A stretch of 64,000 bases of DNA from Gordius sp. MW1. Its lineage: Eukaryota > Nematomorpha > Gordioida > Gordea > Gordiidae. Positions 1 through 64,000 of this stretch are shown here, in pieces. A program made the position numbers and the translations under genes. Location of the stretch: contig OZ038533.1 in NCBI GenBank assembly GCA_964036665.1, forward strand, positions 11,988,413 through 12,052,412, written 5' to 3'. The notes under the pieces are model-generated. The model saw only the letters and a list, made by a program, of their open reading frames with translations. It had not been told where the DNA came from and searched no databases. Every line of letters begins with the position of its first letter. The first letter of the stretch is position 1.

Positions 1-179
1 ATTATTGTAGATTTTAATCTATGACAATACACTACTATATACGCTGTACTAAAATTTTTCTCTGCATTGTCAAACATTATTATTGACTTTTGTATAGTGG
101 TTTATAAACATTTTGTCACCCAATTATGCATATTATCGAACATCAGTACCTAATAAATATTAAACGGTTATATATCTAT

Positions 180-470
180 TTAATTAATAATATGCCTCTT
201 CCCAGTGGCGTAAATAAGGGGGGGGGGGACGGGAAATTCCTTCCCCCCTTGGCAAAGATTAAAAAAAATTTTTTATAGCTTCTCAACGCTGAGGGGCTAA
301 AAACTGACATTAGAAATACCATGTCTAAGAATAGATTAAATGGATTGGCTTTATTGGCAATTCATCGGGAGTTAGCTTCTACTCCCGATGAAGTTCTTAA
401 ATTTTTGAAATTTCCCCCCCCCCCCCTTGAGAAAATCCTGGCTACGCGCCTGCTTTTCCTCTTGCATAAT
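180..470. mobile_element. Degenerate CATGGGCGTAGCC-family MITE remnant
   Basis: The left side reads GTGGCGTAAATAAGG followed by a G-run. The right side is a C-run followed by CTGGCTACGCGCCTG. This matches the G-run/C-run layout and terminal sequence of the better preserved copies at 28601 and 46175, but the ends are mutated and I see no target duplication. The reading frame at 321-572 lies inside it and is not a gene. Confidence 0.5.
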
Positions 471-885
471 ATAAAAAATATTTTCCAAATCATAAACTCT
501 CTTATAGCTCACCCAAATTCTTTCATATATTTGATATTGATAGGTACCAATTATTTAGCCAAAAAGTACTAAGCCAAAGCAACGCTTGGCCGGGCACAGT
601 TAGTTAAAATATATAATTACAGCATTAATATAATCTGTAGATACTAATAAAAGTTATATTAAATTAATCTATTCTTCTTTCACGTATTCACGTATACGAA
701 AATTTTAATGGCTGGAGCGGTCTAATTATTTAAAAATATATATATGCTTTATTGATCAAATGCTTGATAGTAACAATTTCGTAATTTGGAACAAATAATA
801 TGATTTCCTAATTTTGAAAAAAAAAAAAAGAATGAATACGTTTTACAAAAACAGAGATATATATCACTATGGCTCGATGACTATT

Positions 886-1200
886 AATTGCTATGCAATT
901 TATGGGCTCGTTTTTTGGTTGTCCGTCCGTTGTCCGTCCGTTGTCCGTTACCCTCCCTATCTATTTGCATTGGGTATATTAGGTTATCGATTTTTTAAAT
1001 TAATGCATGAGAAAGAGGGGCCCCACCCCTCATCTCTATCTCCCTCGGTGTGTTATATATAAGATTTGTTAAATTATCTATTATATAATAAACATAGATA
1101 AAAGTTGTTTACTTTTAATGCTATGCAATTTAACTAGTTATATAATAAACATAAATAAAAGTTGTTTACTTTTTAATTGCTATGCAATTTAACTAGTTTA
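886..1200. repeat. Fragment of the AATTGCTATGCAATTT repeat family
   Basis: This carries the same elements as the centre of the large inverted repeat at 31068-34707: GCTATGCAATTTATGGGC, a GTCCGTCCGTT minisatellite, the TAACCTAATATACCC-type segment, and two units of TATAATAAACATA(G/A)ATAAAAGTTGTTTACTTTT separated by AATTGCTATGCAATTTAACTAG. It is a partial copy without the CCAAT-array arms. Confidence 0.7.
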
Positions 1201-2766
1201 ATATCTCAAATTATATTTAGCCTTTTTATTAGTTTTTTTTTATGTGGCAGTTTAACCAGCGATATCTAAAAAAAACATCACAATTACTCGGCACAAATTA
1301 GAGTAATAGCGATATAAAATTCCTTTTTAACTTGGGAGTAAAAGAGACCATAAAAAGAGATGGGTAAACAATAAGTAAGCGGGGGAACACCACAACAATA
1401 ATTATAGTTAAAATTTTAAAAAATATCATTTTGCTCCTCCCTAAACCATTATTGCCCCTCCCCCCTCTAAATCCAATCCTGCCTAGGCCCATGTTACTTA
1501 AATATCTTCAAATGTCGCAACAATTGCCTCATCTTGTCTAATATGATGATATTTTAAATAGTTAATTTAACAAAGTACAATAAATTTGGCTAAATGGCTA
1601 AAGATTTTTTTAGCACCATACGCTAATAACCATTAGTCTAGAAAGCATACTTAAAGGCCTTTTGGTATCATCGAATTTAGTTTTTATTAAAGCTTAATAT
1701 ATGATTAACCTTTTGTATCAATTTCATTATGTTTGCTAATTAAATGGCTTCCACTTCTCTTAAAAGAAGGGACATTAAAAAAAAGTGACCGAATGGGTTG
1801 TGCCTAAATTTTTTTGCTACTTTAATTAGTTCAGATTTTTTGCGTGTAGTGGCAGACAGGGTAGCTTTACAAATTTAATATTATTTTTTTAAAAACCTGC
1901 CCATATTTTAGAAACTGTTTTTTTTATTGATTGGCAATTAACTCTAAACAATTTAGTAACGTAGTGTACAAGCGGCATAATAACATGTGTTTTAATTAAA
2001 TTCCATTTAAAATTATTAAACCAGACATTATAATAAATTGAATATACATAGTTAATTGCGCACGCTATTATAATATGTTCATAAAGATTCAAATAAAAAA
2101 ATACTTCGCCATTTTATTTTTTTTTAAATTATCTTTATTTAAATTATAATTAAAAAATTAGGGGAAAAATTTATCTAGTATAATAAAAGAATTTAATGTA
2201 GACATGTCGAAAATTCTCATCGAGACGAAACCGAGATATTTAATAAACCGAGACGAGACTTTTTTTTCGAGACCGAGATGATATCGAAACACTAAAATTT
2301 GATTTTTACGATTTTTGAATGAGTAAAATTCAAAAAACAATAAAGAAAAAGTAATAAAATTGTATGAGATGATTTATCCCAATCTAATCTTTCAAATTTA
2401 ATTTGAAAAATGTTTCTATCTTCATTAGTTTTTGAGAATTGTGGTTCTAAAGCTGCCTGCAGATTAAATTGGTATTTGTCGGGTTAAAAAATTGATTCCC
2501 TTGTTTAATAATTTGTTTAATAATATAATTTGAGTATTCTTATTAAGCTTAGTCGTAATTAATAAAAACGTTATAAAAAAATATTGAACTAGTTAAACAT
2601 TAAACAGCATTTAAAAAATATACATATTATTTGATTCATAAAAATAAAAATATTGTGATGGATGATGTAATGTTAAAGCAATTTAGCACCATCTGCATCT
2701 TATTTAGAATCATGTATTAACATTCTTTCTTTTAATTGTATTTATTAACTATCGAAGTTGGTGAAT
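1201..2766. other. Gene-free AT-rich stretch with decayed repeats
   Basis: No reading frame here looks like a real gene. Around 1430-1495 there is a half-copy of the CTACGCCCATG-type MITE with a pyrimidine run. Around 2204-2300 there is a run of GAGACGAAACCGAGA/CCGAGACGAGAC-like repeats, probably the tip of a decayed transposon. The rest is homopolymer-rich sequence in which I see nothing. Confidence 0.4.
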
Positions 2767-2961
2767 TTATTTTCTCTGTTTGAACAATGAGAGACACTGC
2801 AGAATGATATGGAAGATGGTAAAATTTAAAAAAGTAAATTTAAAGGTACATATTTTACTATATAAAAGGCAATGTGTCCCTTTCTTCGTTTCAGCATTTG
2901 AGCGACCTCTACGCTCCTCTGTCAAAGTGCCCACATTCCAGCATGTTATTCGCATTCAATC
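2767..2961 (-). pseudogene. LINE endonuclease N-terminal fragment
   Basis: The minus-strand translation begins MRITCWNVGTLTEERRGRS. This is the beta-strand motif (WNVGTLT-R) that opens the apurinic-type endonuclease domain of non-LTR retrotransposons. The match ends after about 25 residues and the catalytic Glu, Asp and His segments are absent, so it is a scrap of a dead LINE. The call rests on one short motif. Confidence 0.4.
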
Positions 2962-3189
2962 CACAACTAATTTCCGAGTGGGGGTCAGAGGAGCTCATCA
3001 GGAAAAAAGGAGCACACTTTGTTTATTGAAAATAAATCAAGGCAAAACTATCAAACCTATTTCTAAGAAGAATTTGCACAAAGAAGGGTGTATTAATTTT
3101 AAAATAACCCTAACCCAAATCAAGAAATCAGTCCCTCATTTTTTTTAAAAAACATATCATCTCATAAAATGTCAATATACATCATGCAA

Positions 3190-3615
3190 TTATACCACAT
3201 GTATATAAACAAAATGATACAATAAATCTTTTCATCATGATTGACTTTTATTATAAGTATGAAAAAACATCAGGATAAATAAAATATGTAATTATATCCA
3301 TAGTTGGTATTTAAAAAATATAAATGCTAAATTATACAATAAAATCTTTCCATACATAAATGACTTTTATTATAAGTATAACATCAGGATAAGGTATTTG
3401 CTAAAACAATATTTTAAATTCTGATATACATGATGAGAAATGTTCCAATACAATCTTTATATATTCATATATTTACTTGTTATGATTTCACTAGGACATG
3501 TTAATATAAAATATTTTGTGCTAAGACAATATGTTAAATTCTGATGAATAATATGAGATAAGTTCCAATAAATTCTCTAAAAATTTATGTATATATTACT
3601 TGTTACAAATTCAAA
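3190..3615. repeat. Diverged tandem repeats upstream of KMT2
   Basis: The unit (A)TGATACAATAAATCTTT-ATCATGATTGACTTTTATTATAAGTATG-AACATCAGGATAA appears near 3211 and 3340. A second unit, GCTAA-ACAATAT-TTAAATTCTGAT-ATGAGA-A-GTTCCAATA, appears near 3400 and 3518. Copies differ at many positions. No gene is seen. Confidence 0.5.
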
Positions 3616-4651
3616 TTCACCATATCAAAAAACCCTGAGCAAATCTGAGCAATCATGACGAGTTTCGCTCCTATTTCTGTGATCCTTTGACCGGTTCCCC
3701 TATTTTCCCTTACCGCCTTTCTAAAGTCAGGCGCTAACACTAGTATATTTTTCACATTACACGGGCGGGAGCTGCAGGGCGCGTCGTTTGTGAAGGACGC
3801 TCTAGCTTTTTGGAAAGTTTTATGAAGCTATCATAATTTTGGAGTTGGTTTTTTGTACCTGTTTCCGATCTGATGCCAACCCTCCACTTTTGCTCACCGA
3901 CATGGGGTCATCTTATTTAAATATTTATAAATCATTATTTTTGAGAACATTAAGATATTTTCAAATTGTATAAGGTTAACCTAAATCTTTGTTATATAAA
4001 GGATTAACAGAAAGCTTGAAATACAGGCATTATCCTCTACATGAAATATATTAATTGTCTTTAGATCTTTTGACTTTATTAATATTGTACTATTTTAGTA
4101 TGATGATAAATAAATTAGGAATTCCATTTCAAAAAATAGCGTGTTTGTCATTTTCTTAGTTTTAATAGTATTTTTTAAAAATTATCAATTCAATCTTATA
4201 TCTTATTCATTTGACAATTGTAGACCCTAAAACCTTTAACTAGTTCTAAAATAGTTTTAAAAAACATATCACTCAAACCAAAAAAAGATACAGCTTTTGC
4301 CAAACATTTTCTTAAAAGATATTATTTGCTGCGAAAAAACGATAAATCAAGAGGTGAAAAATTGTTGTAGTAACGGCCCTTGGTGCGCAGAAGGGAGTTG
4401 GGTTATCTCAAGTCTAATACGAGAATGTCAAGGTCAGAACTCAATGCTTATTATTATTCAGCACATAGAACCATGATTTCTCAAATAATCAAATTTAACG
4501 TCTTACTTGCTTGATTTTTCCTATTTCCTATTAAATGGCTCCTCCAATAACTTCCTTAGAATTTTTTTTAGTTATTTAGACATTACTACTAATCATTTGA
4601 ACGTCTTTAAGATGAACTTAAGGTAATGCCCGTTAACCTACCAACGTCTTG
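3616..4651. other. Upstream region without a recognisable gene
   Basis: AT-rich sequence with no convincing reading frame. Near 3690 it contains TTGACCGGTTCCCC, which resembles the right terminus of the inverted-repeat element at 29948-30135, so part of it is probably an old copy of that family. I cannot identify a KMT2 promoter or transcription start. Confidence 0.3.
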
Positions 4652-4895
4652 GGTTCAAAATGTCACAGTCCAAAATGTCACACGAATATCACGAAAAATT
4701 AAATCTCAAATGGGGAGGCAATTTGATGTACATCTAATCCTAACCCAACCCCTAACCTAAAACGCTGACCTAAAACACTACCCAATGGAAATTATGCGCT
4801 TGCGCAATGAGTAATTGCGAATCTCACGATCGTGAGATTCGCGAATCTCACGATGTGGCTTTGTTACATTTTGGACTGTGACATTTTGAAACGAT
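4652..4895. mobile_element. Inverted-repeat element with CAAAATGTCAC ends
   Basis: The left terminus is TTCAAAATGTCACAGTCC followed by AAAATGTCAC. The right terminus is its reverse complement (GTTACATTTTGGACTGTGACATTTTGAA). The loop holds CTAATCCTAACCCAACCCCTAA, a telomere-like stretch, and a perfect palindrome around ATCTCACGATCGTGAGAT at 4820-4838. I could not find a convincing target duplication. It ends about 60 bp before the KMT2 start codon. Confidence 0.65.
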
Positions 4896-4953
4896 ACCAT
4901 TTTATAATAAACATATGAAAGGTCTATGAAAAAAGGTGCAAAGTTATTTTGAT

Positions 4954-5692
4954 ATGTTCTCAGAGAACCCTTCTGTTTCTGACAAAGAAAGTTCCATCAA
5001 AGTATCGGAAGGTGATTGCTTTGATCAGGATAATCAATCTCAGACCAGTAATTCACTATCTTCTTTTGATGTTGATGTTTTCAATGACAATGCATCAAAT
5101 GAGTAATTTGCATTTAATATATATATTTTAAATATAAAATTAGGGGAAATAATTATCCTAAACTATGCAGCATGTGCTATCTTAGTGAGAGCAGTATGCT
5201 TGGTCAGGGTCATTTGTTGAGATATGAACCAACTGATAACTTTGATGTTTTTAATATAGAATTATATCAATCAGCTTTCTCAGATATAAGTAAAAAAGTA
5301 ATACAAGAGAAAATTGGTATTGATGATAATAGCAAAGGGTCTAAACCTATATATTCTGTAAGAAGAAGTAGGGGGTCAAAGTAAAAAAAATTATTACACG
5401 ATTATTTATGTATTAGAAATTTTTTGAAATTAAAGAAAAGAAATTCTCACTTTACGCAAGATCCTCCAGGTTTAGATGAATTAAAGGCCATAGGATTTCC
5501 ACCATGTTTAGATATCAATGCATTCTTTGAGAAAACAGGTAGAATTTGTGAAATAATTATAAAGTTTTAGGTCATACATGGGCTCATGAGTTTTGTGCTC
5601 TATGGTCAAATGATGTAATTAAATCTAAAAATTTGGAGAACAAAACATTACTATCAAATGTTGATAAAGCTGTTATAAATGGAATAACTCAG
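4954..5692 (+). other. KMT2 N-terminus, exons 1-4, start of first extended PHD
   Basis: Exon 1 opens MFSENPSVSDKESS and is rich in Ser and Asp. Exon 2 (5171-5380) carries GHLLRYEPTDNFDVFN. Exon 3 (5441-5538) carries FTQDPPGLDELKAIGFPPC. Exon 4 (5571-5692) reads HTWAHEFCALWSND and NVDKAVINGITQ, the W-H-CA-WS zinc-binding half of the extended PHD. Introns are 68, 60 and 32 bp and all phases match. The in-frame TAA at 5382 falls inside the second intron, so the frame is not broken. Confidence 0.82.
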
Positions 5693-8600
5693 GTATATTG
5701 GTATTCTACTTAATTTGATGTGATTATTTTATGTAAATAAAATAGATATTTTAATTACATAAATTAATAGATGTTTGCCTTTTATACTATATATAAATAG
5801 CAATGTGTCATATGCAAAAATTTTGGGGCCACCATCTATTGCCATGTTGAAACTTGTGATGCTAAATATCATTTACCCTGCGCAACTTCTTCGGGGTGCC
5901 TGTTATATTTTTCCATAAAAGCTACTATATGCTTTGACCATTTGAAACTATCTAAAGAATTAGGTAAAATCTAAAATTATATTTAGTATAGCCCAAATGT
6001 ATATTTACATAAATTTTAGGATGCCAAATAGTTTGTAAAATATGTTTAAAAGATGAACAATTGGAAGAAATGCTCTCATGTGTTGTCTGTGGAGCTTATT
6101 GTCATTATAACTGTTTATTACCATTAGCAACATCTAATGATCTTTCTCCTAATTTTAGATCTGGTTGGCAATGTATTGAATGTAAATCCTGTCAAGTTTG
6201 CAAGTAATATATTAATGATGCAGTCATATTTTTTCCCTTACTGAACATTCTATAATATGTCTATTTTAGGTTAAAAGATGACAAAACAAGAGTTGTAATA
6301 TGTGATGATTGTGATAAAGCATTTCATATACATTGTCTCAAGCCACCACTTCTTACAATTCCAAAGAATGGATGGAAGTGCAAAGTATTTTCATAGTTTG
6401 CTATTTACATAATTTTTTTTTATTAAAATGAGCATTATTATAGACTAATAAGTGTAAGAGATAAATTTAAAATGTATTGAAATCTCTCCACTATTATTAT
6501 TTATACTTTTATGTCTAGATACCAAAATTCATTAATATTTTCACTATTATTAAACCTTCATTGGTAGATGTCATTTTTAATACTTGCTGGTATGCTTGAA
6601 AATTTAAGGCATTATGTATTTTAAATTGAGATGGGAAGTTTTAAACATTTATTGTTAATGATAATTAATTTAAGCTCCGATATAATATCTGTGAGCATAA
6701 TTTAAATTCATAAACAAGCATAGGTATATAAGGTAAAAACTATATTAAATGCCTTATAGTGTAAACCATTGCAACCTTTTTTGCTTCAAATTTAAAAATA
6801 TATTATCAAAAAAATTATTATTAAATTTGGGAAATTAAATAAAAGACCAATAGACCATGAATTTTTTACCCTTCTTTTAATTTTATAAATAATATTCAGT
6901 ATAAACCCAACTATTTATATTTTATTATGCAGGCTTTCATATCTTAGTTAGGCTTAAATCTTTATTTTTAAAAAAGGCCATTATAAAATAGTGTAGTGTA
7001 ACTTATATATTAGCTACCCATATTTTTATCAATTTACACTAAACCTCAAACTTACCGTGGGTCGTCAAATTATAAATTTGATATTTTTATTAAATATGAA
7101 GGTGTTGTCAATTATATAGGAAACAATATGTTTCATTTATTTGTTTAGAACTAAATAATGCTCTATCTTTGAGGGTTGCTTATCTGTGTATCTTTTCGAT
7201 TTTATGTCGTATATTTTTCCAAATAAAATATAAAATATTTCCTGGAAATTTCCTTGTCGGTTCCTTAAAAAACTCGATTCTTAAGTCTGGCAAATTTGAG
7301 ATATGGAAAATACGTATTTTTCATCATGTCAAAAAGTTCGTAGAATTGAATTATCATCATCATTTTTAGAAATTTCCTCGTGTTCTTCTAAAACAATCTT
7401 AGTTGATAATGTTTTTGATATAATAAATAGATATTCTTGGAATGTTTTAACATGGGGAATAAGTATGCTTCAGTTCAATTAGAAAGCTCCATTATATCCT
7501 AAATCGACATCTTAGGCAATATAAATGAATTAACCTTTGGCGTAGCCAGCAATGAGATTAGAGGGGGAAATAATGATTTATGGATGGGCAAAATGATCAT
7601 TTTGTGAAATTTTAGCCATAATTTTAATAAATTGCAACAAATTTTTGGATTTAGAAGGGGGTAGCCGCTCCTCCCTGCCACCCCTTTTGGCTATGCCCAT
7701 GAACCTTTTTATCAATAAGTCGCCTTTGAACTCTTTAAAAGCGGTAATATTTTGACACTTTTCGCATGGTTGATTAGATGGGATTAAATTGGATTATATA
7801 CATGATAAATGAAGAATCCCGAGCCGAATTGTTGGCAGTGTTTTTTGATTTAAATTGTATTATATGTGGTAATAATATTGGGGCGTGGAGTTGGAATAGG
7901 CTTTCTCTTTGAACAAGAGCTTGCGGGTTCAAATCCCGCTTTTGCCACTTTTCTTTTAAAAGATGTAAAATATATTACATCGTGAACACGGCTGTCAGGC
8001 CAGGATAGCCGAACATCATCCAGATATCCAAAGAAGCTGACCACTTTAGTGTGACAAACAGCTATTGCAAATTTTTATAAGTGTTAAAAACTATAATTTT
8101 AAACTTGAAAAGATTTGGGTAGGTTCAGCATTAGATAAGATATTTTGGCCATAATAGAATGTCGAGATGTCGGCAATGACCAATTTTCACCTTTGATTGC
8201 CCACCTCGAAGAGTAGTGGTCAAATATACTTTCAGAAAATTAATATTTTTAAAAAAATGATAATCGTTTTTTCTAATCGCATATAAGAGAATGCCCTCAC
8301 CTCCGCCACATGTTTTTTTGAAAGGTAAAAATATCTTGAATTATATGCACCTAAAACCAATGGAGGTATAAATAAGCGCTTTTTATCGTAATTCTTCCCA
8401 GCAAGTTTTGTGGTCATTTAAAACTCGCTTAACAAATTTCAAAAACAATCCCACATTATTTCACCTAGATATTCTAGTCCTTAATGATTCCAGATATCTG
8501 TAATTCAACTAAGACTAACGCTAAGCTTAGAGGTCCACTAAGAAAAACAAACCAAAAGTTTTTGTTTAGTCGACTAACTTTAAAACTTGAGCTACAAAAG

Positions 8601-11600
8601 AGTTAATATGTTTAGACTTATATAATATTCTTGTCTAGCTAGGTTCTTTAAAACACTTTATCATGTCGGATAAATTAATGAATTTTTTATTACGTTTTGT
8701 GTTTAGAATTGTAGGATATGCATGGATTGTGGATCACGTACGCCAGGTAGTGGACCTAGTAGCAGGTGGCATCTAAATTTCAGTGTGTGTGATAGTTGTT
8801 ACCAACAAAGGAACAAAGGCCTGTGTTGTCCCATATGTAAGAGGGCGTATCGTCAACACTATGCCAATAAGGATAAAATGTCGAAATGTGGGGCTTGCCA
8901 CAAGTACTATTTTATCGTTTTTTTTAAATGCCTTTAGCAACTTGCATTTAGTTAAAATCGGCATCAAGATTAGTTGCCACATGGAATGACTCTATATTTT
9001 AATTTAGATATATTCATAACGATTGTGACTCCGAGACAACCAAAACCGAAAATTACCGGTGCTTGCTCTGTGTTCGTAATGACAAGCCTTTAGTCTCTTC
9101 GCCCCTACAATTTCCATCTTCGGCAGAACAATATACTACAAATAGTAAATTTTTACGATGAATATTTCGACTTTTTGATCTATTAAAGTTTTAAAGCTTC
9201 AAAATGGTTTATGATAATTATTTTACACTAACTTTTGCGAAAATTATATCAACGCAATTAAGGAGGCTTTTGACTGTTTTGTCTTTGAATTTTTAAATTC
9301 ATATATGCTATGTTTAATTCAGCTTCGAAGGATAGTTCCAAGAATGCGTACGTGGAAAACATTTTCGAAATTGGGAAAAAAACGGTATACGAAATATTTA
9401 TAACACATAAATAGGACGCCTTACCCGGAATCATTTTTAAACGAATGTTACAATAAATATTGTTGGTTTCTATAATGTAGGCTAGTTATTCTCCCAGCAC
9501 TAACACACCTCACGGCAGTTCGATGGGAAGTCCGCCGTCCGTGAAGCTAACCTTGAAGCACGTCGATAATAAATACATGGTTGTTATACACGATTCTCCA
9601 ACATCTTCGAATAAACAAAACAATGCCAACTCTACGTTTGCTCCCAATCTACCTACTAGCAAGGAAATATTTCAAATAAAGGCCGAAGGATCGCCGTCCC
9701 AATTAGAAAATGAAAATGATGGAGTTGGTGACAGCAAAACGACGCCTGACGAATCTGCTGATCTACCTAACCATAATAATTCAATGCGTGGATCTGAAAA
9801 TGGATCGACTACACAATTTGAAAATTCTAATCTCATCCCGCCAGAACAATCCTTTGAACTGAATAACGTTATCAATGATGAAGATATGGTAGTTAAACCT
9901 AAAATATGTAATAGATAAAAAGACCTAGGTTTGGTCTGATCGACATTTAGTGTTAGTCCACTAGCAAAAACTCTTGGCTGCTTTTAGTGGGCCTCTAGGT
10001 CTAGTCGAATTTGAAAAACAGACCAGAAGATTTGGTCTGTATTTGTTAAGTCGACCGTTAATCTTAGTTGAATTACAGGTCGACTGAACGAACCCCAGGT
10101 CTCTTCACAACACTAATATGTGGCATACATTTCTGCTTTATTTAACAAATTTATATTGATGACTCATATGCCAATTATGTAATTTTTTGCCCATTAACAA
10201 GACGTGAAATTATTAAAAATTGCCCCATTTTATCATTGTAATATTTGTGAAAAAACAGATAAATTGATATCGCATATTACTTATGTCATCAGGGAAGTGA
10301 TATTACGCTTGATCCACCATCGGTTGACGAAGATGATGATGACCCCTCAACTATTCCCGTTCTGTTTTCCATCAGCGATAAGTTTACCTATTATCAAGTA
10401 ATCAAACGCAACTCAATGCTTTCTTTATAAAGCACGCTCATTTAATTTATTGTTATCGCGATATTTTTCAGGATATCTGCGCGAGTTGCGGAAGTTTTGG
10501 TATCGAACAGGAGGCTCTCATGCTATTTTGCTACCAGTGCGGACAAAGTTATCACCCATTTTGCGTCTCTATCAAAGTAAATGAAAACCCTTTTGGAGCT
10601 GCGTCCAATTTAGTTTCTTTTGTTACACAGTTTATAACCAAACACTATGAATTTACCAAAACCTTGATCTATGTTTTCTCGAAACTTTTAGGCCAAATTT
10701 ATTTTTCGCTTAAATTCAATCAAATTCTTAACTTTACTATGGCTGGTATTATAACGGTGTGTATATGTTAACCTATCTTAGCTAACCCGAACTATAGCTC
10801 TCAACGGATGGCGCTGCTATAAATGCCTCATCTGTGAGGGTTGCGGCAAAACTAACGACGAATCTCGTCTCCTTCTCTGCGATGACTGTGATATCAGCTA
10901 CCACATCTATTGCCTCAATCCCCCTCTATTAAAAATACCAGAAGGATCTTGGAAATGTCACAGGTAGTTTTTTTCTTGGCTCATGCCTTATTTATTTTAA
11001 TAAGTGCCAATATTGCATTGCTACATTCGGGCGTTAGAGGTGTGCCACCAAAATAATGATACTTTTGAAGGGAAATATGTTTGCCTTTATAATACTAAAA
11101 GATATATATATATATATAGGTGTCGTTAATCTTTATTACCTTCTGTATTTGAGGTGTGTAATGTGTTACACTTGTTCGGCGCGTATTCCTGGAACTAACT
11201 GCAGTTGGTCAAATCATTATACACAATGCGGACCTTGCGCTAGCCACGATGCATGCCCTCAGTGCAACAAACGCTATCAAGATACCGACATCATTTTGGA
11301 ATGCTCAACTTGTTTAAGGTAAATCCTTTAATCACGATCTCGTTTGTTTATATTTTTTATAAAATTTAAAATTTGCTTAACTACATTTACACATAAATAA
11401 TTTTGTAGATGGGTACACGGTCATTGTGAACACGTTAAAGACGAATGGGAAGCTGCCCATATTATAGAAAAGGGATTTAGCTGTCGGCTTTGTACCTCCG
11501 CTGCCACGGGAAACGCGCTATCGAAAAATGTCATCGCTACGCTGCCTCCTATCAATGTTGCAATTTTTAAACACGGGCTTCATAATAAGAGAGGTTTATA

Positions 11601-14600
11601 GCTTTTTAATTTTGACGCGTCATTTATGTTTAGGCCACACAAAGAAGCAACTCGTGAATGACGTTAAATCATCACCCGACGCATTTGGTGACGAAAAATC
11701 TAGTTGCCTTGACCTTAAGCTACCCTTGGCTACTACGGAGCGAATATACGATTTTGACGTCCCTACGTCGCTTAAAATATCTGAAGCTGAGAATGCTTTT
11801 ATCAACAAAAGCGACAGTATCAGTGCGTGTGATTTGGCTAAAAACTTCCCCACTTCTCTTTCGGCTCCGATTGACGGCTCCCTGGCAAAGAGCTTAATTA
11901 CACCTGAAAAAAATCGCACTCCTCTAAACTCATACATAGCCGATATAGTTAGGTCGGTTATTGGTTCCGCCGATAACGCTCGTCCACAGTTACACTTGTC
12001 CAAAAATTTCAATAACATTTCAAATTTAATGCCTGGCTCAAATGCTAGAGATATAAACGCGTCTCTATTAGATCAAGTTAATCAGAGTCCCACAACACTA
12101 CCACTCTGCCTATCCAAAAAGTCTAATATCGACGGCATACACTTAACGGATAAGGGTTTACAATTTATCGATGATCTTGGGCACAAAAAACTTATCCACA
12201 CTCATTACACATCTTACGGATCTAGTTACATACAATTAAATCCGACAACTTCGCTTTACGATCCTAAATATGGCCGTTCGAAATTATCACGTTCGGAATG
12301 GGATGATAGGAAAAAGCTGGCATTCCATCCGGGTGCTTTAGGACAACTCAACTCGGGGAAAATGCCAACGGCTTTTAACAACGACGCGGGCCTTTATTTG
12401 CCCTTGGGAGGAGGTTTGTTCATTTTTACATTTGGCTAAGGCTGGATTTGGGAATATTAATAGTTACCCTAGTTTAATCCGCAAACATTCTCTTGAACCT
12501 AGCTTGGTTAATGAAATGTAGAATAAATTAGAATTTATTTTAATAAAATGTCCTAGTTTTAGTATGAAGAAATGAAATATATTATCGGATTTGTTATTTA
12601 AGTGAATTTTACATTGAATTTTTCAGATGGACATGGAGGAGGTATATCAACTATCAACGAATGTTTTGATGCCATTGATGACGAAAGACCCCCACCCTAT
12701 AGCTACCAGCGCCGAGCTTCGAATAAAATTGGATCCGGTAATTATATCTTACATGGTGATAGCGGGTTCGCCACTCAGTTTTTTCTCTAAATATTCTAAA
12801 AATATGGACGTTTAACCTTGAGACGCTTTACATACCTTTTTTGTTTACCCTTTTCGAATCATTTAAAAGCTATTAAAATATTGGTGCCCCTAATTTTATT
12901 CAATATTGGTGTCCAAGGAATTTATGTTGTGAATGTTATATCTCCTACCTAAGGTATCGGCGGATTTTTTGTTAAGCCCAAAAAGCCTTTGACCCAAGGT
13001 CAGTCGCCAGTCCCAGAGAGCGGTATTATCGACGGCGGGCCTGCACCATCATTACAAGGAGATGGAGTTAGTTTGCATCCATTCGATCAAAAGGAACTTA
13101 ATGCCCTCGCACCCACGGACGACGTTATGATTTTGAATCAAACGTTTAAATCAGAAATACCGATAGGAATCGAGAATTCTAATACTGACACCGCTTTAAA
13201 CCTATTTTCCAACAATTCCTCTTCTTCTAACAACATCGTGAAAAGGAAAAGAATTACGAAAAAGAGGGGATACATCGCCGAAACTTATCCTTACTACTTA
13301 CAAGTAACGCATCGTTGTCTTATATTAAATAACACATTTCGCGGCTTTATTTAAAAGCTATAGCTGGGATCTGCTTTTCTTTAGCTGTATGTTGTGAAAA
13401 TGCCGAAATTTGTTCAATATATTAAATCAAGCTTAATGACTTAAAATGTTATTAGTTTGTCTTCTAAATTTTACTAGAAAATTGGTGGGGTTTTTTAATA
13501 AATCTTTCATTAATTTAATAAGTTGCGCTAAGGAATCGAATAAAAATGTTAATAATTTACTTTTAATAGCAAATATTAAAACACCTAAATTATGTGAAAA
13601 TACGCGCCCATTTCTTTATCGTTCAATATGATCGTGGTTGCTATAGGAACTCTTTTTCGGAGAAACGGCTCTCAAACGTGGATCCGCCTTAAAATTGGGT
13701 TTGGTGGGGGGCGGCAACAATTTAAATGTCACAACGAAACGTTCGAACCCTTCGCCAGACGATGACGTGTCCGAATTTTTGGATGCTTACCAAGAGGCTA
13801 AACTTAACGATTCAAACGTAACGGAGCTCGCCAGCTATCAGCTGGACCCCGACGTAGAGCCTTTCCATATGTTTAGCGTTATACGGAGATTTCTAGAACC
13901 TTCTATCCCATTTCAATGTATCATGGAGAGTATGAATGCTGGCTCAGAACAAAATAGCAATAATTTAAAATTTAATAAAAATCGTGCCCATCCCAATTTG
14001 CCCTACACTTCGCCGCAAAACACCTCTGTGGTTTTTCAGCATTCTTTGCATAACGCTCAGTACTCTGCCGTGGTTGGGCGACGCATACCCATGCTCGCCA
14101 AAGATTTAAACGGGAACGGCTTAAACAAGCACGTTATTTCGACGATAGCTTCCATACTTTTTGATGGCATTAATGGGAACGTTAAGTTGCGAGGATCTTC
14201 AAACCTTCCCCCCTATCTAGCAAACATGAGGCAGTCCCTTACACACGATGACTCTAGGGTTTGTGCTTCATTTTACATGCATATATATCACTTTATTCGT
14301 TTTTTTACTTCTAAGGGCTTGCTTTAATATCGGATTTCGCTGCGCAGCATAAATCGTCGTACGGGTTATTAAAACATAGCCGTGTCTTAACTTCGAATTC
14401 ACCGCGGATTTACATTTCAGACGCATAACAGCGATTTTTTAAGATGCAAAATTTTTTGTAAGCTTATTGTATGTTTTAAAATTTTTAGGTAACAGCAAAG
14501 TTTGAATTTAACCTCAAGAGTTAAAATAAACAAAAAAAAACGTTTTTAACTATCAAAAAAGTAAAATATTAATAATTACGACCGAGTTTGACCCATGAAA

Positions 14601-17600
14601 TTGAATCGGATATTTAGACAAAGATAAATTCGCGCGATTTGAATCTGATTTCGATATTAAGACAAGGTTTAAGACAAATTTCTTTTTAGACCTAATTAGG
14701 TATTAATTTGCTTAGTTTTAGCATGTAATTTTATTAGCCTACGTACAAATCCTATTCGGCGATCGGTGATTCTGGTATCCTCGTTCCCAATACTCTCGCC
14801 TACAAAACTCTGCACAAAATACATAATCCGATGACGCCTGATAAACTTCCAATATTAATTACGACAAAGTCTTTCATTTGCAGCGAAACAAAGTTGACAA
14901 AGTACAATTCGAATCGCAACGCGCTGGAAAACTATTTGCCAATCGTGACGAGTACATCAAATATATTATGCCAGCGTTCATTTATAAATTAACTTTCAAC
15001 TTCTTTTAAGATACATTGTAGTTATAAATTATGATGACCAATAATTTTTGCTTAGCTTTACCTCAAATGAACACGAATGACATTGAGGCCTTACTTGGGA
15101 ACGAATCGGATTTCCTGGAGATTTATGGTGGCCTTTCAAAAAACGGTTTGTTTAAAGGTACTTCTAATCGATAATATCATTAACTTTGCGAATATTGTTT
15201 TGTTAGTGGTAAATGGTAAAGATTGTTCTCTATATAGAGTTTTTATACTCTGTAACTATCTAATTACATCTAATGTGTGCGCTGTTTTAACTGGTAGCCT
15301 CGAAACAAGTTACGTTGGGGTTCAACGCGCCCACTTCAACCTCAATATGTCTGCAAAACACGGAGTCGATGGAGATCTATTCTGGGGATATAAGTCCACA
15401 ACTCTCTTCATCTCTATCTTACGAATACTCCGCTAGCATAGACGACGCTTGTTTGTTAGCCCACTCACCCTTTACCCCGTATATAATAAATTTTAAAATC
15501 AAACGGCTATTATATCATCAATTTGGGCAAAGAATAATATGATGCTTGCTTTACTAAATACTTGTTTGGATAGGCATTAAATATAGAGAAAGATTAGTCT
15601 CATTAAGCAGCCACATTTTTCGCAATATTTAGGACTTAGTTATTTATATCGAGAAAGTGATTAATTGTCAGGCATTTTATGAGATCACTTTCGGGTCCAA
15701 CTTGTTGGCTTATATTGAGGGCCACTATGAATCTTTTTTACTGCTATGCAATTTATTTGATTTCAAATAAAAAAAATGATGACCGCTAAATCATATTTTA
15801 ATTTGGGAATCTTTTTAATATTTTTTATAAATTTAAGCTTGTTTAACTTCTACAAATGATTAGATTTTGTTATTGATTAACGGGTAGGTTTCTTGTCAAA
15901 TTAAAAATATTAGGCGTTTGTGTTAAACTTGGAAACTTCCTGGAAAATACAGCATCTCGATTAACTTAAGGTAAAAATCTTTTATATTTGATTAGGGATC
16001 AATTTAATCAAATAACTAGTAGCACTCAAAAAAATTTGCAAAGATGGAAGAAAGATGAGGCACTTGGAATCTTAGCAACCATCTCGCCCGTACTTTATGC
16101 CAACATTCGGCATCCTCGGCTAAAATCGGAATACCCTGGTAATTTTTTTTGCCAGAACTGCGTTGGTCGGGTTGGGTCGTTGAGACCCCAAGCGTTAAGA
16201 TATTTCAAAAAAATTTATGGGCAGTTCAATTTATTCGCTTAATATTATAATCACCAACTCAAATAACGACATTAGATAATAATTTACGTGTGAAAGTTAA
16301 TGGGTTATATCTAAAAAGTTTTACAAATTTATTATTGAAAATTGCTTGCTATGGATTTTTAAAATTCGAGTATAACTATACCCAACGAGTGCTAGATATA
16401 CCCAACGAGTGCTAGAAAATATAAAATGATTGCCATTTACCTTATCGTACATGTTGTTTCTTTAGATTTCTTGTTTAAATTATCTTGTTTACAATTTTAG
16501 ACATGATCGAACGTTCAAAGCAAATCGCTAAACTATGGAGAAATATAACACCCGAGGAGAGAATTCCTTTTTTAGTAATCAGAGTTAAAATTATATTTAA
16601 CAAAATTACAAGATTTGTATCTACTTAAATATATGTACATATATATAATTTAGCAAAAAGCTAGAGAAAACCGGGCAATATTGAGAGTTCAGAAGTCTCA
16701 GCAAGTAATAAATAAAATTTTGAAAAATTTACTAAATTTTTTTGATTTTAAACGCATTTATATTTTATATTAAAGAAAACGTTGGAGCACCAGATCCTCA
16801 CTTCGATGGCATCGGTAATTGGATATATATATTATTATAAAACAATTATTTAATCGCCTGTACTGTTCAAATTTTTATAATTTTTGTTATCATTTTTTAT
16901 TTATTTATTAAATAAAAGATGATAAAGAATACTATTTTTAATCTTTAAAAGCTTACTATTTTTAACATTTTTATAGTTGAACTATTTTGCATAATAGCTT
17001 ATATTTTATTACTAAACCAATAAATTTTGAAAAGCGGTGTTTTTTATAGTTTTATCCAAACACTTAAATGCAAAAGTCTCAATAATCGATATTTTTTTAA
17101 ATAAGCAATTACAACCTCAAATTGACCCAATGCTAATAATTTTAACGATGATAAAGATTCACAAAATTTAAATAATATTAAAGATTGTTGGATTGTTGAA
17201 TCATTTTTGAAATAAATCATAGACCGTTTAAACACTAATGAGGAGTAATATATCCCCGTTTCAATATATGCCCTTAATGTAGTTGAAAACGCAATGTCAC
17301 TATTTGACAATTTTGTATAAATTTAATCATCATACTTCATGAAAGTTATTATTAAATCTAAATTCTTCCATATAAATTTTGAGACTCAATGAATTTTTAC
17401 AATAATTAATCACATTATTTTTAGGCATTATCCATTGCCACGCTTAATAATAGTTTTATTGAAAAATTAAAGGGAACTTTCCTTGTCTATTTAACATTCA
17501 TATAACTAGTCTTAAAGGCTTATTTTTGTTGTACTAAATGTAAAATAACTTGACTATAATTTGTGCTAATGTTTATCAATGTTTCGAGCCTGATGATTAT

Positions 17601-20600
17601 TTTTTGTGGTTTCACAATTTTAGCAACTATTTTTTTTTTATCATTGAAAGTTGTCGCTTTTATGACAATTTGGCATCCTACCTTTTAATTTATAATACTT
17701 TTTTAGTTTTCTTCCGAAAGATGTCAAGAGGGAGGAACGGAAATCAAAATGTCTGTACCAGAATCAAAGACTCTACAGTCTGTAAGTTAATGTTGCCATC
17801 GATAATCCTTTAAAAATATCAAGTTCTATATTATTTTTATATTATTTATAGGATGGGTTGGCGGACTTCAAAGTTTCCTTGGCTACGAAGAAAAACGAGT
17901 TACTTTTGGACGTTATAAAAATCAAAGAGGAGTATGTAGGACAAATTTCGTGTGATGATCACTCCATAAATGTGTCCATCAAAGGTTAGTAACATTAAAA
18001 AAATAAACTTTCTGTAAGTTAATTAGCTTACATATCGCACATACTTTTTTGCGTTTAGTTAATGAAAACGTCGAGACTACCTCGATCACACCTTCGGGAA
18101 TTTCTAATATTATGGATTCATATAAATTGAACATTGCGAAGGACTTAACAATTACCCATGCTTCTGCTGGTTACTTTCCTTCGGTTGTAACCCCAGAAAC
18201 GAACAGCTTAAATTTTGATACGACGATTAAAATAGAACCTTCAATTAATCCAACCCTTTGCGCTGAACAGATTGAGGATGCTCCATTGATTGTTACTCAA
18301 TATAATATAAAAGCTGAGTCTACCGATGTAATTTCAAGTGTAACTTGTTCCAACAATTTGACACATGTAAAACAATATACTGAAGGTCTGGTTCAAATTA
18401 TGGAGAATACCAATACAAATGAAATGATGAAGGATGTTGGGATAGCTGATGAAATTAGCAAGGGTCAGTTTTTAGATTTAAACCAAGCACCATGTTTGCC
18501 ATCAATTTCTGGCTCATATGCGACCATTGGAAATTCCGTCGTTTCCCCCCTAATGACAACCACGATTACTACGACATTTCAATTGAACGATCCCGTCTTT
18601 TTGCAGCCATTAATTAATGAAAATCAATCAAACGTAATCAATCACAGCGTGTTTCATTTTAAACAATAATAAATTATTTGCTCGTTGTCAATTTTAACGT
18701 TTTTGAAAATTTTAATAATTATTAATTTCTAAGGCATTTACCGTTTCCATCGCACCGAGCCCTAGTGCAGCATCGATAATTAAAACTATGGGATCTGAAC
18801 CCGATTTCTTAAATCTTGGTACGACCATAATAGATATTTATTATTATTATTTAAATTTCTTTGATTTAATAATTTTTGCTAGCTATTGCATCAACCAATC
18901 AATTGTCACTTACTTGTATCCCTTCTTCACCTCTTAACTCTCTTCTCCTAACCAAATTAAAATGCAATGAAAAAAAGGAGTTGATCGTTTCAACTGACTT
19001 ACCTGGTATTATTTATATGTGCATATTAATATTAATAGATTTAATTTTTGACACTAATTGAGCGTGTGAATTTTGTCGTAATAACACTAGCTTCGAACTC
19101 GACAGTATGCACAACAAATGGCCAACCATACACGCCTCCTGTCACGCATATCGATAAACCCACGGACATTATGATCTCCTGGTCACCCTCTCATTATTCT
19201 CAATCTATCCCCTTTGTCTCAAAACCATACTCCGTTAATTTACAGGTATTTCTTATCTAATTTCGAAATTATCACATTTCTTTTGTGGAATCTCTATGAA
19301 TATTATTGTTTAAGGTTACAACCCTTATTCAAGTTGTTAATGATCAAATTAACAATGCTGGGCTCATGACAACAATACCTATACCCTTGACGCTCTCCTA
19401 CGGGGAAAAGTCATTGCCAGCCTCACCATTCGAAAGGATTTCGATAACTCTATCAAATGCTCCCTACCAACATCAATTACATCAGAAATTGTCGGGAAAA
19501 TCCAGCCAACTGCTCGATGACATACTCAGTAAATTGTGTGATACCCAATACTTTAATTTAGATAAGGGCAAACTTAAATAACTCATATCAAATCTATCTA
19601 ATTTATGGTGTCTTATATAGGTGACCTTAGTTCAATCGAAGAAACAAAATCAATCTTTAAGGATATCTCGTGTCCAGAACTTTTGGATTACCCGCGACCC
19701 TTAATTCAGACCCCTCCATACTACCCTGGAAAAACTTATACCACACCCGACTACCTTACTAAGGTAGAGTATAAATTTGTTCCTCCGATCACATGGGTTG
19801 GTGGGACGAGCCAACCTTTAATGAAATATAAGTCACCTTCGCCCCTGCAAAATAAAGCATCGGTCGGCGTCATACTTTATAGAAGTGAATATATTTCCAC
19901 CACTACCACCAGCATACGGTTGACATCGTTTAGCAATGCCCCTCTCGTGTACAGTAGTGGCAATTCAACTACCGGTCCGAAATACAAGCGTGATCTCAAA
20001 AGGGATCATCAGCGCCTAATAGACGATGCCGGTGATCCCGCGTTCAGATACTATCCTTCGATAAAGAGATTGGCCAATGCTGACGATGAAAATATTATGG
20101 GTCAAATAGATTTCGATAAATTGAACGAAGTTTTTGGAGGAGGTCATTTCTTTTTGTAATCTATATATATCTATATGTCTCTGCTTATTTGCATTAGTTT
20201 TTTTACACTCAATTAAATTGTTGTAGGTACCTCTGGTATTATACCTAAACCAAAACCGATCTCGACCTATCACGCTTCGGTTAGTCTCGCAATGGGATCA
20301 ATACAGTCCCATGTTTGGGCCCCTGGACATTCTAATCCAGGCAACCCATCAACCCTCGCCATTTTGATTAACCCCGCCAGGAGTGAGGCCGTTAGTATGC
20401 CCCAAATGCATCTCCCGCCCTACCAAGTTTCGCAGTCCTCCACTTTCAGGCAATTCAAAAATTATGGGAGTGTAAGCGTTCAACTCACTACCAACGCGCA
20501 AATTTTACAGCAATACGCCTTTCACGACGTCAAACAACAGCAGTTACGGCAACCGAGTTACGTTACGTGCTCCGCCATTTTTTCAGACTATGCCAACCCA

Positions 20601-23600
20601 AGTTTTTACCCTCCTGCCCAGGTCAATGTAGACCTCAAAAGCATTGCGCTTCATCCAGCTCTTGCTACAAATGTGGTTGGCCAATCTAACATGTTAGCTC
20701 CAAGTTCGGGGTCGTTTCAGGGAGGTTCAAAGTTTATGTATACTTCTCTTAACAACACATTTGAGCAAAGCAACAAAGTTTTGGGGAATAATTTTGCTTG
20801 GCCTCGAAACGCGCTTAATGATCCTTACGTTTCCCCCCGCCAAATGGGTGGCGACGGTAATTTTGGGGCATCGTCATCTAAAATACATACCAATCAGATG
20901 ATGAATTTTACTAGCCCCCATAAAAGCTTAATTAAAACGAGTCAAAACACTAACAACATGTACATTATAGCTCCTAATGACAGCCCCGTTGTAACGAAAC
21001 CATTGATATTTAGTCCTAATAACAATCAAAGCATCCACCCCTATGTTTATGATAAAACATTGTCTAGTAATTTATTTGACCCGAACCTAAGCGAAATTCA
21101 AACTGATGATCCTTCGGTTTATCAAAATTGGTTGCTGCGACGAGATGCGCTTCTGCAAGAAAATCTTACCAAGATGGCTACTGATATTGCCAAAGTTCGT
21201 TTAATCATTACTTTTTTTATAAACCAATTTCGAACTTGTTTCTAATAAATAAATTTGAAAATATAAATTATTATAGCTTAGGAAAAGGAAAAAGTCGTTA
21301 GCATCCAAACAACGGCAACTTCGAAAAACTGGAGATAAGGGCTCCGATCTCCCAGAACAAGAAGCCCGAGAATTGGCGCAATTGAACGCTAACATAGCCG
21401 CGATGCAAAAGCATATTGAGGCTTTGAGGAAGGAAGTCAAACAACACAAAACTCTCATATCCGATTTTCAAATGAAAGAAGACGTAGTATATCAATTTCA
21501 TTTATATGTTACATAGTATTTTGTTTTAGCAGCTCGCACTAGATAATTTTTCTCATTTGTGATCTAGCGAGAAAAGTCCAACCTTACCATCAACTATCCA
21601 ATCGTACAAAGCTTGGGTATCGAAGTATGTTCAGCCCAAATTGGGATTCCTACCCTATTACCCGCCGCGACTCAATATCTACAAGTAACGAGCTCGGTAA
21701 ATGCACCCATGCAATCTCCTCACCCTTTCCCTTCCCCAAACCCTATATTGAGTCCCAATGTACAATTTTCATCGCGTCAAATGTATCGCTTGACGAGCCC
21801 TTCCATCGTGTCATCCATCCAGTTTTCACCCAATTACGCGACCCCTATGACCAAGCAAATGTATTACGGGAACGATATGGCGCCCTTTAACCCTACATTT
21901 AAAAACTACCTCCCTGTCCATCGAATGAATCCCCATAATTTTAGTCCGTCACGCAGGATTCCCAGCGAAACTGTCAATCCGCCTGCTTACAATAATCAAG
22001 ATCATATGGGCTTGAGGTAAAATAATACCGAAATTAGCGCTTACTTTTTTACGTTTTACAGGTATCCAGATGCCAACGTTCCTCGTCTCAATTCCACCTA
22101 CCAACAACGTGCGATGTTTAATAACTACAATGGAAGTGCCAGGAACCTTGAAGGTTGTTATGGAAACGTGCCGTCATCACAAACGTTACCCGAAAACTTT
22201 AGTGATATGCGGTACTCAAACAATTTGTTGCCTACCACCGCGGCCCATTACTCTGCCGATAATCAATTCGGCAAATACGGTCATTACGGCGCTTTACACA
22301 GGTTACCCACATACGCGGGAGAGAGGATTTCACCGCGCACTCCTACCCCCATTTCAAATTACGACGTTTTATCCTCTAAATATGGCGCTCCTTTTAATAC
22401 CTCCCTGTATCAGCAGGATCAATCTCTGAGCTCGCCTAGAATGAGGGGCAACGTTGCTATGCAACAAGCTTACGATGAAATGTACAACAAAAACATACAC
22501 GCAGCAGCATCACCTAATCGATACCTATCTCCATCGAGTTTTAGGGCCTGTTATACGGGTAACACTGATACACAATTGTCATACCTAAATAATGGACCCA
22601 TCAACTCGGGACAATTTCCAGACACAAACGGGTCTAACTATTACTTCGATCGAAAATACAAAGAGGGATTTAATTATAGCAAGGGAGTTCAATTTCAAAT
22701 GTCACCCACTATGTCGTATACTAGCCCGAATTACGACACAAATTTTAACGTAGATATGAATAGTCCGCCTCGGCCTAAATCTGTAGTAAATCTTTATTCT
22801 GGCAGTACGGGCGTCGAAGTTAGTGGTCACACGATAAATTCCCGTTTCAATTATACTTCTATGGGCAATCAGCCGAATATGCCTTTTGTTACGTTTAGGC
22901 GCAGTTTGACAGAAGCTAATCTCCTCCCTCAATATACCTTTGCCCTCCAAGACAATTTGATGACCTATTGTAAGCCAAATCTCAACCAAATGCCGCAGCC
23001 GTACACGTGTAACTCGATAGCCTTCGAACAACCTTATGCCCCAACACAACAGGCACACTTCATCAGTATGTATAATAATAGGGGCGCTACCCCGCAACAG
23101 CACGTGATGATGGTCAGGCCACAACAACAGCAACTCGTCTCGCACCCCTACCCCCCAGACAAATATCATCCTCAACTTCAGCCCCACTACAACAGGTTAT
23201 ACTCCTACCCGGGTTTGCGTAGAAAAATTATGATTATTTGTACATTGTAGGGCAATTAAAAGTCTATAATTATAATTACTATAGAGGAAGGCGAATATAC
23301 TATTTGGTTTCAAAACCCAGTTGTTTCTCGAGGTTTTTATGTGGATTATTAAAACCTTCAAGTTATATTCAATGTCCACTTTGATTTGCGTCGAAAAATG
23401 TAAATTTATCTAGGGCCTAGTATGGGTTTTAATATAATGAGACTGCACCACATTATGACAGGTACGGAGACAACAACGTGCCCCGAAATTTTCATTACGC
23501 CGCATGCTCGCAAAGCACGCTCAAGCAATCATACGTTCGGGCTATACCGCACGCGCCACCCTCTTACAATCGCCCCAAGATGCCATCCGATTACGACACA

Positions 23601-26600
23601 GCGCCATCTCATCGAGCCCCTATTTTACCTCCCGCATCTATTAACAGTTACCCGTCCTCGACCACTCCCAATACATCTTCTTCGGTGGCCCGATTTTTGT
23701 TGTGCGAAACTGTAAATCAATCTGGACAAACGATCAATGACGTTACCCTACCCTGCTCCGCCTACACCATTTTCGGGCTGGGAAACGTCGATAAAAGTAT
23801 GCCTTAGATTTGTGTAGATGATTGAAATTCTAAATTCGTGTTTTAGACTTAGCGCTGCTGGACAATAAGTTTGGATCTTTTCAACTCGCCATTCTGCCCA
23901 ATTACTACGGGGAATTTCCTTACGGTCGTTTTACCATGTCGGCATCACATTTGTTGCATTCAAATGTACTGAAAACGTCTACCCAAAAACATTATATTAT
24001 GCAACACCTACCCAAATTGGAAAAAATATTGCCCTTCTCACCTTCATGTTTACACATCAAGAAAGAGGAAAAGATTAAGAGAAAAAAGGGAAAAGTCTCA
24101 TGTAATTACTATTCGCGTATTTAGTTTATTTAAAAATGTTTTTTAGGCGAAGCATTGCTCGATGAGGAAATTGCCGCCATTACAGAGGATAAAGAATTTC
24201 TAAAAAATTTTGATCTCTCTTCACAAAACTCAAAGTAGGCATTTAATTTGAAATGATCCCTATTTATCTATTTATTTAAGTTCCCCTGAAACCTCTTGTT
24301 CTCCTCCACTTGAAAAGATCCAACATTTAGACGAACAATGTGTTAATAACTCTGTACAAGGCGATCCCCTCTTCCAAAAGTCAAAGGATTTGGATGTGAA
24401 TTTGCGAAAGGACAAGATAATAACTTCAGAATCCATGTTTACTTCCTTAGTCACCCTCGATACCGAAAAGGCTTTCGAAAAGGAATCTACTGCTGACTCA
24501 CCCGAAATACCTATATTGGTTGCCCTTGGGCCAAAAGGCAAATATAAAACTAATAACCATTAATTTAATTATATGTTTTATGCATTTGTAGAATTGGGTG
24601 TTCCTTCTCCCCTCGATAAAAATGTACACGAATCGAAGAATATAAAAGACGAAATTACTTCTAATGAGACAATTGTGTGTGATCCCGATGCTAAATCGAA
24701 TATATTATTTAAAGAAAATTTGCCTAGCCAAGACATATTAAATACCGTCACTGATGAGTATATTTTAATTAAGGAGTATCGAATTAATTTTAATCTTTTC
24801 ATAGTAACTTGACTGTGACACTCGTCATCGACAAGGACAAGCAAGATGCCTTAGCTGCTATAATGCAACGATTAGGGTATCTCTTAGGCTTTGATGATCC
24901 CCTCGAATATTCTGTTGAAAAAAATGTTAATACCCTTGAGGAACTGGATGCAGGGAATGAAGCCATATCCGATAAGATTGTGAAGAAAGTAACCCACATT
25001 TTGGACCGTAAATTGCCTCTTATTGGCGAGCAATATGGGGTACACCAATCGAAGACTGTCGCAAATATGCCTTCGACATCAGTTGTTTATCAATCGGCCC
25101 ACGCTTTTATGGGTATATATTTTAACTTTTTTATTTCTAAATGTTATATTTGTAGAAAATTCGAAATCGAATAATGCGGAAGTTAGGTTGTTGAAGGAAT
25201 CAACTCCTCTATCTATGTTTATATCGACCATAAAATATTGTTACAGCTGTAACAAAGCCATTCTAACGCCTCACATGGAGACCACGAAAAATGATTTGCT
25301 AAACCTTTTGACATTGATCGATGGCCCGTTCGGTGCAATAAGTTTTCGTGATTTTTGCAGCAACAATTGCATATTCCAATGTATATTTAACCGTAAAAAA
25401 CCTCGCTTATTTTGGGGCACACAGCTAGAGTCGAACGCTTCATTGTTACCCCCAATAAATCAACGTGGATCGAAAGGTTCCTCTAAAAATAAAAATTCTC
25501 TGGCTTCTGTGATTGGTAACGTGAAAGTGGTGAATACCTCAGTTGGGATCACTAATAAGGCAAGCCTTACCGATGCCCAGAACAAAGGAAAAATTGCGCA
25601 AAACACCATGCACAATCAATTGCTGTTTAGCTCCTTTAGAACGTATAAAGGTAAAAAATATAAAATATGGAGTTCGTCATCGAGCAGCAAAATGCCAGTG
25701 AACGGAACCGGTAACTTAGCCGTGGCAAAGTTAGTCATGGACGAACAAGATAGACTAGAAATTTACACAAAGCACCTTCTCAAATCCTTTGTCCACATGT
25801 CTCTTTGGGACACAGCTCCTTTCGACCATCGAATATGCTTGTTCTGCGATATCATGGGTGATGGTTCGCCAGATAAATTATCTAGGTATAACAAACCTTA
25901 TTATATCGATTGATTTATTTTTCACCAAGTCTTGCAGCACAACACTAAATTTTAACGATTTTATTACTTGATTTATTAAGGCTTTTGAATCTTGACATCG
26001 ATAAGTGGGTACACCTGAATTGTGCCCTTTGGTCCAGTGAAGTGTACGAGACCGTGAGTGGTGCTTTGATGAACGTTGAAACGGCAATTAAAAGAGGTGC
26101 CGGATCCTATTGCGCCCACTGTGCAAAGCCTGGTGCCACGTGTGATTGCAATCATGACGTCTGCAATAACGTTTACCACTTCCCTTGCGCCCTAACGACC
26201 GCTTGCACTTTTTTTGATGACAAAGTAAGCTCGCGATCTGTTACTATTTACAAATTTTTGGTTTATTTTGAATTCACATCTACAAAGTGTTTGCTTTTTT
26301 AGACCCTGCTTTGCCCCCTTCACAACACCGACGTGGAAACGACTGGTCAAAATGTTCTCACCTCTTTCACCGTGAATAGGCGAGTGTTTGTCGATCGTAA
26401 CCTAGCCCAGCAAATATCTAGGTAACACGTTTGTTTTGAACTTTATTGAACCCCTAAATCTCTTTTTAATTTGGTATAGCGTAATGCAAAAATTGGATAC
26501 CTGCACATTCCGTATCGGTGCGTTGATATTTAACGACCTTGGACAACTCTTACCTGAACAGCTGCAAAACTTTCATAACGTCAATTTCATTTATCCCGTA

Positions 26601-28876
26601 AGTTATGTCAATTAATGTCATGCTTGTGGTGATTGGAGAATAATTTGAGTAAAAATGCTCTGGAAGAAATATTAGCTATTTTGACCAAAAATCATTTGCA
26701 ATTTAAAGGGCAATAAAATGGATTATTAACAAAATTGCCTTTTTGAAATATTAAATACGGTTTTGCATAAAATTAGACTTGCATAATGTCGACCCCGGAA
26801 CATTGAAATATATCGAGTTAAACGATTAAATTATTTCTTGTTATACCGTATAATAAAATAATTATTTGCGAAAATAAATGCATTCAGACATCCGTTTGTA
26901 ATTATTTTATAAAATTCTTTTTAAAAGATTGGATACCGTATTACCCGATACTATTGGGATTATCACTCCATTAATGCACGAGTCCCATACAGTTGTATGA
27001 TTAAAGATGTTGACGACAAACCTCGCTTTTATGTCCAAATTCTTCACTCTCAACCTAAAGAAACACAATCAACCACCACTAGTTATGAATTAATTGGTGG
27101 CGAAATTTTTGAGGGATCAACACCCAAAGGTTATTTTTTAAGAATCCTCTTACAACATGTTTAAATTTTTTAGATTAATTAACTCGCGTTTAAAAAAAGC
27201 TTTTAAGTTATTCATTTCAATTAATTTTGTGACATAACAGCTACAGCTTATTCTAGTATGAACGGCAGTTATTTTGTGTTTAAATCAACTTATTAACTCG
27301 TTTAGAAGCCTGGGATAGTATCCTCCAAGCTATCGCAAATTTAAGAAAAAAGGAAGTTGAATGTCAGAATGATCAATCGGGTAAATTGCCTTTGTTTCCC
27401 ACCAAGTTGTTCCCTCGCATAATAAGAGGTGAAGATTTATTTGGACTTTCCGAAGGCCATATCATTAGAGTTTTGGAGTCATTGCCGGGTGTTGAACAAT
27501 TTTTGGATTATCGCTTTAAATTTGGCCGTACACAAACAATTGAACTCCCCTTAACGATCAATCCCTCGGGATGCGCTAGAGCGGAACCAAAACTAAGGAC
27601 GCATTTCAGGAAGTAAATTTATTTTTTCACCTAAATATATCACTTTTTGTAACCATCTCGCAGGCCAATAATATTGTCGAGCGCGCCCTCTAACCACAAA
27701 CCTATGCCCTGCAGTTTTAGTTCATTCAATTTTGAGTATGGTCTTTTTTATGAACCCACTTATGGCAAGCAATACGGATTGTCTAAAGACGCCCAATATC
27801 GTAAAATGAAGAGTGAATGGAAACAAAACATTTATTTGGGGAAATCACGAATACAGGTAACACTCGATTGGTTTTACTCGAATAAATCATTCGTCGTTGC
27901 CTTTATTTTGATGATATAATTTTTTTTGATTCTAAACAATTATTTGAATAAAGGGGTTCGGTCTTTTCGCTTCTCGCGATTTTGGTAAGGATGTCATGAT
28001 CATAGAATATATCGGAGAAATCATACGTTGCGAGTTGGCTGAAGTGAGAGAGCGCGCCTATCACGCCCAAAACAAATCGACCACTTATTTGTTCCGCCTA
28101 GACGATGATACCGTACTCGATGCCACCATTTGTGGTGGACCTGCCCGTTACATCAATCATTCGTGCGACCCGAATTGTCGGGCAGAATTGATTTCCATAT
28201 CACCCGCACCCATCGACACTTCTACTACCCTAATAAACCCTTGCTTGGAACCCTTGCCCCCGATCCCACCACCTAACAACGTTTCTGGGGACGCTACGGT
28301 GAATAGACCGCCCGTCCGCAAGATTAATAAAATCGTCATAATATCCAATCGAAAAATTCAACGCGGGGAAGAGGTGTTTATTATAATTTCGTAGGCATAG
28401 CTTAGTTAGAATGCTTAACACTAGGGTTATCTAGTATTTTTTTTTTGATTTATATATATTACAACTAATTAACGCTTGTTTATTTTATGCAAATATTGGC
28501 TTAACTATCGCCGTTAATTTTTGCAATGCCGATTACGGCCTACATACTTAAAAATCATTTTTAAAATTTTGCTAGTCTATCTATATTATTTGATTATTGG
28601 CATGGGCGTACCCAGGTTTTGAATTAGGGGGGGGGGGGGCAAAACGTTTAAAAGTTCATTTAGAGGGGAGCAAAACATAAAATTTTTTTTAATTTTTCAA
28701 TATTATTGCATTGAACCCCCCCCCCCTGCCTACGCCCATGATTATTGATATAGTTGCGTTACAAATTACATAATGTTTTAAAGCTCTGCTACGATTACAA
28801 GTTTGAATATGAAGGCGAAAACAGCAAAATTTCTTGTTTGTGTGGAGCGCACAATTGCAAAAAATGGATGAATTGA
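4954..28876 (+). CDS. KMT2C/D: KMT2C/KMT2D-type H3K4 methyltransferase (MLL3/4, trr)
   Basis: Nuclear SET-domain methyltransferase. The vertebrate and fly orthologues are enhancer H3K4 monomethylases of the COMPASS-like complex. About 53 exons translate to roughly 4,500 residues, near the ~4,900 of human KMT2C. Domain order is extended PHD, PHD1-2, PHD3, PHD4-6, GIGGF block, HMG box, coiled coil, extended PHD2, FYRN, FYRC, WIN motif, SET and post-SET, all in KMT2C/D order. Firm exons: 4954-5102, 5171-5380, 5441-5538, 5571-5692, 5801-5963, 6020-6203, 6270-6384, 8707-8903, 10293-10397, 10472-10576, 10782-10963, 11154-11318, 11409-11593, 11634-12413, 12627-12737, 12954-13303, 13647-14258, 15996-16138, 16501-16574, 16654-16704, 25981-26224, 26303-26421, 26480-26597, 26928-27129, 27306-27612, 27664-27856, 27954-28373 and 28784-28876. 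Boundaries are unresolved at 9144/9481, 14259-15995, around 17718-17777, after 18660 and at 23212/23442. The start ATG is the first one that splices in frame, but an upstream exon is possible. Confidence 0.93.
5801..6384 (+). other. KMT2 extended PHD1 second half, PHD1 and PHD2
   Basis: Exon 5801-5963 reads CVICKNFGATIYC followed by CDAKYHLPCATSSGCL, closing the extended PHD. Exon 6020-6203 is a PHD finger (CKICLKDEQLEEMLSCVVCG, then a His-Cys pair and WQCIECKSC). Exon 6270-6384 is the next finger (VVICDDCDKAFHIHCLKPPL, ending GWKCK). The zinc-ligand series is complete, and splice phases agree with each other (56- and 66-bp introns). Confidence 0.93.
7539..7701. mobile_element. CATGGGCGTAGCC-family MITE copy
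   Basis: The left end is GGCGTAGCCAGCAATGAG and the right end is GCCACCCCTTTTGGCTATGCCCATG, with a purine-rich and then pyrimidine-rich interior like the other copies. AACCTTT precedes the left end and AACCTTTTT follows the right end, consistent with a target duplication plus loss of a few terminal bases. Confidence 0.65.
7866..7949 (+). repeat. tRNA-like sequence, likely a SINE head
   Basis: There is a perfect T-arm (GCGGG TTCAAAT CCCGC) and an anticodon-like arm CTCT-TTGAACA-AGAG whose 7-base loop puts GAA in the anticodon position. The acceptor and D arms are weak. The T-arm matches a RNA polymerase III B-box. Downstream sequence to about 8060 may be the SINE body. I do not believe it is a working tRNA gene. 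Confidence 0.5.
8707..9144 (+). other. KMT2 PHD3
   Basis: Exon 8707-8903 reads NCRICMDCGSRTPGSGPSSR, then FSVCDSCYQQRNKG and CCPICKRAYR. The next exon from 9008 reads YIHNDCDSE followed by YRCLLCVRNDKP, completing the finger. The 9008 exon can be read to about 9144, but its donor does not join in phase to the next exon at 9481. A short unseen exon or a different donor is likely. Confidence 0.82.
9481..10397 (+). other. KMT2 linker exons between PHD3 and PHD4
   Basis: Exon 9481-9888 encodes a low-complexity Ser/Asn/Glu-rich segment containing KLTLKHVDNKYMVVIHDSP. It can end at a GTAGTT donor in phase 0 and join exon 10293-10397, which encodes an acidic stretch (PPSVDEDDDDPSTIPVLFSI) and then splices in phase 0 to PHD4. 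The intron at 9889-10292 contains a decayed element with AGACCTAGGTTTGGTCTG-like and GGTCGAC-like repeats. Confidence 0.72.
10472..11593 (+). other. KMT2 PHD4, PHD5 and PHD6
   Basis: Exon 10472-10576 begins DICASCGSFG and ends YHPFCVSIK. Exon 10782-10963 reads LTRTIALNGWRCYKCLICEG and LLLCDDCDISYHIYCLNPPL. Exon 11154-11318 reads CVMCYTCSARIPGTNCSWSN, then NHYTQCGPCASHDACPQC. Exon 11409-11593 finishes with RWVHGHCEH and GFSCRLCTS. These align almost residue for residue with the C-terminal PHD triplet of vertebrate KMT2C/D. All phases agree. Confidence 0.95.
11634..14258 (+). other. KMT2 post-PHD linker including GIGGF block
   Basis: Exon 11634-12413 contains DGIHLTDKGLQFIDDLG. Exon 12627-12737 is short. 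Exon 12954-13303 begins GIGGFFVKPKKPLTQ, the counterpart of the PGIGGFMVR block of vertebrate KMT2C, and ends KRGYIAETYPYYLQ. Exon 13647-14258 continues ELFFGETALKRGSA, matching the vertebrate YLQEAFFG segment. Most of the rest is Ser/Asn-rich and probably disordered. Phases agree throughout. Confidence 0.85.
14259..15995 (+). other. KMT2 region with unresolved exons before the HMG box
   Basis: At least three coding pieces are likely. One lies about 14740-14950 (SYSAIGDSGILVPNTLAYKT, with competing frames after a strong acceptor at TTTCATTTGCAG near 14882). One lies about 15060-15155 (LPQMNTNDIEALLGNESDFL). One lies about 15310-15480 (FNAPTSTSICLQNTESMEIY, then SPQLSSSLSYEYSASIDDA). I could not fix consistent splice phases here. 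Confidence 0.5.
15996..16814 (+). other. KMT2 HMG box
   Basis: Exon 15996-16138 ends WKKDEALGILATISPVLYAN followed by IRHPRLKSEYPG, close to the vertebrate WEKEEALGELATISPVLYAN segment. Exon 16501-16574 reads RSKQIAKLWRNITPEERIPF and exon 16654-16704 reads QKARENRAILRVQKSQQ, the HMG-box core. A 39-bp exon at 16776-16814 (KTLEHQILTSMAS) fits in phase 0 but is less certain. Confidence 0.92.
16815..17716. other. KMT2 intron, no gene seen
   Basis: AT-rich intronic sequence between the HMG-box exons and the central linker. The minus-strand open stretch at 17044-17310 has no recognisable motif and lies wholly inside the intron. I see no repeat or element here. Confidence 0.5.
17717..20142 (+). other. 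KMT2 central linker exons
   Basis: Small exons fit in consistent phase: 17852-17984 (DGLADFKVSLATKKNELLLD), 18059 to about 18660, 18734-18818, 18883-19005, 19091-19245, 19315-19528 and 19621-20142. A short exon near 17717-17777 has an uncertain frame. The composition is Ser/Thr/Pro/Asn-rich with few charged clusters, typical of the disordered middle of KMT2C/D. No domain is recognised. Confidence 0.7.
20227..21194 (+). other. KMT2 long disordered exon
   Basis: 322 codons, rich in Gln, Asn, Ser and Pro, starting GTSGIIPKPKPISTYHASVS and ending in a more helical segment (YQNWLLRRDALLQENLTKMA). Both splice sites are in phase with their neighbours. It corresponds in position to the Gln/Pro-rich stretch preceding the conserved coiled coil in KMT2C/D. 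Confidence 0.82.
21277..21483 (+). other. KMT2 conserved coiled coil
   Basis: Reads RKRKKSLASKQRQLRKTGDK, then ELAQLNANIAAMQKHIEALR and KEVKQHKTLISDFQMK. This is a basic start followed by a heptad-like helix and matches the AKQR-KK to QKQLEQIRKQQK-H--LI-DY segment of KMT2C/D. Phase 0 at both ends. Confidence 0.9.
21568..23796 (+). other. KMT2 Tyr/Pro/Asn-rich disordered exons
   Basis: Exon 21568-22016 starts REKSNLTINYPIVQS after a TGATCTAG acceptor. Exon 22062 to about 23212 is a long Tyr/Asn/Pro/Ser-rich segment. The exon from about 23442 to 23796 begins TAPHYDRYGDNNVPRNFHYA and ends FGLGNVDK. The 23212/23442 junction does not match in phase in my reading, so a small exon or another splice site is missing. 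The other long plus-strand frames over this interval (21627, 22070, 23422) are shadows. Confidence 0.75.
23847..25112 (+). other. KMT2 exons between disordered region and extended PHD2
   Basis: In-phase exons are 23847-24101 (LALLDNKFGSFQLAILPNYY), 24147-24234, 24281-24537, 24592-24775 and 24805-25112. The last contains NLTVTLVIDKDKQDALAAIM, resembling the vertebrate VTLTLSPAAAE segment. The 24538-24591 intron begins GC (AAAG/GCAAAT) and ends TTGTAG, and is a candidate GC-AG intron. Without it the phases do not join. Confidence 0.78.
25156..26421 (+). other. KMT2 pre-PHD block and extended PHD2
   Basis: Exon 25156-25885 contains the Cys pair KYCYSCNKAI, the FRDFCSNNCIFQC segment and ends DHRICLFCDIMGDGSPDKLS. 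Exon 25981-26224 reads LLNLDIDKWVHLNCALWSSE, then VYETVSGALMNVETAIKRGA, CAHCAKPGATCDC and YHFPCALTTACTFF. Exon 26303-26421 reads TLLCPLHNTDVE. This is the second extended PHD of KMT2C/D with all zinc ligands present. Confidence 0.96.
26480..27612 (+). other. KMT2 FYRN, FYRC and WIN motif
   Basis: FYRN (26480-26597) reads CTFRIGALIFNDLGQLLPEQ and ends YP. FYRC spans 26928-27129 (GYRITRYYWDYHSINARVPY) and 27306-27612 (EAWDSILQAIANLRKKE, then LFGLSEGHIIRVLESLPGVE). After it comes INPSGCARAEPKLRTHF, the WDR5-interacting (WIN) motif. It reads ARAEPK where vertebrate KMT2C/D have ARSEPK, with the key Arg kept. Confidence 0.96.
27664..28876 (+). other. KMT2 SET and post-SET domains
   Basis: Exon 27664-27856 ends WKQNIYLGKSRIQ. 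Exon 27954-28373 reads GFGLFASRDFGKDVMIIEYI, then GGPARYINHSCDPNCRAE and ends IVIISNRKIQRGEE. Exon 28784-28876 reads LCYDYKFEYEG, then CLCGAHNCKKWMN and a stop. The catalytic NHSC, the YDY motif and the post-SET CxC-C zinc site are all present. There is a Pro-rich insertion of about 40 residues between PNCRAE and KINKIVIIS. The last intron (28374-28783) is in phase 0. Confidence 0.96.
28601..28740. mobile_element. hAT-type MITE in the last KMT2 intron
   Basis: 140 bp from CATGGGCGTACCCAGG to CTGCCTACGCCCATG, with a G-run near the left end and a C-run near the right. The flanks are ATTATTGG and ATTATTGA (7 of 8 identical), consistent with an 8-bp target duplication. It sits 43 bp before the exon encoding the catalytic Tyr and the post-SET zinc site. 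Confidence 0.82.
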
Positions 28877-29147
28877 AAGCGTTGGCTACGAACCTCAGTT
28901 TAAACGTTAACATTCGCCAATAAATTTTGTTGCTTTATTGATGCAACCAAAATTCATTAAATGTATTGTTATATTTGTGACTATATTTAGATATATAAAA
29001 TTATTTTAACGAGGAATTATTTGTGTACCATCATTAGTATATTATATGTTTTTACAAATATGCAATTTTGTAACGTTTTTATTGTATATACAAATGCAAT
29101 TTTTAACCTATGTATAAGATTCTCAAGTTTATGATGATTTTACGTTA

Positions 29148-29153
29148 AATAAA
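29148..29153 (+). terminator. Candidate KMT2 polyadenylation signal
   Basis: AATAAA lies 272 bp after the KMT2 stop codon, in AT-rich sequence with a T/G-rich stretch following. It is the first plausible signal, but AATAAA is common by chance at this base composition. Confidence 0.35.
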
Positions 29154-29947
29154 TTGTAAAAAATTTGAACCATCCGATTTTATTGTTTGTAGTTTACTTA
29201 TTATTAAACTGTCTTGCTTTCCTATTTATGTTGATCTAGATCTTCGATCGTAGATTCACAAGGGAGTGTTTAACTTCATAACCTTTTTATTTCAATGGCT
29301 AGATGTTATTTATTTAATATCCGAAAAGTTTAGTTTAAGGTAAGTTATAAACGATTTTTAAAAATTTGAGAAAACCATGTTCTTAGGCAGCTTTAATTAT
29401 TTATAACTTCGTATTTTAAGTGTATTGACAATGGCAAGGCAAGCCAATAAATTTTTTAATTTGTATTCGATCCCGTCTGTTTTATAGGTGTGAAACTTAC
29501 AATCTCATTTAATTCGTTTTTAAGCAACACTTTACTTTGCTGTGCAATTTTTAGGAAGGTAGTTCTTCCTAAAGCGGAGGGGAAGGCGTAATGCAAAGCA
29601 TTTTCTATGATTAAACGATAAAATATTTATTAAGCGCCCCCCGGCCCCGTGCTTGTTTTTTTGGCCCTTAAAACTTGGCTCTTTTAAACTTCATAGGGAA
29701 ACAGTTATGTAATGTAAGTTAAGCAGGGGTGAATAGAAACGGACCTTAAAGTTTGGGGGCCAGGGCCTGGCTACGTGCCTGCAATAAATCTTTAAAATAC
29801 TCAATTTAGTTAGTTAGCATTTTATATATAAATTTTAAATTGCATTATCTTCTTATTTTTTATCATACATATATAAGGTCCCACAATCGTGGGGTTTGTG
29901 CTAATAAGCTTATTTCTTCTTGATCGCGTAAGCGACATGTTTTGTTG

Positions 29948-30135
29948 GATAGGGGTCAAAGTAGCAGAACGATGAAAAAGTAGCAGAAAAATATGAATTT
30001 TAGATAATCAATATATTAGAATTAAATCTCAAATTGGGAGGGAATTTGATGTGAATCTAACCCTAACCCTCCTGACCAATCTTGATCAGTTCTGACCAAT
30101 TTGGCTGCTTTTTTCTGCTACCTTGACCGGTTCCC
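29948..30135. mobile_element. 188-bp inverted-repeat element with 9-bp TSD
   Basis: The left end is GATAGGGGTCAAAGTAGCAG. The right end is CTGCTACCTTGACCGGTTCCC (imperfect inverted repeat). It is flanked by a perfect 9-bp direct repeat GTTTTGTTG at 29939-29947 and 30136-30144. The interior contains CTAACCCTAACCCT and shares TTAAATCTCAAAT-GG-AGG-AATTTGATGT with the element at 4652. A 9-bp duplication is typical of Mutator-like transposons. Confidence 0.82.
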
Positions 30136-30516
30136 GTTTTGTTGTATCTTCTTAGTTTTCTTAACTACTTGCCTTTTCCATGTGATACGAGGTCGTCCTC
30201 ATCCTCTGTTCTCCGTCCGGCACCTCCGGGTACAATACTTTTCGACATCATTCGTCTTAGTATATGACCATAACACCTTAGCCGATTTTTATTAATTAAG
30301 TCCGTCATAAATCATAAACCCACTTTGATGCCTTAAGCTTATAAACGCCTTGATACAAAGTAAAGGGAAAAATGTTTCCCTGTTTTTTTTCTAATTAGAG
30401 TGACTAAAACTCGGCCTAGCTAAACCCGGACTAATCACAGTTTAAACATATTTTTATATTAATCCGTTAAATATGAAATCTGTGCGAATAAATGTCTTCA
30501 CCTATGTGGATAATAT

Positions 30517-30522
30517 TTTATT
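30517..30522 (-). terminator. Candidate ABTB polyadenylation signal
   Basis: Minus-strand AATAAA about 198 bp after the ABTB stop codon. Plausible spacing, weak evidence on its own. Confidence 0.3.
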
Positions 30523-30719
30523 TGAGCGTTACAACAATATATTAAATCGATAAATATAATTTAACATTGACTTTTAACATTTAGTAAATGAAGAATTTTG
30601 TTATATTTTTTATAAATGTTATAAAATTTGATGTGCTATAATAAATATATTGTTTAATACATTTTAAATAAAATATGTATTTAACATGTAGCAGTACAGT
30701 GAAAGCTTAAAATCTGGTG

Positions 30720-30968
30720 TTACTTAATAAAATTATTATACGTATAAGAATTATTATATTGTGGTCCTCCATAGCTGCCATTAACTTGTATGTTTATAAT
30801 GCGATCTCGGAGTCGACCCATTAAAGCATGATAAATACGAGCATGCAACTCATTTGAAATTGTTGAAGTTGAAAGAATTCCAATGAAGTCAGTGTTATCT
30901 ATCAACACGGGCATATTTTTCATAAAATATCCCACGCAGTAATTTGCAAGTTCTTCGCAGGCATACAA
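30720..30968 (-). other. ABTB last exon: C-terminal tail
   Basis: Reads LYACEELANYCVGYFMKNMP, then VLIDNTDFIGILSTS, corresponding to the [20 protein letters not shown] segment at the C-terminus of BTBD11. It ends with an Asn/Tyr-rich tail and TAA. It is separated from the BTB exons by a 4.5 kb intron filled mostly by the inverted repeat at 31068-34707. Confidence 0.93.
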
Positions 30969-33900
30969 CTAAAACAATTAAAACGAAATGAAGTTTGTAA
31001 ATCTAACTAATAAGCAATTTTTTTAATATGTAAATGTCTAAAGAAATTTCAAATTATAATTAAAAAAACTCGGGCCTTCGGCCCTCGTGGGAAGGGTGAG
31101 AAGGGAAGGGAAGAGGGGAAGAAAAGGGGGGACGACTCATCTGTACTTCGTATAAATGTATCATATTTGCTATGCAATTTATGGGCGAGAAAGGTGGGAA
31201 GGGGCGAGAATGCCTATAGGGGGGTATTAAATGACTAATGATTAATTAATTATTTATACAAATTTTTCATTATAGGCAAAATGTAATAAAGGCAAAATGT
31301 AATATAGGCAAGGGTTAGGGTTAGATTTAGTGTTTGCATCTAGTTGCGTATTACATTAATTTTAATGGCCTTTAGAGATTATGGGTCTAACAAACATTAT
31401 ATTATAAAACAACACAATGTTAAGAATTTGCAGAATTGTTGGGAGAAATTTTTTGTTGAATTTGAAAATTTTTAATTAAAAAAATCAAAAATTTGGCCAA
31501 TGGTCACTTTTTCTCTATTGGTCAGTACCAACAGATACTCTATAAGTCAATTATAGCCAAAAAAACGGGAAAAAAAAAATTTTGATGCTCACTTTGGCCA
31601 ATGGTCATTTTTTTCCATTGGTCAGCAGCCAGCACACGGTAAAAGTGGATATAAATTCATAAAAGTTAAAAAAACGAAAAAAAAATTTTCGAATAACATT
31701 TTGGCCAATGGTCATTTTTTTCCATTGGTCAGCAGCCAGGACACGGTAAAAGTGGATATAAATTCATAATAGTCAAAAAAAACGAAAAAAAAATTTTCGA
31801 ATCACATTTTGGCCAATGGTCATTTTATTCCATTGGTCAGCAGTCAGCGGACGGCCAAAAGGTCATAATAGCAATGGTAGGAACAGGAACAATCATAATA
31901 GTAAAAAAAAAACAAAAAAAATAATTTCGATTTACATTTTGGCCAATGGTCATTTTTTCCATCGGTCAGGAGCCAGCGGACGGCCAAAAAGTCATAATAG
32001 CAATGGTAGTAACAGGAACAATCATAATAGTCAAAAAAAAACGAAAAAATAAACTCGGATTCACATTTTGGCCAATGGTCATTTTTTTCATTGGTCAGCA
32101 GCCAACGGACGGCCAAAAAGTCTTATTATCAATGATAGTAACAAGAACAATCATAAGAGTCAAAAAAACTCCGGGATTCTAACCCAAAAACTAGTTAAAT
32201 TGCATAGCAATTAAAAGTAAACAACTTTTATTTATGTTTATTATATAACATTGGGCAGCAGCCAGCGGACGGCCAAAAAGTCATAATAGCAATGGTAGAA
32301 ACAGGAACAATCATAATAGTCAAAAAAAAACGAAAATAATAATTTCGATTCACATTTTGGCCAATGGTCATTTTTTTCATTGGTCAGCAGCCAGCGGACG
32401 GCCAAAAATTCTTATTATCAATGATAGTAACAAAAACAATCATAAGAGTCAAAAAAACTCCGGGATTCTAACCCCAAAACTAGTTAAATTGCATAGCAAT
32501 TAAAAAGTAAACAACTTTTATTTATGTTTATTATATAACTAGTTAAATCGCATGGCATTAAAAGTAAACAACTTTTATCTAAAAAACTAGTTAAATTGCA
32601 TAGCAATTAAAAGTAAACAACTTTTATTTATGTTTATTATATAACTAGTTAAATTGCATAGCAATTAAAAGTAAACAACTTTTATTTATGTTTATTATAT
32701 AATAGATAATTTAACAAATCTTATATATAACACACCGAGGTAGAGAGAGATGAGGGGTGGGGCACCTCTTTCTCATGTATTAATTTAAAAAAGGGATAAC
32801 CTAATATACCCAATGCAAATAAATAGGAGGGTAACGGACGGACAACGGACGGACGGACGGACAACAAAAAACGAGCCCATAAATTGCATAGCAATTAAAA
32901 CCCGATTTGATAATCCTAGCAATAAAATTTCGGCAGGGAGAAATTTTGGTTAAAATTTACAAGTGAATTATATTTTGCGCTTTAATCCGGGAAGGTTTGT
33001 TTAACCCCCCCCCCCCCAGTAATCCTGTCGAAAGTCGTTAAAGCTAACTGGGAGCACAGACTTATAATTGGGATCAGATTGCAATCTCTGATAATGAAAT
33101 CTTATCAATAAATTTTATGATGCTTTTTCTTCATAATAAATTCCAAAATATTTTAATAATTATTAATTGCTATGCAATTTAACTAGTTTTTGTTATATAA
33201 TAAACATAGATAAAAGTTGTTTACTTTTAATGCTATGCAATTCAACTAGTTATATAATAAACATAAATAAAAGTTGTTTACTTTTTAATTGCTATGCAAT
33301 TTAACTAGTTTTGGGGTTAGAATCCCGGAGTTTTTTTGACTCTTATGATTGTTCTTAATACTATCATTGATAATAAGAATTTATGGCCGTCCGCTGGCTG
33401 CTGACCAATGAAAAAAATGACCATTGGCCAAAATGTGAATCGAAATTATTTTTTTCGTTTTTTTTTTGACTATTATGATTGTTCCTGTTTCTACCATTGC
33501 TATTATGACTTTTTGGCCGTCCGCTGGCTGCTGACCAATGTTATATAATAAACATAAATAAAAGTTGTTTACTTTTAATTGCTATGCAATTTAACTAGTT
33601 TTTGGATCCCGGAGTTTTTTTTGACTCTTATGATTGTTCTTGTTACTATCATTGATAATAAGACTTTTTGGCCGTCCGTTGGCTGCTGACCAATGAAAAA
33701 AATGACCATTGGCCAAAATGTGAATCCGAGTTTATTTTTTCGTTTTTTTTGACTATTATGATTGTTCCTGTTACTACCATTGCTATTATGACTTTTTAAC
33801 CGTCCGCTGGCTCCTGACCGATGGAAAAAATGACCCTTGGCCAAACTGTGAATCGAAATTATTTTTTTCGTTTTTTTTGACTATTATGATTGTTCCTGTT

Positions 33901-36900
33901 CCTACCATTGCTATTATGACTTTTTGGCCGTCCGCTGGCTGCTGACCAATGGAATAAAATGACCATTGGCCAAAATGTGATTCGAAAACTTTTTTTTCGT
34001 TTTTTTTGACTATTATGAATTTATATCCACTTTTACCGTGTCCTGGCTGCTGACCAATGGAAAAAAATGACCATTGGCCAAAATGTGATTCGAAAATTTT
34101 TTTTTCGTTTTTTTTACTCTTTGAATTTATATCCACTTTACCGTGTGCTGGCTGCTGACCAATGGAAAAAAATAACCATTGGCCAAAGTGAGCATCAAAA
34201 TTTTTTTTCCGTTTTTTTGGCTATCATTGACTTATAGAGTATCTGTTGGTACTGACCAATAGAGAAAAAGTGACCATTGGCCAAATTTTTGATTTTTTTA
34301 ATTAAAAATTGTTCAAATTCAACAAAAAATTTCTCCCAACAATTCTGCAAATTCTTAACATTGTGTTGTTTTATAATATAATGTTTGTTAGACCCATAAT
34401 CACTAAAGGCCTTAAAAACTAATGTAATACGCAACTAGATGCAAACACTAAATCTATTAACCCTTGCCTATATTACATTTTGCCTTTATTACATTTTGCC
34501 TATAATGGAAAATTTGTATAAATAATTAAGTAATCATTAGGCATTTAATACCCCCCTATAGGCATTTTTGCCCCTTCCCACCTTTCTCGCCCATAAATTG
34601 CATAGCAAATATGATACATTTATACGAAGTACAGATGAGTCGTCCCCCCTCCCTTCCCCTCTTCCCTTCCCTTCTCCCCCTTCACACGAGGGCCGAAGGC
34701 CCGAGTTATTTTTATTAATTATCCATCCTTCAATTAATTATTTTATTTAGACTAATATTTGGCTACGCTTTAAGGATTGTGACACGAATAGGGGTGTAGC
34801 CAGGGGGGGGGGGCAGGGAGGGGAGGCTGCCCTCCTCTAAATCCAAAAATTTTTTGAATTAATAAAAATTATAGCTAAATTTCAAAAGATCATTTTTCCC
34901 TCTTTAACTCATAATTACCCCTCTCTAATTGCAATGCTGGCTACGCCCATGCACCCGGAGATTCTAGTAGGATGCAAAACAAATTCAAACATTGTGAGAA
35001 TTCATCTTTCATATTAAAAAAACGAAGGAATTAGAGATGAAAAAATTTGTTGTTTAATTTTCGACTGTTATGTTATGACACACATTTGTTTTGTCAAAGA
35101 ATTTTATTAGCTAAAGTCCAAGCGTGCTATAGTGATTTTGAGCTTCAGCGGGCCTATACCCTTGCTTTTTATCAGCTGTTTACAAGATTATGGTATTATT
35201 AGCCTTGATTCGGACTGTCAAAAATCCGGCAAAAAATGCCCATAGCGAATTATTCCAAATAGTGTACGTTAATGTTTATAATTTAATGCCTAGAATTTAT
35301 TAACAAGTTTTTTTTTATAAAAATTCACATAAAACTGATTTTTATCTTAAAGTTATTATTCGAATTTAACTAGGATATTTCAATCTATAAACTGTAAAAA
35401 TCAACGAACCCTAGATAAAGCCCAAATTTCTAAGCAAAAATATAATATATATTTTGGATATAAATTACCATAGCAGTTTTGTAAATGGAAACGCAATTGG
35501 CGTTGTTTATTATCTTTGAACAAAGAATTTCACACTCTCTTTGAAGACCATCTAATAGAAAAAAATTTGAGGCTGCCATTAATTCCAAAATAAAGTTGAG
35601 ACTTTGATTCACAATCGAATCAATTTTGCCACTATATAAAAATTCCATGATAACCTAAATAAAACAAAAATAATGTAAATTACTGGGCAAAAAATCAACA
35701 TTTACCTTGAATATTGCGTATCTTATTTCAGGAATTTCTATAATATTTTGTGTGCCTTCAGCAAACTTGTTTGATAACATTGCCTTAAATCGCGGCGAAG
35801 AGTTGACTAAGATAATTTTGTGTCCATAAAAAATCTGACCCTCAACCAAAAATGAAATATCCGATAATTCGGAGCTATTGACATAGCAGGGGTCTACGTA
35901 AGATAAATAAGTAAATTATATATTTTTTTTATTATTATTAATATACTTTATTTTTAAATCATCTTAAATAAAATTAAATTTAATTATACATTATTATAAA
36001 TATCAGGAAAACATTCATATATCGCGATTGAATTGTATTTACAAATTCAAATGTTGAGCATTTTTAACGTCAACGATAATAATCAAACTCTTAGACTACT
36101 TACCAATTAGCGTTGAGCGTAACGATTGTGTGGTCCTAGTAATAGCAGGTATTATGTCCTCATTCGACTTAATTCCACTAGTATAACATGTCGAAATTAT
36201 GCGAGAAACTAAAATAAATGTTGAAGGTACGTCAGAATAACAGGATTTCGAGTCAACCCTATGTTTGTTGTATTTGTTATCATCCTGCAATAAAAAGCAA
36301 TCATATTTATAACTTTTTTATTTTAAATACACACTTAAAAATATGATATTAAGGTTTATTAAATCTAAATATCCAAACTCCCTAACATTTATTTGAATAA
36401 CAAAGGAATCGTAGACGATAAATGATTCTGAGTCTTAATTTAGTTTTAGCCTAATTATTCAAAATTTAATGGACAAACAAATAAATTTCTTGCTAATAAA
36501 TGTTACAAAACTATATAAAGTTAATAAATGTAATTGATTGCGCCTAGATATTATTTTGGGAAAATTATCTAACATTAAAAATTTGTTATATAAATTTTTT
36601 CACGACGCAATTGCGTTGAAATTATTAATTTTTTATAGGTTGAAGGACGTAGAGATTAAATTTTGTTTTAATCATTTGAGAAGGGAAAAATATAAATTGA
36701 CAGTCTGTAGTACCTTAATTAAGCTTAGTTCTTGGTAGTCAAGCGACGATTCATAGAATATGTCTAGTAAAATAGGCAAAGCGATCTCCATCAACTCTGG
36801 TATATTAACTTCTTCCAGTTTAATATTTGTAAAATCGGATAGAATACGAATTAAGAATTTTTCTGACAAGCATGGATCGTCATAAACATTCAAAAGGCAT

Positions 36901-39900
36901 TTAATCCAGATATGTAAATTCCATGGTATACCTAAACAACCATACAGTTTCAATAAAGTGTATATATTATTAAAAAGTATTTAATTACAAACCCAAATTT
37001 CTTAGTTCCATACAAATTTCTACGTGACCACTTTCAGCCGCGTGATACAATGCTTCCATCAGAACTCTGGCCTGGGCCTTGGTCAAATTACTAATATTAA
37101 CGTTTTTTGAATTTAACCCCATGATACAATTGGACTTTTTCAAAAATCCTTTGTTGTTTAAGTTGGGAGATTTATTGCTGCTGCTGCTGTATATTGAAGG
37201 TGAGGATGGGCCAGGGGGCATATAACCTTCTGCTAATATCTCTTCTAATGTTAGATAATCATTGGCATCTGCATCAGTATACACTGTGGACCTTTTCTAT
37301 AACAAATACAATATGAGTCGTCTTACGCATAAATTACCCAAAACATTTTTGGCTGAGAATGACGTCTACTTTTATCCTTCATATACATTGCAGTCAAATT
37401 CCCTAAAGATACAGGAATGGGAATTAAAGAATTTGATTCGGGCATGGAATAAACTTTTCTGTTGGCTTTTAAATCGACAGACACATTGTTATTAGGAGGA
37501 ATGATATCTAAATTTGCAGAATCGCCCTTGTTTACGCTTTTATCGTTGCTAGAATTCGATCCAGCTTGATTAAATTCTAGGTCAATTTCGCTAGTTTCTT
37601 TTTTAGAAGTTCCTTCATTACTGTATAAGGTACTATTAAAACCATTGCCGTTATTATTGCTGAATGTGGGAAATGTAAAAATTGAAGGAAGCACGTTTAA
37701 TTTAGAGAATATCATGGTCGCATTCACATCTTTAACTGATCCATTGTCGTTGCTAAGGTTCTTATCATAAAAATTTGGAGGGATGAGACTGTGAGAGTTT
37801 GTGGACCCTTGATTAGCCCCCGCAAGAAACATCGAGCAGCCTTCTGCTAATATTTCCTCCAACGACAGAATATCACGTGGTTTAGGGACCAAAGGTTGAG
37901 CCAGCAATTTTTTAAGCACATCTAATCTGCCATGTGATGCAGCTAAGATAAAAGGTGCATGGCTTCCCGCCCTTATTCCGCAACAGGTGGCACTATTAAT
38001 CCTGTGCCGATGAGGAAAATTGGAATAGCTGGTTGTTATTTCACATATCCCATGATTAGAACTTGCTCCAGACCTAAAATGCGGTGGAGATAAAAGATGT
38101 TCTTGACGTTGATGTAAGTTGCTGCTCGTTGAAAGAACGCTAAAGTATGAATTATAGCTGTTTAGGGATGAAGTATTTTGTAAATTATAGGGTGGAGATG
38201 TCGTAGTAATCATGGAAGCATTTCCTCCTCCTCCTTCAACTATGCCCAATAAGGGCGATGGAGATGGTGGTAGGCAGCAACTACTTCTATGGTTATAAGC
38301 GGTACAAAGGTATGGGTCCCCTCCTTTGGCTAGAATAAGGCTCACCATGCCTAGGTAACCTATACATCGAAACAAAATGTTAATACATTGATAGATTCTA
38401 AAATCCTTATGTCTTTAAGATGCATATTTGTTAGCAATTAATTTTTAACCTGCTGCTGAAGCTAATTGTAAGGGTGTTTCAGAAAAACATAACTCCTCCC
38501 CAAATTTGATACCTCCTTCAACATTAGCCCCATTTTCCAATAACAACTAATTTTCTAGTATTAAAAATGCATACTTATTATGGCATACCTCAACTACGTT
38601 ATAATGAGTAAACATAACAGCAAAAGATAGGGCAGTCCAGTGATATATTTCTGAATAATATCTCGGTAAAAATGGACAGCAATTGACTTCAGTAATTGAG
38701 ACCTATTGAAAAAAGTAAGTTTTTTATATAAAGGATAATAATTGAGACGCAACTGTAAACAAATACAATTATGATTAGATATTTTAATCATTTACATCTT
38801 GGTCAATATCGACTCCTAAAGAAAGGAGTGTTTTGATAATAGAAATATTCCCTTCAATGGTTGAATACATCAATGGTGATATGCTAAGCTAAAATACATA
38901 CATATTAATTAAAGGTTTGAAATATTGTTACCTACTTCTTTTATGATGCAAATAAATAATTATTCATTAAAAAAAATGTATTAGTGATTTATAACTAAAT
39001 TTTTGACATTTGCAGACGCCAAATATACGGCAAGTCATTTATTAATTAACATTATTTCACTACTCCGTCAATAACCATTTATTCGTAGAGGCCAAAAATA
39101 TATTTTATGACCACCGAACGTTTAGGTGCCTTAAACTGACATGTCATTTTTGATGATACATTATCAATAATCGAACGTTTTCTATAAAAAAATTTATTAA
39201 ACTTTTTAAAAATATTATTATGATGTTTTCACTTGAAGTATAAGAAAAAGCTTCAAATCACAATAATATACTTACAAAGAAACATTTTTCGACATTTTCT
39301 ATTTCACACTTAATAATGAACTAGGAGGCATAGGAGTGGCCGCTGACCCTCTAGGTGAATTTTTTTTTTAAATTTATTAAAACTACAAAAAATATTATCA
39401 CCCCCCCCCCTTAATCACGGTAACTTAAAAAAGTTACTAAAATTTACACACTCAATTGGTAAAGTCATTATAATGCTGCTTGCTCGCTGTTATGCTTCAT
39501 ACAAAGTTGCTCGAGACGATGTTTTGCTTTAATTACCCATACATAACATGGCCACATACCTCTTATTTAAAGTGGCTATTTTGTTTTTTAAATAAAGCTG
39601 CAAATTTTTTAATGTGCCCTCTAGCTCCCAAGGGAGGCCATATTGTTAATCCTACAGGGGCTAACTAGCAGAGACCAGATTGCCCGGTCCTGCCCGCTGC
39701 CCGAACAGGCCACGAGCAACTGTCCCAAATTTTTATTTTTGGGCGGGCCCGGACGGGCACGAAGAGAGGATTCGGGCAATTCGGGCTTAAAGAGATTTAG
39801 ATAGTGTATTATTTTGTTACTTTTTATTTGAGCATATGAAAATGCTACAAAAGTTAAGAAACTTGATTTCGCCATCCGTCCCCAAGTTATTTTTACAATT

Positions 39901-42900
39901 TTTGCCCAATCCCCTCTATTTCCATCATGTCCCTAGCTAGGTTTATGGAAATGATTGAAATATTTATTTTAAGTAGCCCTTTGATTGTTCGTAATTCACA
40001 CGTGCCGTTGTAATGATCTGAAACGTCGACATTTAAAAAACGACGACGCTCAGTTGAACATTCCTATTGGTTAATATGGCATAATAACGAGTTATATGCT
40101 ATATCACGTGATCTTCCTAAAAGCTCAATAGGTTAGTTTTGGCACAAAAACATGTATTTTTTTTGAAGACACTAAAATGACGACACAAGACTTTCAAAAT
40201 ATTTCAAATAATTACTATGCATAATTATCTAAATTATAAATTAAAATTTAGAGAATCACTAACAAACTATCAATTTAGCCATTTAAGTATATTATCAAAT
40301 CTTTTTTTTCACATGTATTTTATAAATTTAGGTTAAATCAAGAAAATTATGAATATCAGTTTAGTCAAGCTCAAGCATTTGTATTTTCATCTCTAGTTTT
40401 GTATAAAAATGCACATAATCATTTGAAGCTTATTAAAAAATCTTTTACTTTATTAGTCTAAGTTATAAACTTTACCTTAGTTTTAAGCTTATAGACAATA
40501 AAAATAATTAATAGGATAGGCTTATAAACATAAGATATAATGATCACTAGCTCAAGCTCAATGTATTCAAGTACTAACTCAGCTATTCCTTAGGTTATTA
40601 TAAATGTACCAAATACAAAATTGAGTTCATCAATTAGCCCTACCAAAAATACAATTAAAAGGATAGGCTTATAAACATAGATCAGATATAATGATCATTA
40701 GCTCAAGCTCAACAGACATCCCTTAGGTTATTATAAATATACCAAATACAAAATTGAGTTCATCAATTGGCCCTACCAAAATTACAATTAAAAGGATAGG
40801 CTTATAAACATAGATCAGATATAATGATCATTAGCTCAAGCTCAACAGATATCCCTTAGGTTATTATAAATATACCAAATACTAAATTGAGTTCATCAAT
40901 TAGCCCTATTAAAATTACAATTAAAAGGATAGGCTTATAAACATAGATCAGATATAATGATCATTAGCTTAAGCTCAACAGATATCCCTTAGGTTATTAT
41001 AAATGTACCAAATACAATATTGAGTTCATCAATTAGCTTTACAATTAAAAGGATAGGCTTATAAACATAGATCAGATATAATGATCATTAGCTAATGTAT
41101 TTAAATACTCACTCAAATATCCCTTAGGTTATTAAATGTACCAAATACAATATTGACTTTATAAATTATACCAGCCATTTAAAAGGAATTATAAACATAG
41201 ATCAATGATCATCAGCTCAAGCTCAAAAATACATATCAAAAGAAGTAAATGCAGAATGCTAAATATGAAAAATTTTAATTACAAATATGATAAATTTTAA
41301 TTAATGTTGTAAACCATGGTTGAATTATAATCAATATTTTTTGTGAATTTTATAGGTTAGTAACTAAAAACATCTGTTGATTGACGTTTGTCTTAGCCCA
41401 TAGAAATTTAATTTCAAATTTTAAGAAAAATTTTTGATTGGCATGTCGATTTTTTTGAGCGTCGTGGAAATGGATATTACACCGTCTATACATTGTACAA
41501 AATCATCACGTCCAAATTGATACAATGCCTGCAAGTGTTAAATTTTATTCTAATATCATTTAACAAATGGTTTAAAAAAGCTTCTCCAATTCGCTTTTAT
41601 TATTCCCTTATCATACGTCGCTATCGCTAAGCTACTACTTATTTTTAGAATAATAGATTTATATACCTTTCCTTTTTTACTTTAAGTTAAAAAAATTATC
41701 CATAAATTGCATTTAAATTCTATTGATAAATTATTGTTTTTTTATCAGAAAAAGTAAGTTTTAACAGAGCACAGATTCACTAATTAAACTAATTTTATTT
41801 ATTAAGAAGTTTATTTATAGGGTAGGGCAAACGGGTTAATCAAAAGGGGAGTATAATTTTGTTTATTGTAAGATTATTTATTAAATATGTATACTTTAAA
41901 CTTAAAAAATTGCTACATAAATATTTTCATGGACATCGGCATTCAATTAATATTTTGCTATTATTTGATTTTTAAACGTTCTAACATGTTTGTCCCAAAA
42001 TGCATTAGCAATTAACCTATTAAAATATTGTGACATAGGGCGGTTTAGCCAGTGCTATCTGGCCAAATTTTTTAGAAAGGCCAAATACTAACTTCTTTTG
42101 ACCTATTAGGATTAAAATTTAAGATTAAAAGTTTCATTTGAAAAAATCATTCGACTCATAAATAATATAGGAAATTAGATTTTATTTGTGATAATAAAAT
42201 ATTGCATATTTTTTTAATCAATATGTCATCAATTTAATGCTTATTTTTTAATAGTGGTTGAAAGAATTTGAGATCGCATAATTTCGGGCCTAACGGGCAA
42301 GGGCCGGGCAGTTCGGGCAGCTTTAATGTTTAGGGCGGGCCCGGGCGGACACCTAGAAGGATTTGGGCGGGCTCGGGCGGACAATAAAGTTAAAAAATTG
42401 AACAGGGCCGGGTTCGAGCATAAAATTCCAAACAAATCTGACCTCTGACTAGCATATTAATAATTTTTGCCCAAAATTTTATACTAGCTTGTAACTTATT
42501 TTTAGAAGCCAACCTCAGCGATGTTGGTTAAATCCTGCTGGTTAATCGACTTCGAACGTCCAAGTAAATCTTCATTTTTCAAATTAAATAGATTTATAGC
42601 CATGGGAACCAGATCAACGTTGTTAGTCGACAACATTTGAAAAGCGGATAATTTTCTGCAAATTGCTAAAGTGTGTTCATTATTCCCGTTTTCACCTTGA
42701 TGATGATGACTGTTAGTTGGATAAAATGCATGCGCTTTCAATTCCTCGTGTATACTAAAATTAACAATTTTCAATATATAAAAATAACTTTTTAATATTT
42801 ATAAAATATGTATGTTATGGCACAACAATTGTATAATTTTTACGAGCACAGGCCTAATTAAAAGGCATCTGACAAATAAGAATCTGGGACAGCAAGCGAT

Positions 42901-45900
42901 TTGTAAAAGGATTTAAGATCAAACAAACCGATAATCTCTTTATATATGCAACAAAAACTTCGTCTTTAAAACATCATCACATCAGGTATAATTAATAGCA
43001 TTACACAATAAAAAAATTAATTAACCTTAATATAGATGGAGGAGGGTAATTGTTGTTTGGCAGTAGAAGAGACACTGCCTGAAAAACATCTTCTGGCAAA
43101 ATACAATTCCCATCTCTATGTTCCGCGAACCCAGTTATTGTCATAATCCAATTGTATAAACTTGGTCTATAAACCAAAACATTTGGGGTCCTGATCAAAT
43201 CACACTCAATTTAAAAATCGTTAAAAAATATATAGGCAAATGTTTTAAATGTGAATAAAAAAAATTTATAATAAATATTTAATGGTTCTCATATTTAATT
43301 TAGTGTTTTTATTTATTATTTAAACACAATGTTATAAGCATAATTATTTTTAAAAAATCATTAGAAAATAGTGAGTATAAGCCATATTAAAATTTAGCGG
43401 ATTCGTAAGTAGACTTAACATTTTCCCTTGATCTTATAAACAAACAAAAATTTTGAATGCAAAATTAAACGCTTATAAAGGGTCATCATGCGCAGCCGCC
43501 TAAACCCGAGGCCAATGTTACACGATCCAAATTCTTGTACTGTATGAGCGATCTGACATTCCATTTTCTTATTCGATCCTAAAAATAACGAAGCGCCGAT
43601 TTGTGTTTTTCGCATTCGGAAAAACACAAATCGTGAGAAATAAACAAAATTTCTTATTCACGTTTTCATATTGTGATTTCGGTCTCGCAAGGGCAGGTTT
43701 TGTAGGGTTAGGGTTAGGTCTTTTTAGGTTCAAGATACATAATCACTTTCTTTGGATCGAATAAGAAAATGGAATGTCAGATCGCTTATACAGGACAAGA
43801 ATTTGGATCGTGTAACATTGGCCTAAACCCGACCCATGGGAAATGTAAAAAATATTCTCTAGGTACCCCGGGTCGGGCACATTCATAATGGAAATTATTT
43901 TTTTTAATACAGGTTATGGCAGTTTGTTATTTTATATTTAGCAAATCGGAGAGCAAGTCAAAAGTTAATCTCATTTCTACAAATAATTTCGATTTTATGA
44001 TAGCTATATTCTATAGACATATAGCTATAATTTCTTATCATTAAAGATTTACTCGTTTATAAGTAAACAATTAATATAAATAATATTCAAGCCATACTTT
44101 AGATGAAATGCATATTTTTTGGAATACCTTAGATTTGAAAAATTATTATGGTGACGACCAGCGTTTAAATGGTTAAGGCTATCAATGCCGATGAAGTCGC
44201 AGGAATGCTTTCGCTCAAATCTTTTGCCCTTGTTATCACTATCTTTAGCAATAAATTGGTCCGTCAGTGACGTAAGCCATCCTTTACAATTACACTTTGA
44301 GGAGTCATTATTGTTTTGAGATCCACTTGACAAGCTAACAAGATTTAGAGCAGATGTTTGAGGACAGCGAAAATAATGAAACAAAACGCGGCTGGCTTCT
44401 CTTGTCCAACTCAATGGTCCATTATGTAGGCACCGTGATATTGACAGGTCATTATAGCCATGCCTAGTAGGTAAACTGTGGCTATTGAAAGGCACACTTG
44501 CCTTATCAGCGATACTGTGATAATTTCTAGACGAAGTATCCCAAGGATACCCCTGATAATTATCTTCAAAATGTGTACTATCGTGTAATCGAGATTTGCG
44601 GTTAAAGGAACTTAAACGCAAGTTGATTTGATAATTTGGGTTTGTCCAAAGAAATTGTGATATCATGTGAATATGATTACCTAAAGATTAAATTAATAAA
44701 TATGGTAATTAAAAATAGCCCAAATAATTTATGTCACTTAAAGTTGCTTAACCCTCGAGAGTATTCGTGGGGTATTTTGGTACCCCACGCAAATTATAAA
44801 TTTAAATATAAAACGCATTTTAAGTCTAATGAATCTGGCCTTTTCAGTAGCTTAATATTTTATCAAGAACTAGGTTAGGTGAAAATTCATAGGTTTTGGC
44901 TTAATACTTTTAAAATATAGAAGCTTTTTGGCTCGTGGGGTTCTGTTATACCCCACAAATACTCTCACGTAAGTTTATTTCTATATGAAAAAATGTATGT
45001 ATTTTTTTATATGAAGATATCTTTTACAATTTGTGTTTTTAATACATTTTGAACATTCTTTTAATAAAAAATCACGTTTATTTTGATTTATTTTAAGGTA
45101 TATGATGTCAACAGGTAAAATGAGGGGAAGCTCTAAAATAACCAAAATAAAAATGGGGGTCCAGAAAATTGTTAATAAGTTTTGTAATGTTGATTATATT
45201 TATATCAAAATTTATACCATCAATCTTAAGACCTTCATAAACATATGTTCAAAATTTCAAAGGTTTTAAAGGAATGCTTTAAAAGTTATAAGAAGTTAAA
45301 AAGTGGGGTAGAGTTATACCCCACGAATACTCTCGCGTTCGTGATTTTTAGGAATACTCTCGAGGGTTAAAAGAAATTGATAAAAGGGTCAGGATTAGGC
45401 AACAAACAAAAGAAAATAAATGAATTTATGTTTATACTTGTTGTTTCAAAATCCAATGAACAAAATGTGTTACAAATTTCATTAATATTCGTGATGGATG
45501 TCATGTTTGTATTTGCTTTTTCCTTTAAATCTACCATCTCAGGCCCATTTATAAAATCATTAAATATTTCAGATTGCAAATTGGTTGGGGTATTATGCTT
45601 AAATTTGGCGACAGCCATATGGATAACTTTGCCGTTGGGTGTCAAGTGTCCCATTTCTTCCTTTCTTAACAAGTGTCTGTTGTCTATGGTATTAAAAATT
45701 AAGTTATATGTTAAACCAAAAAGGCAAAATTATATCTAAATTTACTTACAGCAGTCCATGGCTGATTGTAAGATCGATGCTACATTAAGGGGAACTTGAG
45801 GGTGACCTAGAAGCAAATTGACAAGAATAAATGTATCAGCTAAAATCAGCACATCTTGTAAACAGAGAGTATCCGTGTTCGACATAAATCGGTTGATCAA

Positions 45901-48274
45901 AGGAGTGAAAATATCTTGGTTTTTGTTTAAACTTGTTGACGATCCGTCACATGATTTGAGGAACATAGCCATTATATCAACATCGTCTCTAAATAGATCA
46001 AATTCAGGATTTAGCATTAGGATGGAGCTGACACTGTTATATCCCATAAGAAGCATAATGCACATTTCTTCACAAAGGGTTTCCATGAGCGCCGCAGCAT
46101 ATACAGGTGCGTATTCTTTAACAAATGTAGCAATCTAGTGAATTTAATAAACAAAAGTTAATAAGTTGTGCTAACATGGGCGTAGCCAGGGGGGGCAGCC
46201 CCTACCCCCCCCCCCCCCCCAATGCAAAAACCCTTAAGAATTAAAAAAAAAATTACGTTTTGCCCCCCCCCCAATCCAAAATCTAGCTACGCCCATGTGT
46301 GCTAATCTGCCATTTCTAAAAATATTTTATGAATTATAGGCTAGCTAATTAAAATGGATATTTTAAAATGAATAGTGTTTTGGATAAGGCAGGAAGGGGC
46401 CGCTCTCCCCCTATGAAATCTTATTTAGATTTAAATCATTTTGCCCTATGAAAATTTTTATCCAACTTTATGGCCCACTTTAATCCAAATCCTAGGTGCG
46501 TGAATTAAATAGAGTTTAGTTTGCCTGCGGATGTTTAGCTCAATACGCTTCTCCTACTCTTTCAAGAATCAATTAGGCCGTATAACACAATTCTTTTAAT
46601 TTTAACAAAATATCTATTGCATAATAAATTAAGACGCAGTTAAAATTAGGCAAACAAATTGCAAGCCTTTTTTGAAGGAAAAATATATATTTCAAAGCAC
46701 AAAACATATTTAAAAAGGAATATTTATATAAGCCTACATTTTTAGGATTCGTTCTTAGTTTTATTAATAAATAATAAACCCCAAACCCCAAAAATATTAA
46801 TAAAAATTATCAACGGAGTAATTTGCGGAAAGCGTAATATTTTACGAGGTTTTGCGAATATTTTAAATGAATGCTTTTTTAATGCTTCTTTTATAAAAAT
46901 CCTATGAAGATCTGCATTTAAGAACGTAGAAACAGCGGTCATATAGATGATTAAATATAACAATTAATTTGTTGGAAATATCTAAGCAATAAAACTTACA
47001 TTAAACTCTACCATCCAACGTTGAAATTTGCCTACGTCGAAATATAGTCCAGCCCGTTCGCTTTTGCTGATCTTAAAGTTGTCCGAACTAACGGCGTAAC
47101 TAGTTACCGCCTTGGCACAATTTGAAATGCAAATTTCTTTCAAATATACTGTAGGGATCATAATCTTAATGGCAGATATGAGTTCTAATTTTGTACATTT
47201 GTGAAAACGAGAACTCAACCTTTGTATAAGTTGAGCCAATTTTAGCCAAACGTGGCTCAGGAGGTGAGATAGTTGATGGAAAAATGGGACATCTAATAAA
47301 TCGGATAAATCGCTCGGTGATTTGCGAGATAAGGATATCGATTTCGGAAAACGGGGGAATTTTAGGGAATATGATTTAGGTGCTAAGGTCGTGGTTGTAC
47401 AAAACCGATGTAACAAGTAACAACGCACTTTAGACTGGGGACGCAAAAGAAACCGACAAATATCCTTTACCGTCCAAGGAATGTTTAGCGTTTGATTTAA
47501 ACCTATAACCGAATGCGGAAAAAGTCCACCTATTTTTTCCACTTGACATATAAAACAAACTAGCTCTTCGCCATCTGCCAGACTTTCGACAGAATTTTGC
47601 GCAAAACTAATAGTTGAAAAATTGAAAGTTGGAGAATTTGAATTAGATAAATCATCTTTTTGGGTAGTATGTTTGGAAGTTGAAGCATCAAATGACTCAA
47701 AATCATTGATAGGCTGTGTTGACGATATGTTTTCCTCGAGATTCATATTAGAACCTAATTCCAAATGACACTCAGACGCATCTTGAAAATTTGATATTGT
47801 TATCCCTTGATTAATTGATTTTAATGTGTGATCATCGATATTCAAATAATGGCAAGCGATATTGACCGTGGTGTTTAAGCTAACACTTTGCCTCAAAGGG
47901 GAATGTTGAATTTCGCCTCGGGCGGTAAAGCTATTAGAGGCTTCATCAATTATGCCTGATGTGCTTGGCACTTTTTTTAAACGGTCCGAAAAAGCCCTTC
48001 TAAAACTGGTCTTTTCGCCATTGTTGTTAGTAGTATTTTCGGTGTTGATTGATAAAAGATTACTGAATGTTTTTTGGTTTATGGTATTGGTGCCTTTTTT
48101 AATGGGCACATTATCTTTAAAGCTGTTGTTGGAAGACGATGATAAAGACGATTGATACGGCTTGTTAAAAAACTTTTCTCGGGCACCAATTATACAATTT
48201 TTAAAACATGTTTCAATTCCTTTTTCATCGTCTTGTGATTTCCCCGGAGTCAAAAAAGAGGTTAGGCGGCTCAT
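30720..48274 (-). CDS. ABTB2/3: ABTB2/ABTB3 (BTBD11)-type ankyrin-BTB protein
   Basis: Sixteen exons on the minus strand: 48274-47000, 46134-45750, 45683-45438, 44680-44128, 43190-43026, 42754-42514, 38888-38796, 38702-38589, 38546-38450, 38359-37370, 37283-36993, 36931-36714, 36284-36104, 35893-35706, 35654-35469 and 30968-30720. All phases match and the total is 5,472 nt, giving 1,823 residues. Order is histone-fold region, helical middle, ankyrin repeats, LSLEEILAEG segment, BTB, then C-terminal helical tail, as in vertebrate ABTB2/BTBD11 (about 1,000-1,100 residues). The extra length is low-complexity Ser/Asn/Pro inserts, mainly in exons 1, 4 and 10. Human relatives are linked to postsynaptic scaffolding and CUL3-type ubiquitination, but function here is inferred from family only. 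Introns host several transposons. Confidence 0.93.
31068..34707. mobile_element. 3.6 kb inverted repeat with CCAAT-array arms
   Basis: It begins AACTCGGGCCTTCGGCCCTCG and ends with the reverse complement (CGAGGGCCGAAGGCCCGAGTT). Next inward on each side are a purine/pyrimidine tract, TTGCTATGCAATTTATGGGC, a short GGCAAAATGTAAT repeat, and arrays of a unit of about 120-130 bp with GGCCAATGGTCATTTTTTTC plus CCATTGGTCAGCAGCCAG. The centre near 32880-33170 holds single-copy sequence. All open frames in it are repeat translations. A second, one-armed copy is at 49748-52820. Confidence 0.88.
34708..35429. other. ABTB intron remainder with MITE copy
   Basis: A CATGGGCGTAGCC-family MITE occupies about 34790-34952 (GTGTAGCCAGG, G-run, then TGCTGGCTACGCCCATG). 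Beyond it I see no repeat or gene. Confidence 0.65.
35469..35893 (-). other. ABTB exons 14-15: BTB/POZ domain
   Basis: Exon 14 (35893-35706) reads DPCYVNSSELSDISFLVEGQ, then IFYGHKIILVNSSPRFKAML. Exon 15 (35654-35469) reads VIMEFLYSGKIDSIVNQSLN and LMAASNFFLLDGLQRECEIL. This is a complete BTB fold with the SDISFLVEG, HKIIL and SPRFKAML signatures of the family. Confidence 0.96.
36104..37283 (-). other. ABTB exons 11-13: linker to BTB
   Basis: Exon 11 (37283-36993) contains YLTLEEILAEGYMPPGPSSP, then ARVLMEALYHAAESGHVEIC. Exon 12 (36931-36714) begins GIPWNLHIWIKCLLNVYDD, matching vertebrate GVPWTLHTWLESLR. Exon 13 (36284-36104) contains VSRIISTCYTSGIKSNED. The exon 11 acceptor was chosen as CCACAG/TG because it alone keeps the frame. 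Confidence 0.88.
37370..38888 (-). other. ABTB exons 7-10: ankyrin repeats
   Basis: Exon 7 (38888-38796): SPLMYSTIEGNISIIKTLLS. Exon 8 (38702-38589): HWTALSFAVMFTHYNVVE. Exon 9 (38546-38450): LLLENGANVEGGIKFGEELC, then ETPLQLASAA. Exon 10 (38359-37370): GYLGMVSLILAKGGDPYLCT, then SHAPFILAASHGRLDVLKKL and DILSLEEILAEG. Exon 10 also carries two long Ser/Asn-rich inserts absent from vertebrate relatives. The repeats match the BTBD11 ankyrin region in order. Confidence 0.93.
38889..39668. other. ABTB intron, no gene seen
   Basis: AT-rich intronic sequence between exon 7 and the hAT-like insertion. There is a C-run near 39402. The open frame at 39480-39668 has no recognisable motif. Confidence 0.4.
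39669..42447. mobile_element. 2.8 kb hAT-like nonautonomous element
   Basis: The ends are CAGAGACCAGATTGCCCGG on the left and AAATCTGACCTCTG on the right, forming the inverted pair CAGAG(A/G)(C/T)CAGAT. Subterminal regions are rich in GGGCGGGCCCGG. The flanks share only ACTAG (39664-39668 and 42448-42452), so the expected 8-bp duplication is not intact. No transposase frame is present. It carries the minisatellite at about 40480-41235 and lies in the 3.6 kb ABTB intron 6. Confidence 0.68.
40480..41235. repeat. ~133-bp minisatellite
   Basis: The motif GGATAGGCTTATAAACATAG recurs at about 40514, 40661, 40794, 40927 and 41051, with a degenerate sixth copy near 41185. Spacing is 147, 133, 133 and 124 bp. 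Each unit also contains ATAATGATCATTAGCTCAAG and CCCTTAGGTTATTATAAAT. The middle copies are nearly identical. Confidence 0.9.
43510..43823. mobile_element. 314-bp inverted-repeat element with 9-bp TSD
   Basis: Left arm 43510-43578 and right arm about 43754-43823 are reverse complements over ~69 bp with about two mismatches (terminus GGCCAATGTTACACGATCC). Perfect 9-bp direct repeats TAAACCCGA flank it at 43501-43509 and 43824-43832. The loop contains GGGTTAGGGTTAGG and a small hairpin (TTTGTGTTTTTC to GAAAAACACAAA). Long arms and a 9-bp duplication suggest a Mutator-like MITE. Confidence 0.88.
44752..45366. mobile_element. piggyBac-type MITE (TTAA-flanked)
   Basis: 615 bp starting CCCTCGAGAGTATTCGTGGG and ending GAATACTCTCGAGGG, with TTAA on both sides (44748-44751 and 45367-45370). 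The 15-bp terminal inverted repeat is perfect. Subterminal copies of GTGGGGTA plus TACCCCAC plus AATACTCTC occur three times. CCC(T) ends and a TTAA target are the piggyBac signature. No transposase is present. It sits in the ABTB intron between exons 3 and 4. Confidence 0.9.
46175..46297. mobile_element. 123-bp hAT-type MITE with perfect 8-bp TSD
   Basis: CATGGGCGTAGCCAGGGGGG to AGCTACGCCCATG, flanked by TGTGCTAA on both sides (46167-46174 and 46298-46305). This is the best preserved member of the CATGGGCGTAGCC family in the window. It is in ABTB intron 1. Confidence 0.9.
47000..48274 (-). other. ABTB exon 1: histone-fold N-terminus
   Basis: Starts MSRLTSFLTPGKSQ. The first ~300 residues are Ser/Asn/Thr-rich. 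The last third contains LLSHVWLKLAQLIQRLSSRF, then HKCTKLELISAIKIMIPTVY, closely matching the VAHVW-HSLSQLVQRLN-KYHKCTRLEVQSALRLVLP histone-like helices of human BTBD11. It ends KFQRWMVEFN at a GTAAGT donor in phase 0. The start ATG is the first in a long open frame; no promoter is identified. Confidence 0.9.
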
Positions 48275-49552
48275 TATAACACTAAATAGATTTGAGGTGT
48301 TGAATTCGAAAAAAATATATAAAAATTAATAAGATCGTAATAGGCTTTACCGAAGGATTTCGACAAAAATCGATAAATGTGGGCGGGATCGGTGGGATGA
48401 TAAAAAATCGATAAATTGCCAGTGAATGTTGCTACATAATATAAAATGTACAACGTGTTTCACATCAAACAATGGATAAAATTCAAGGTCGAATCCAACA
48501 TTAATTTTTTATGTTTGTTCTTGGTTTTACATTTGTAAAACTATTAGAGAATTTAAATTATATTAATTGAAACGACCTTAGTGTTAATATGTAATCATTT
48601 TTATTAATAATAAGTTGTTGGGGCGCATGGTTAATTAATATTCAATTAATTTACAGCTTTTCCAATCAGAGCTATAGAACTTGTTGATATTCTTCGGTGC
48701 TGCACGGGACACCCGATGGGTTGAGCTTTGGTAGACATTTTATAAAAGGGTCGGGCTCGAGTTTAAAAAAATAATTTTGAGTTTCGTTCGGATTACAACA
48801 AATTGACTTCACAGAACTCTGTTAAATCATTGCTAACTAAATGATTTTGTAATAATGCTGCGCTGCGTTTAACATATTTCTCGATCTAAAATTGGGGTTG
48901 GATCGAGTTGAGGCTGAAATTTAAAAAAATCTCTAAGCGGGAGGGTTTGATTTGAAATTTAAAAATTTTGTAAGGTCAGGTCCGGGCTACAAATATTGCC
49001 TTTGCAAGACGCTATACTCCTTGATCATGGACTATATTAACAATATCATTTAAGGTTTTTGCAAAAATGGCGATCATTACTACTGTTGAAATTCTTCAAA
49101 ATCAGATGGAATTATAATTATTTTAATTATTAGCCCAAGTGCTAAAAACAAAAGTAACTTTATTAAACAATTTTTTGATTTTTTAAACCTGGGGCCAAAC
49201 AAATTAGGGTCTTAAAAATCCTAAAAACCATGATATTTCATACCTCTTATCATTTTAAGGCTTAAAATGTTATTGAATTTAAGTACGGAGGCGGGCACCT
49301 TTCGACGATTTGAAGTCCTGTTTACCCCATCAAACCGTGCGGGAGTCATTTATAACTTTTAATAGATATTTTAATTTTGGATTAAATTCTGAAAATGATA
49401 AAAAGGTAATTAGATAGCAATTAATACAATAAAATAAGTCTTTTTTTATATTACTAAGGGCCGGGAATAATGATGGGAATAATGTATTATTAAATCCAGT
49501 TATAGGGTATATTAGTGTGCTAAATGCTGATGATCTTCTGTGGTAATTTCGC
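48275..49552. other. Region upstream of ABTB
   Basis: It should contain the ABTB promoter, but I cannot point to one. Parts (around 48700-49000) resemble decayed GGGC-rich hAT-type termini (GGGTCGGGCTCGAG, GGTCCGGGCTAC). The open frame at 49330-49554 has no recognisable motif. Confidence 0.35.
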
Positions 49553-49747
49553 ATAGCAACCAGAGACCAGAGAAGCTCAGTCCGGCCCGCTACCCGACCA
49601 GGTAACTGTGCTTAATTTAAATTTTCGCGCCCGGGCGGGCGCCATAACAAGATTGGCAATTCGGGCCTAATGAGATTCTTTTGTACAGTGGCTTATATTT
49701 TGTGTATTAGTTTGTCACTTTTTTATTTGATTGTATAATATTTAAAA

Positions 49748-52700
49748 ACTCGGGCCTTCGGCCCTCGTGGGAAGGGGGAGAAGGGAAGGGGAGTAGGGGA
49801 AGGGAAGAGGGGAAGGGAAGAGGGGAAGGGGGAACTCTTCTATACTCCGTATAAACGTAGCATATTTGCTATGCAATTTATGGGCGAGAAAGGTGGGAAG
49901 GGGCGAGAATGCCTATAGGGGGTATTAGATGCAAAATAATTAGTTAATTAGTTATAGGCCCTTGTAGGGGAGGACATAGGGTAATTATCAATGTTAACCA
50001 ATTCAAAAACGAAAAAAAATTTCGATTTATTTGGCCAATGGTCATTTTTTTATTGGTCAGTAGCCAGCGGGCGGTCAAAAATTCATATTATCATTGGTAT
50101 TAACATGAACAAATATTAATTTAATTTAAAAAAATTAAAAAAAAAATTTGTGCCCTCACTGACTTGAACCCCACACCTCCAGTTCACAAGCCGGCGCTAT
50201 AACCACTATACCATGCTGGCTTTAAAATAGTAGAAGTTATTATGTTATTTATATAGATGATGAAATAATAAAGTTGTGTTTTATGTTTAGAAAATCAATA
50301 TATATCGTCGGTCAGTAGCCAGCGGACGGTCAAAAAGTCATATTATCAATGGTATTAACAAAAACAAAAAATTAATTTAATGTAAAAAAAAAATTAAAAA
50401 AAAGTTTTTTTTTAGTTTTAAAAAAGGGCTAAATTCTTAAACTACCAGCCCGATTCGCTCGAAACTTTACCCGTAGGTGCCCAGGGCGGCCGGGGGTAAA
50501 ATAACCTTTTCAGATTCCTAAAATACCTTTTCATTTTAAAAATATCGGACATTTCCCTGCCACACGTGCGGTGTAATATCTATGACACGTAGAAAAATTT
50601 TACTAATTATATAAACTTACGCGCGCCATCTAATAAAGTACAATTCGTGTCTGAGTTTAATAGTAGATTCAATTTAATTAGAAATAACGGGCTATGCTTA
50701 TACCTTTGAAGGAGGTTTCGAATTTTGTGTTAGTTTCTATCGATATATTTTATCGTAAATTAGAATCTAATACCTATATTATTTTTTTAAATATTACTTT
50801 TTAGGTTTTCTATGAAATCACAATCTAATTAAATGAAATATATTAACCCAATAAAAAAATATATATGCATTTATAAGGTTAAAAATATATATTACATAGT
50901 TGGCTGTCTGTTAGACCATCTATAATAAATTTTTAGGTTATATATAAAATTTGGCCAATGGTCATTTTTTTCATTGGTAAGCAGCCAGGACACGGTAAAA
51001 GTGGATATAAATTCATAAGTCAAAAAAAACGAGAAAAAAAAAATTTCGAATCACATTTTGGCCAATGGTCATTTTTTCCATCGGTCAGGAGCCAGCGGAC
51101 GGCCAAAAAGTCATAATAGCAATGGTAGTAACAGGAACAATCATAATAGTCAAAAAAAAACGAAAAAATAAACTCGGATTCACATTTTGGCCAATGGTCA
51201 TTTTTTTCCATTGGTCAGCAGCCAGCACACGGTAAAAGTGGATATAAATTCACAAGAGTAAAAAAAACGAAAAAAAAATTTTCGAATCACATTTTGGCCA
51301 ATGGTCATTTTTTTCCATTGGTCAGCAGCCAGGACACAATAAAAGTGGATATAAATTCATAATAGTCAAAAAAAACGAAATAAAAGTTTTCGAATCACAT
51401 TTTGGCCAATGGTCATTTTATTTCATTGGTCAGCAGCCAGCGGACGGCCAAAAAGTCATAATAGCAATGGTAGGAACAGGAACAATCATAATAGTCAAAA
51501 AAAACGAAAAAAATAATTTCGATTCACATTTTGGCCAATGGTCATTTTTTCCATTGGTCAGCAGCCAGGACACAATAAAAGTGGATATAAATTCATAATA
51601 GTCAAAAAAAACGAAATAAAAGTTTTCGAATCACATTTTGGCCAATGGTCATTTTATTTCATTGGTCAGCAGCCAGCGGACGGCCAAAAAGTCATAATAG
51701 CAATGGTAGGAACAGGAACAATCATAATAGTCAAAAAAAACGAAAAAAATAATTTCGATTCACATTTTGGCCAATGGTCATTTTTTCCATCGGTCAGGAG
51801 CCAGCGGACGGCCAAAAAGTCATAATAGCAATGGTAGTAACAGGAACAATCATAATAGTCAAAAAAAACGAAAAAATAAACTCGGATGCACATTTTGGCC
51901 AATGGTCATTTTTTTCATTGGTCAGCAGCCAACGGACGGCCAAAAAGTCTTATTATCAATGATAGTAACAAGAACAATCATAAAAGTCAAAAAAAACTCC
52001 GGGATTCTAACCCAAAAACTAGTTAAATTGCATAGCAATTAAAAGTAAACAACTTTTATTTATGTTTATTATATAACATTGGTCAGCAGCCAGCGGACGG
52101 CCAAAAAGTCATAATAGCAATGGTAGAAACAGGAACAATTATAGTAGTCAAAAAAAAACGAAAAAAATAATTTCGATTCACATTTTGGCCAATGGTCATT
52201 TTTTTCATTGGTCAGCAGCCAGCGGACGGCCAAAAATTCTTATTATCAATGATAGTAACAAGAACAATCATAAGAGTCAAAAAAAACTCCGGGATTCCAA
52301 CCCCAAAACTAGTTAAATTGCATAGCAATTAAAAAGTAAACAACTTTTATTTATGTTTATTTATAACTAGTTAAATTGCATAGCATTAAAAGTAAACAAC
52401 TTTTATATTTATTATATAACCAAAACTAGTTAAATTGCATAGCAATTAAAAGTAAACAACTTTTATTTATGTTAATTATATAACTAGTTAAATTGCATAG
52501 CACAACTTTTATCTATGTTTATTATATAATAGATAATTTAACAAATCTTATATATAACCATTATATAACACACCGAGGGAGATAGAGATGAGGGGTGGGG
52601 CACCTCTTATGCATAGCAATTAAAAATAACACAGCGAGGGAGATAGAGATGAGGGGTGGGGCACCTCTTTCTCATCCATTAATTTAAAAAAGCGATAACC

Positions 52701-52820
52701 TAATATACCCAATGCAAATAGATAGGGTAACGGACGACGGACGACGGACGACGGACGACGGACGACGGACGACGGACGGACACCAAAAAACGATCCCATA
52801 AATTGCATAGCAATTAATAG
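49748..52820. repeat. One-armed CCAAT-array repeat
   Basis: It starts AACTCGGGCCTTCGGCCCTC and a polypurine tract, then TTGCTATGCAATTTATGGGC near 49866. From 50945 there is an array of GGCCAATGGTCATTTTTT-CCATTGGTCAGCAGCCAG units, then AACTAGTTAAATTGCATAGC units, then an ACGGACG microsatellite (about 52733-52785), ending CCCATAAATTGCATAGCAAT. Unlike the 31068 copy, no mirror-image arm follows. Frames such as 51538-51825 are translations of the array. Confidence 0.82.
50151..50220 (-). repeat. tRNA-His(GTG)-like pseudogene or SINE head
   Basis: The minus strand reads GCCAGCATGGTATAGTGGTT, an anticodon-like loop TTGTGAA (GTG) closed by CCGG/CTGG, and GGGGTTCAAGTC as B-box. The A-box and B-box are good but the T-stem and acceptor stem do not pair, so it is probably not a working tRNA. 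It lies in the left, array-free part of the repeat at 49748. Confidence 0.5.
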
Positions 52821-53051
52821 ATCTTAGTTCTTATCAAATAAAATCGAGAATTAATTTTTTGGGATATGACAAAATTATTACTAAAATTTTGAAATTACAT
52901 TTCAAGTCGGGCAGTTCGGGGAGCTTAAATGAATCGGACTGTCCGGGCGGGAATTTGAAAAAATGTGGGTGAACTTGGAGGGCAATTTAGTCATCGTACC
53001 GGGCCGAGTTTGGCCACAAAAGTTTAATCAAATCTGACCTCTGTTAGCAAC

Positions 53052-54834
53052 TATGCAATTTACCCATAAATGGGTAGCGCGATATAATTTTAACACTACA
53101 AATGAAACGTAATGATCTATGATAATTTTTAATATAAATTGAGCAAATTAATGGAGAAATACGAATATCCCCTCAATAGCATCATTATATATAATTTCAG
53201 TATTAACAAAAGGCAGGGCGTAGCCAGGAGGCGGAAGGGGGGGGGGGGGGGCAGGGGGGGCTGCCCCCCCTCCTAAATTACAAAAAAAAATTCAATGCAT
53301 AAACTTTGAAAAAATTATTTTTTGCCCCTATTTAATTGAACTTTTAAACGTTTCGCTTATAAGCCCGGGCCCGGCCCGCTAATTTTATACAAAGCCCGAG
53401 CCCGGCCCGGGCCCGTAAATTTTTTTTATTTATTTTGTCTAATTTTTTTATTGATATGGTAAACAATATGTATCCGTTAATAATGTTAATATAAATATTG
53501 TAAAAATGATAAATTCATAATTCCCGATCAGATTCTTCTATCTTTTAAGAGGCGACCTACAGGGAAAAATTCTCGTTTACAAGTGGCACTTCGGGATACT
53601 TACCAAGTAGACTTTTAAAACCCTTGTTCAAGGTTATAATGTTTTAATATACTCGGCTTCTTTGCTTTTCCACAATTTCAAATTTTTAGGTTTTTGATAA
53701 CCATGAAAAAATAGTGATATTTTACAAAATTAACTTAAAGAAATAAATTTCAAAATTTGTTTTTACATTTGCTAATGAGTATATATATAAATAATCTTAC
53801 ATAATATTAAATTAATTCACTCAATATTGCTAGAGGGTATTGGGGAGGAAAGGATGGGCAGCTGCCCCCCTCCAAATCCAAGAATTCTTGATATAAAAAC
53901 ATTTTTTGCCCTACTTAAACTGCCCCCCTCTAATTTAAATAGGCTATGCCCATGAGTTCTCGTGTATAAGGGGTTGAGTGAGATAACGATGAATTAATGA
54001 ACTAAGGAAATAAAATTTAACTTACTTTGTTAATTTAATTTACATATAATAATTATAAATTAGAGCATTATAAAAACAACTTCTTTTATGCCAAATCTAT
54101 TTGTTTTTGTCACGGGCTTTTAACAGGCCCTAAGTTTATCTAGGCCCAGACCGAGCCCGTTTAGTTATATTAAGGCCAGTCCAGGCCCGCCCCGTTGTTT
54201 TATTTTTAAGCAGAAGCCCGTCCATGCCCGGCCCGTGCAGGTCTCTAGTTGCCCGTACACTATTATTAAAGCTAATTTTGAACAGAGTAGCAACTTGTGA
54301 TGTGGATATCGAGTCAAACACAAAAAAATAAATTTAAATTTAAGCAGATTATGAAGGGAATGAATGTGACGGACTATAAGAATGTTCCGAAATAAGCGCA
54401 GTACGCGGATCATTGGTATCTGCTTAGCTTAAGCCAGCTAAATTAATTATGATTCCAAGAACTTTTATAAAATTTTAAGCTGTTAAGGCCCGTTTGTGGA
54501 ATTAGTTATGCCCACCCGAGTGCAGAATGTTAAATTTTGTAGTTTCAAAGCCTGTCTGTACTGGGCCCGCCCTGCATGGCCCAGCCCACGGGTCAGGTTT
54601 GGAAGGGCCTATACTTTAAAAAAATAACGGACCATGCCTGGATGAGCGGGAATATAACCTAGTGGACTCGGGATGGGCTTAAATATAAGTAAGGCCCACT
54701 AAAAGACCGTTATATAATCATTTAGAACAGCAAATACACGGCAATTCTACGAATAGAAGAGCCTATGTTCAAGGCTAAAAAACAACACAGGATTCGGGGG
54801 AAGGGTCCTAATGATAAAAAAAGTGTACATGGGT
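53052..54834. other. Transposon debris, no gene
   Basis: Contains a MITE copy starting GGCGTAGCCAGGAGGCGG near 53218, a second MITE remnant ending GGCTATGCCCATG near 53954, and GGGCCCGGGC-rich hAT-type terminal debris at about 53360-53420, 54115-54245 (ending CAGGTCTCTAG) and 54550-54700. Open frames here are short and unrecognised. Confidence 0.6.
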
Positions 54835-57620
54835 TAGAGGTGTGCACGGATCAATCCGATCCGACATCCGATCCGTCCGAACTTGGATAGGATCGGATCA
54901 ACATCTTAATTTTGGAAGTCGGATCGTATCGCATCAACATTTCCTTTTAGTCGGATCGGATTTTTATATTTAAAATAAACAATAATAAGTTCTAATTAAT
55001 TAAATTAATAATTTTTAATATACCTTTTCATAATTATCTTTGCATTCTTTTTTTACTTTACCATTTTTGATGCCCAATACCACCTCTCACCCCTTACTTA
55101 CCCTAATATATTTATCAGTATTTTACTAGCGTTTTTCCCTAGCTAGACTTTCTTGTTTGGCGAGAAAGGAGCTAGTGTCAATGGTAAATCAGCATCTCTT
55201 GTTTCCTTTTTAGCATACGCATCTCTTTCTATCTCAACTCAACTCAACTCCGAAAATCATCAATCACAATCTCCCCTTTCCTTAAAGCACACGCGTAGCT
55301 ACTTTCCCTATTGATTCCGGGTAATCATAAATGATGTAGCTTGCCTTCTTAGAAGCAATCTCCATGGTGCAGGTGTATTGTCGTTGACGAGATGGTGTGA
55401 GTCATGCTGGCTTGAGGGGAAAAAATAATGGGGGGCGGGGGTGTAGGAAATAATCATTGGGATTCGTAACAGCTAGCAAATACAACAATATTGTTTATCA
55501 TATTAAAAACCGCCTTGGAAGAAATAATAAAAAAATTTAAAAGAAATATGCTTCAACAAGTTAAAAAAGAAGACGGAAAAAGTCAAATTTGGAGTTACTT
55601 TGACCTTCTAAATGAAAATGATACATATACCGGTTATGTTATCAGCAAGAAATGCCATCATATCTACACATATAATTCCATGAGGTAGTTCCCATCTTTT
55701 CATCATAAATGTATTCCAAAAACTTCAGCTAAAAATACAATTGACAATTACCAAACCTCTCGCTGAAATCACAAAATTAAAAAAAAAAAATTGAAAAGCA
55801 TCTAATTTATTTTATTTTATAAGATATTCGACCGTTTTCAATCGTTAACGGAGAAGGATATAGAGCAATGCTCCAAGAAGCTCTGAATATTGGTGCCATT
55901 CATGGTCATATAAACGTTGATGAATTACTTTCAGATAGGACTACCTTAAGTAAGAATACATCAAAACTTGCAGATGTAAGTAGAGAAGCATTAATATTAA
56001 AGTTACTCCCCCATTTAAAAGGAAAATCATGTTCAGACACTATCGACCTCTAGACAGATGACTTTGTCAAAATAAACTACTTAACATTTTCTTTACATTA
56101 TATATCCCTCGGAATCCTACATAAGCATATTCTTTTCACTTCAAAAATAGATGTTGAAAAAAAACAGGGGAAAATATTTTAAGAGAAATATCTGTAAATT
56201 TTGAAAAACTTCACATCCCACGGAATACACGAGATTGATAACTTACGTTACCGATCAGGGCTCTAACATGGTCAAAGTCTTGCAAAATCATAAGCGAATG
56301 AATTGCATGTCCCATTTACTGAATACAGTACTACGAAACGTATTCAATAAAATGATTTTACATTCCATTACCTCAGGTTAATGACTTAATAGAAGCATGC
56401 AAAAAGCTAACGACATATATGAAGCAAAGTGGCAAAAATAAACATTTAAATCATACATTGCATCAAGCAATAGAAACTCCAGACTCGATGTTTGAGAGCA
56501 TATTGAAGGAGTATAAGGAACTGACCACATATCTAGCTTCTATAGATATGCCAGAGAAGCTAGATATTGATAAAAATTTGCTGACCAAACTAATTGAAGT
56601 ACTCCGGCCGTTTAAAAAGGCTTTTAGTTCTGGAAGCTGATCAACACCCAACCTTTCACAATATATTGAATTACCAATTACTCAGTGACAATCAGACCAC
56701 GAGCAAACTGATGATTTTGAAGAACATTACGAAATTAATGATCTTAAAAAAGATATTTGCACCCTCAAGTCAAAATTTCTAATCACTCAACAACATAAAA
56801 TTGCCACATTTTTACGCCCAAATTATCGCCAACTCAGGATGCTCCCCCCAAATGAGTGAGTAGGCGTAATTAATGAAATAAGATCCACACTAGCGTCTAA
56901 TAATTTTTTGGTAGATTCTGCAACTGAGATTGAAAATTATGTGGCAAGTAGTAGTGATAGTTAGCCTCAAAAAAAGACAAAAAAGTAATTAACATACATT
57001 TAAATATGTATATATATTACAAAAAATAAATTATTTAATTTATATTTTAAAATAGTTAATCAATGGGAAGATGAGCAGGAAGAAGATAAAACCCCCGATG
57101 AAATCTCAATTTTTCGTTAAAAAATGAAGATTGCAAATATGATTTAAAAAATGATTTGCTGAAATGGTGGGTTTCATATCAAACAGTCCTGCCAAGGCTT
57201 TATAAGCTGGCAAATAAAGTTTTAGCTATACCTACTACCTCTACCACTTCGGAAAGAATTTCTTGGTGGCTGGAACAACGTTAGAAGAAAGAAGAACGCG
57301 AATTAAACCAGAAAATTTAGTTTCTTTATTATTTTTATATGATAATATGGAATTAGTCAAACATATTTTTTTATTTATTTCAGGTCTATTAAATTGCTAT
57401 ACCTTTTTTTAAATTTTGAATTTAATCATCAATAAAAAGTTCTGTTCGTAAAATTTTAATGTAAAAATTTCGGATCGGATTGGAGCGAATTTAGATTTTA
57501 AAAAACTCGGATCGGATTGGATTTAGATTTTAAAAAACTCGGATCGGATCGGATATAAAATTTTTCAAAAACCCCTCGGATCGGATCGGATCAAAAAAAT
57601 TTGATCCGTACACACCTCTA
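54835..57620 (+). mobile_element. hAT transposon, 2.8 kb, with perfect 8-bp TSD
   Basis: Termini are TAGAGGTGTGCACGGATCAA on the left and TTGATCCGTACACACCTCTA on the right. ACATGGGT flanks both sides (54827-54834 and 57621-57628). Subterminal regions are arrays of ATCCGATCCG / CGGATCGGAT. It holds a BED-finger and transposase remnant on the plus strand. The exact target duplication indicates a fairly young insertion; the coding region is broken. Confidence 0.94.
55491..57365 (+). pseudogene. Broken hAT transposase with BED zinc finger
   Basis: 55491-55688 contains SQIWSYFDLLNENDTYTGYV followed by ISKKCHHIYTYNS, a BED-type finger in which a Cys before KKC is replaced. 55835-56053 matches the RPFSIVNGEGYRAML to INVDELLSDRTTLS part of the transposase. 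56240-56640 includes CMSHLLN and LIEVLRPFKKAF. About 57150-57365 has LAIPTTSTTSER, then VAGTTLEERRTRIKPENLVS, the hAT C-terminal dimerisation region. Stops and frame changes separate these pieces, so no functional product is expected. Confidence 0.9.
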
Positions 57621-58280
57621 ACATGGGTAGAGTCCCAGCGGTGTCCAAAGGGTGGGACTCTTGGCAAGGTTTAGGGGGGGGGGCGATAGGCTCAAAAGGT
57701 TTTAATAAATGTTAAAAAACTCATCATAAGATGTTGAGACAGGATCTAATCGAGCAAAAAAAAAGAAAAAGATTTTGTCCTCGGGCAGAGCTCTGACAAA
57801 TTAAAAATTCACATATAGGTCAAGAAATGTTTTTATAATTTTATTATTAGGCTTTTGAAAAAGGTTCACAAAATTACACATTTTAATTTAAAAAAGTCGG
57901 GCCGAGCTTTAGTGGGGACTTATTATGAAAAGGACTTTGGTCTCGGGCCACAGACAAATTAATTTTAAATAGCGATCATTAATTTATTATTATTAATACA
58001 TACAAGTTGGACAAGACAGAGAAACAGACTTTCCTAGGAATGAACCCTAATTGAATAATAAAAGTAACTCCGCTCTATAACTAGAATCGGGTTTCCCTTT
58101 TATAATTTCAAGAATGTAATTAAAATTGAAGATCAATAATTATACAATTAATTTGGAGATAAAGCACAATAATAAACTTTAAAATTGTAAGAAAGCAGGA
58201 TACAGTATTTATTCAATGGCTTTGGAAACAAAAAGCTATATTTTTATCCGGCAAATTCTTATAAATATTTAGGCCAGAGG

Positions 58281-58942
58281 TAGAGGCCTTCACGGGATGC
58301 CCGAAGCCCGACCGGGCCCGATTGGGCTTCGGGCCGGGCTCGGGCAGAATTTAATAAACAATCGGGCATCGGGCTCGAGTCGGGCTTGATGAGGCGGCCT
58401 GAGGCCCGAGCCCGGCTTGAATTTACTAAAGCAAACTGCTTTTATAAAATATGATTTAGACAAACTCAACTCGATATTAAAAAATTATCATACACCATAC
58501 ATAATATAGCTTCCAAGCTTCAGCTTTTAACCCCTGTCTATTATAATATTTTGACCTAAATTGCTAATCTTATTCTAGTATTTAAATATATTAGAAATAA
58601 AATAAGGAAATATTTTTAAAAAAAATTATTTGGAACTGTTGGATAAAATATATTTTATAAAGTTAGATTTCCAGTTTTAAATAAATAGCTGAATAAATTG
58701 TAGCGAGTGAAAATGAAATTTTATTTCAAATTTATCCTAATTGTAAATATGAGTGATAACAATTTAATGAATTATGTAATTTTTGGTAAAATTTTAATAT
58801 TAAAAATTTTTAAAATTTTCAATTTAAAAATCGGGTCGGGCTTAGGCTCGGGCCAAAAATAAAAAAGTCGTTCGGGCTCGGGCAAAATAAAAACTGAGAC
58901 GTCGGGCTCGGGCAGAAAAAATATCATTTTGTAGGGCCTCTA
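58281..58942. mobile_element. 662-bp hAT MITE with GGGCTCGGGC subtermini
   Basis: The left end is TAGAGGCCTTCACGGGATGC and the right end is ATTTTGTAGGGCCTCTA, with flanks GCCAGAGG (58273-58280) and GCCAGATG (58943-58950), 7 of 8 identical. Subterminal sequence is packed with CGGGCTCGGGC / GCCCGAGCCCG. The middle is AT-rich and non-coding. Confidence 0.8.
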
Positions 58943-58950
58943 GCCAGATG

Positions 58951-59548
58951 TTATGCCTTCCATCGGAATCAACAATAAAAGGTAGAGTTCATCCTTGGAT
59001 ATAAAGCCACGTATAATTTTTTTAGCAAATATGCAATTATTTATTAAAATTTGTCTTTATATCAAAAAATGTAATGGTGTAATTCTAATTATAATGTTCC
59101 GTACAGTTTTTTTAAAGCCTACGTGATGAAATTAAAGATTTGTAAGAAAAAACGAATTCATATCTTTAATAGCTAAATGTATGGTGAATTTGCTATGCTT
59201 TAAAATATTTATTGGGATGGTAATCAACCTTCTGTATCGTGTATATGTACCCACAATAGTTGGGTTTATTTTAAACAATTTCTTGCGTCTTGATTTATTA
59301 AGAGCGATGTCAAGATTTAGCCTTTTGGTTATCATAACTATGTCCACTCGCCATTTCCACATAACAAAGAGCGTTGTCTTCCTCGGCACTTCATGAATAC
59401 TATTCATTTTGCATTATTAGCATCCCTTTTTAGTATATAACCATGCCCTTCTTAACCTATATTCGTTCCCCTGGCCGCCTAGGTGGAATACCCATTTTTG
59501 CGCTGAGAAAGTTATTAGTCATAAGGTCAAGGTTAGCATTGTATCCCT
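58951..59548. other. No recognised gene
   Basis: Two opposite-strand frames overlap at 59132-59407. The minus-strand one is basic (KSRRKKLFKINP) but has no motif I recognise and no supporting splice context. I do not call a gene here. Confidence 0.3.
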
Positions 59549-61323
59549 TGATACGTGGATTCCCCCTTTCCCCCAACCCTTTGTAAAACAGTGTATCTCA
59601 TTCGATTAATTACAACATTTATTGTTAGATTTCTACATTGTCGGATCTTTTGATCTTATATCTTATACGAGAAGTACATTTGCCTATCACTATCAGAGGC
59701 ATACTCACTGAGTAACCCCTTTTCCTGTAACTTTAAGTACATAGTGATACTTTTACTTTCTATTTAATTTCCGTACGTGTGTGACTTTACCCCCCTCCCC
59801 CCGACGCGCTTATACTTATTTTTTTATTTCTCCCCATATTTGATTATTTATCAACATGAACACGCATCAGTAATTTTAATATACGCGTGTGATCGTATTG
59901 ATATTTTAATTCTTGTGTGATTTAATTATTATTTAATTCTCGGATACAAAATAAATTAGGTAAAGTTCTATGTAGTAAAAAGGAGTTTAATAATTTTACC
60001 CCTCTTCCTAAATGGGAAGAGGGTGTCCCTTTATTATGCAGCTATTTCAATATCTCCCCTTATTCCTATTCCTCATAGCTTAAATCCCATCCTGAACAAA
60101 TATAAAGATTGCATCATCTTATTGGAAAATAGAATAATGGTGTCAGAAGACAAATTCTCCCACTCCTACCCTTGAAACAATCATTTAAAAATAATTGGCA
60201 ACAAATCCCCCCTTCTGCTGAATGAAATAAATCATATTCTAGAGATTAAATTCTTATAACTGGAGAAGAACAACGAACAAATTATCACCTGATTGCGTCA
60301 AAACTAAGGGAAAACTAAATCGTACTCAAGCGTCAGCCATGTTAGTGCTAATAAAGCTATAGTTAAGGTCGGATCTGTGCCTATGACCATAATTGTTAAG
60401 GAAGCGGGTGTCTCCTTAATTTTCAGATGAGGGCAAGAGTTCCTCATGTATGGAGGTAAAGGTATATACAAATGCTGAGAATTCCTCATTTAAGATGGAT
60501 CGTAGGACAAGAGTATCCGATAACGAATGGCAGGACGCACCGAATAAAGGATTATTCCCACATTATTTTATAAAAGGTTACACATGTCGTATATAATAAT
60601 ACGCGAGGTTAATTTTTATAATTAGTATAATATTGTTGATATATTATATTATGGCGATGATAATATGGTTTAATATTGTAAGTCAGTCGAATTTAGCAGA
60701 TAGATTTTTGTCTATAAATATCCCTACCCCTAGCCCTTGATACGTGGATTCCCCATTTCCCCCAACCCCTCGTAAAACAGTGTATATCATTCGATTAATT
60801 ACAGCATTTATTGTTAGATTTCTTAACATTGTCGGATCTTTTGATCTTATATCTTATACGAGAAGTACATCTGCCTATCACTATCAGAGGCATACTCATG
60901 AGTAACCCCTTTTCCTGTAACTTTAAGTACACAGTGATATTTTTACTTTCTATTTAATTTCAGTACGTGTGTGACTTTACCCCCCTCCCCCCGACGCGCT
61001 TATACTTATTTATTTCTCCCCATATTTGATTGTTTATCAACATGAACATGCATCAGTAATTTTAATATACGCGTGTGATCGTATTGATAATTTTAATTTT
61101 AGTGTGATTTAATTATTATTCAATTCTCGGATACAAAATAAATTAGGTAAAATTCTATGTAGTAAAAAGGAGTTTAATAATTTTACCCCTCTTCCTAAAT
61201 GGGAAGAGGGTGTCCCTTTATTATGCAGCTCGTTCAATATCTCCCCTTATTCCTATTCCTCATAGCTTAAATCCCATCCTGAACAAATATAACGATTGCA
61301 TCATCTTATTGGAAAATATAATA
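59549..61323 (+). mobile_element. Short LTR retrotransposon with two LTRs
   Basis: Two direct repeats, 59549-60136 and 60738-61323 (about 588 and 586 bp, starting TGATACGTGGATTCCCC), are nearly identical. Right after the first lies TGGTGTCAGAAG (60138-60149), the start of a primer site complementary to the 3' end of tRNA-Leu, which fixes the orientation. The internal 600 bp has no gag or pol frame, so it is a nonautonomous or gutted element. I could not confirm a 4-6 bp target duplication. Confidence 0.82.
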
Positions 61324-61546
61324 GTTAGTATACACCTAGCCTCCAGAGAATTCTCACCATCTTGGTGAGGAGTGGTTAGACACATTTATAGTAGAAATGA
61401 CTGACAAGTTTTTACAGAACAAATAAATACTTTTAGGTTCAACCTCTATTATTTATGAAAAAATGCAAAACTCTTATATATATTAATTTGTGATTATGCA
61501 TTTTAACATTAAATGGTTTTTAGAAAATTAAAATCCCCTTCACAAA

Positions 61547-61729
61547 TTGTACACCCTTAGCTGTGTCATACAGAGGGCATTACACAAATGCAATGGCAGC
61601 TGGCTCTACAAGGTGTTCCGCGATGTCCAAACACTAGGCCATGATTGGAATTCATTGCTGACCATCATGCAAGACAGGAAACTTTGGAAAGACTTCTCAA
61701 AAAACCATTTATTGCGGCTCTCTCATTAA
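61547..61729 (+). pseudogene. LINE reverse-transcriptase C-terminal fragment
   Basis: It contains FRDVQTLGHDWNSLLTIMQD followed by RKLWKDFSKN, resembling the (D-L---G--W-----AQDR--W+) tail found after the reverse transcriptase in RTE/CR1-type elements. Nothing upstream encodes the rest, so it is a 3'-end fragment. Confidence 0.4.
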
Positions 61730-61966
61730 GGATCTTCACACGGATTATTCATTTACGACATTATCATTAAAGCTTTACATTATTCTCAAGTCAATAGGTA
61801 TTACATATTTAAATGTCATAATTACATTGCATATTAACCATTTTATTACAGCATACTCACACACGTTATCACTAACGTGGCCTGATGCGCCATTTGGCGT
61901 TAAAAGGGGCTCAATCTTAGATTTCACTAACTAAGCTCTTGGGCGTCTTAGGGGCAAACATACATA

Positions 61967-62259
61967 GGACTAGGCTAAACATTCTCCAATTCTGGTGACA
62001 TATTTCATATCGTAAAATCGCGTTGCTTAAACGTTCTCTTACCGAGTGATAGAAAACAACGCTTTTGCGTTCATTAATTTAAATTTGATTAAAATTATCG
62101 AGAAAATATGAAATGATATGTATAAATACCCTAACTCTAACCCTAAACCAGATGAACGCAAAAGCGTTGTTTTCTATCACTCGGTAAGAGAACGTTTAAG
62201 CAACGCGATTTTACGATATGAAATATGTCACCAGAATTGGAGAATGTTTAGCCTGTTCC
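61967..62259. mobile_element. 293-bp inverted-repeat element with 9-bp TSD
   Basis: Arms of about 105 bp are near-perfect reverse complements (GGACTAGGCTAAACATTCTC on the left, GAGAATGTTTAGCCTGTTCC on the right). It is flanked by a perfect 9-bp direct repeat ACATACATA (61958-61966 and 62260-62268). The loop contains CTAACTCTAACCCTAAACC. It ends 66 bp before the CHRAC1-like start codon. Same architecture as the elements at 29948 and 43510. Confidence 0.9.
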
Positions 62260-62324
62260 ACATACATACATACAACTCTACGTCCCACTTTGTCATTGTG
62301 CTTATTAGCGCAAACTTATAAAGT

Positions 62325-62744
62325 ATGGCAAATTTGAAAGACTCGCTAGTGCAAATCCCTGTTACCAAAGTACGAAATATTATAGAATTAGACGGAGACA
62401 TAAAATTAATTAATAAAGAATCGCTTTTGTTAATTACCAAAGCTACAGTAAAGTTATATATAAAAATGCTTTTACAATAGCAAGGAGCTTTTTATAAGAC
62501 AATTAGTTAATTCTATTCCAACTATTAATCATTCAATTAGAAGAAAACACATAGGTAACTATAATTCATTTAATAATTTATTAAAATTTATGTTATATTT
62601 GTGCAAAATTTTAATTTTAGATATTATTTTATTTGCCTTATAATTGCATTTGAATAGCAAATATTATTAATCATTATATTTTTAAATATAGATAATGTTA
62701 TTGAAGAAAATATATTGATGGAATTTTTAGATGACATGCTATAA
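62325..62744 (+). CDS. CHRAC1: CHRAC1/Dpb3-like small histone-fold protein
   Basis: Three exons: 62325-62447, 62485-62554 and 62692-62744, totalling 246 nt (81 residues plus stop). Exon 1 reads MANLKDSLVQIPVTKVRNII, then INKESLLLITKAT. Exon 2 begins ELFIRQLVNSIP and ends RRKHI. Exon 3 reads NVIEENILMEFLDDML. This matches CHRAC1 (LPLSRIRVIMK, INQEALVLTAKATELFV, then a short C-terminal helix FLADIL) and would form one histone fold. In other animals CHRAC1 pairs with POLE3 in the CHRAC remodelling complex. The first intron is 37 bp and phases agree. The acidic C-terminal tail of human CHRAC1 (131 residues) is missing. An NF-YC/Dr1-family relative is the main alternative. Confidence 0.82.
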
Positions 62745-62796
62745 TAGATGTGATAATGATTATATGTGTAATATTACCACACTATATTTGTTAAAT

Positions 62797-63572
62797 TTAA
62801 CAAATTTTGAAATAATCAATAGTAATGAAATAATTGAACTGTTTACTATATATATTATCAATAGGCAAATGGCTGAGAAAATTATGTAACAATTTAAAAA
62901 TGTGCTGAGGTGTATTTTGTGGCATGTTATTTGTTACAAGTTTGCAAAAGTTTGTAATAAAATCTTCATCATGGGTTCTCATGACACAAATTAGTTTAAA
63001 TAATGACTCAGTGTATAATTCTAAGTTGACAATTTTACTCTATAATATTTTCCACAATATACAAAATTTTATTGTTGATAATTTTACCTGATCAGTTGTC
63101 AATAATGGGTAAAAAATAAGGCATATCCAATTTGTTATTTTGATAATATATGGAGCAATAGCTAATTTTGTGGTAACATGTTTCAGAAATAGTTTGGTCA
63201 ATATAGAAAATAGACCATCAATTAAAATTATATTAGATGCTGTTTTATTGTCAAACACATAATTTGTGTTGAAGATGGTTGGAATAAAGTTATCATATAT
63301 TTCTATTAATTTTTCTGATTTCATTAGCTAATGTATTTTATAAATTTACCTGTCATATTTGATTCTTCCATATTTAAAAGTATTTCATTGACATCTTGGA
63401 CATCTAATTTTGCAATTTGATTTGCATTTATCTTGCATAATATTTTATTAATAATGCACTGATTTGATTCATTATTTTTATCAATTATGGTATTTTCACT
63501 ATTGAACCTTGACATCAAAATAGCAAGGTTCCAGAATAATGACATCATTTTATTGACCTTATCATTAGGCAC
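62797..63572 (-). CDS. Unrecognised gene, C-terminal exons (partial)
   Basis: Three exons join in phase: 63572-63350, 63314-63088 and 63006-62797 (660 nt, about 219 residues). The first is preceded by a TTTATTTACAG acceptor, so the gene continues upstream, probably beyond the window. The protein is Leu/Ile/Asn-rich and looks all-helical (KMMSLFWNLAILMSRFN; ILTKLFLKHVTTKL; FITNFCKLVTNNMP; IFKLLHNFLSHL), as in an armadillo/HEAT-type solenoid, but I do not recognise the family. The 63315-63349 intron is 35 bp. It is convergent with the CHRAC1-like gene, 52 bp between stop codons. Confidence 0.55.
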
Positions 63573-64000
63573 CTGTAAATAAAATTACTAACCATAACTG
63601 ACAAAATAATTAATTAAGGCAAAATTTTTTGGAAAAAATTAAATAATTATTAAACACAAAATTTTAAGGTTGTCAATATTTTTTATAATTTCCCTTATTT
63701 TTTAGAAGTGCACCAAATTCAACTAATGTACATTATGGTACAGCTATATTAAAACTAAAATTATTATTAACAGCTTTTTATAAAAATGAGTTGGCATACT
63801 TTAAGACCACCTTTAACAAATAATACATTTATATTATTAAATCAGTTGCCTATTCATCTTGCTTTATAATTAACAAGCTTAAATAATTTTTAAAAAGGTG
63901 TTTATGCCATTTTTTTTTAATTTGTGACTATTTTCTAAATTAGTTAATAGATTATTTAATTCATATTAATGATGTCTTGTAAAACATAATGTTTTAAATG
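63573..64000. other. No feature recognised
   Basis: AT-rich sequence, probably intron of the minus-strand gene at 62797-63572. I see no exon or repeat that I can support. Confidence 0.3.

Follow-up and report, generated by a model that had tools for sequence, protein, structure and literature searches.

Short telomere-like tracts inside candidate MULE-type and Helentron-like elements of Gordius sp. MW1

The five elements with telomere-like arrays found in a 64-kb stretch of Gordius sp. MW1 DNA (hereafter the window, meaning the whole stretch analysed) are not one family. In the explanation that fits best overall, which we hold with about even confidence, they fall into two or more classes of non-autonomous transposon, MULE-type MITEs and Helentron-like HINEs, with short telomere-repeat tracts inside. 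Equally balanced in our judgement is the proposal that these telomeric repeats are junction filler added at the birth of non-autonomous elements, perhaps by telomerase, and then amplified by transposition. In one lineage, that of element 5, the tract lies at a rearranged junction and longer relatives are without it; placement at a junction is suggested for a second lineage, that of element 3.

Telomere-like runs in the window and the genome

Exact telomeric runs 10 bp or longer number five in the window, as against a mean of 0.62 per 64 kb and a maximum of 3 in 40 first-order Markov shuffles of the same DNA. Four of them fall within the five elements (7.3% of the window), a count that is biased because the elements were selected for having tracts. 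The fifth (3105-3116) lies in a dispersed repeat at about 2995-3706 (unstranded), which matches L080 at 94.8% and L066 partially, and the five exact runs belong to five different repeats.

Genome-wide, the interstitial 13-mer DCTAACCCTAACC occurs 3310 times versus 14 times for its reversed control. Among the first 100 of these 3310 places, 74 were of the element-3 type, 12 of the TGCATC (element-2) type and 14 unclassified. The enrichment counts copies and not origins, as only four or five independent lineages carry a tract. The idea that the tracts are subtelomere remnants was unsupported, since among the matches listed the motifs lie well inside contigs (C1-C2 for the cassette described below; C1-C4; the first 6.5 Mb of C1).

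The probable MULE-type elements

Elements 2, 4 and 5 are short TIR elements, each with a perfect 9-bp target duplication; a check of the sequence thus confirmed what the sequence-only reading had claimed for its three best-bounded copies. Elements 1 and 2 are members of one clan. Element 1 is a clan family A MITE of 253 bp on the + strand, with ends GTCTTGGGTTCAAAATG... and ...CATTTTGAAACGATACC. Thirty copies set its boundaries at 4646-4898, correcting the earlier 4652-4895, and 40 scored copies (window copy counted in) show 98-100% identity. No target duplication was found at the window copy of element 1; sister copies have one. Element 2, a clan family B MITE (29948-30135, + strand), is flanked by the duplication GTTTTGTTG at 29939-29947 and 30136-30144, and was scored at 40 places with 74-100% identity, some of them partial, of which 30 were aligned. 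Across the clan an exact duplication together with a TIR was seen at 8 bp in 59 of 86 copies, at 9 bp in 42, at 10 bp in 16, at 11 bp in 2 and at 12 bp in 3.

What the two elements have in common is an internal cassette. In element 1 it lies at 4697-4783 (+ strand, with the pattern of the 34-bp head) and its tract is imperfect only, a degenerate CCCTAA stretch; in element 2 the same cassette, at 30020-30071 (+ strand), includes an exact telomeric run at 30057-30070. The 34-bp head was found at 939 genome places with up to 3 mismatches (control 0), and the cassette sits between about eight kinds of outer ends; the clan families are therefore modular, with a constant middle and changing ends, and their tract is one inherited cassette component and no fresh capture per family. 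The sequence-only reading had described the terminal repeats of all five elements as mutually different apart from a core in the first two. The common core stands: in the window it runs to about 50 bp in register, and in better-kept relatives it is longer. By eye, elements 1 and 2 also have a common register, ...G/T-TCAAA..., at their ends. Mu-type families keep their ends and vary the middle, a pattern that the clan reverses, and it offers a case for studying end change in transposons. A conserved central module in families with different ends is also described for the highly conserved domains of SINEs and the V domain in the MER6 MITE, in the accessible part of PMC6887750, where the modules, unlike our cassette, are SINE modules; among the systems compared, no known relative of the cassette came up.

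Element 4 (43510-43823, unstranded) is a 314-bp TIR element with 77-bp arms, a telomeric run at 43703-43718, read in the window copy only, and the duplication TAAACCCGA at 43501-43509 and 43824-43832. All 40 scored copies (of 400 candidates, window copy counted in) were near full length at 95-100% identity.

Element 5 (61967-62259, unstranded) is a 293-bp TIR element with 108-bp arms, flanked by the duplication ACATACATA at 61958-61966 and 62260-62268. One further full copy, on C5, with 96% identity, was found among 40 scored of 122 candidates. Longer elements have these arms too, and two of them surround MULE domains. Near MULE domains we counted six end-MULE pairs within 16 kb versus 0.73 expected; the two nearest domains, at 952 and 995 bp, lie inside facing pairs of element-5 ends but differ in strand when referred to the same end. 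A further MULE domain was seen 1.1 kb left of the window. The TIRs and 9-bp target duplications agree with those of Mutator-like elements and MULE MITEs in the accessible part of PMC6446971.

The layout of element 5 runs from the left end through about 45 bp of donor interior to the telomeric tract CCCTAACTCTAACCCTAAACC (62129-62149, + strand) and on to the right end. Six ends of the longer relatives, from five elements, hold no telomeric DNA, and their sequence at the place where both MITE copies read CCCTAACTCTAACCC... is ordinary, namely GGGCGCACTGTTGTTTG... or something close to it; a seventh end (L103), unlike the other six and uninformative, was omitted from the alignment. Hence in both copies a telomeric tract of about 21 bp replaces roughly 30-50 bp of donor sequence, and of the two, the C5 copy departs less from exact telomeric repeats.

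Element 3, a HINE-like repeat

Element 3, which had been read as an inverted-repeat element like the rest, is composed of two head-to-head copies of a dispersed repeat of about 1.8 kb, its arms being 97% complementary. The left half (31068-32896, - strand) has its 3' hairpin end at 31068, its 5' end near 32896 and a telomeric run at 31311-31324; the right half (33163-34705, + strand) is an inverted, 5'-incomplete second copy with a degenerate tract. No target duplication of 8-11 bp was found at the outer ends, where the flanks are AT-rich and the best 9-bp match reaches 7 of 9. Single, inverted and tandem copies are dispersed in the genome, and the window has a third copy without the tract (49748-52815, - strand) and a fragment with its 5' end near 885 (885-1199, + strand).

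Judged by its sequence features, the repeat has the anatomy of a Helentron or HINE. The 3' palindrome would form the hairpin GGGCCGAAGGCCC, and GCCCATAAATTGCATAGCAA (up to 2 mismatches) lies 105-137 bp from the 3' end in five of seven ends; being the inverse of the 5' end sequence, it makes subterminal inverted repeats. The first base of the 3' flank is T in all seven and TT is found in six. TT also precedes all 16 listed 5' ends (15 distinct places), where the boundary is inexact and some Ts may be the element's own. Subterminal inverted repeats, a palindromic 3' end, T-rich insertion sites and tandem repeats are all given for Helentron, HINE and DINE-1 elements in the accessible part of PMC4067079, with the subterminal repeat 38-60 bp from the 3' end in mite HINEs versus the 105-137 bp found here; unlike the elements compared there, element 3 has a telomeric tract in part of its copies. 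Helitron_like_N is present in the genome, with 150 scored matches of 714 candidates.

Copies without arrays, which the sequence-only reading had regarded as counting against it, were found in part, namely for element 3. The tract is absent from three of seven ends read, and its motif has 2930 genome places versus 4869 for the hairpin end (both with up to 2 mismatches). At the position of the tract a copy without it, L028, switches to a different part of the repeat, which suggests a junction here as well. A gain of the tract is the probable direction of change, though L028 could be the derived state instead.

The sequence-only reading had offered two alternatives. One of them, a single Mutator-like superfamily with telomere-like sequence inside, draws on the TIRs and 9-bp duplications of elements 2, 4 and 5 and on the presence of MULE domains in the genome. 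It fails for the five elements together because element 3 is HINE-like and has no 9-bp duplication, and because the tract is absent at the six ends read of the longer element-5 relatives; we reject it as highly improbable. The other, capture of telomeric repeats as the ends formed, is supported for element 5 by its junction tract and is suggested for element 3, but does not describe elements 1 and 2, whose cassette is inherited within about eight kinds of ends.

Origin of the tracts

In the mechanism we propose, a double-strand break would occur in a transposon end while a defective element forms. Telomerase, or a telomere fragment, would give a few TTAGGG units as filler, and the broken end would be rejoined with the loss of a few dozen bases. 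As the healed product would still have its ends, transposase acting in trans could copy the element and its tract to many sites. Telomerase is a possible source, and MULE and Helentron proteins would presumably act in trans. For the clan to which elements 1 and 2 belong, the tract would have been built into the cassette that now sits between outer ends of about eight kinds, and both the cassette and element 4 may have been born as element 5 was. With tract-less relatives not known for either the cassette clan or element 4, the case for junctions depends on element 5, with its two MITE copies, and to a weak degree on element 3.

In mammals, breaks filled with telomeric repeats and accompanied by a deletion are documented in the accessible part of PMC2246262. 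The break-inserted interstitial telomeric sequences there, including TERC-ITS, resemble ours in being short tracts at a repaired break, often with a flanking deletion, whose exact repeats decay. They differ in that the loci are compared singly between species, while in our case a transposon would have been repaired and have multiplied afterwards. TERC-ITS also carry a fragment of telomerase RNA; next to the tracts in elements 2 and 3 (29900-30200; 31040-31700) no telomerase RNA family was among the Rfam matches up to E 10, a search that a diverged RNA could escape.

Two other readings bear on the same data. The tract might be a working part, selected independently in several lineages: a candidate site at which a Myb/TRF-like telomere-repeat protein, or some other host factor, would bind to aid transcription, placement or replication. 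The same motif, even in the same ATCTAACCCTAACC phase, is indeed found in two unrelated abundant classes, and between families the cassette is much better kept than adjoining sequence, with p-distances of 0.060 in the head and 0.660 in the adjacent 40 bp (84 of 86 copies were assigned to families), although the search pattern itself favoured well-kept cassettes. Within family A, however, cassette and flank vary alike (0.021 versus 0.015), and within family B the flank is about twice as variable (0.052 versus 0.099 for the flank), so that any extra constraint is slight at best. Repeat number differs among the clan copies and many HINE ends lack the tract altogether, and we consider a working part unlikely.

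Similarly doubtful, in our estimate, is an accidental short CCTAAC-rich stretch in each founder, arisen by chance or slippage and made conspicuous by amplification. Since the exact tracts measure just 10-16 bases across lineages, with two to three repeats only, such a founding is possible; the independent lineages are few, and any motif inside a high-copy repeat is over-represented. Nor is phase telling. As a signature of telomerase it was not significant: the G strand of the exact run ends in GGGTTAG in two of four lineages (cassette and HINE), not in elements 4 and 5, and the chance that at least two of four share this phase is about 13%. Against chance or slippage stand the excess of runs over the shuffles, spread over five different repeats, and the tract of element 5, which stands in for donor sequence at its junction.

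With junction filler as the preferred reading, the repair route by which a MITE is born from a full-length transposon would be legible in the telomeric scar left at the junction. If that reading is true, thousands of interstitial telomere-like sites can be spread by transposons and not by chromosome fusions, which matters where such sites serve as evidence of fusion. We speculate further, and only tentatively, as this seems improbable to us, that telomerase is a recurrent midwife of non-autonomous transposons, whereby TTAGGG-healed breaks in MULE and Helentron-like elements found new high-copy families, one founding cassette being later fitted with about eight kinds of ends.

Among the literature matches listed, no title or abstract start named a telomeric tract inside MULE MITEs or HINEs. 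GTCYn MITEs with microsatellites, in the accessible part of PMC6947457, likewise hold a simple repeat inside a MITE, one that is not telomeric. Retroelements that hold or abut short telomeric stretches also combine mobile elements with telomeric repeats. In these the stretch, found at the 3' end or where the element is truncated, has been linked to chromosome-end attachment, whereas here it is internal, in DNA elements along the chromosomes.

Element 5 and its longer relatives

Among the five inverted-repeat elements with telomere-like tracts in the window, element 5 (61967-62259) is the most informative. One more full copy was found, on contig C5 at 96% (best 40 of 122 candidates), and its ~110-bp ends recur at no fewer than 38 places, some in facing pairs. 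Two such pairs, C1:4317285/4324641 and C4:16929480/16945228, enclose Mutator-like element (MULE) domains, and six end-MULE pairs within 16 kb were observed vs 0.73 expected. The sequence-only reading had proposed looking for a transposase sharing these ends. The pairs bear on this: the two MULE domains nearest to an element-5 end differ in strand with respect to it, hence a link between MULE transposase and element-5 ends is likely, short of proof. MULE domains are often found two together in inverted orientation, with 2-19 kb between them (C7:6519378/6524241, C3:21125586/21133541, C4:7533622/7535987 and others), which suggests transposases within long inverted arms.

The zone inside an element-5-type end was read at seven places. 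Six, from five elements and including both ends of the C4 pair, were aligned; the seventh (locus L103) was unlike the rest and was left out. The six longer-relative ends match the interior of element 5 to about ATGATATGTA and continue with AAAAAGGGCGCACTGTTGTTTG... or a close variant over about 45-50 bp (about 30 in C3), up to the end. Both small copies have TAAATACCCTAACTCTAACCCTAACCC (in the window ...CCCTAAACC) in place of this donor stretch, and then the end. Six ends with the donor stretch against two small copies with TAAATACCCTAACTCTAACCCTAACCC indicate that the tract stands in for donor DNA, replacing it at a rearranged junction, in agreement with the earlier option that telomeric repeats were captured when foldback ends formed.

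The other tract-bearing families

Elements 1 (4646-4898) and 2 (29948-30135) share an internal cassette. It opens with AATTAAATCTCAAATNGGGAGGNAATTTGATGTNNATC, variable CCCTAA-like units come next, and most relatives then have CTAAAACGCTGACCTAAAACACTA(A)CCC. The common core noticed earlier is borne out, with a 34-bp head. This head was found at 470+469 places genome-wide at <=3 mismatches (control 0). Element 1 has 253-bp copies at 98-100% identity and element 2 matches at 74-100% (best 40 of 1337 and of 1388 candidates, each element itself included); it should be noted that copy numbers from our DNA searches, with the best 40 candidates scored per search, are lower bounds. The 30 loci read from the head search showed about eight kinds of outer ends, sorted by eye and pattern, with B and C close relatives; loci L038 and L051 represent another kind, which has just the TGTGCATC-plus-tract half in common with the others. 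Between families of this cassette-bearing clan the difference was 0.060 in the head, a lower bound as the search pattern chose well-kept cassettes, vs 0.660 in the adjoining outer 40 bp; within families it was 0.035 vs 0.054 (2 unclassed copies left out). Despite the selection bias, this contrast shows that the clan is modular, with a conserved cassette and differing outer ends. Exact duplications with TIR of 8, 9, 10, 11 and 12 bp were seen in 59, 42, 16, 2 and 3 of 86 distinct copies read, those of 9 bp in A 20/37, B 16/34, C 1/5, D 3/4, E 1/1, G 1/2, F 0/1 and unclassed 0/2.

For element 4 (43510-43823) all 40 scored copies (best 40 of 400 candidates) were near full length at 95-100% identity, the tract being seen in the window copy. 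Its target duplication TAAACCCGA (43501-43509 and 43824-43832) is itself telomere-like (CCTAAACCC), possibly by chance.

Copies of element 3 (31068-34707) end on one side in the hairpin CTCGGGCCTTCGGCCCTCGTG and on the other near AATTGCTATGCAATTTATGGGC; read from the AATTGCTATGCAATTTATGGGC end, the hairpin is the 3' end. A palindrome marks the 3' side, with T next to the 3' end in 7/7 and a subterminal inverted repeat at a distance of 105-137 bp from that end in 5/7; each of the 16 listed 5' ends is preceded by TT, and tandem repeats occur in the interior. In these features the repeat comes close to the anatomy described for non-autonomous Helentron-like elements, HINEs (PMC4067079). It thus behaves as a HINE, and the 3.6-kb element consists of a head-to-head pair of these copies, of which the right is incomplete. 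Helitron_like_N domains are abundant in the genome (best 150 of 714 candidates scored). Hence one Mutator-like superfamily does not cover all five: elements 2, 4 and 5 and the clan behave as MULE-type MITEs (small TIR elements), element 3 as a HINE.

Hairpin ends outnumber tract motifs genome-wide (2455+2414, in all 4869, vs 1475+1455, in all 2930; both <=2 mismatches), so a sizeable part of element-3 copies probably lacks the tract, a circumstance that the sequence-only reading had held to speak against its view. Among seven aligned 3' ends, that of L028 parts from the rest after GCAAAATGTAATATA and moves straight into the internal repeats. L047, L069 and the two element-3 halves run past GCAAAATGTAATATA through the tract into a ~180-bp block, the tract being degenerate in one half and one unit short in L069. 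L038 and window position 49748 diverge at about L028's zone, also without tract.

Origin of the tracts

We suggest that a break within a transposon end would be extended by a few telomeric units, the ends rejoined with a loss of some 30-50 bp, and the rejoined element amplified. In Table 1 of PMC2246262, the flanks of interstitial telomeric insertions are altered most often by deletion (65/130 rodent and 13/25 primate loci). Telomerase may have supplied the units; capture of a piece of telomere would leave an identical-looking tract. In the cassette lineage and the HINE lineage the G strand ends at GGGTTAG, in elements 4 and 5 it ends otherwise, and the phase is therefore indecisive between the two. 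As no tract-less relative is known for either, the cassette and element-4 tracts can be given the origin of element 5's by analogy only.

Neither class is new. Among the papers listed in literature searches, most of them judged by title or start of abstract, none was seen to describe such tracts in MITEs of MULE type or in HINEs. Rotifer Terminons, as presented in PMC6431247, are likewise mobile with telomeric stretches, but are retroelements with the stretch at one end.

Telomeric runs in window and genome

The genome comprises 211.8 Mb in 12 contigs, with the window at C7:11988413-12052412, and contig C1 begins in CCCTAA repeats, which gives TTAGGG as the telomere repeat. The window holds five exact telomeric runs of >=10 bp, where shuffled sequence averaged 0.62 per 64 kb, a window count biased by the selection of the elements for their tracts. 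Four lie within the five elements and the fifth (3105-3116) in a further dispersed repeat (2995-3706, 94.8% like a stretch of locus L080), hence all five are inside repeats. The arrays noticed earlier are thus real, with element 3 corrected to two HINE-like copies.

The form DCTAACCCTAACC, impossible from a pure telomere array, occurs at 1658+1652 places vs 8+6 for the reversed control, a tally of copies from few amplified families and not of independent events; the search fails to catch most of the clan copies read, among which CATCTAATCC is more common. The first 100 places (C1 up to 5.17 Mb) comprised 74 with the element-3 motif, 12 with the TGCATC-type tract found in element-2 relatives and 14 with neither. 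Six TGCATC-type tracts at C2:5566509-5657502, spaced 16-19 kb on alternating strands, hint that a large segment has been duplicated, inverted or in tandem.

Tandem repeats at 16377-16416, 40506-41168 and 57462-57591 have no link to the five elements. One of eight ORFs scanned gave a Pfam match, a SET domain at 27948-28391 (+), which suggests a chromatin-regulator gene. Long same-strand ORFs upstream, from ~9.5 kb, may belong with the SET exon to a single large gene, perhaps of KMT2 type (a candidate name).
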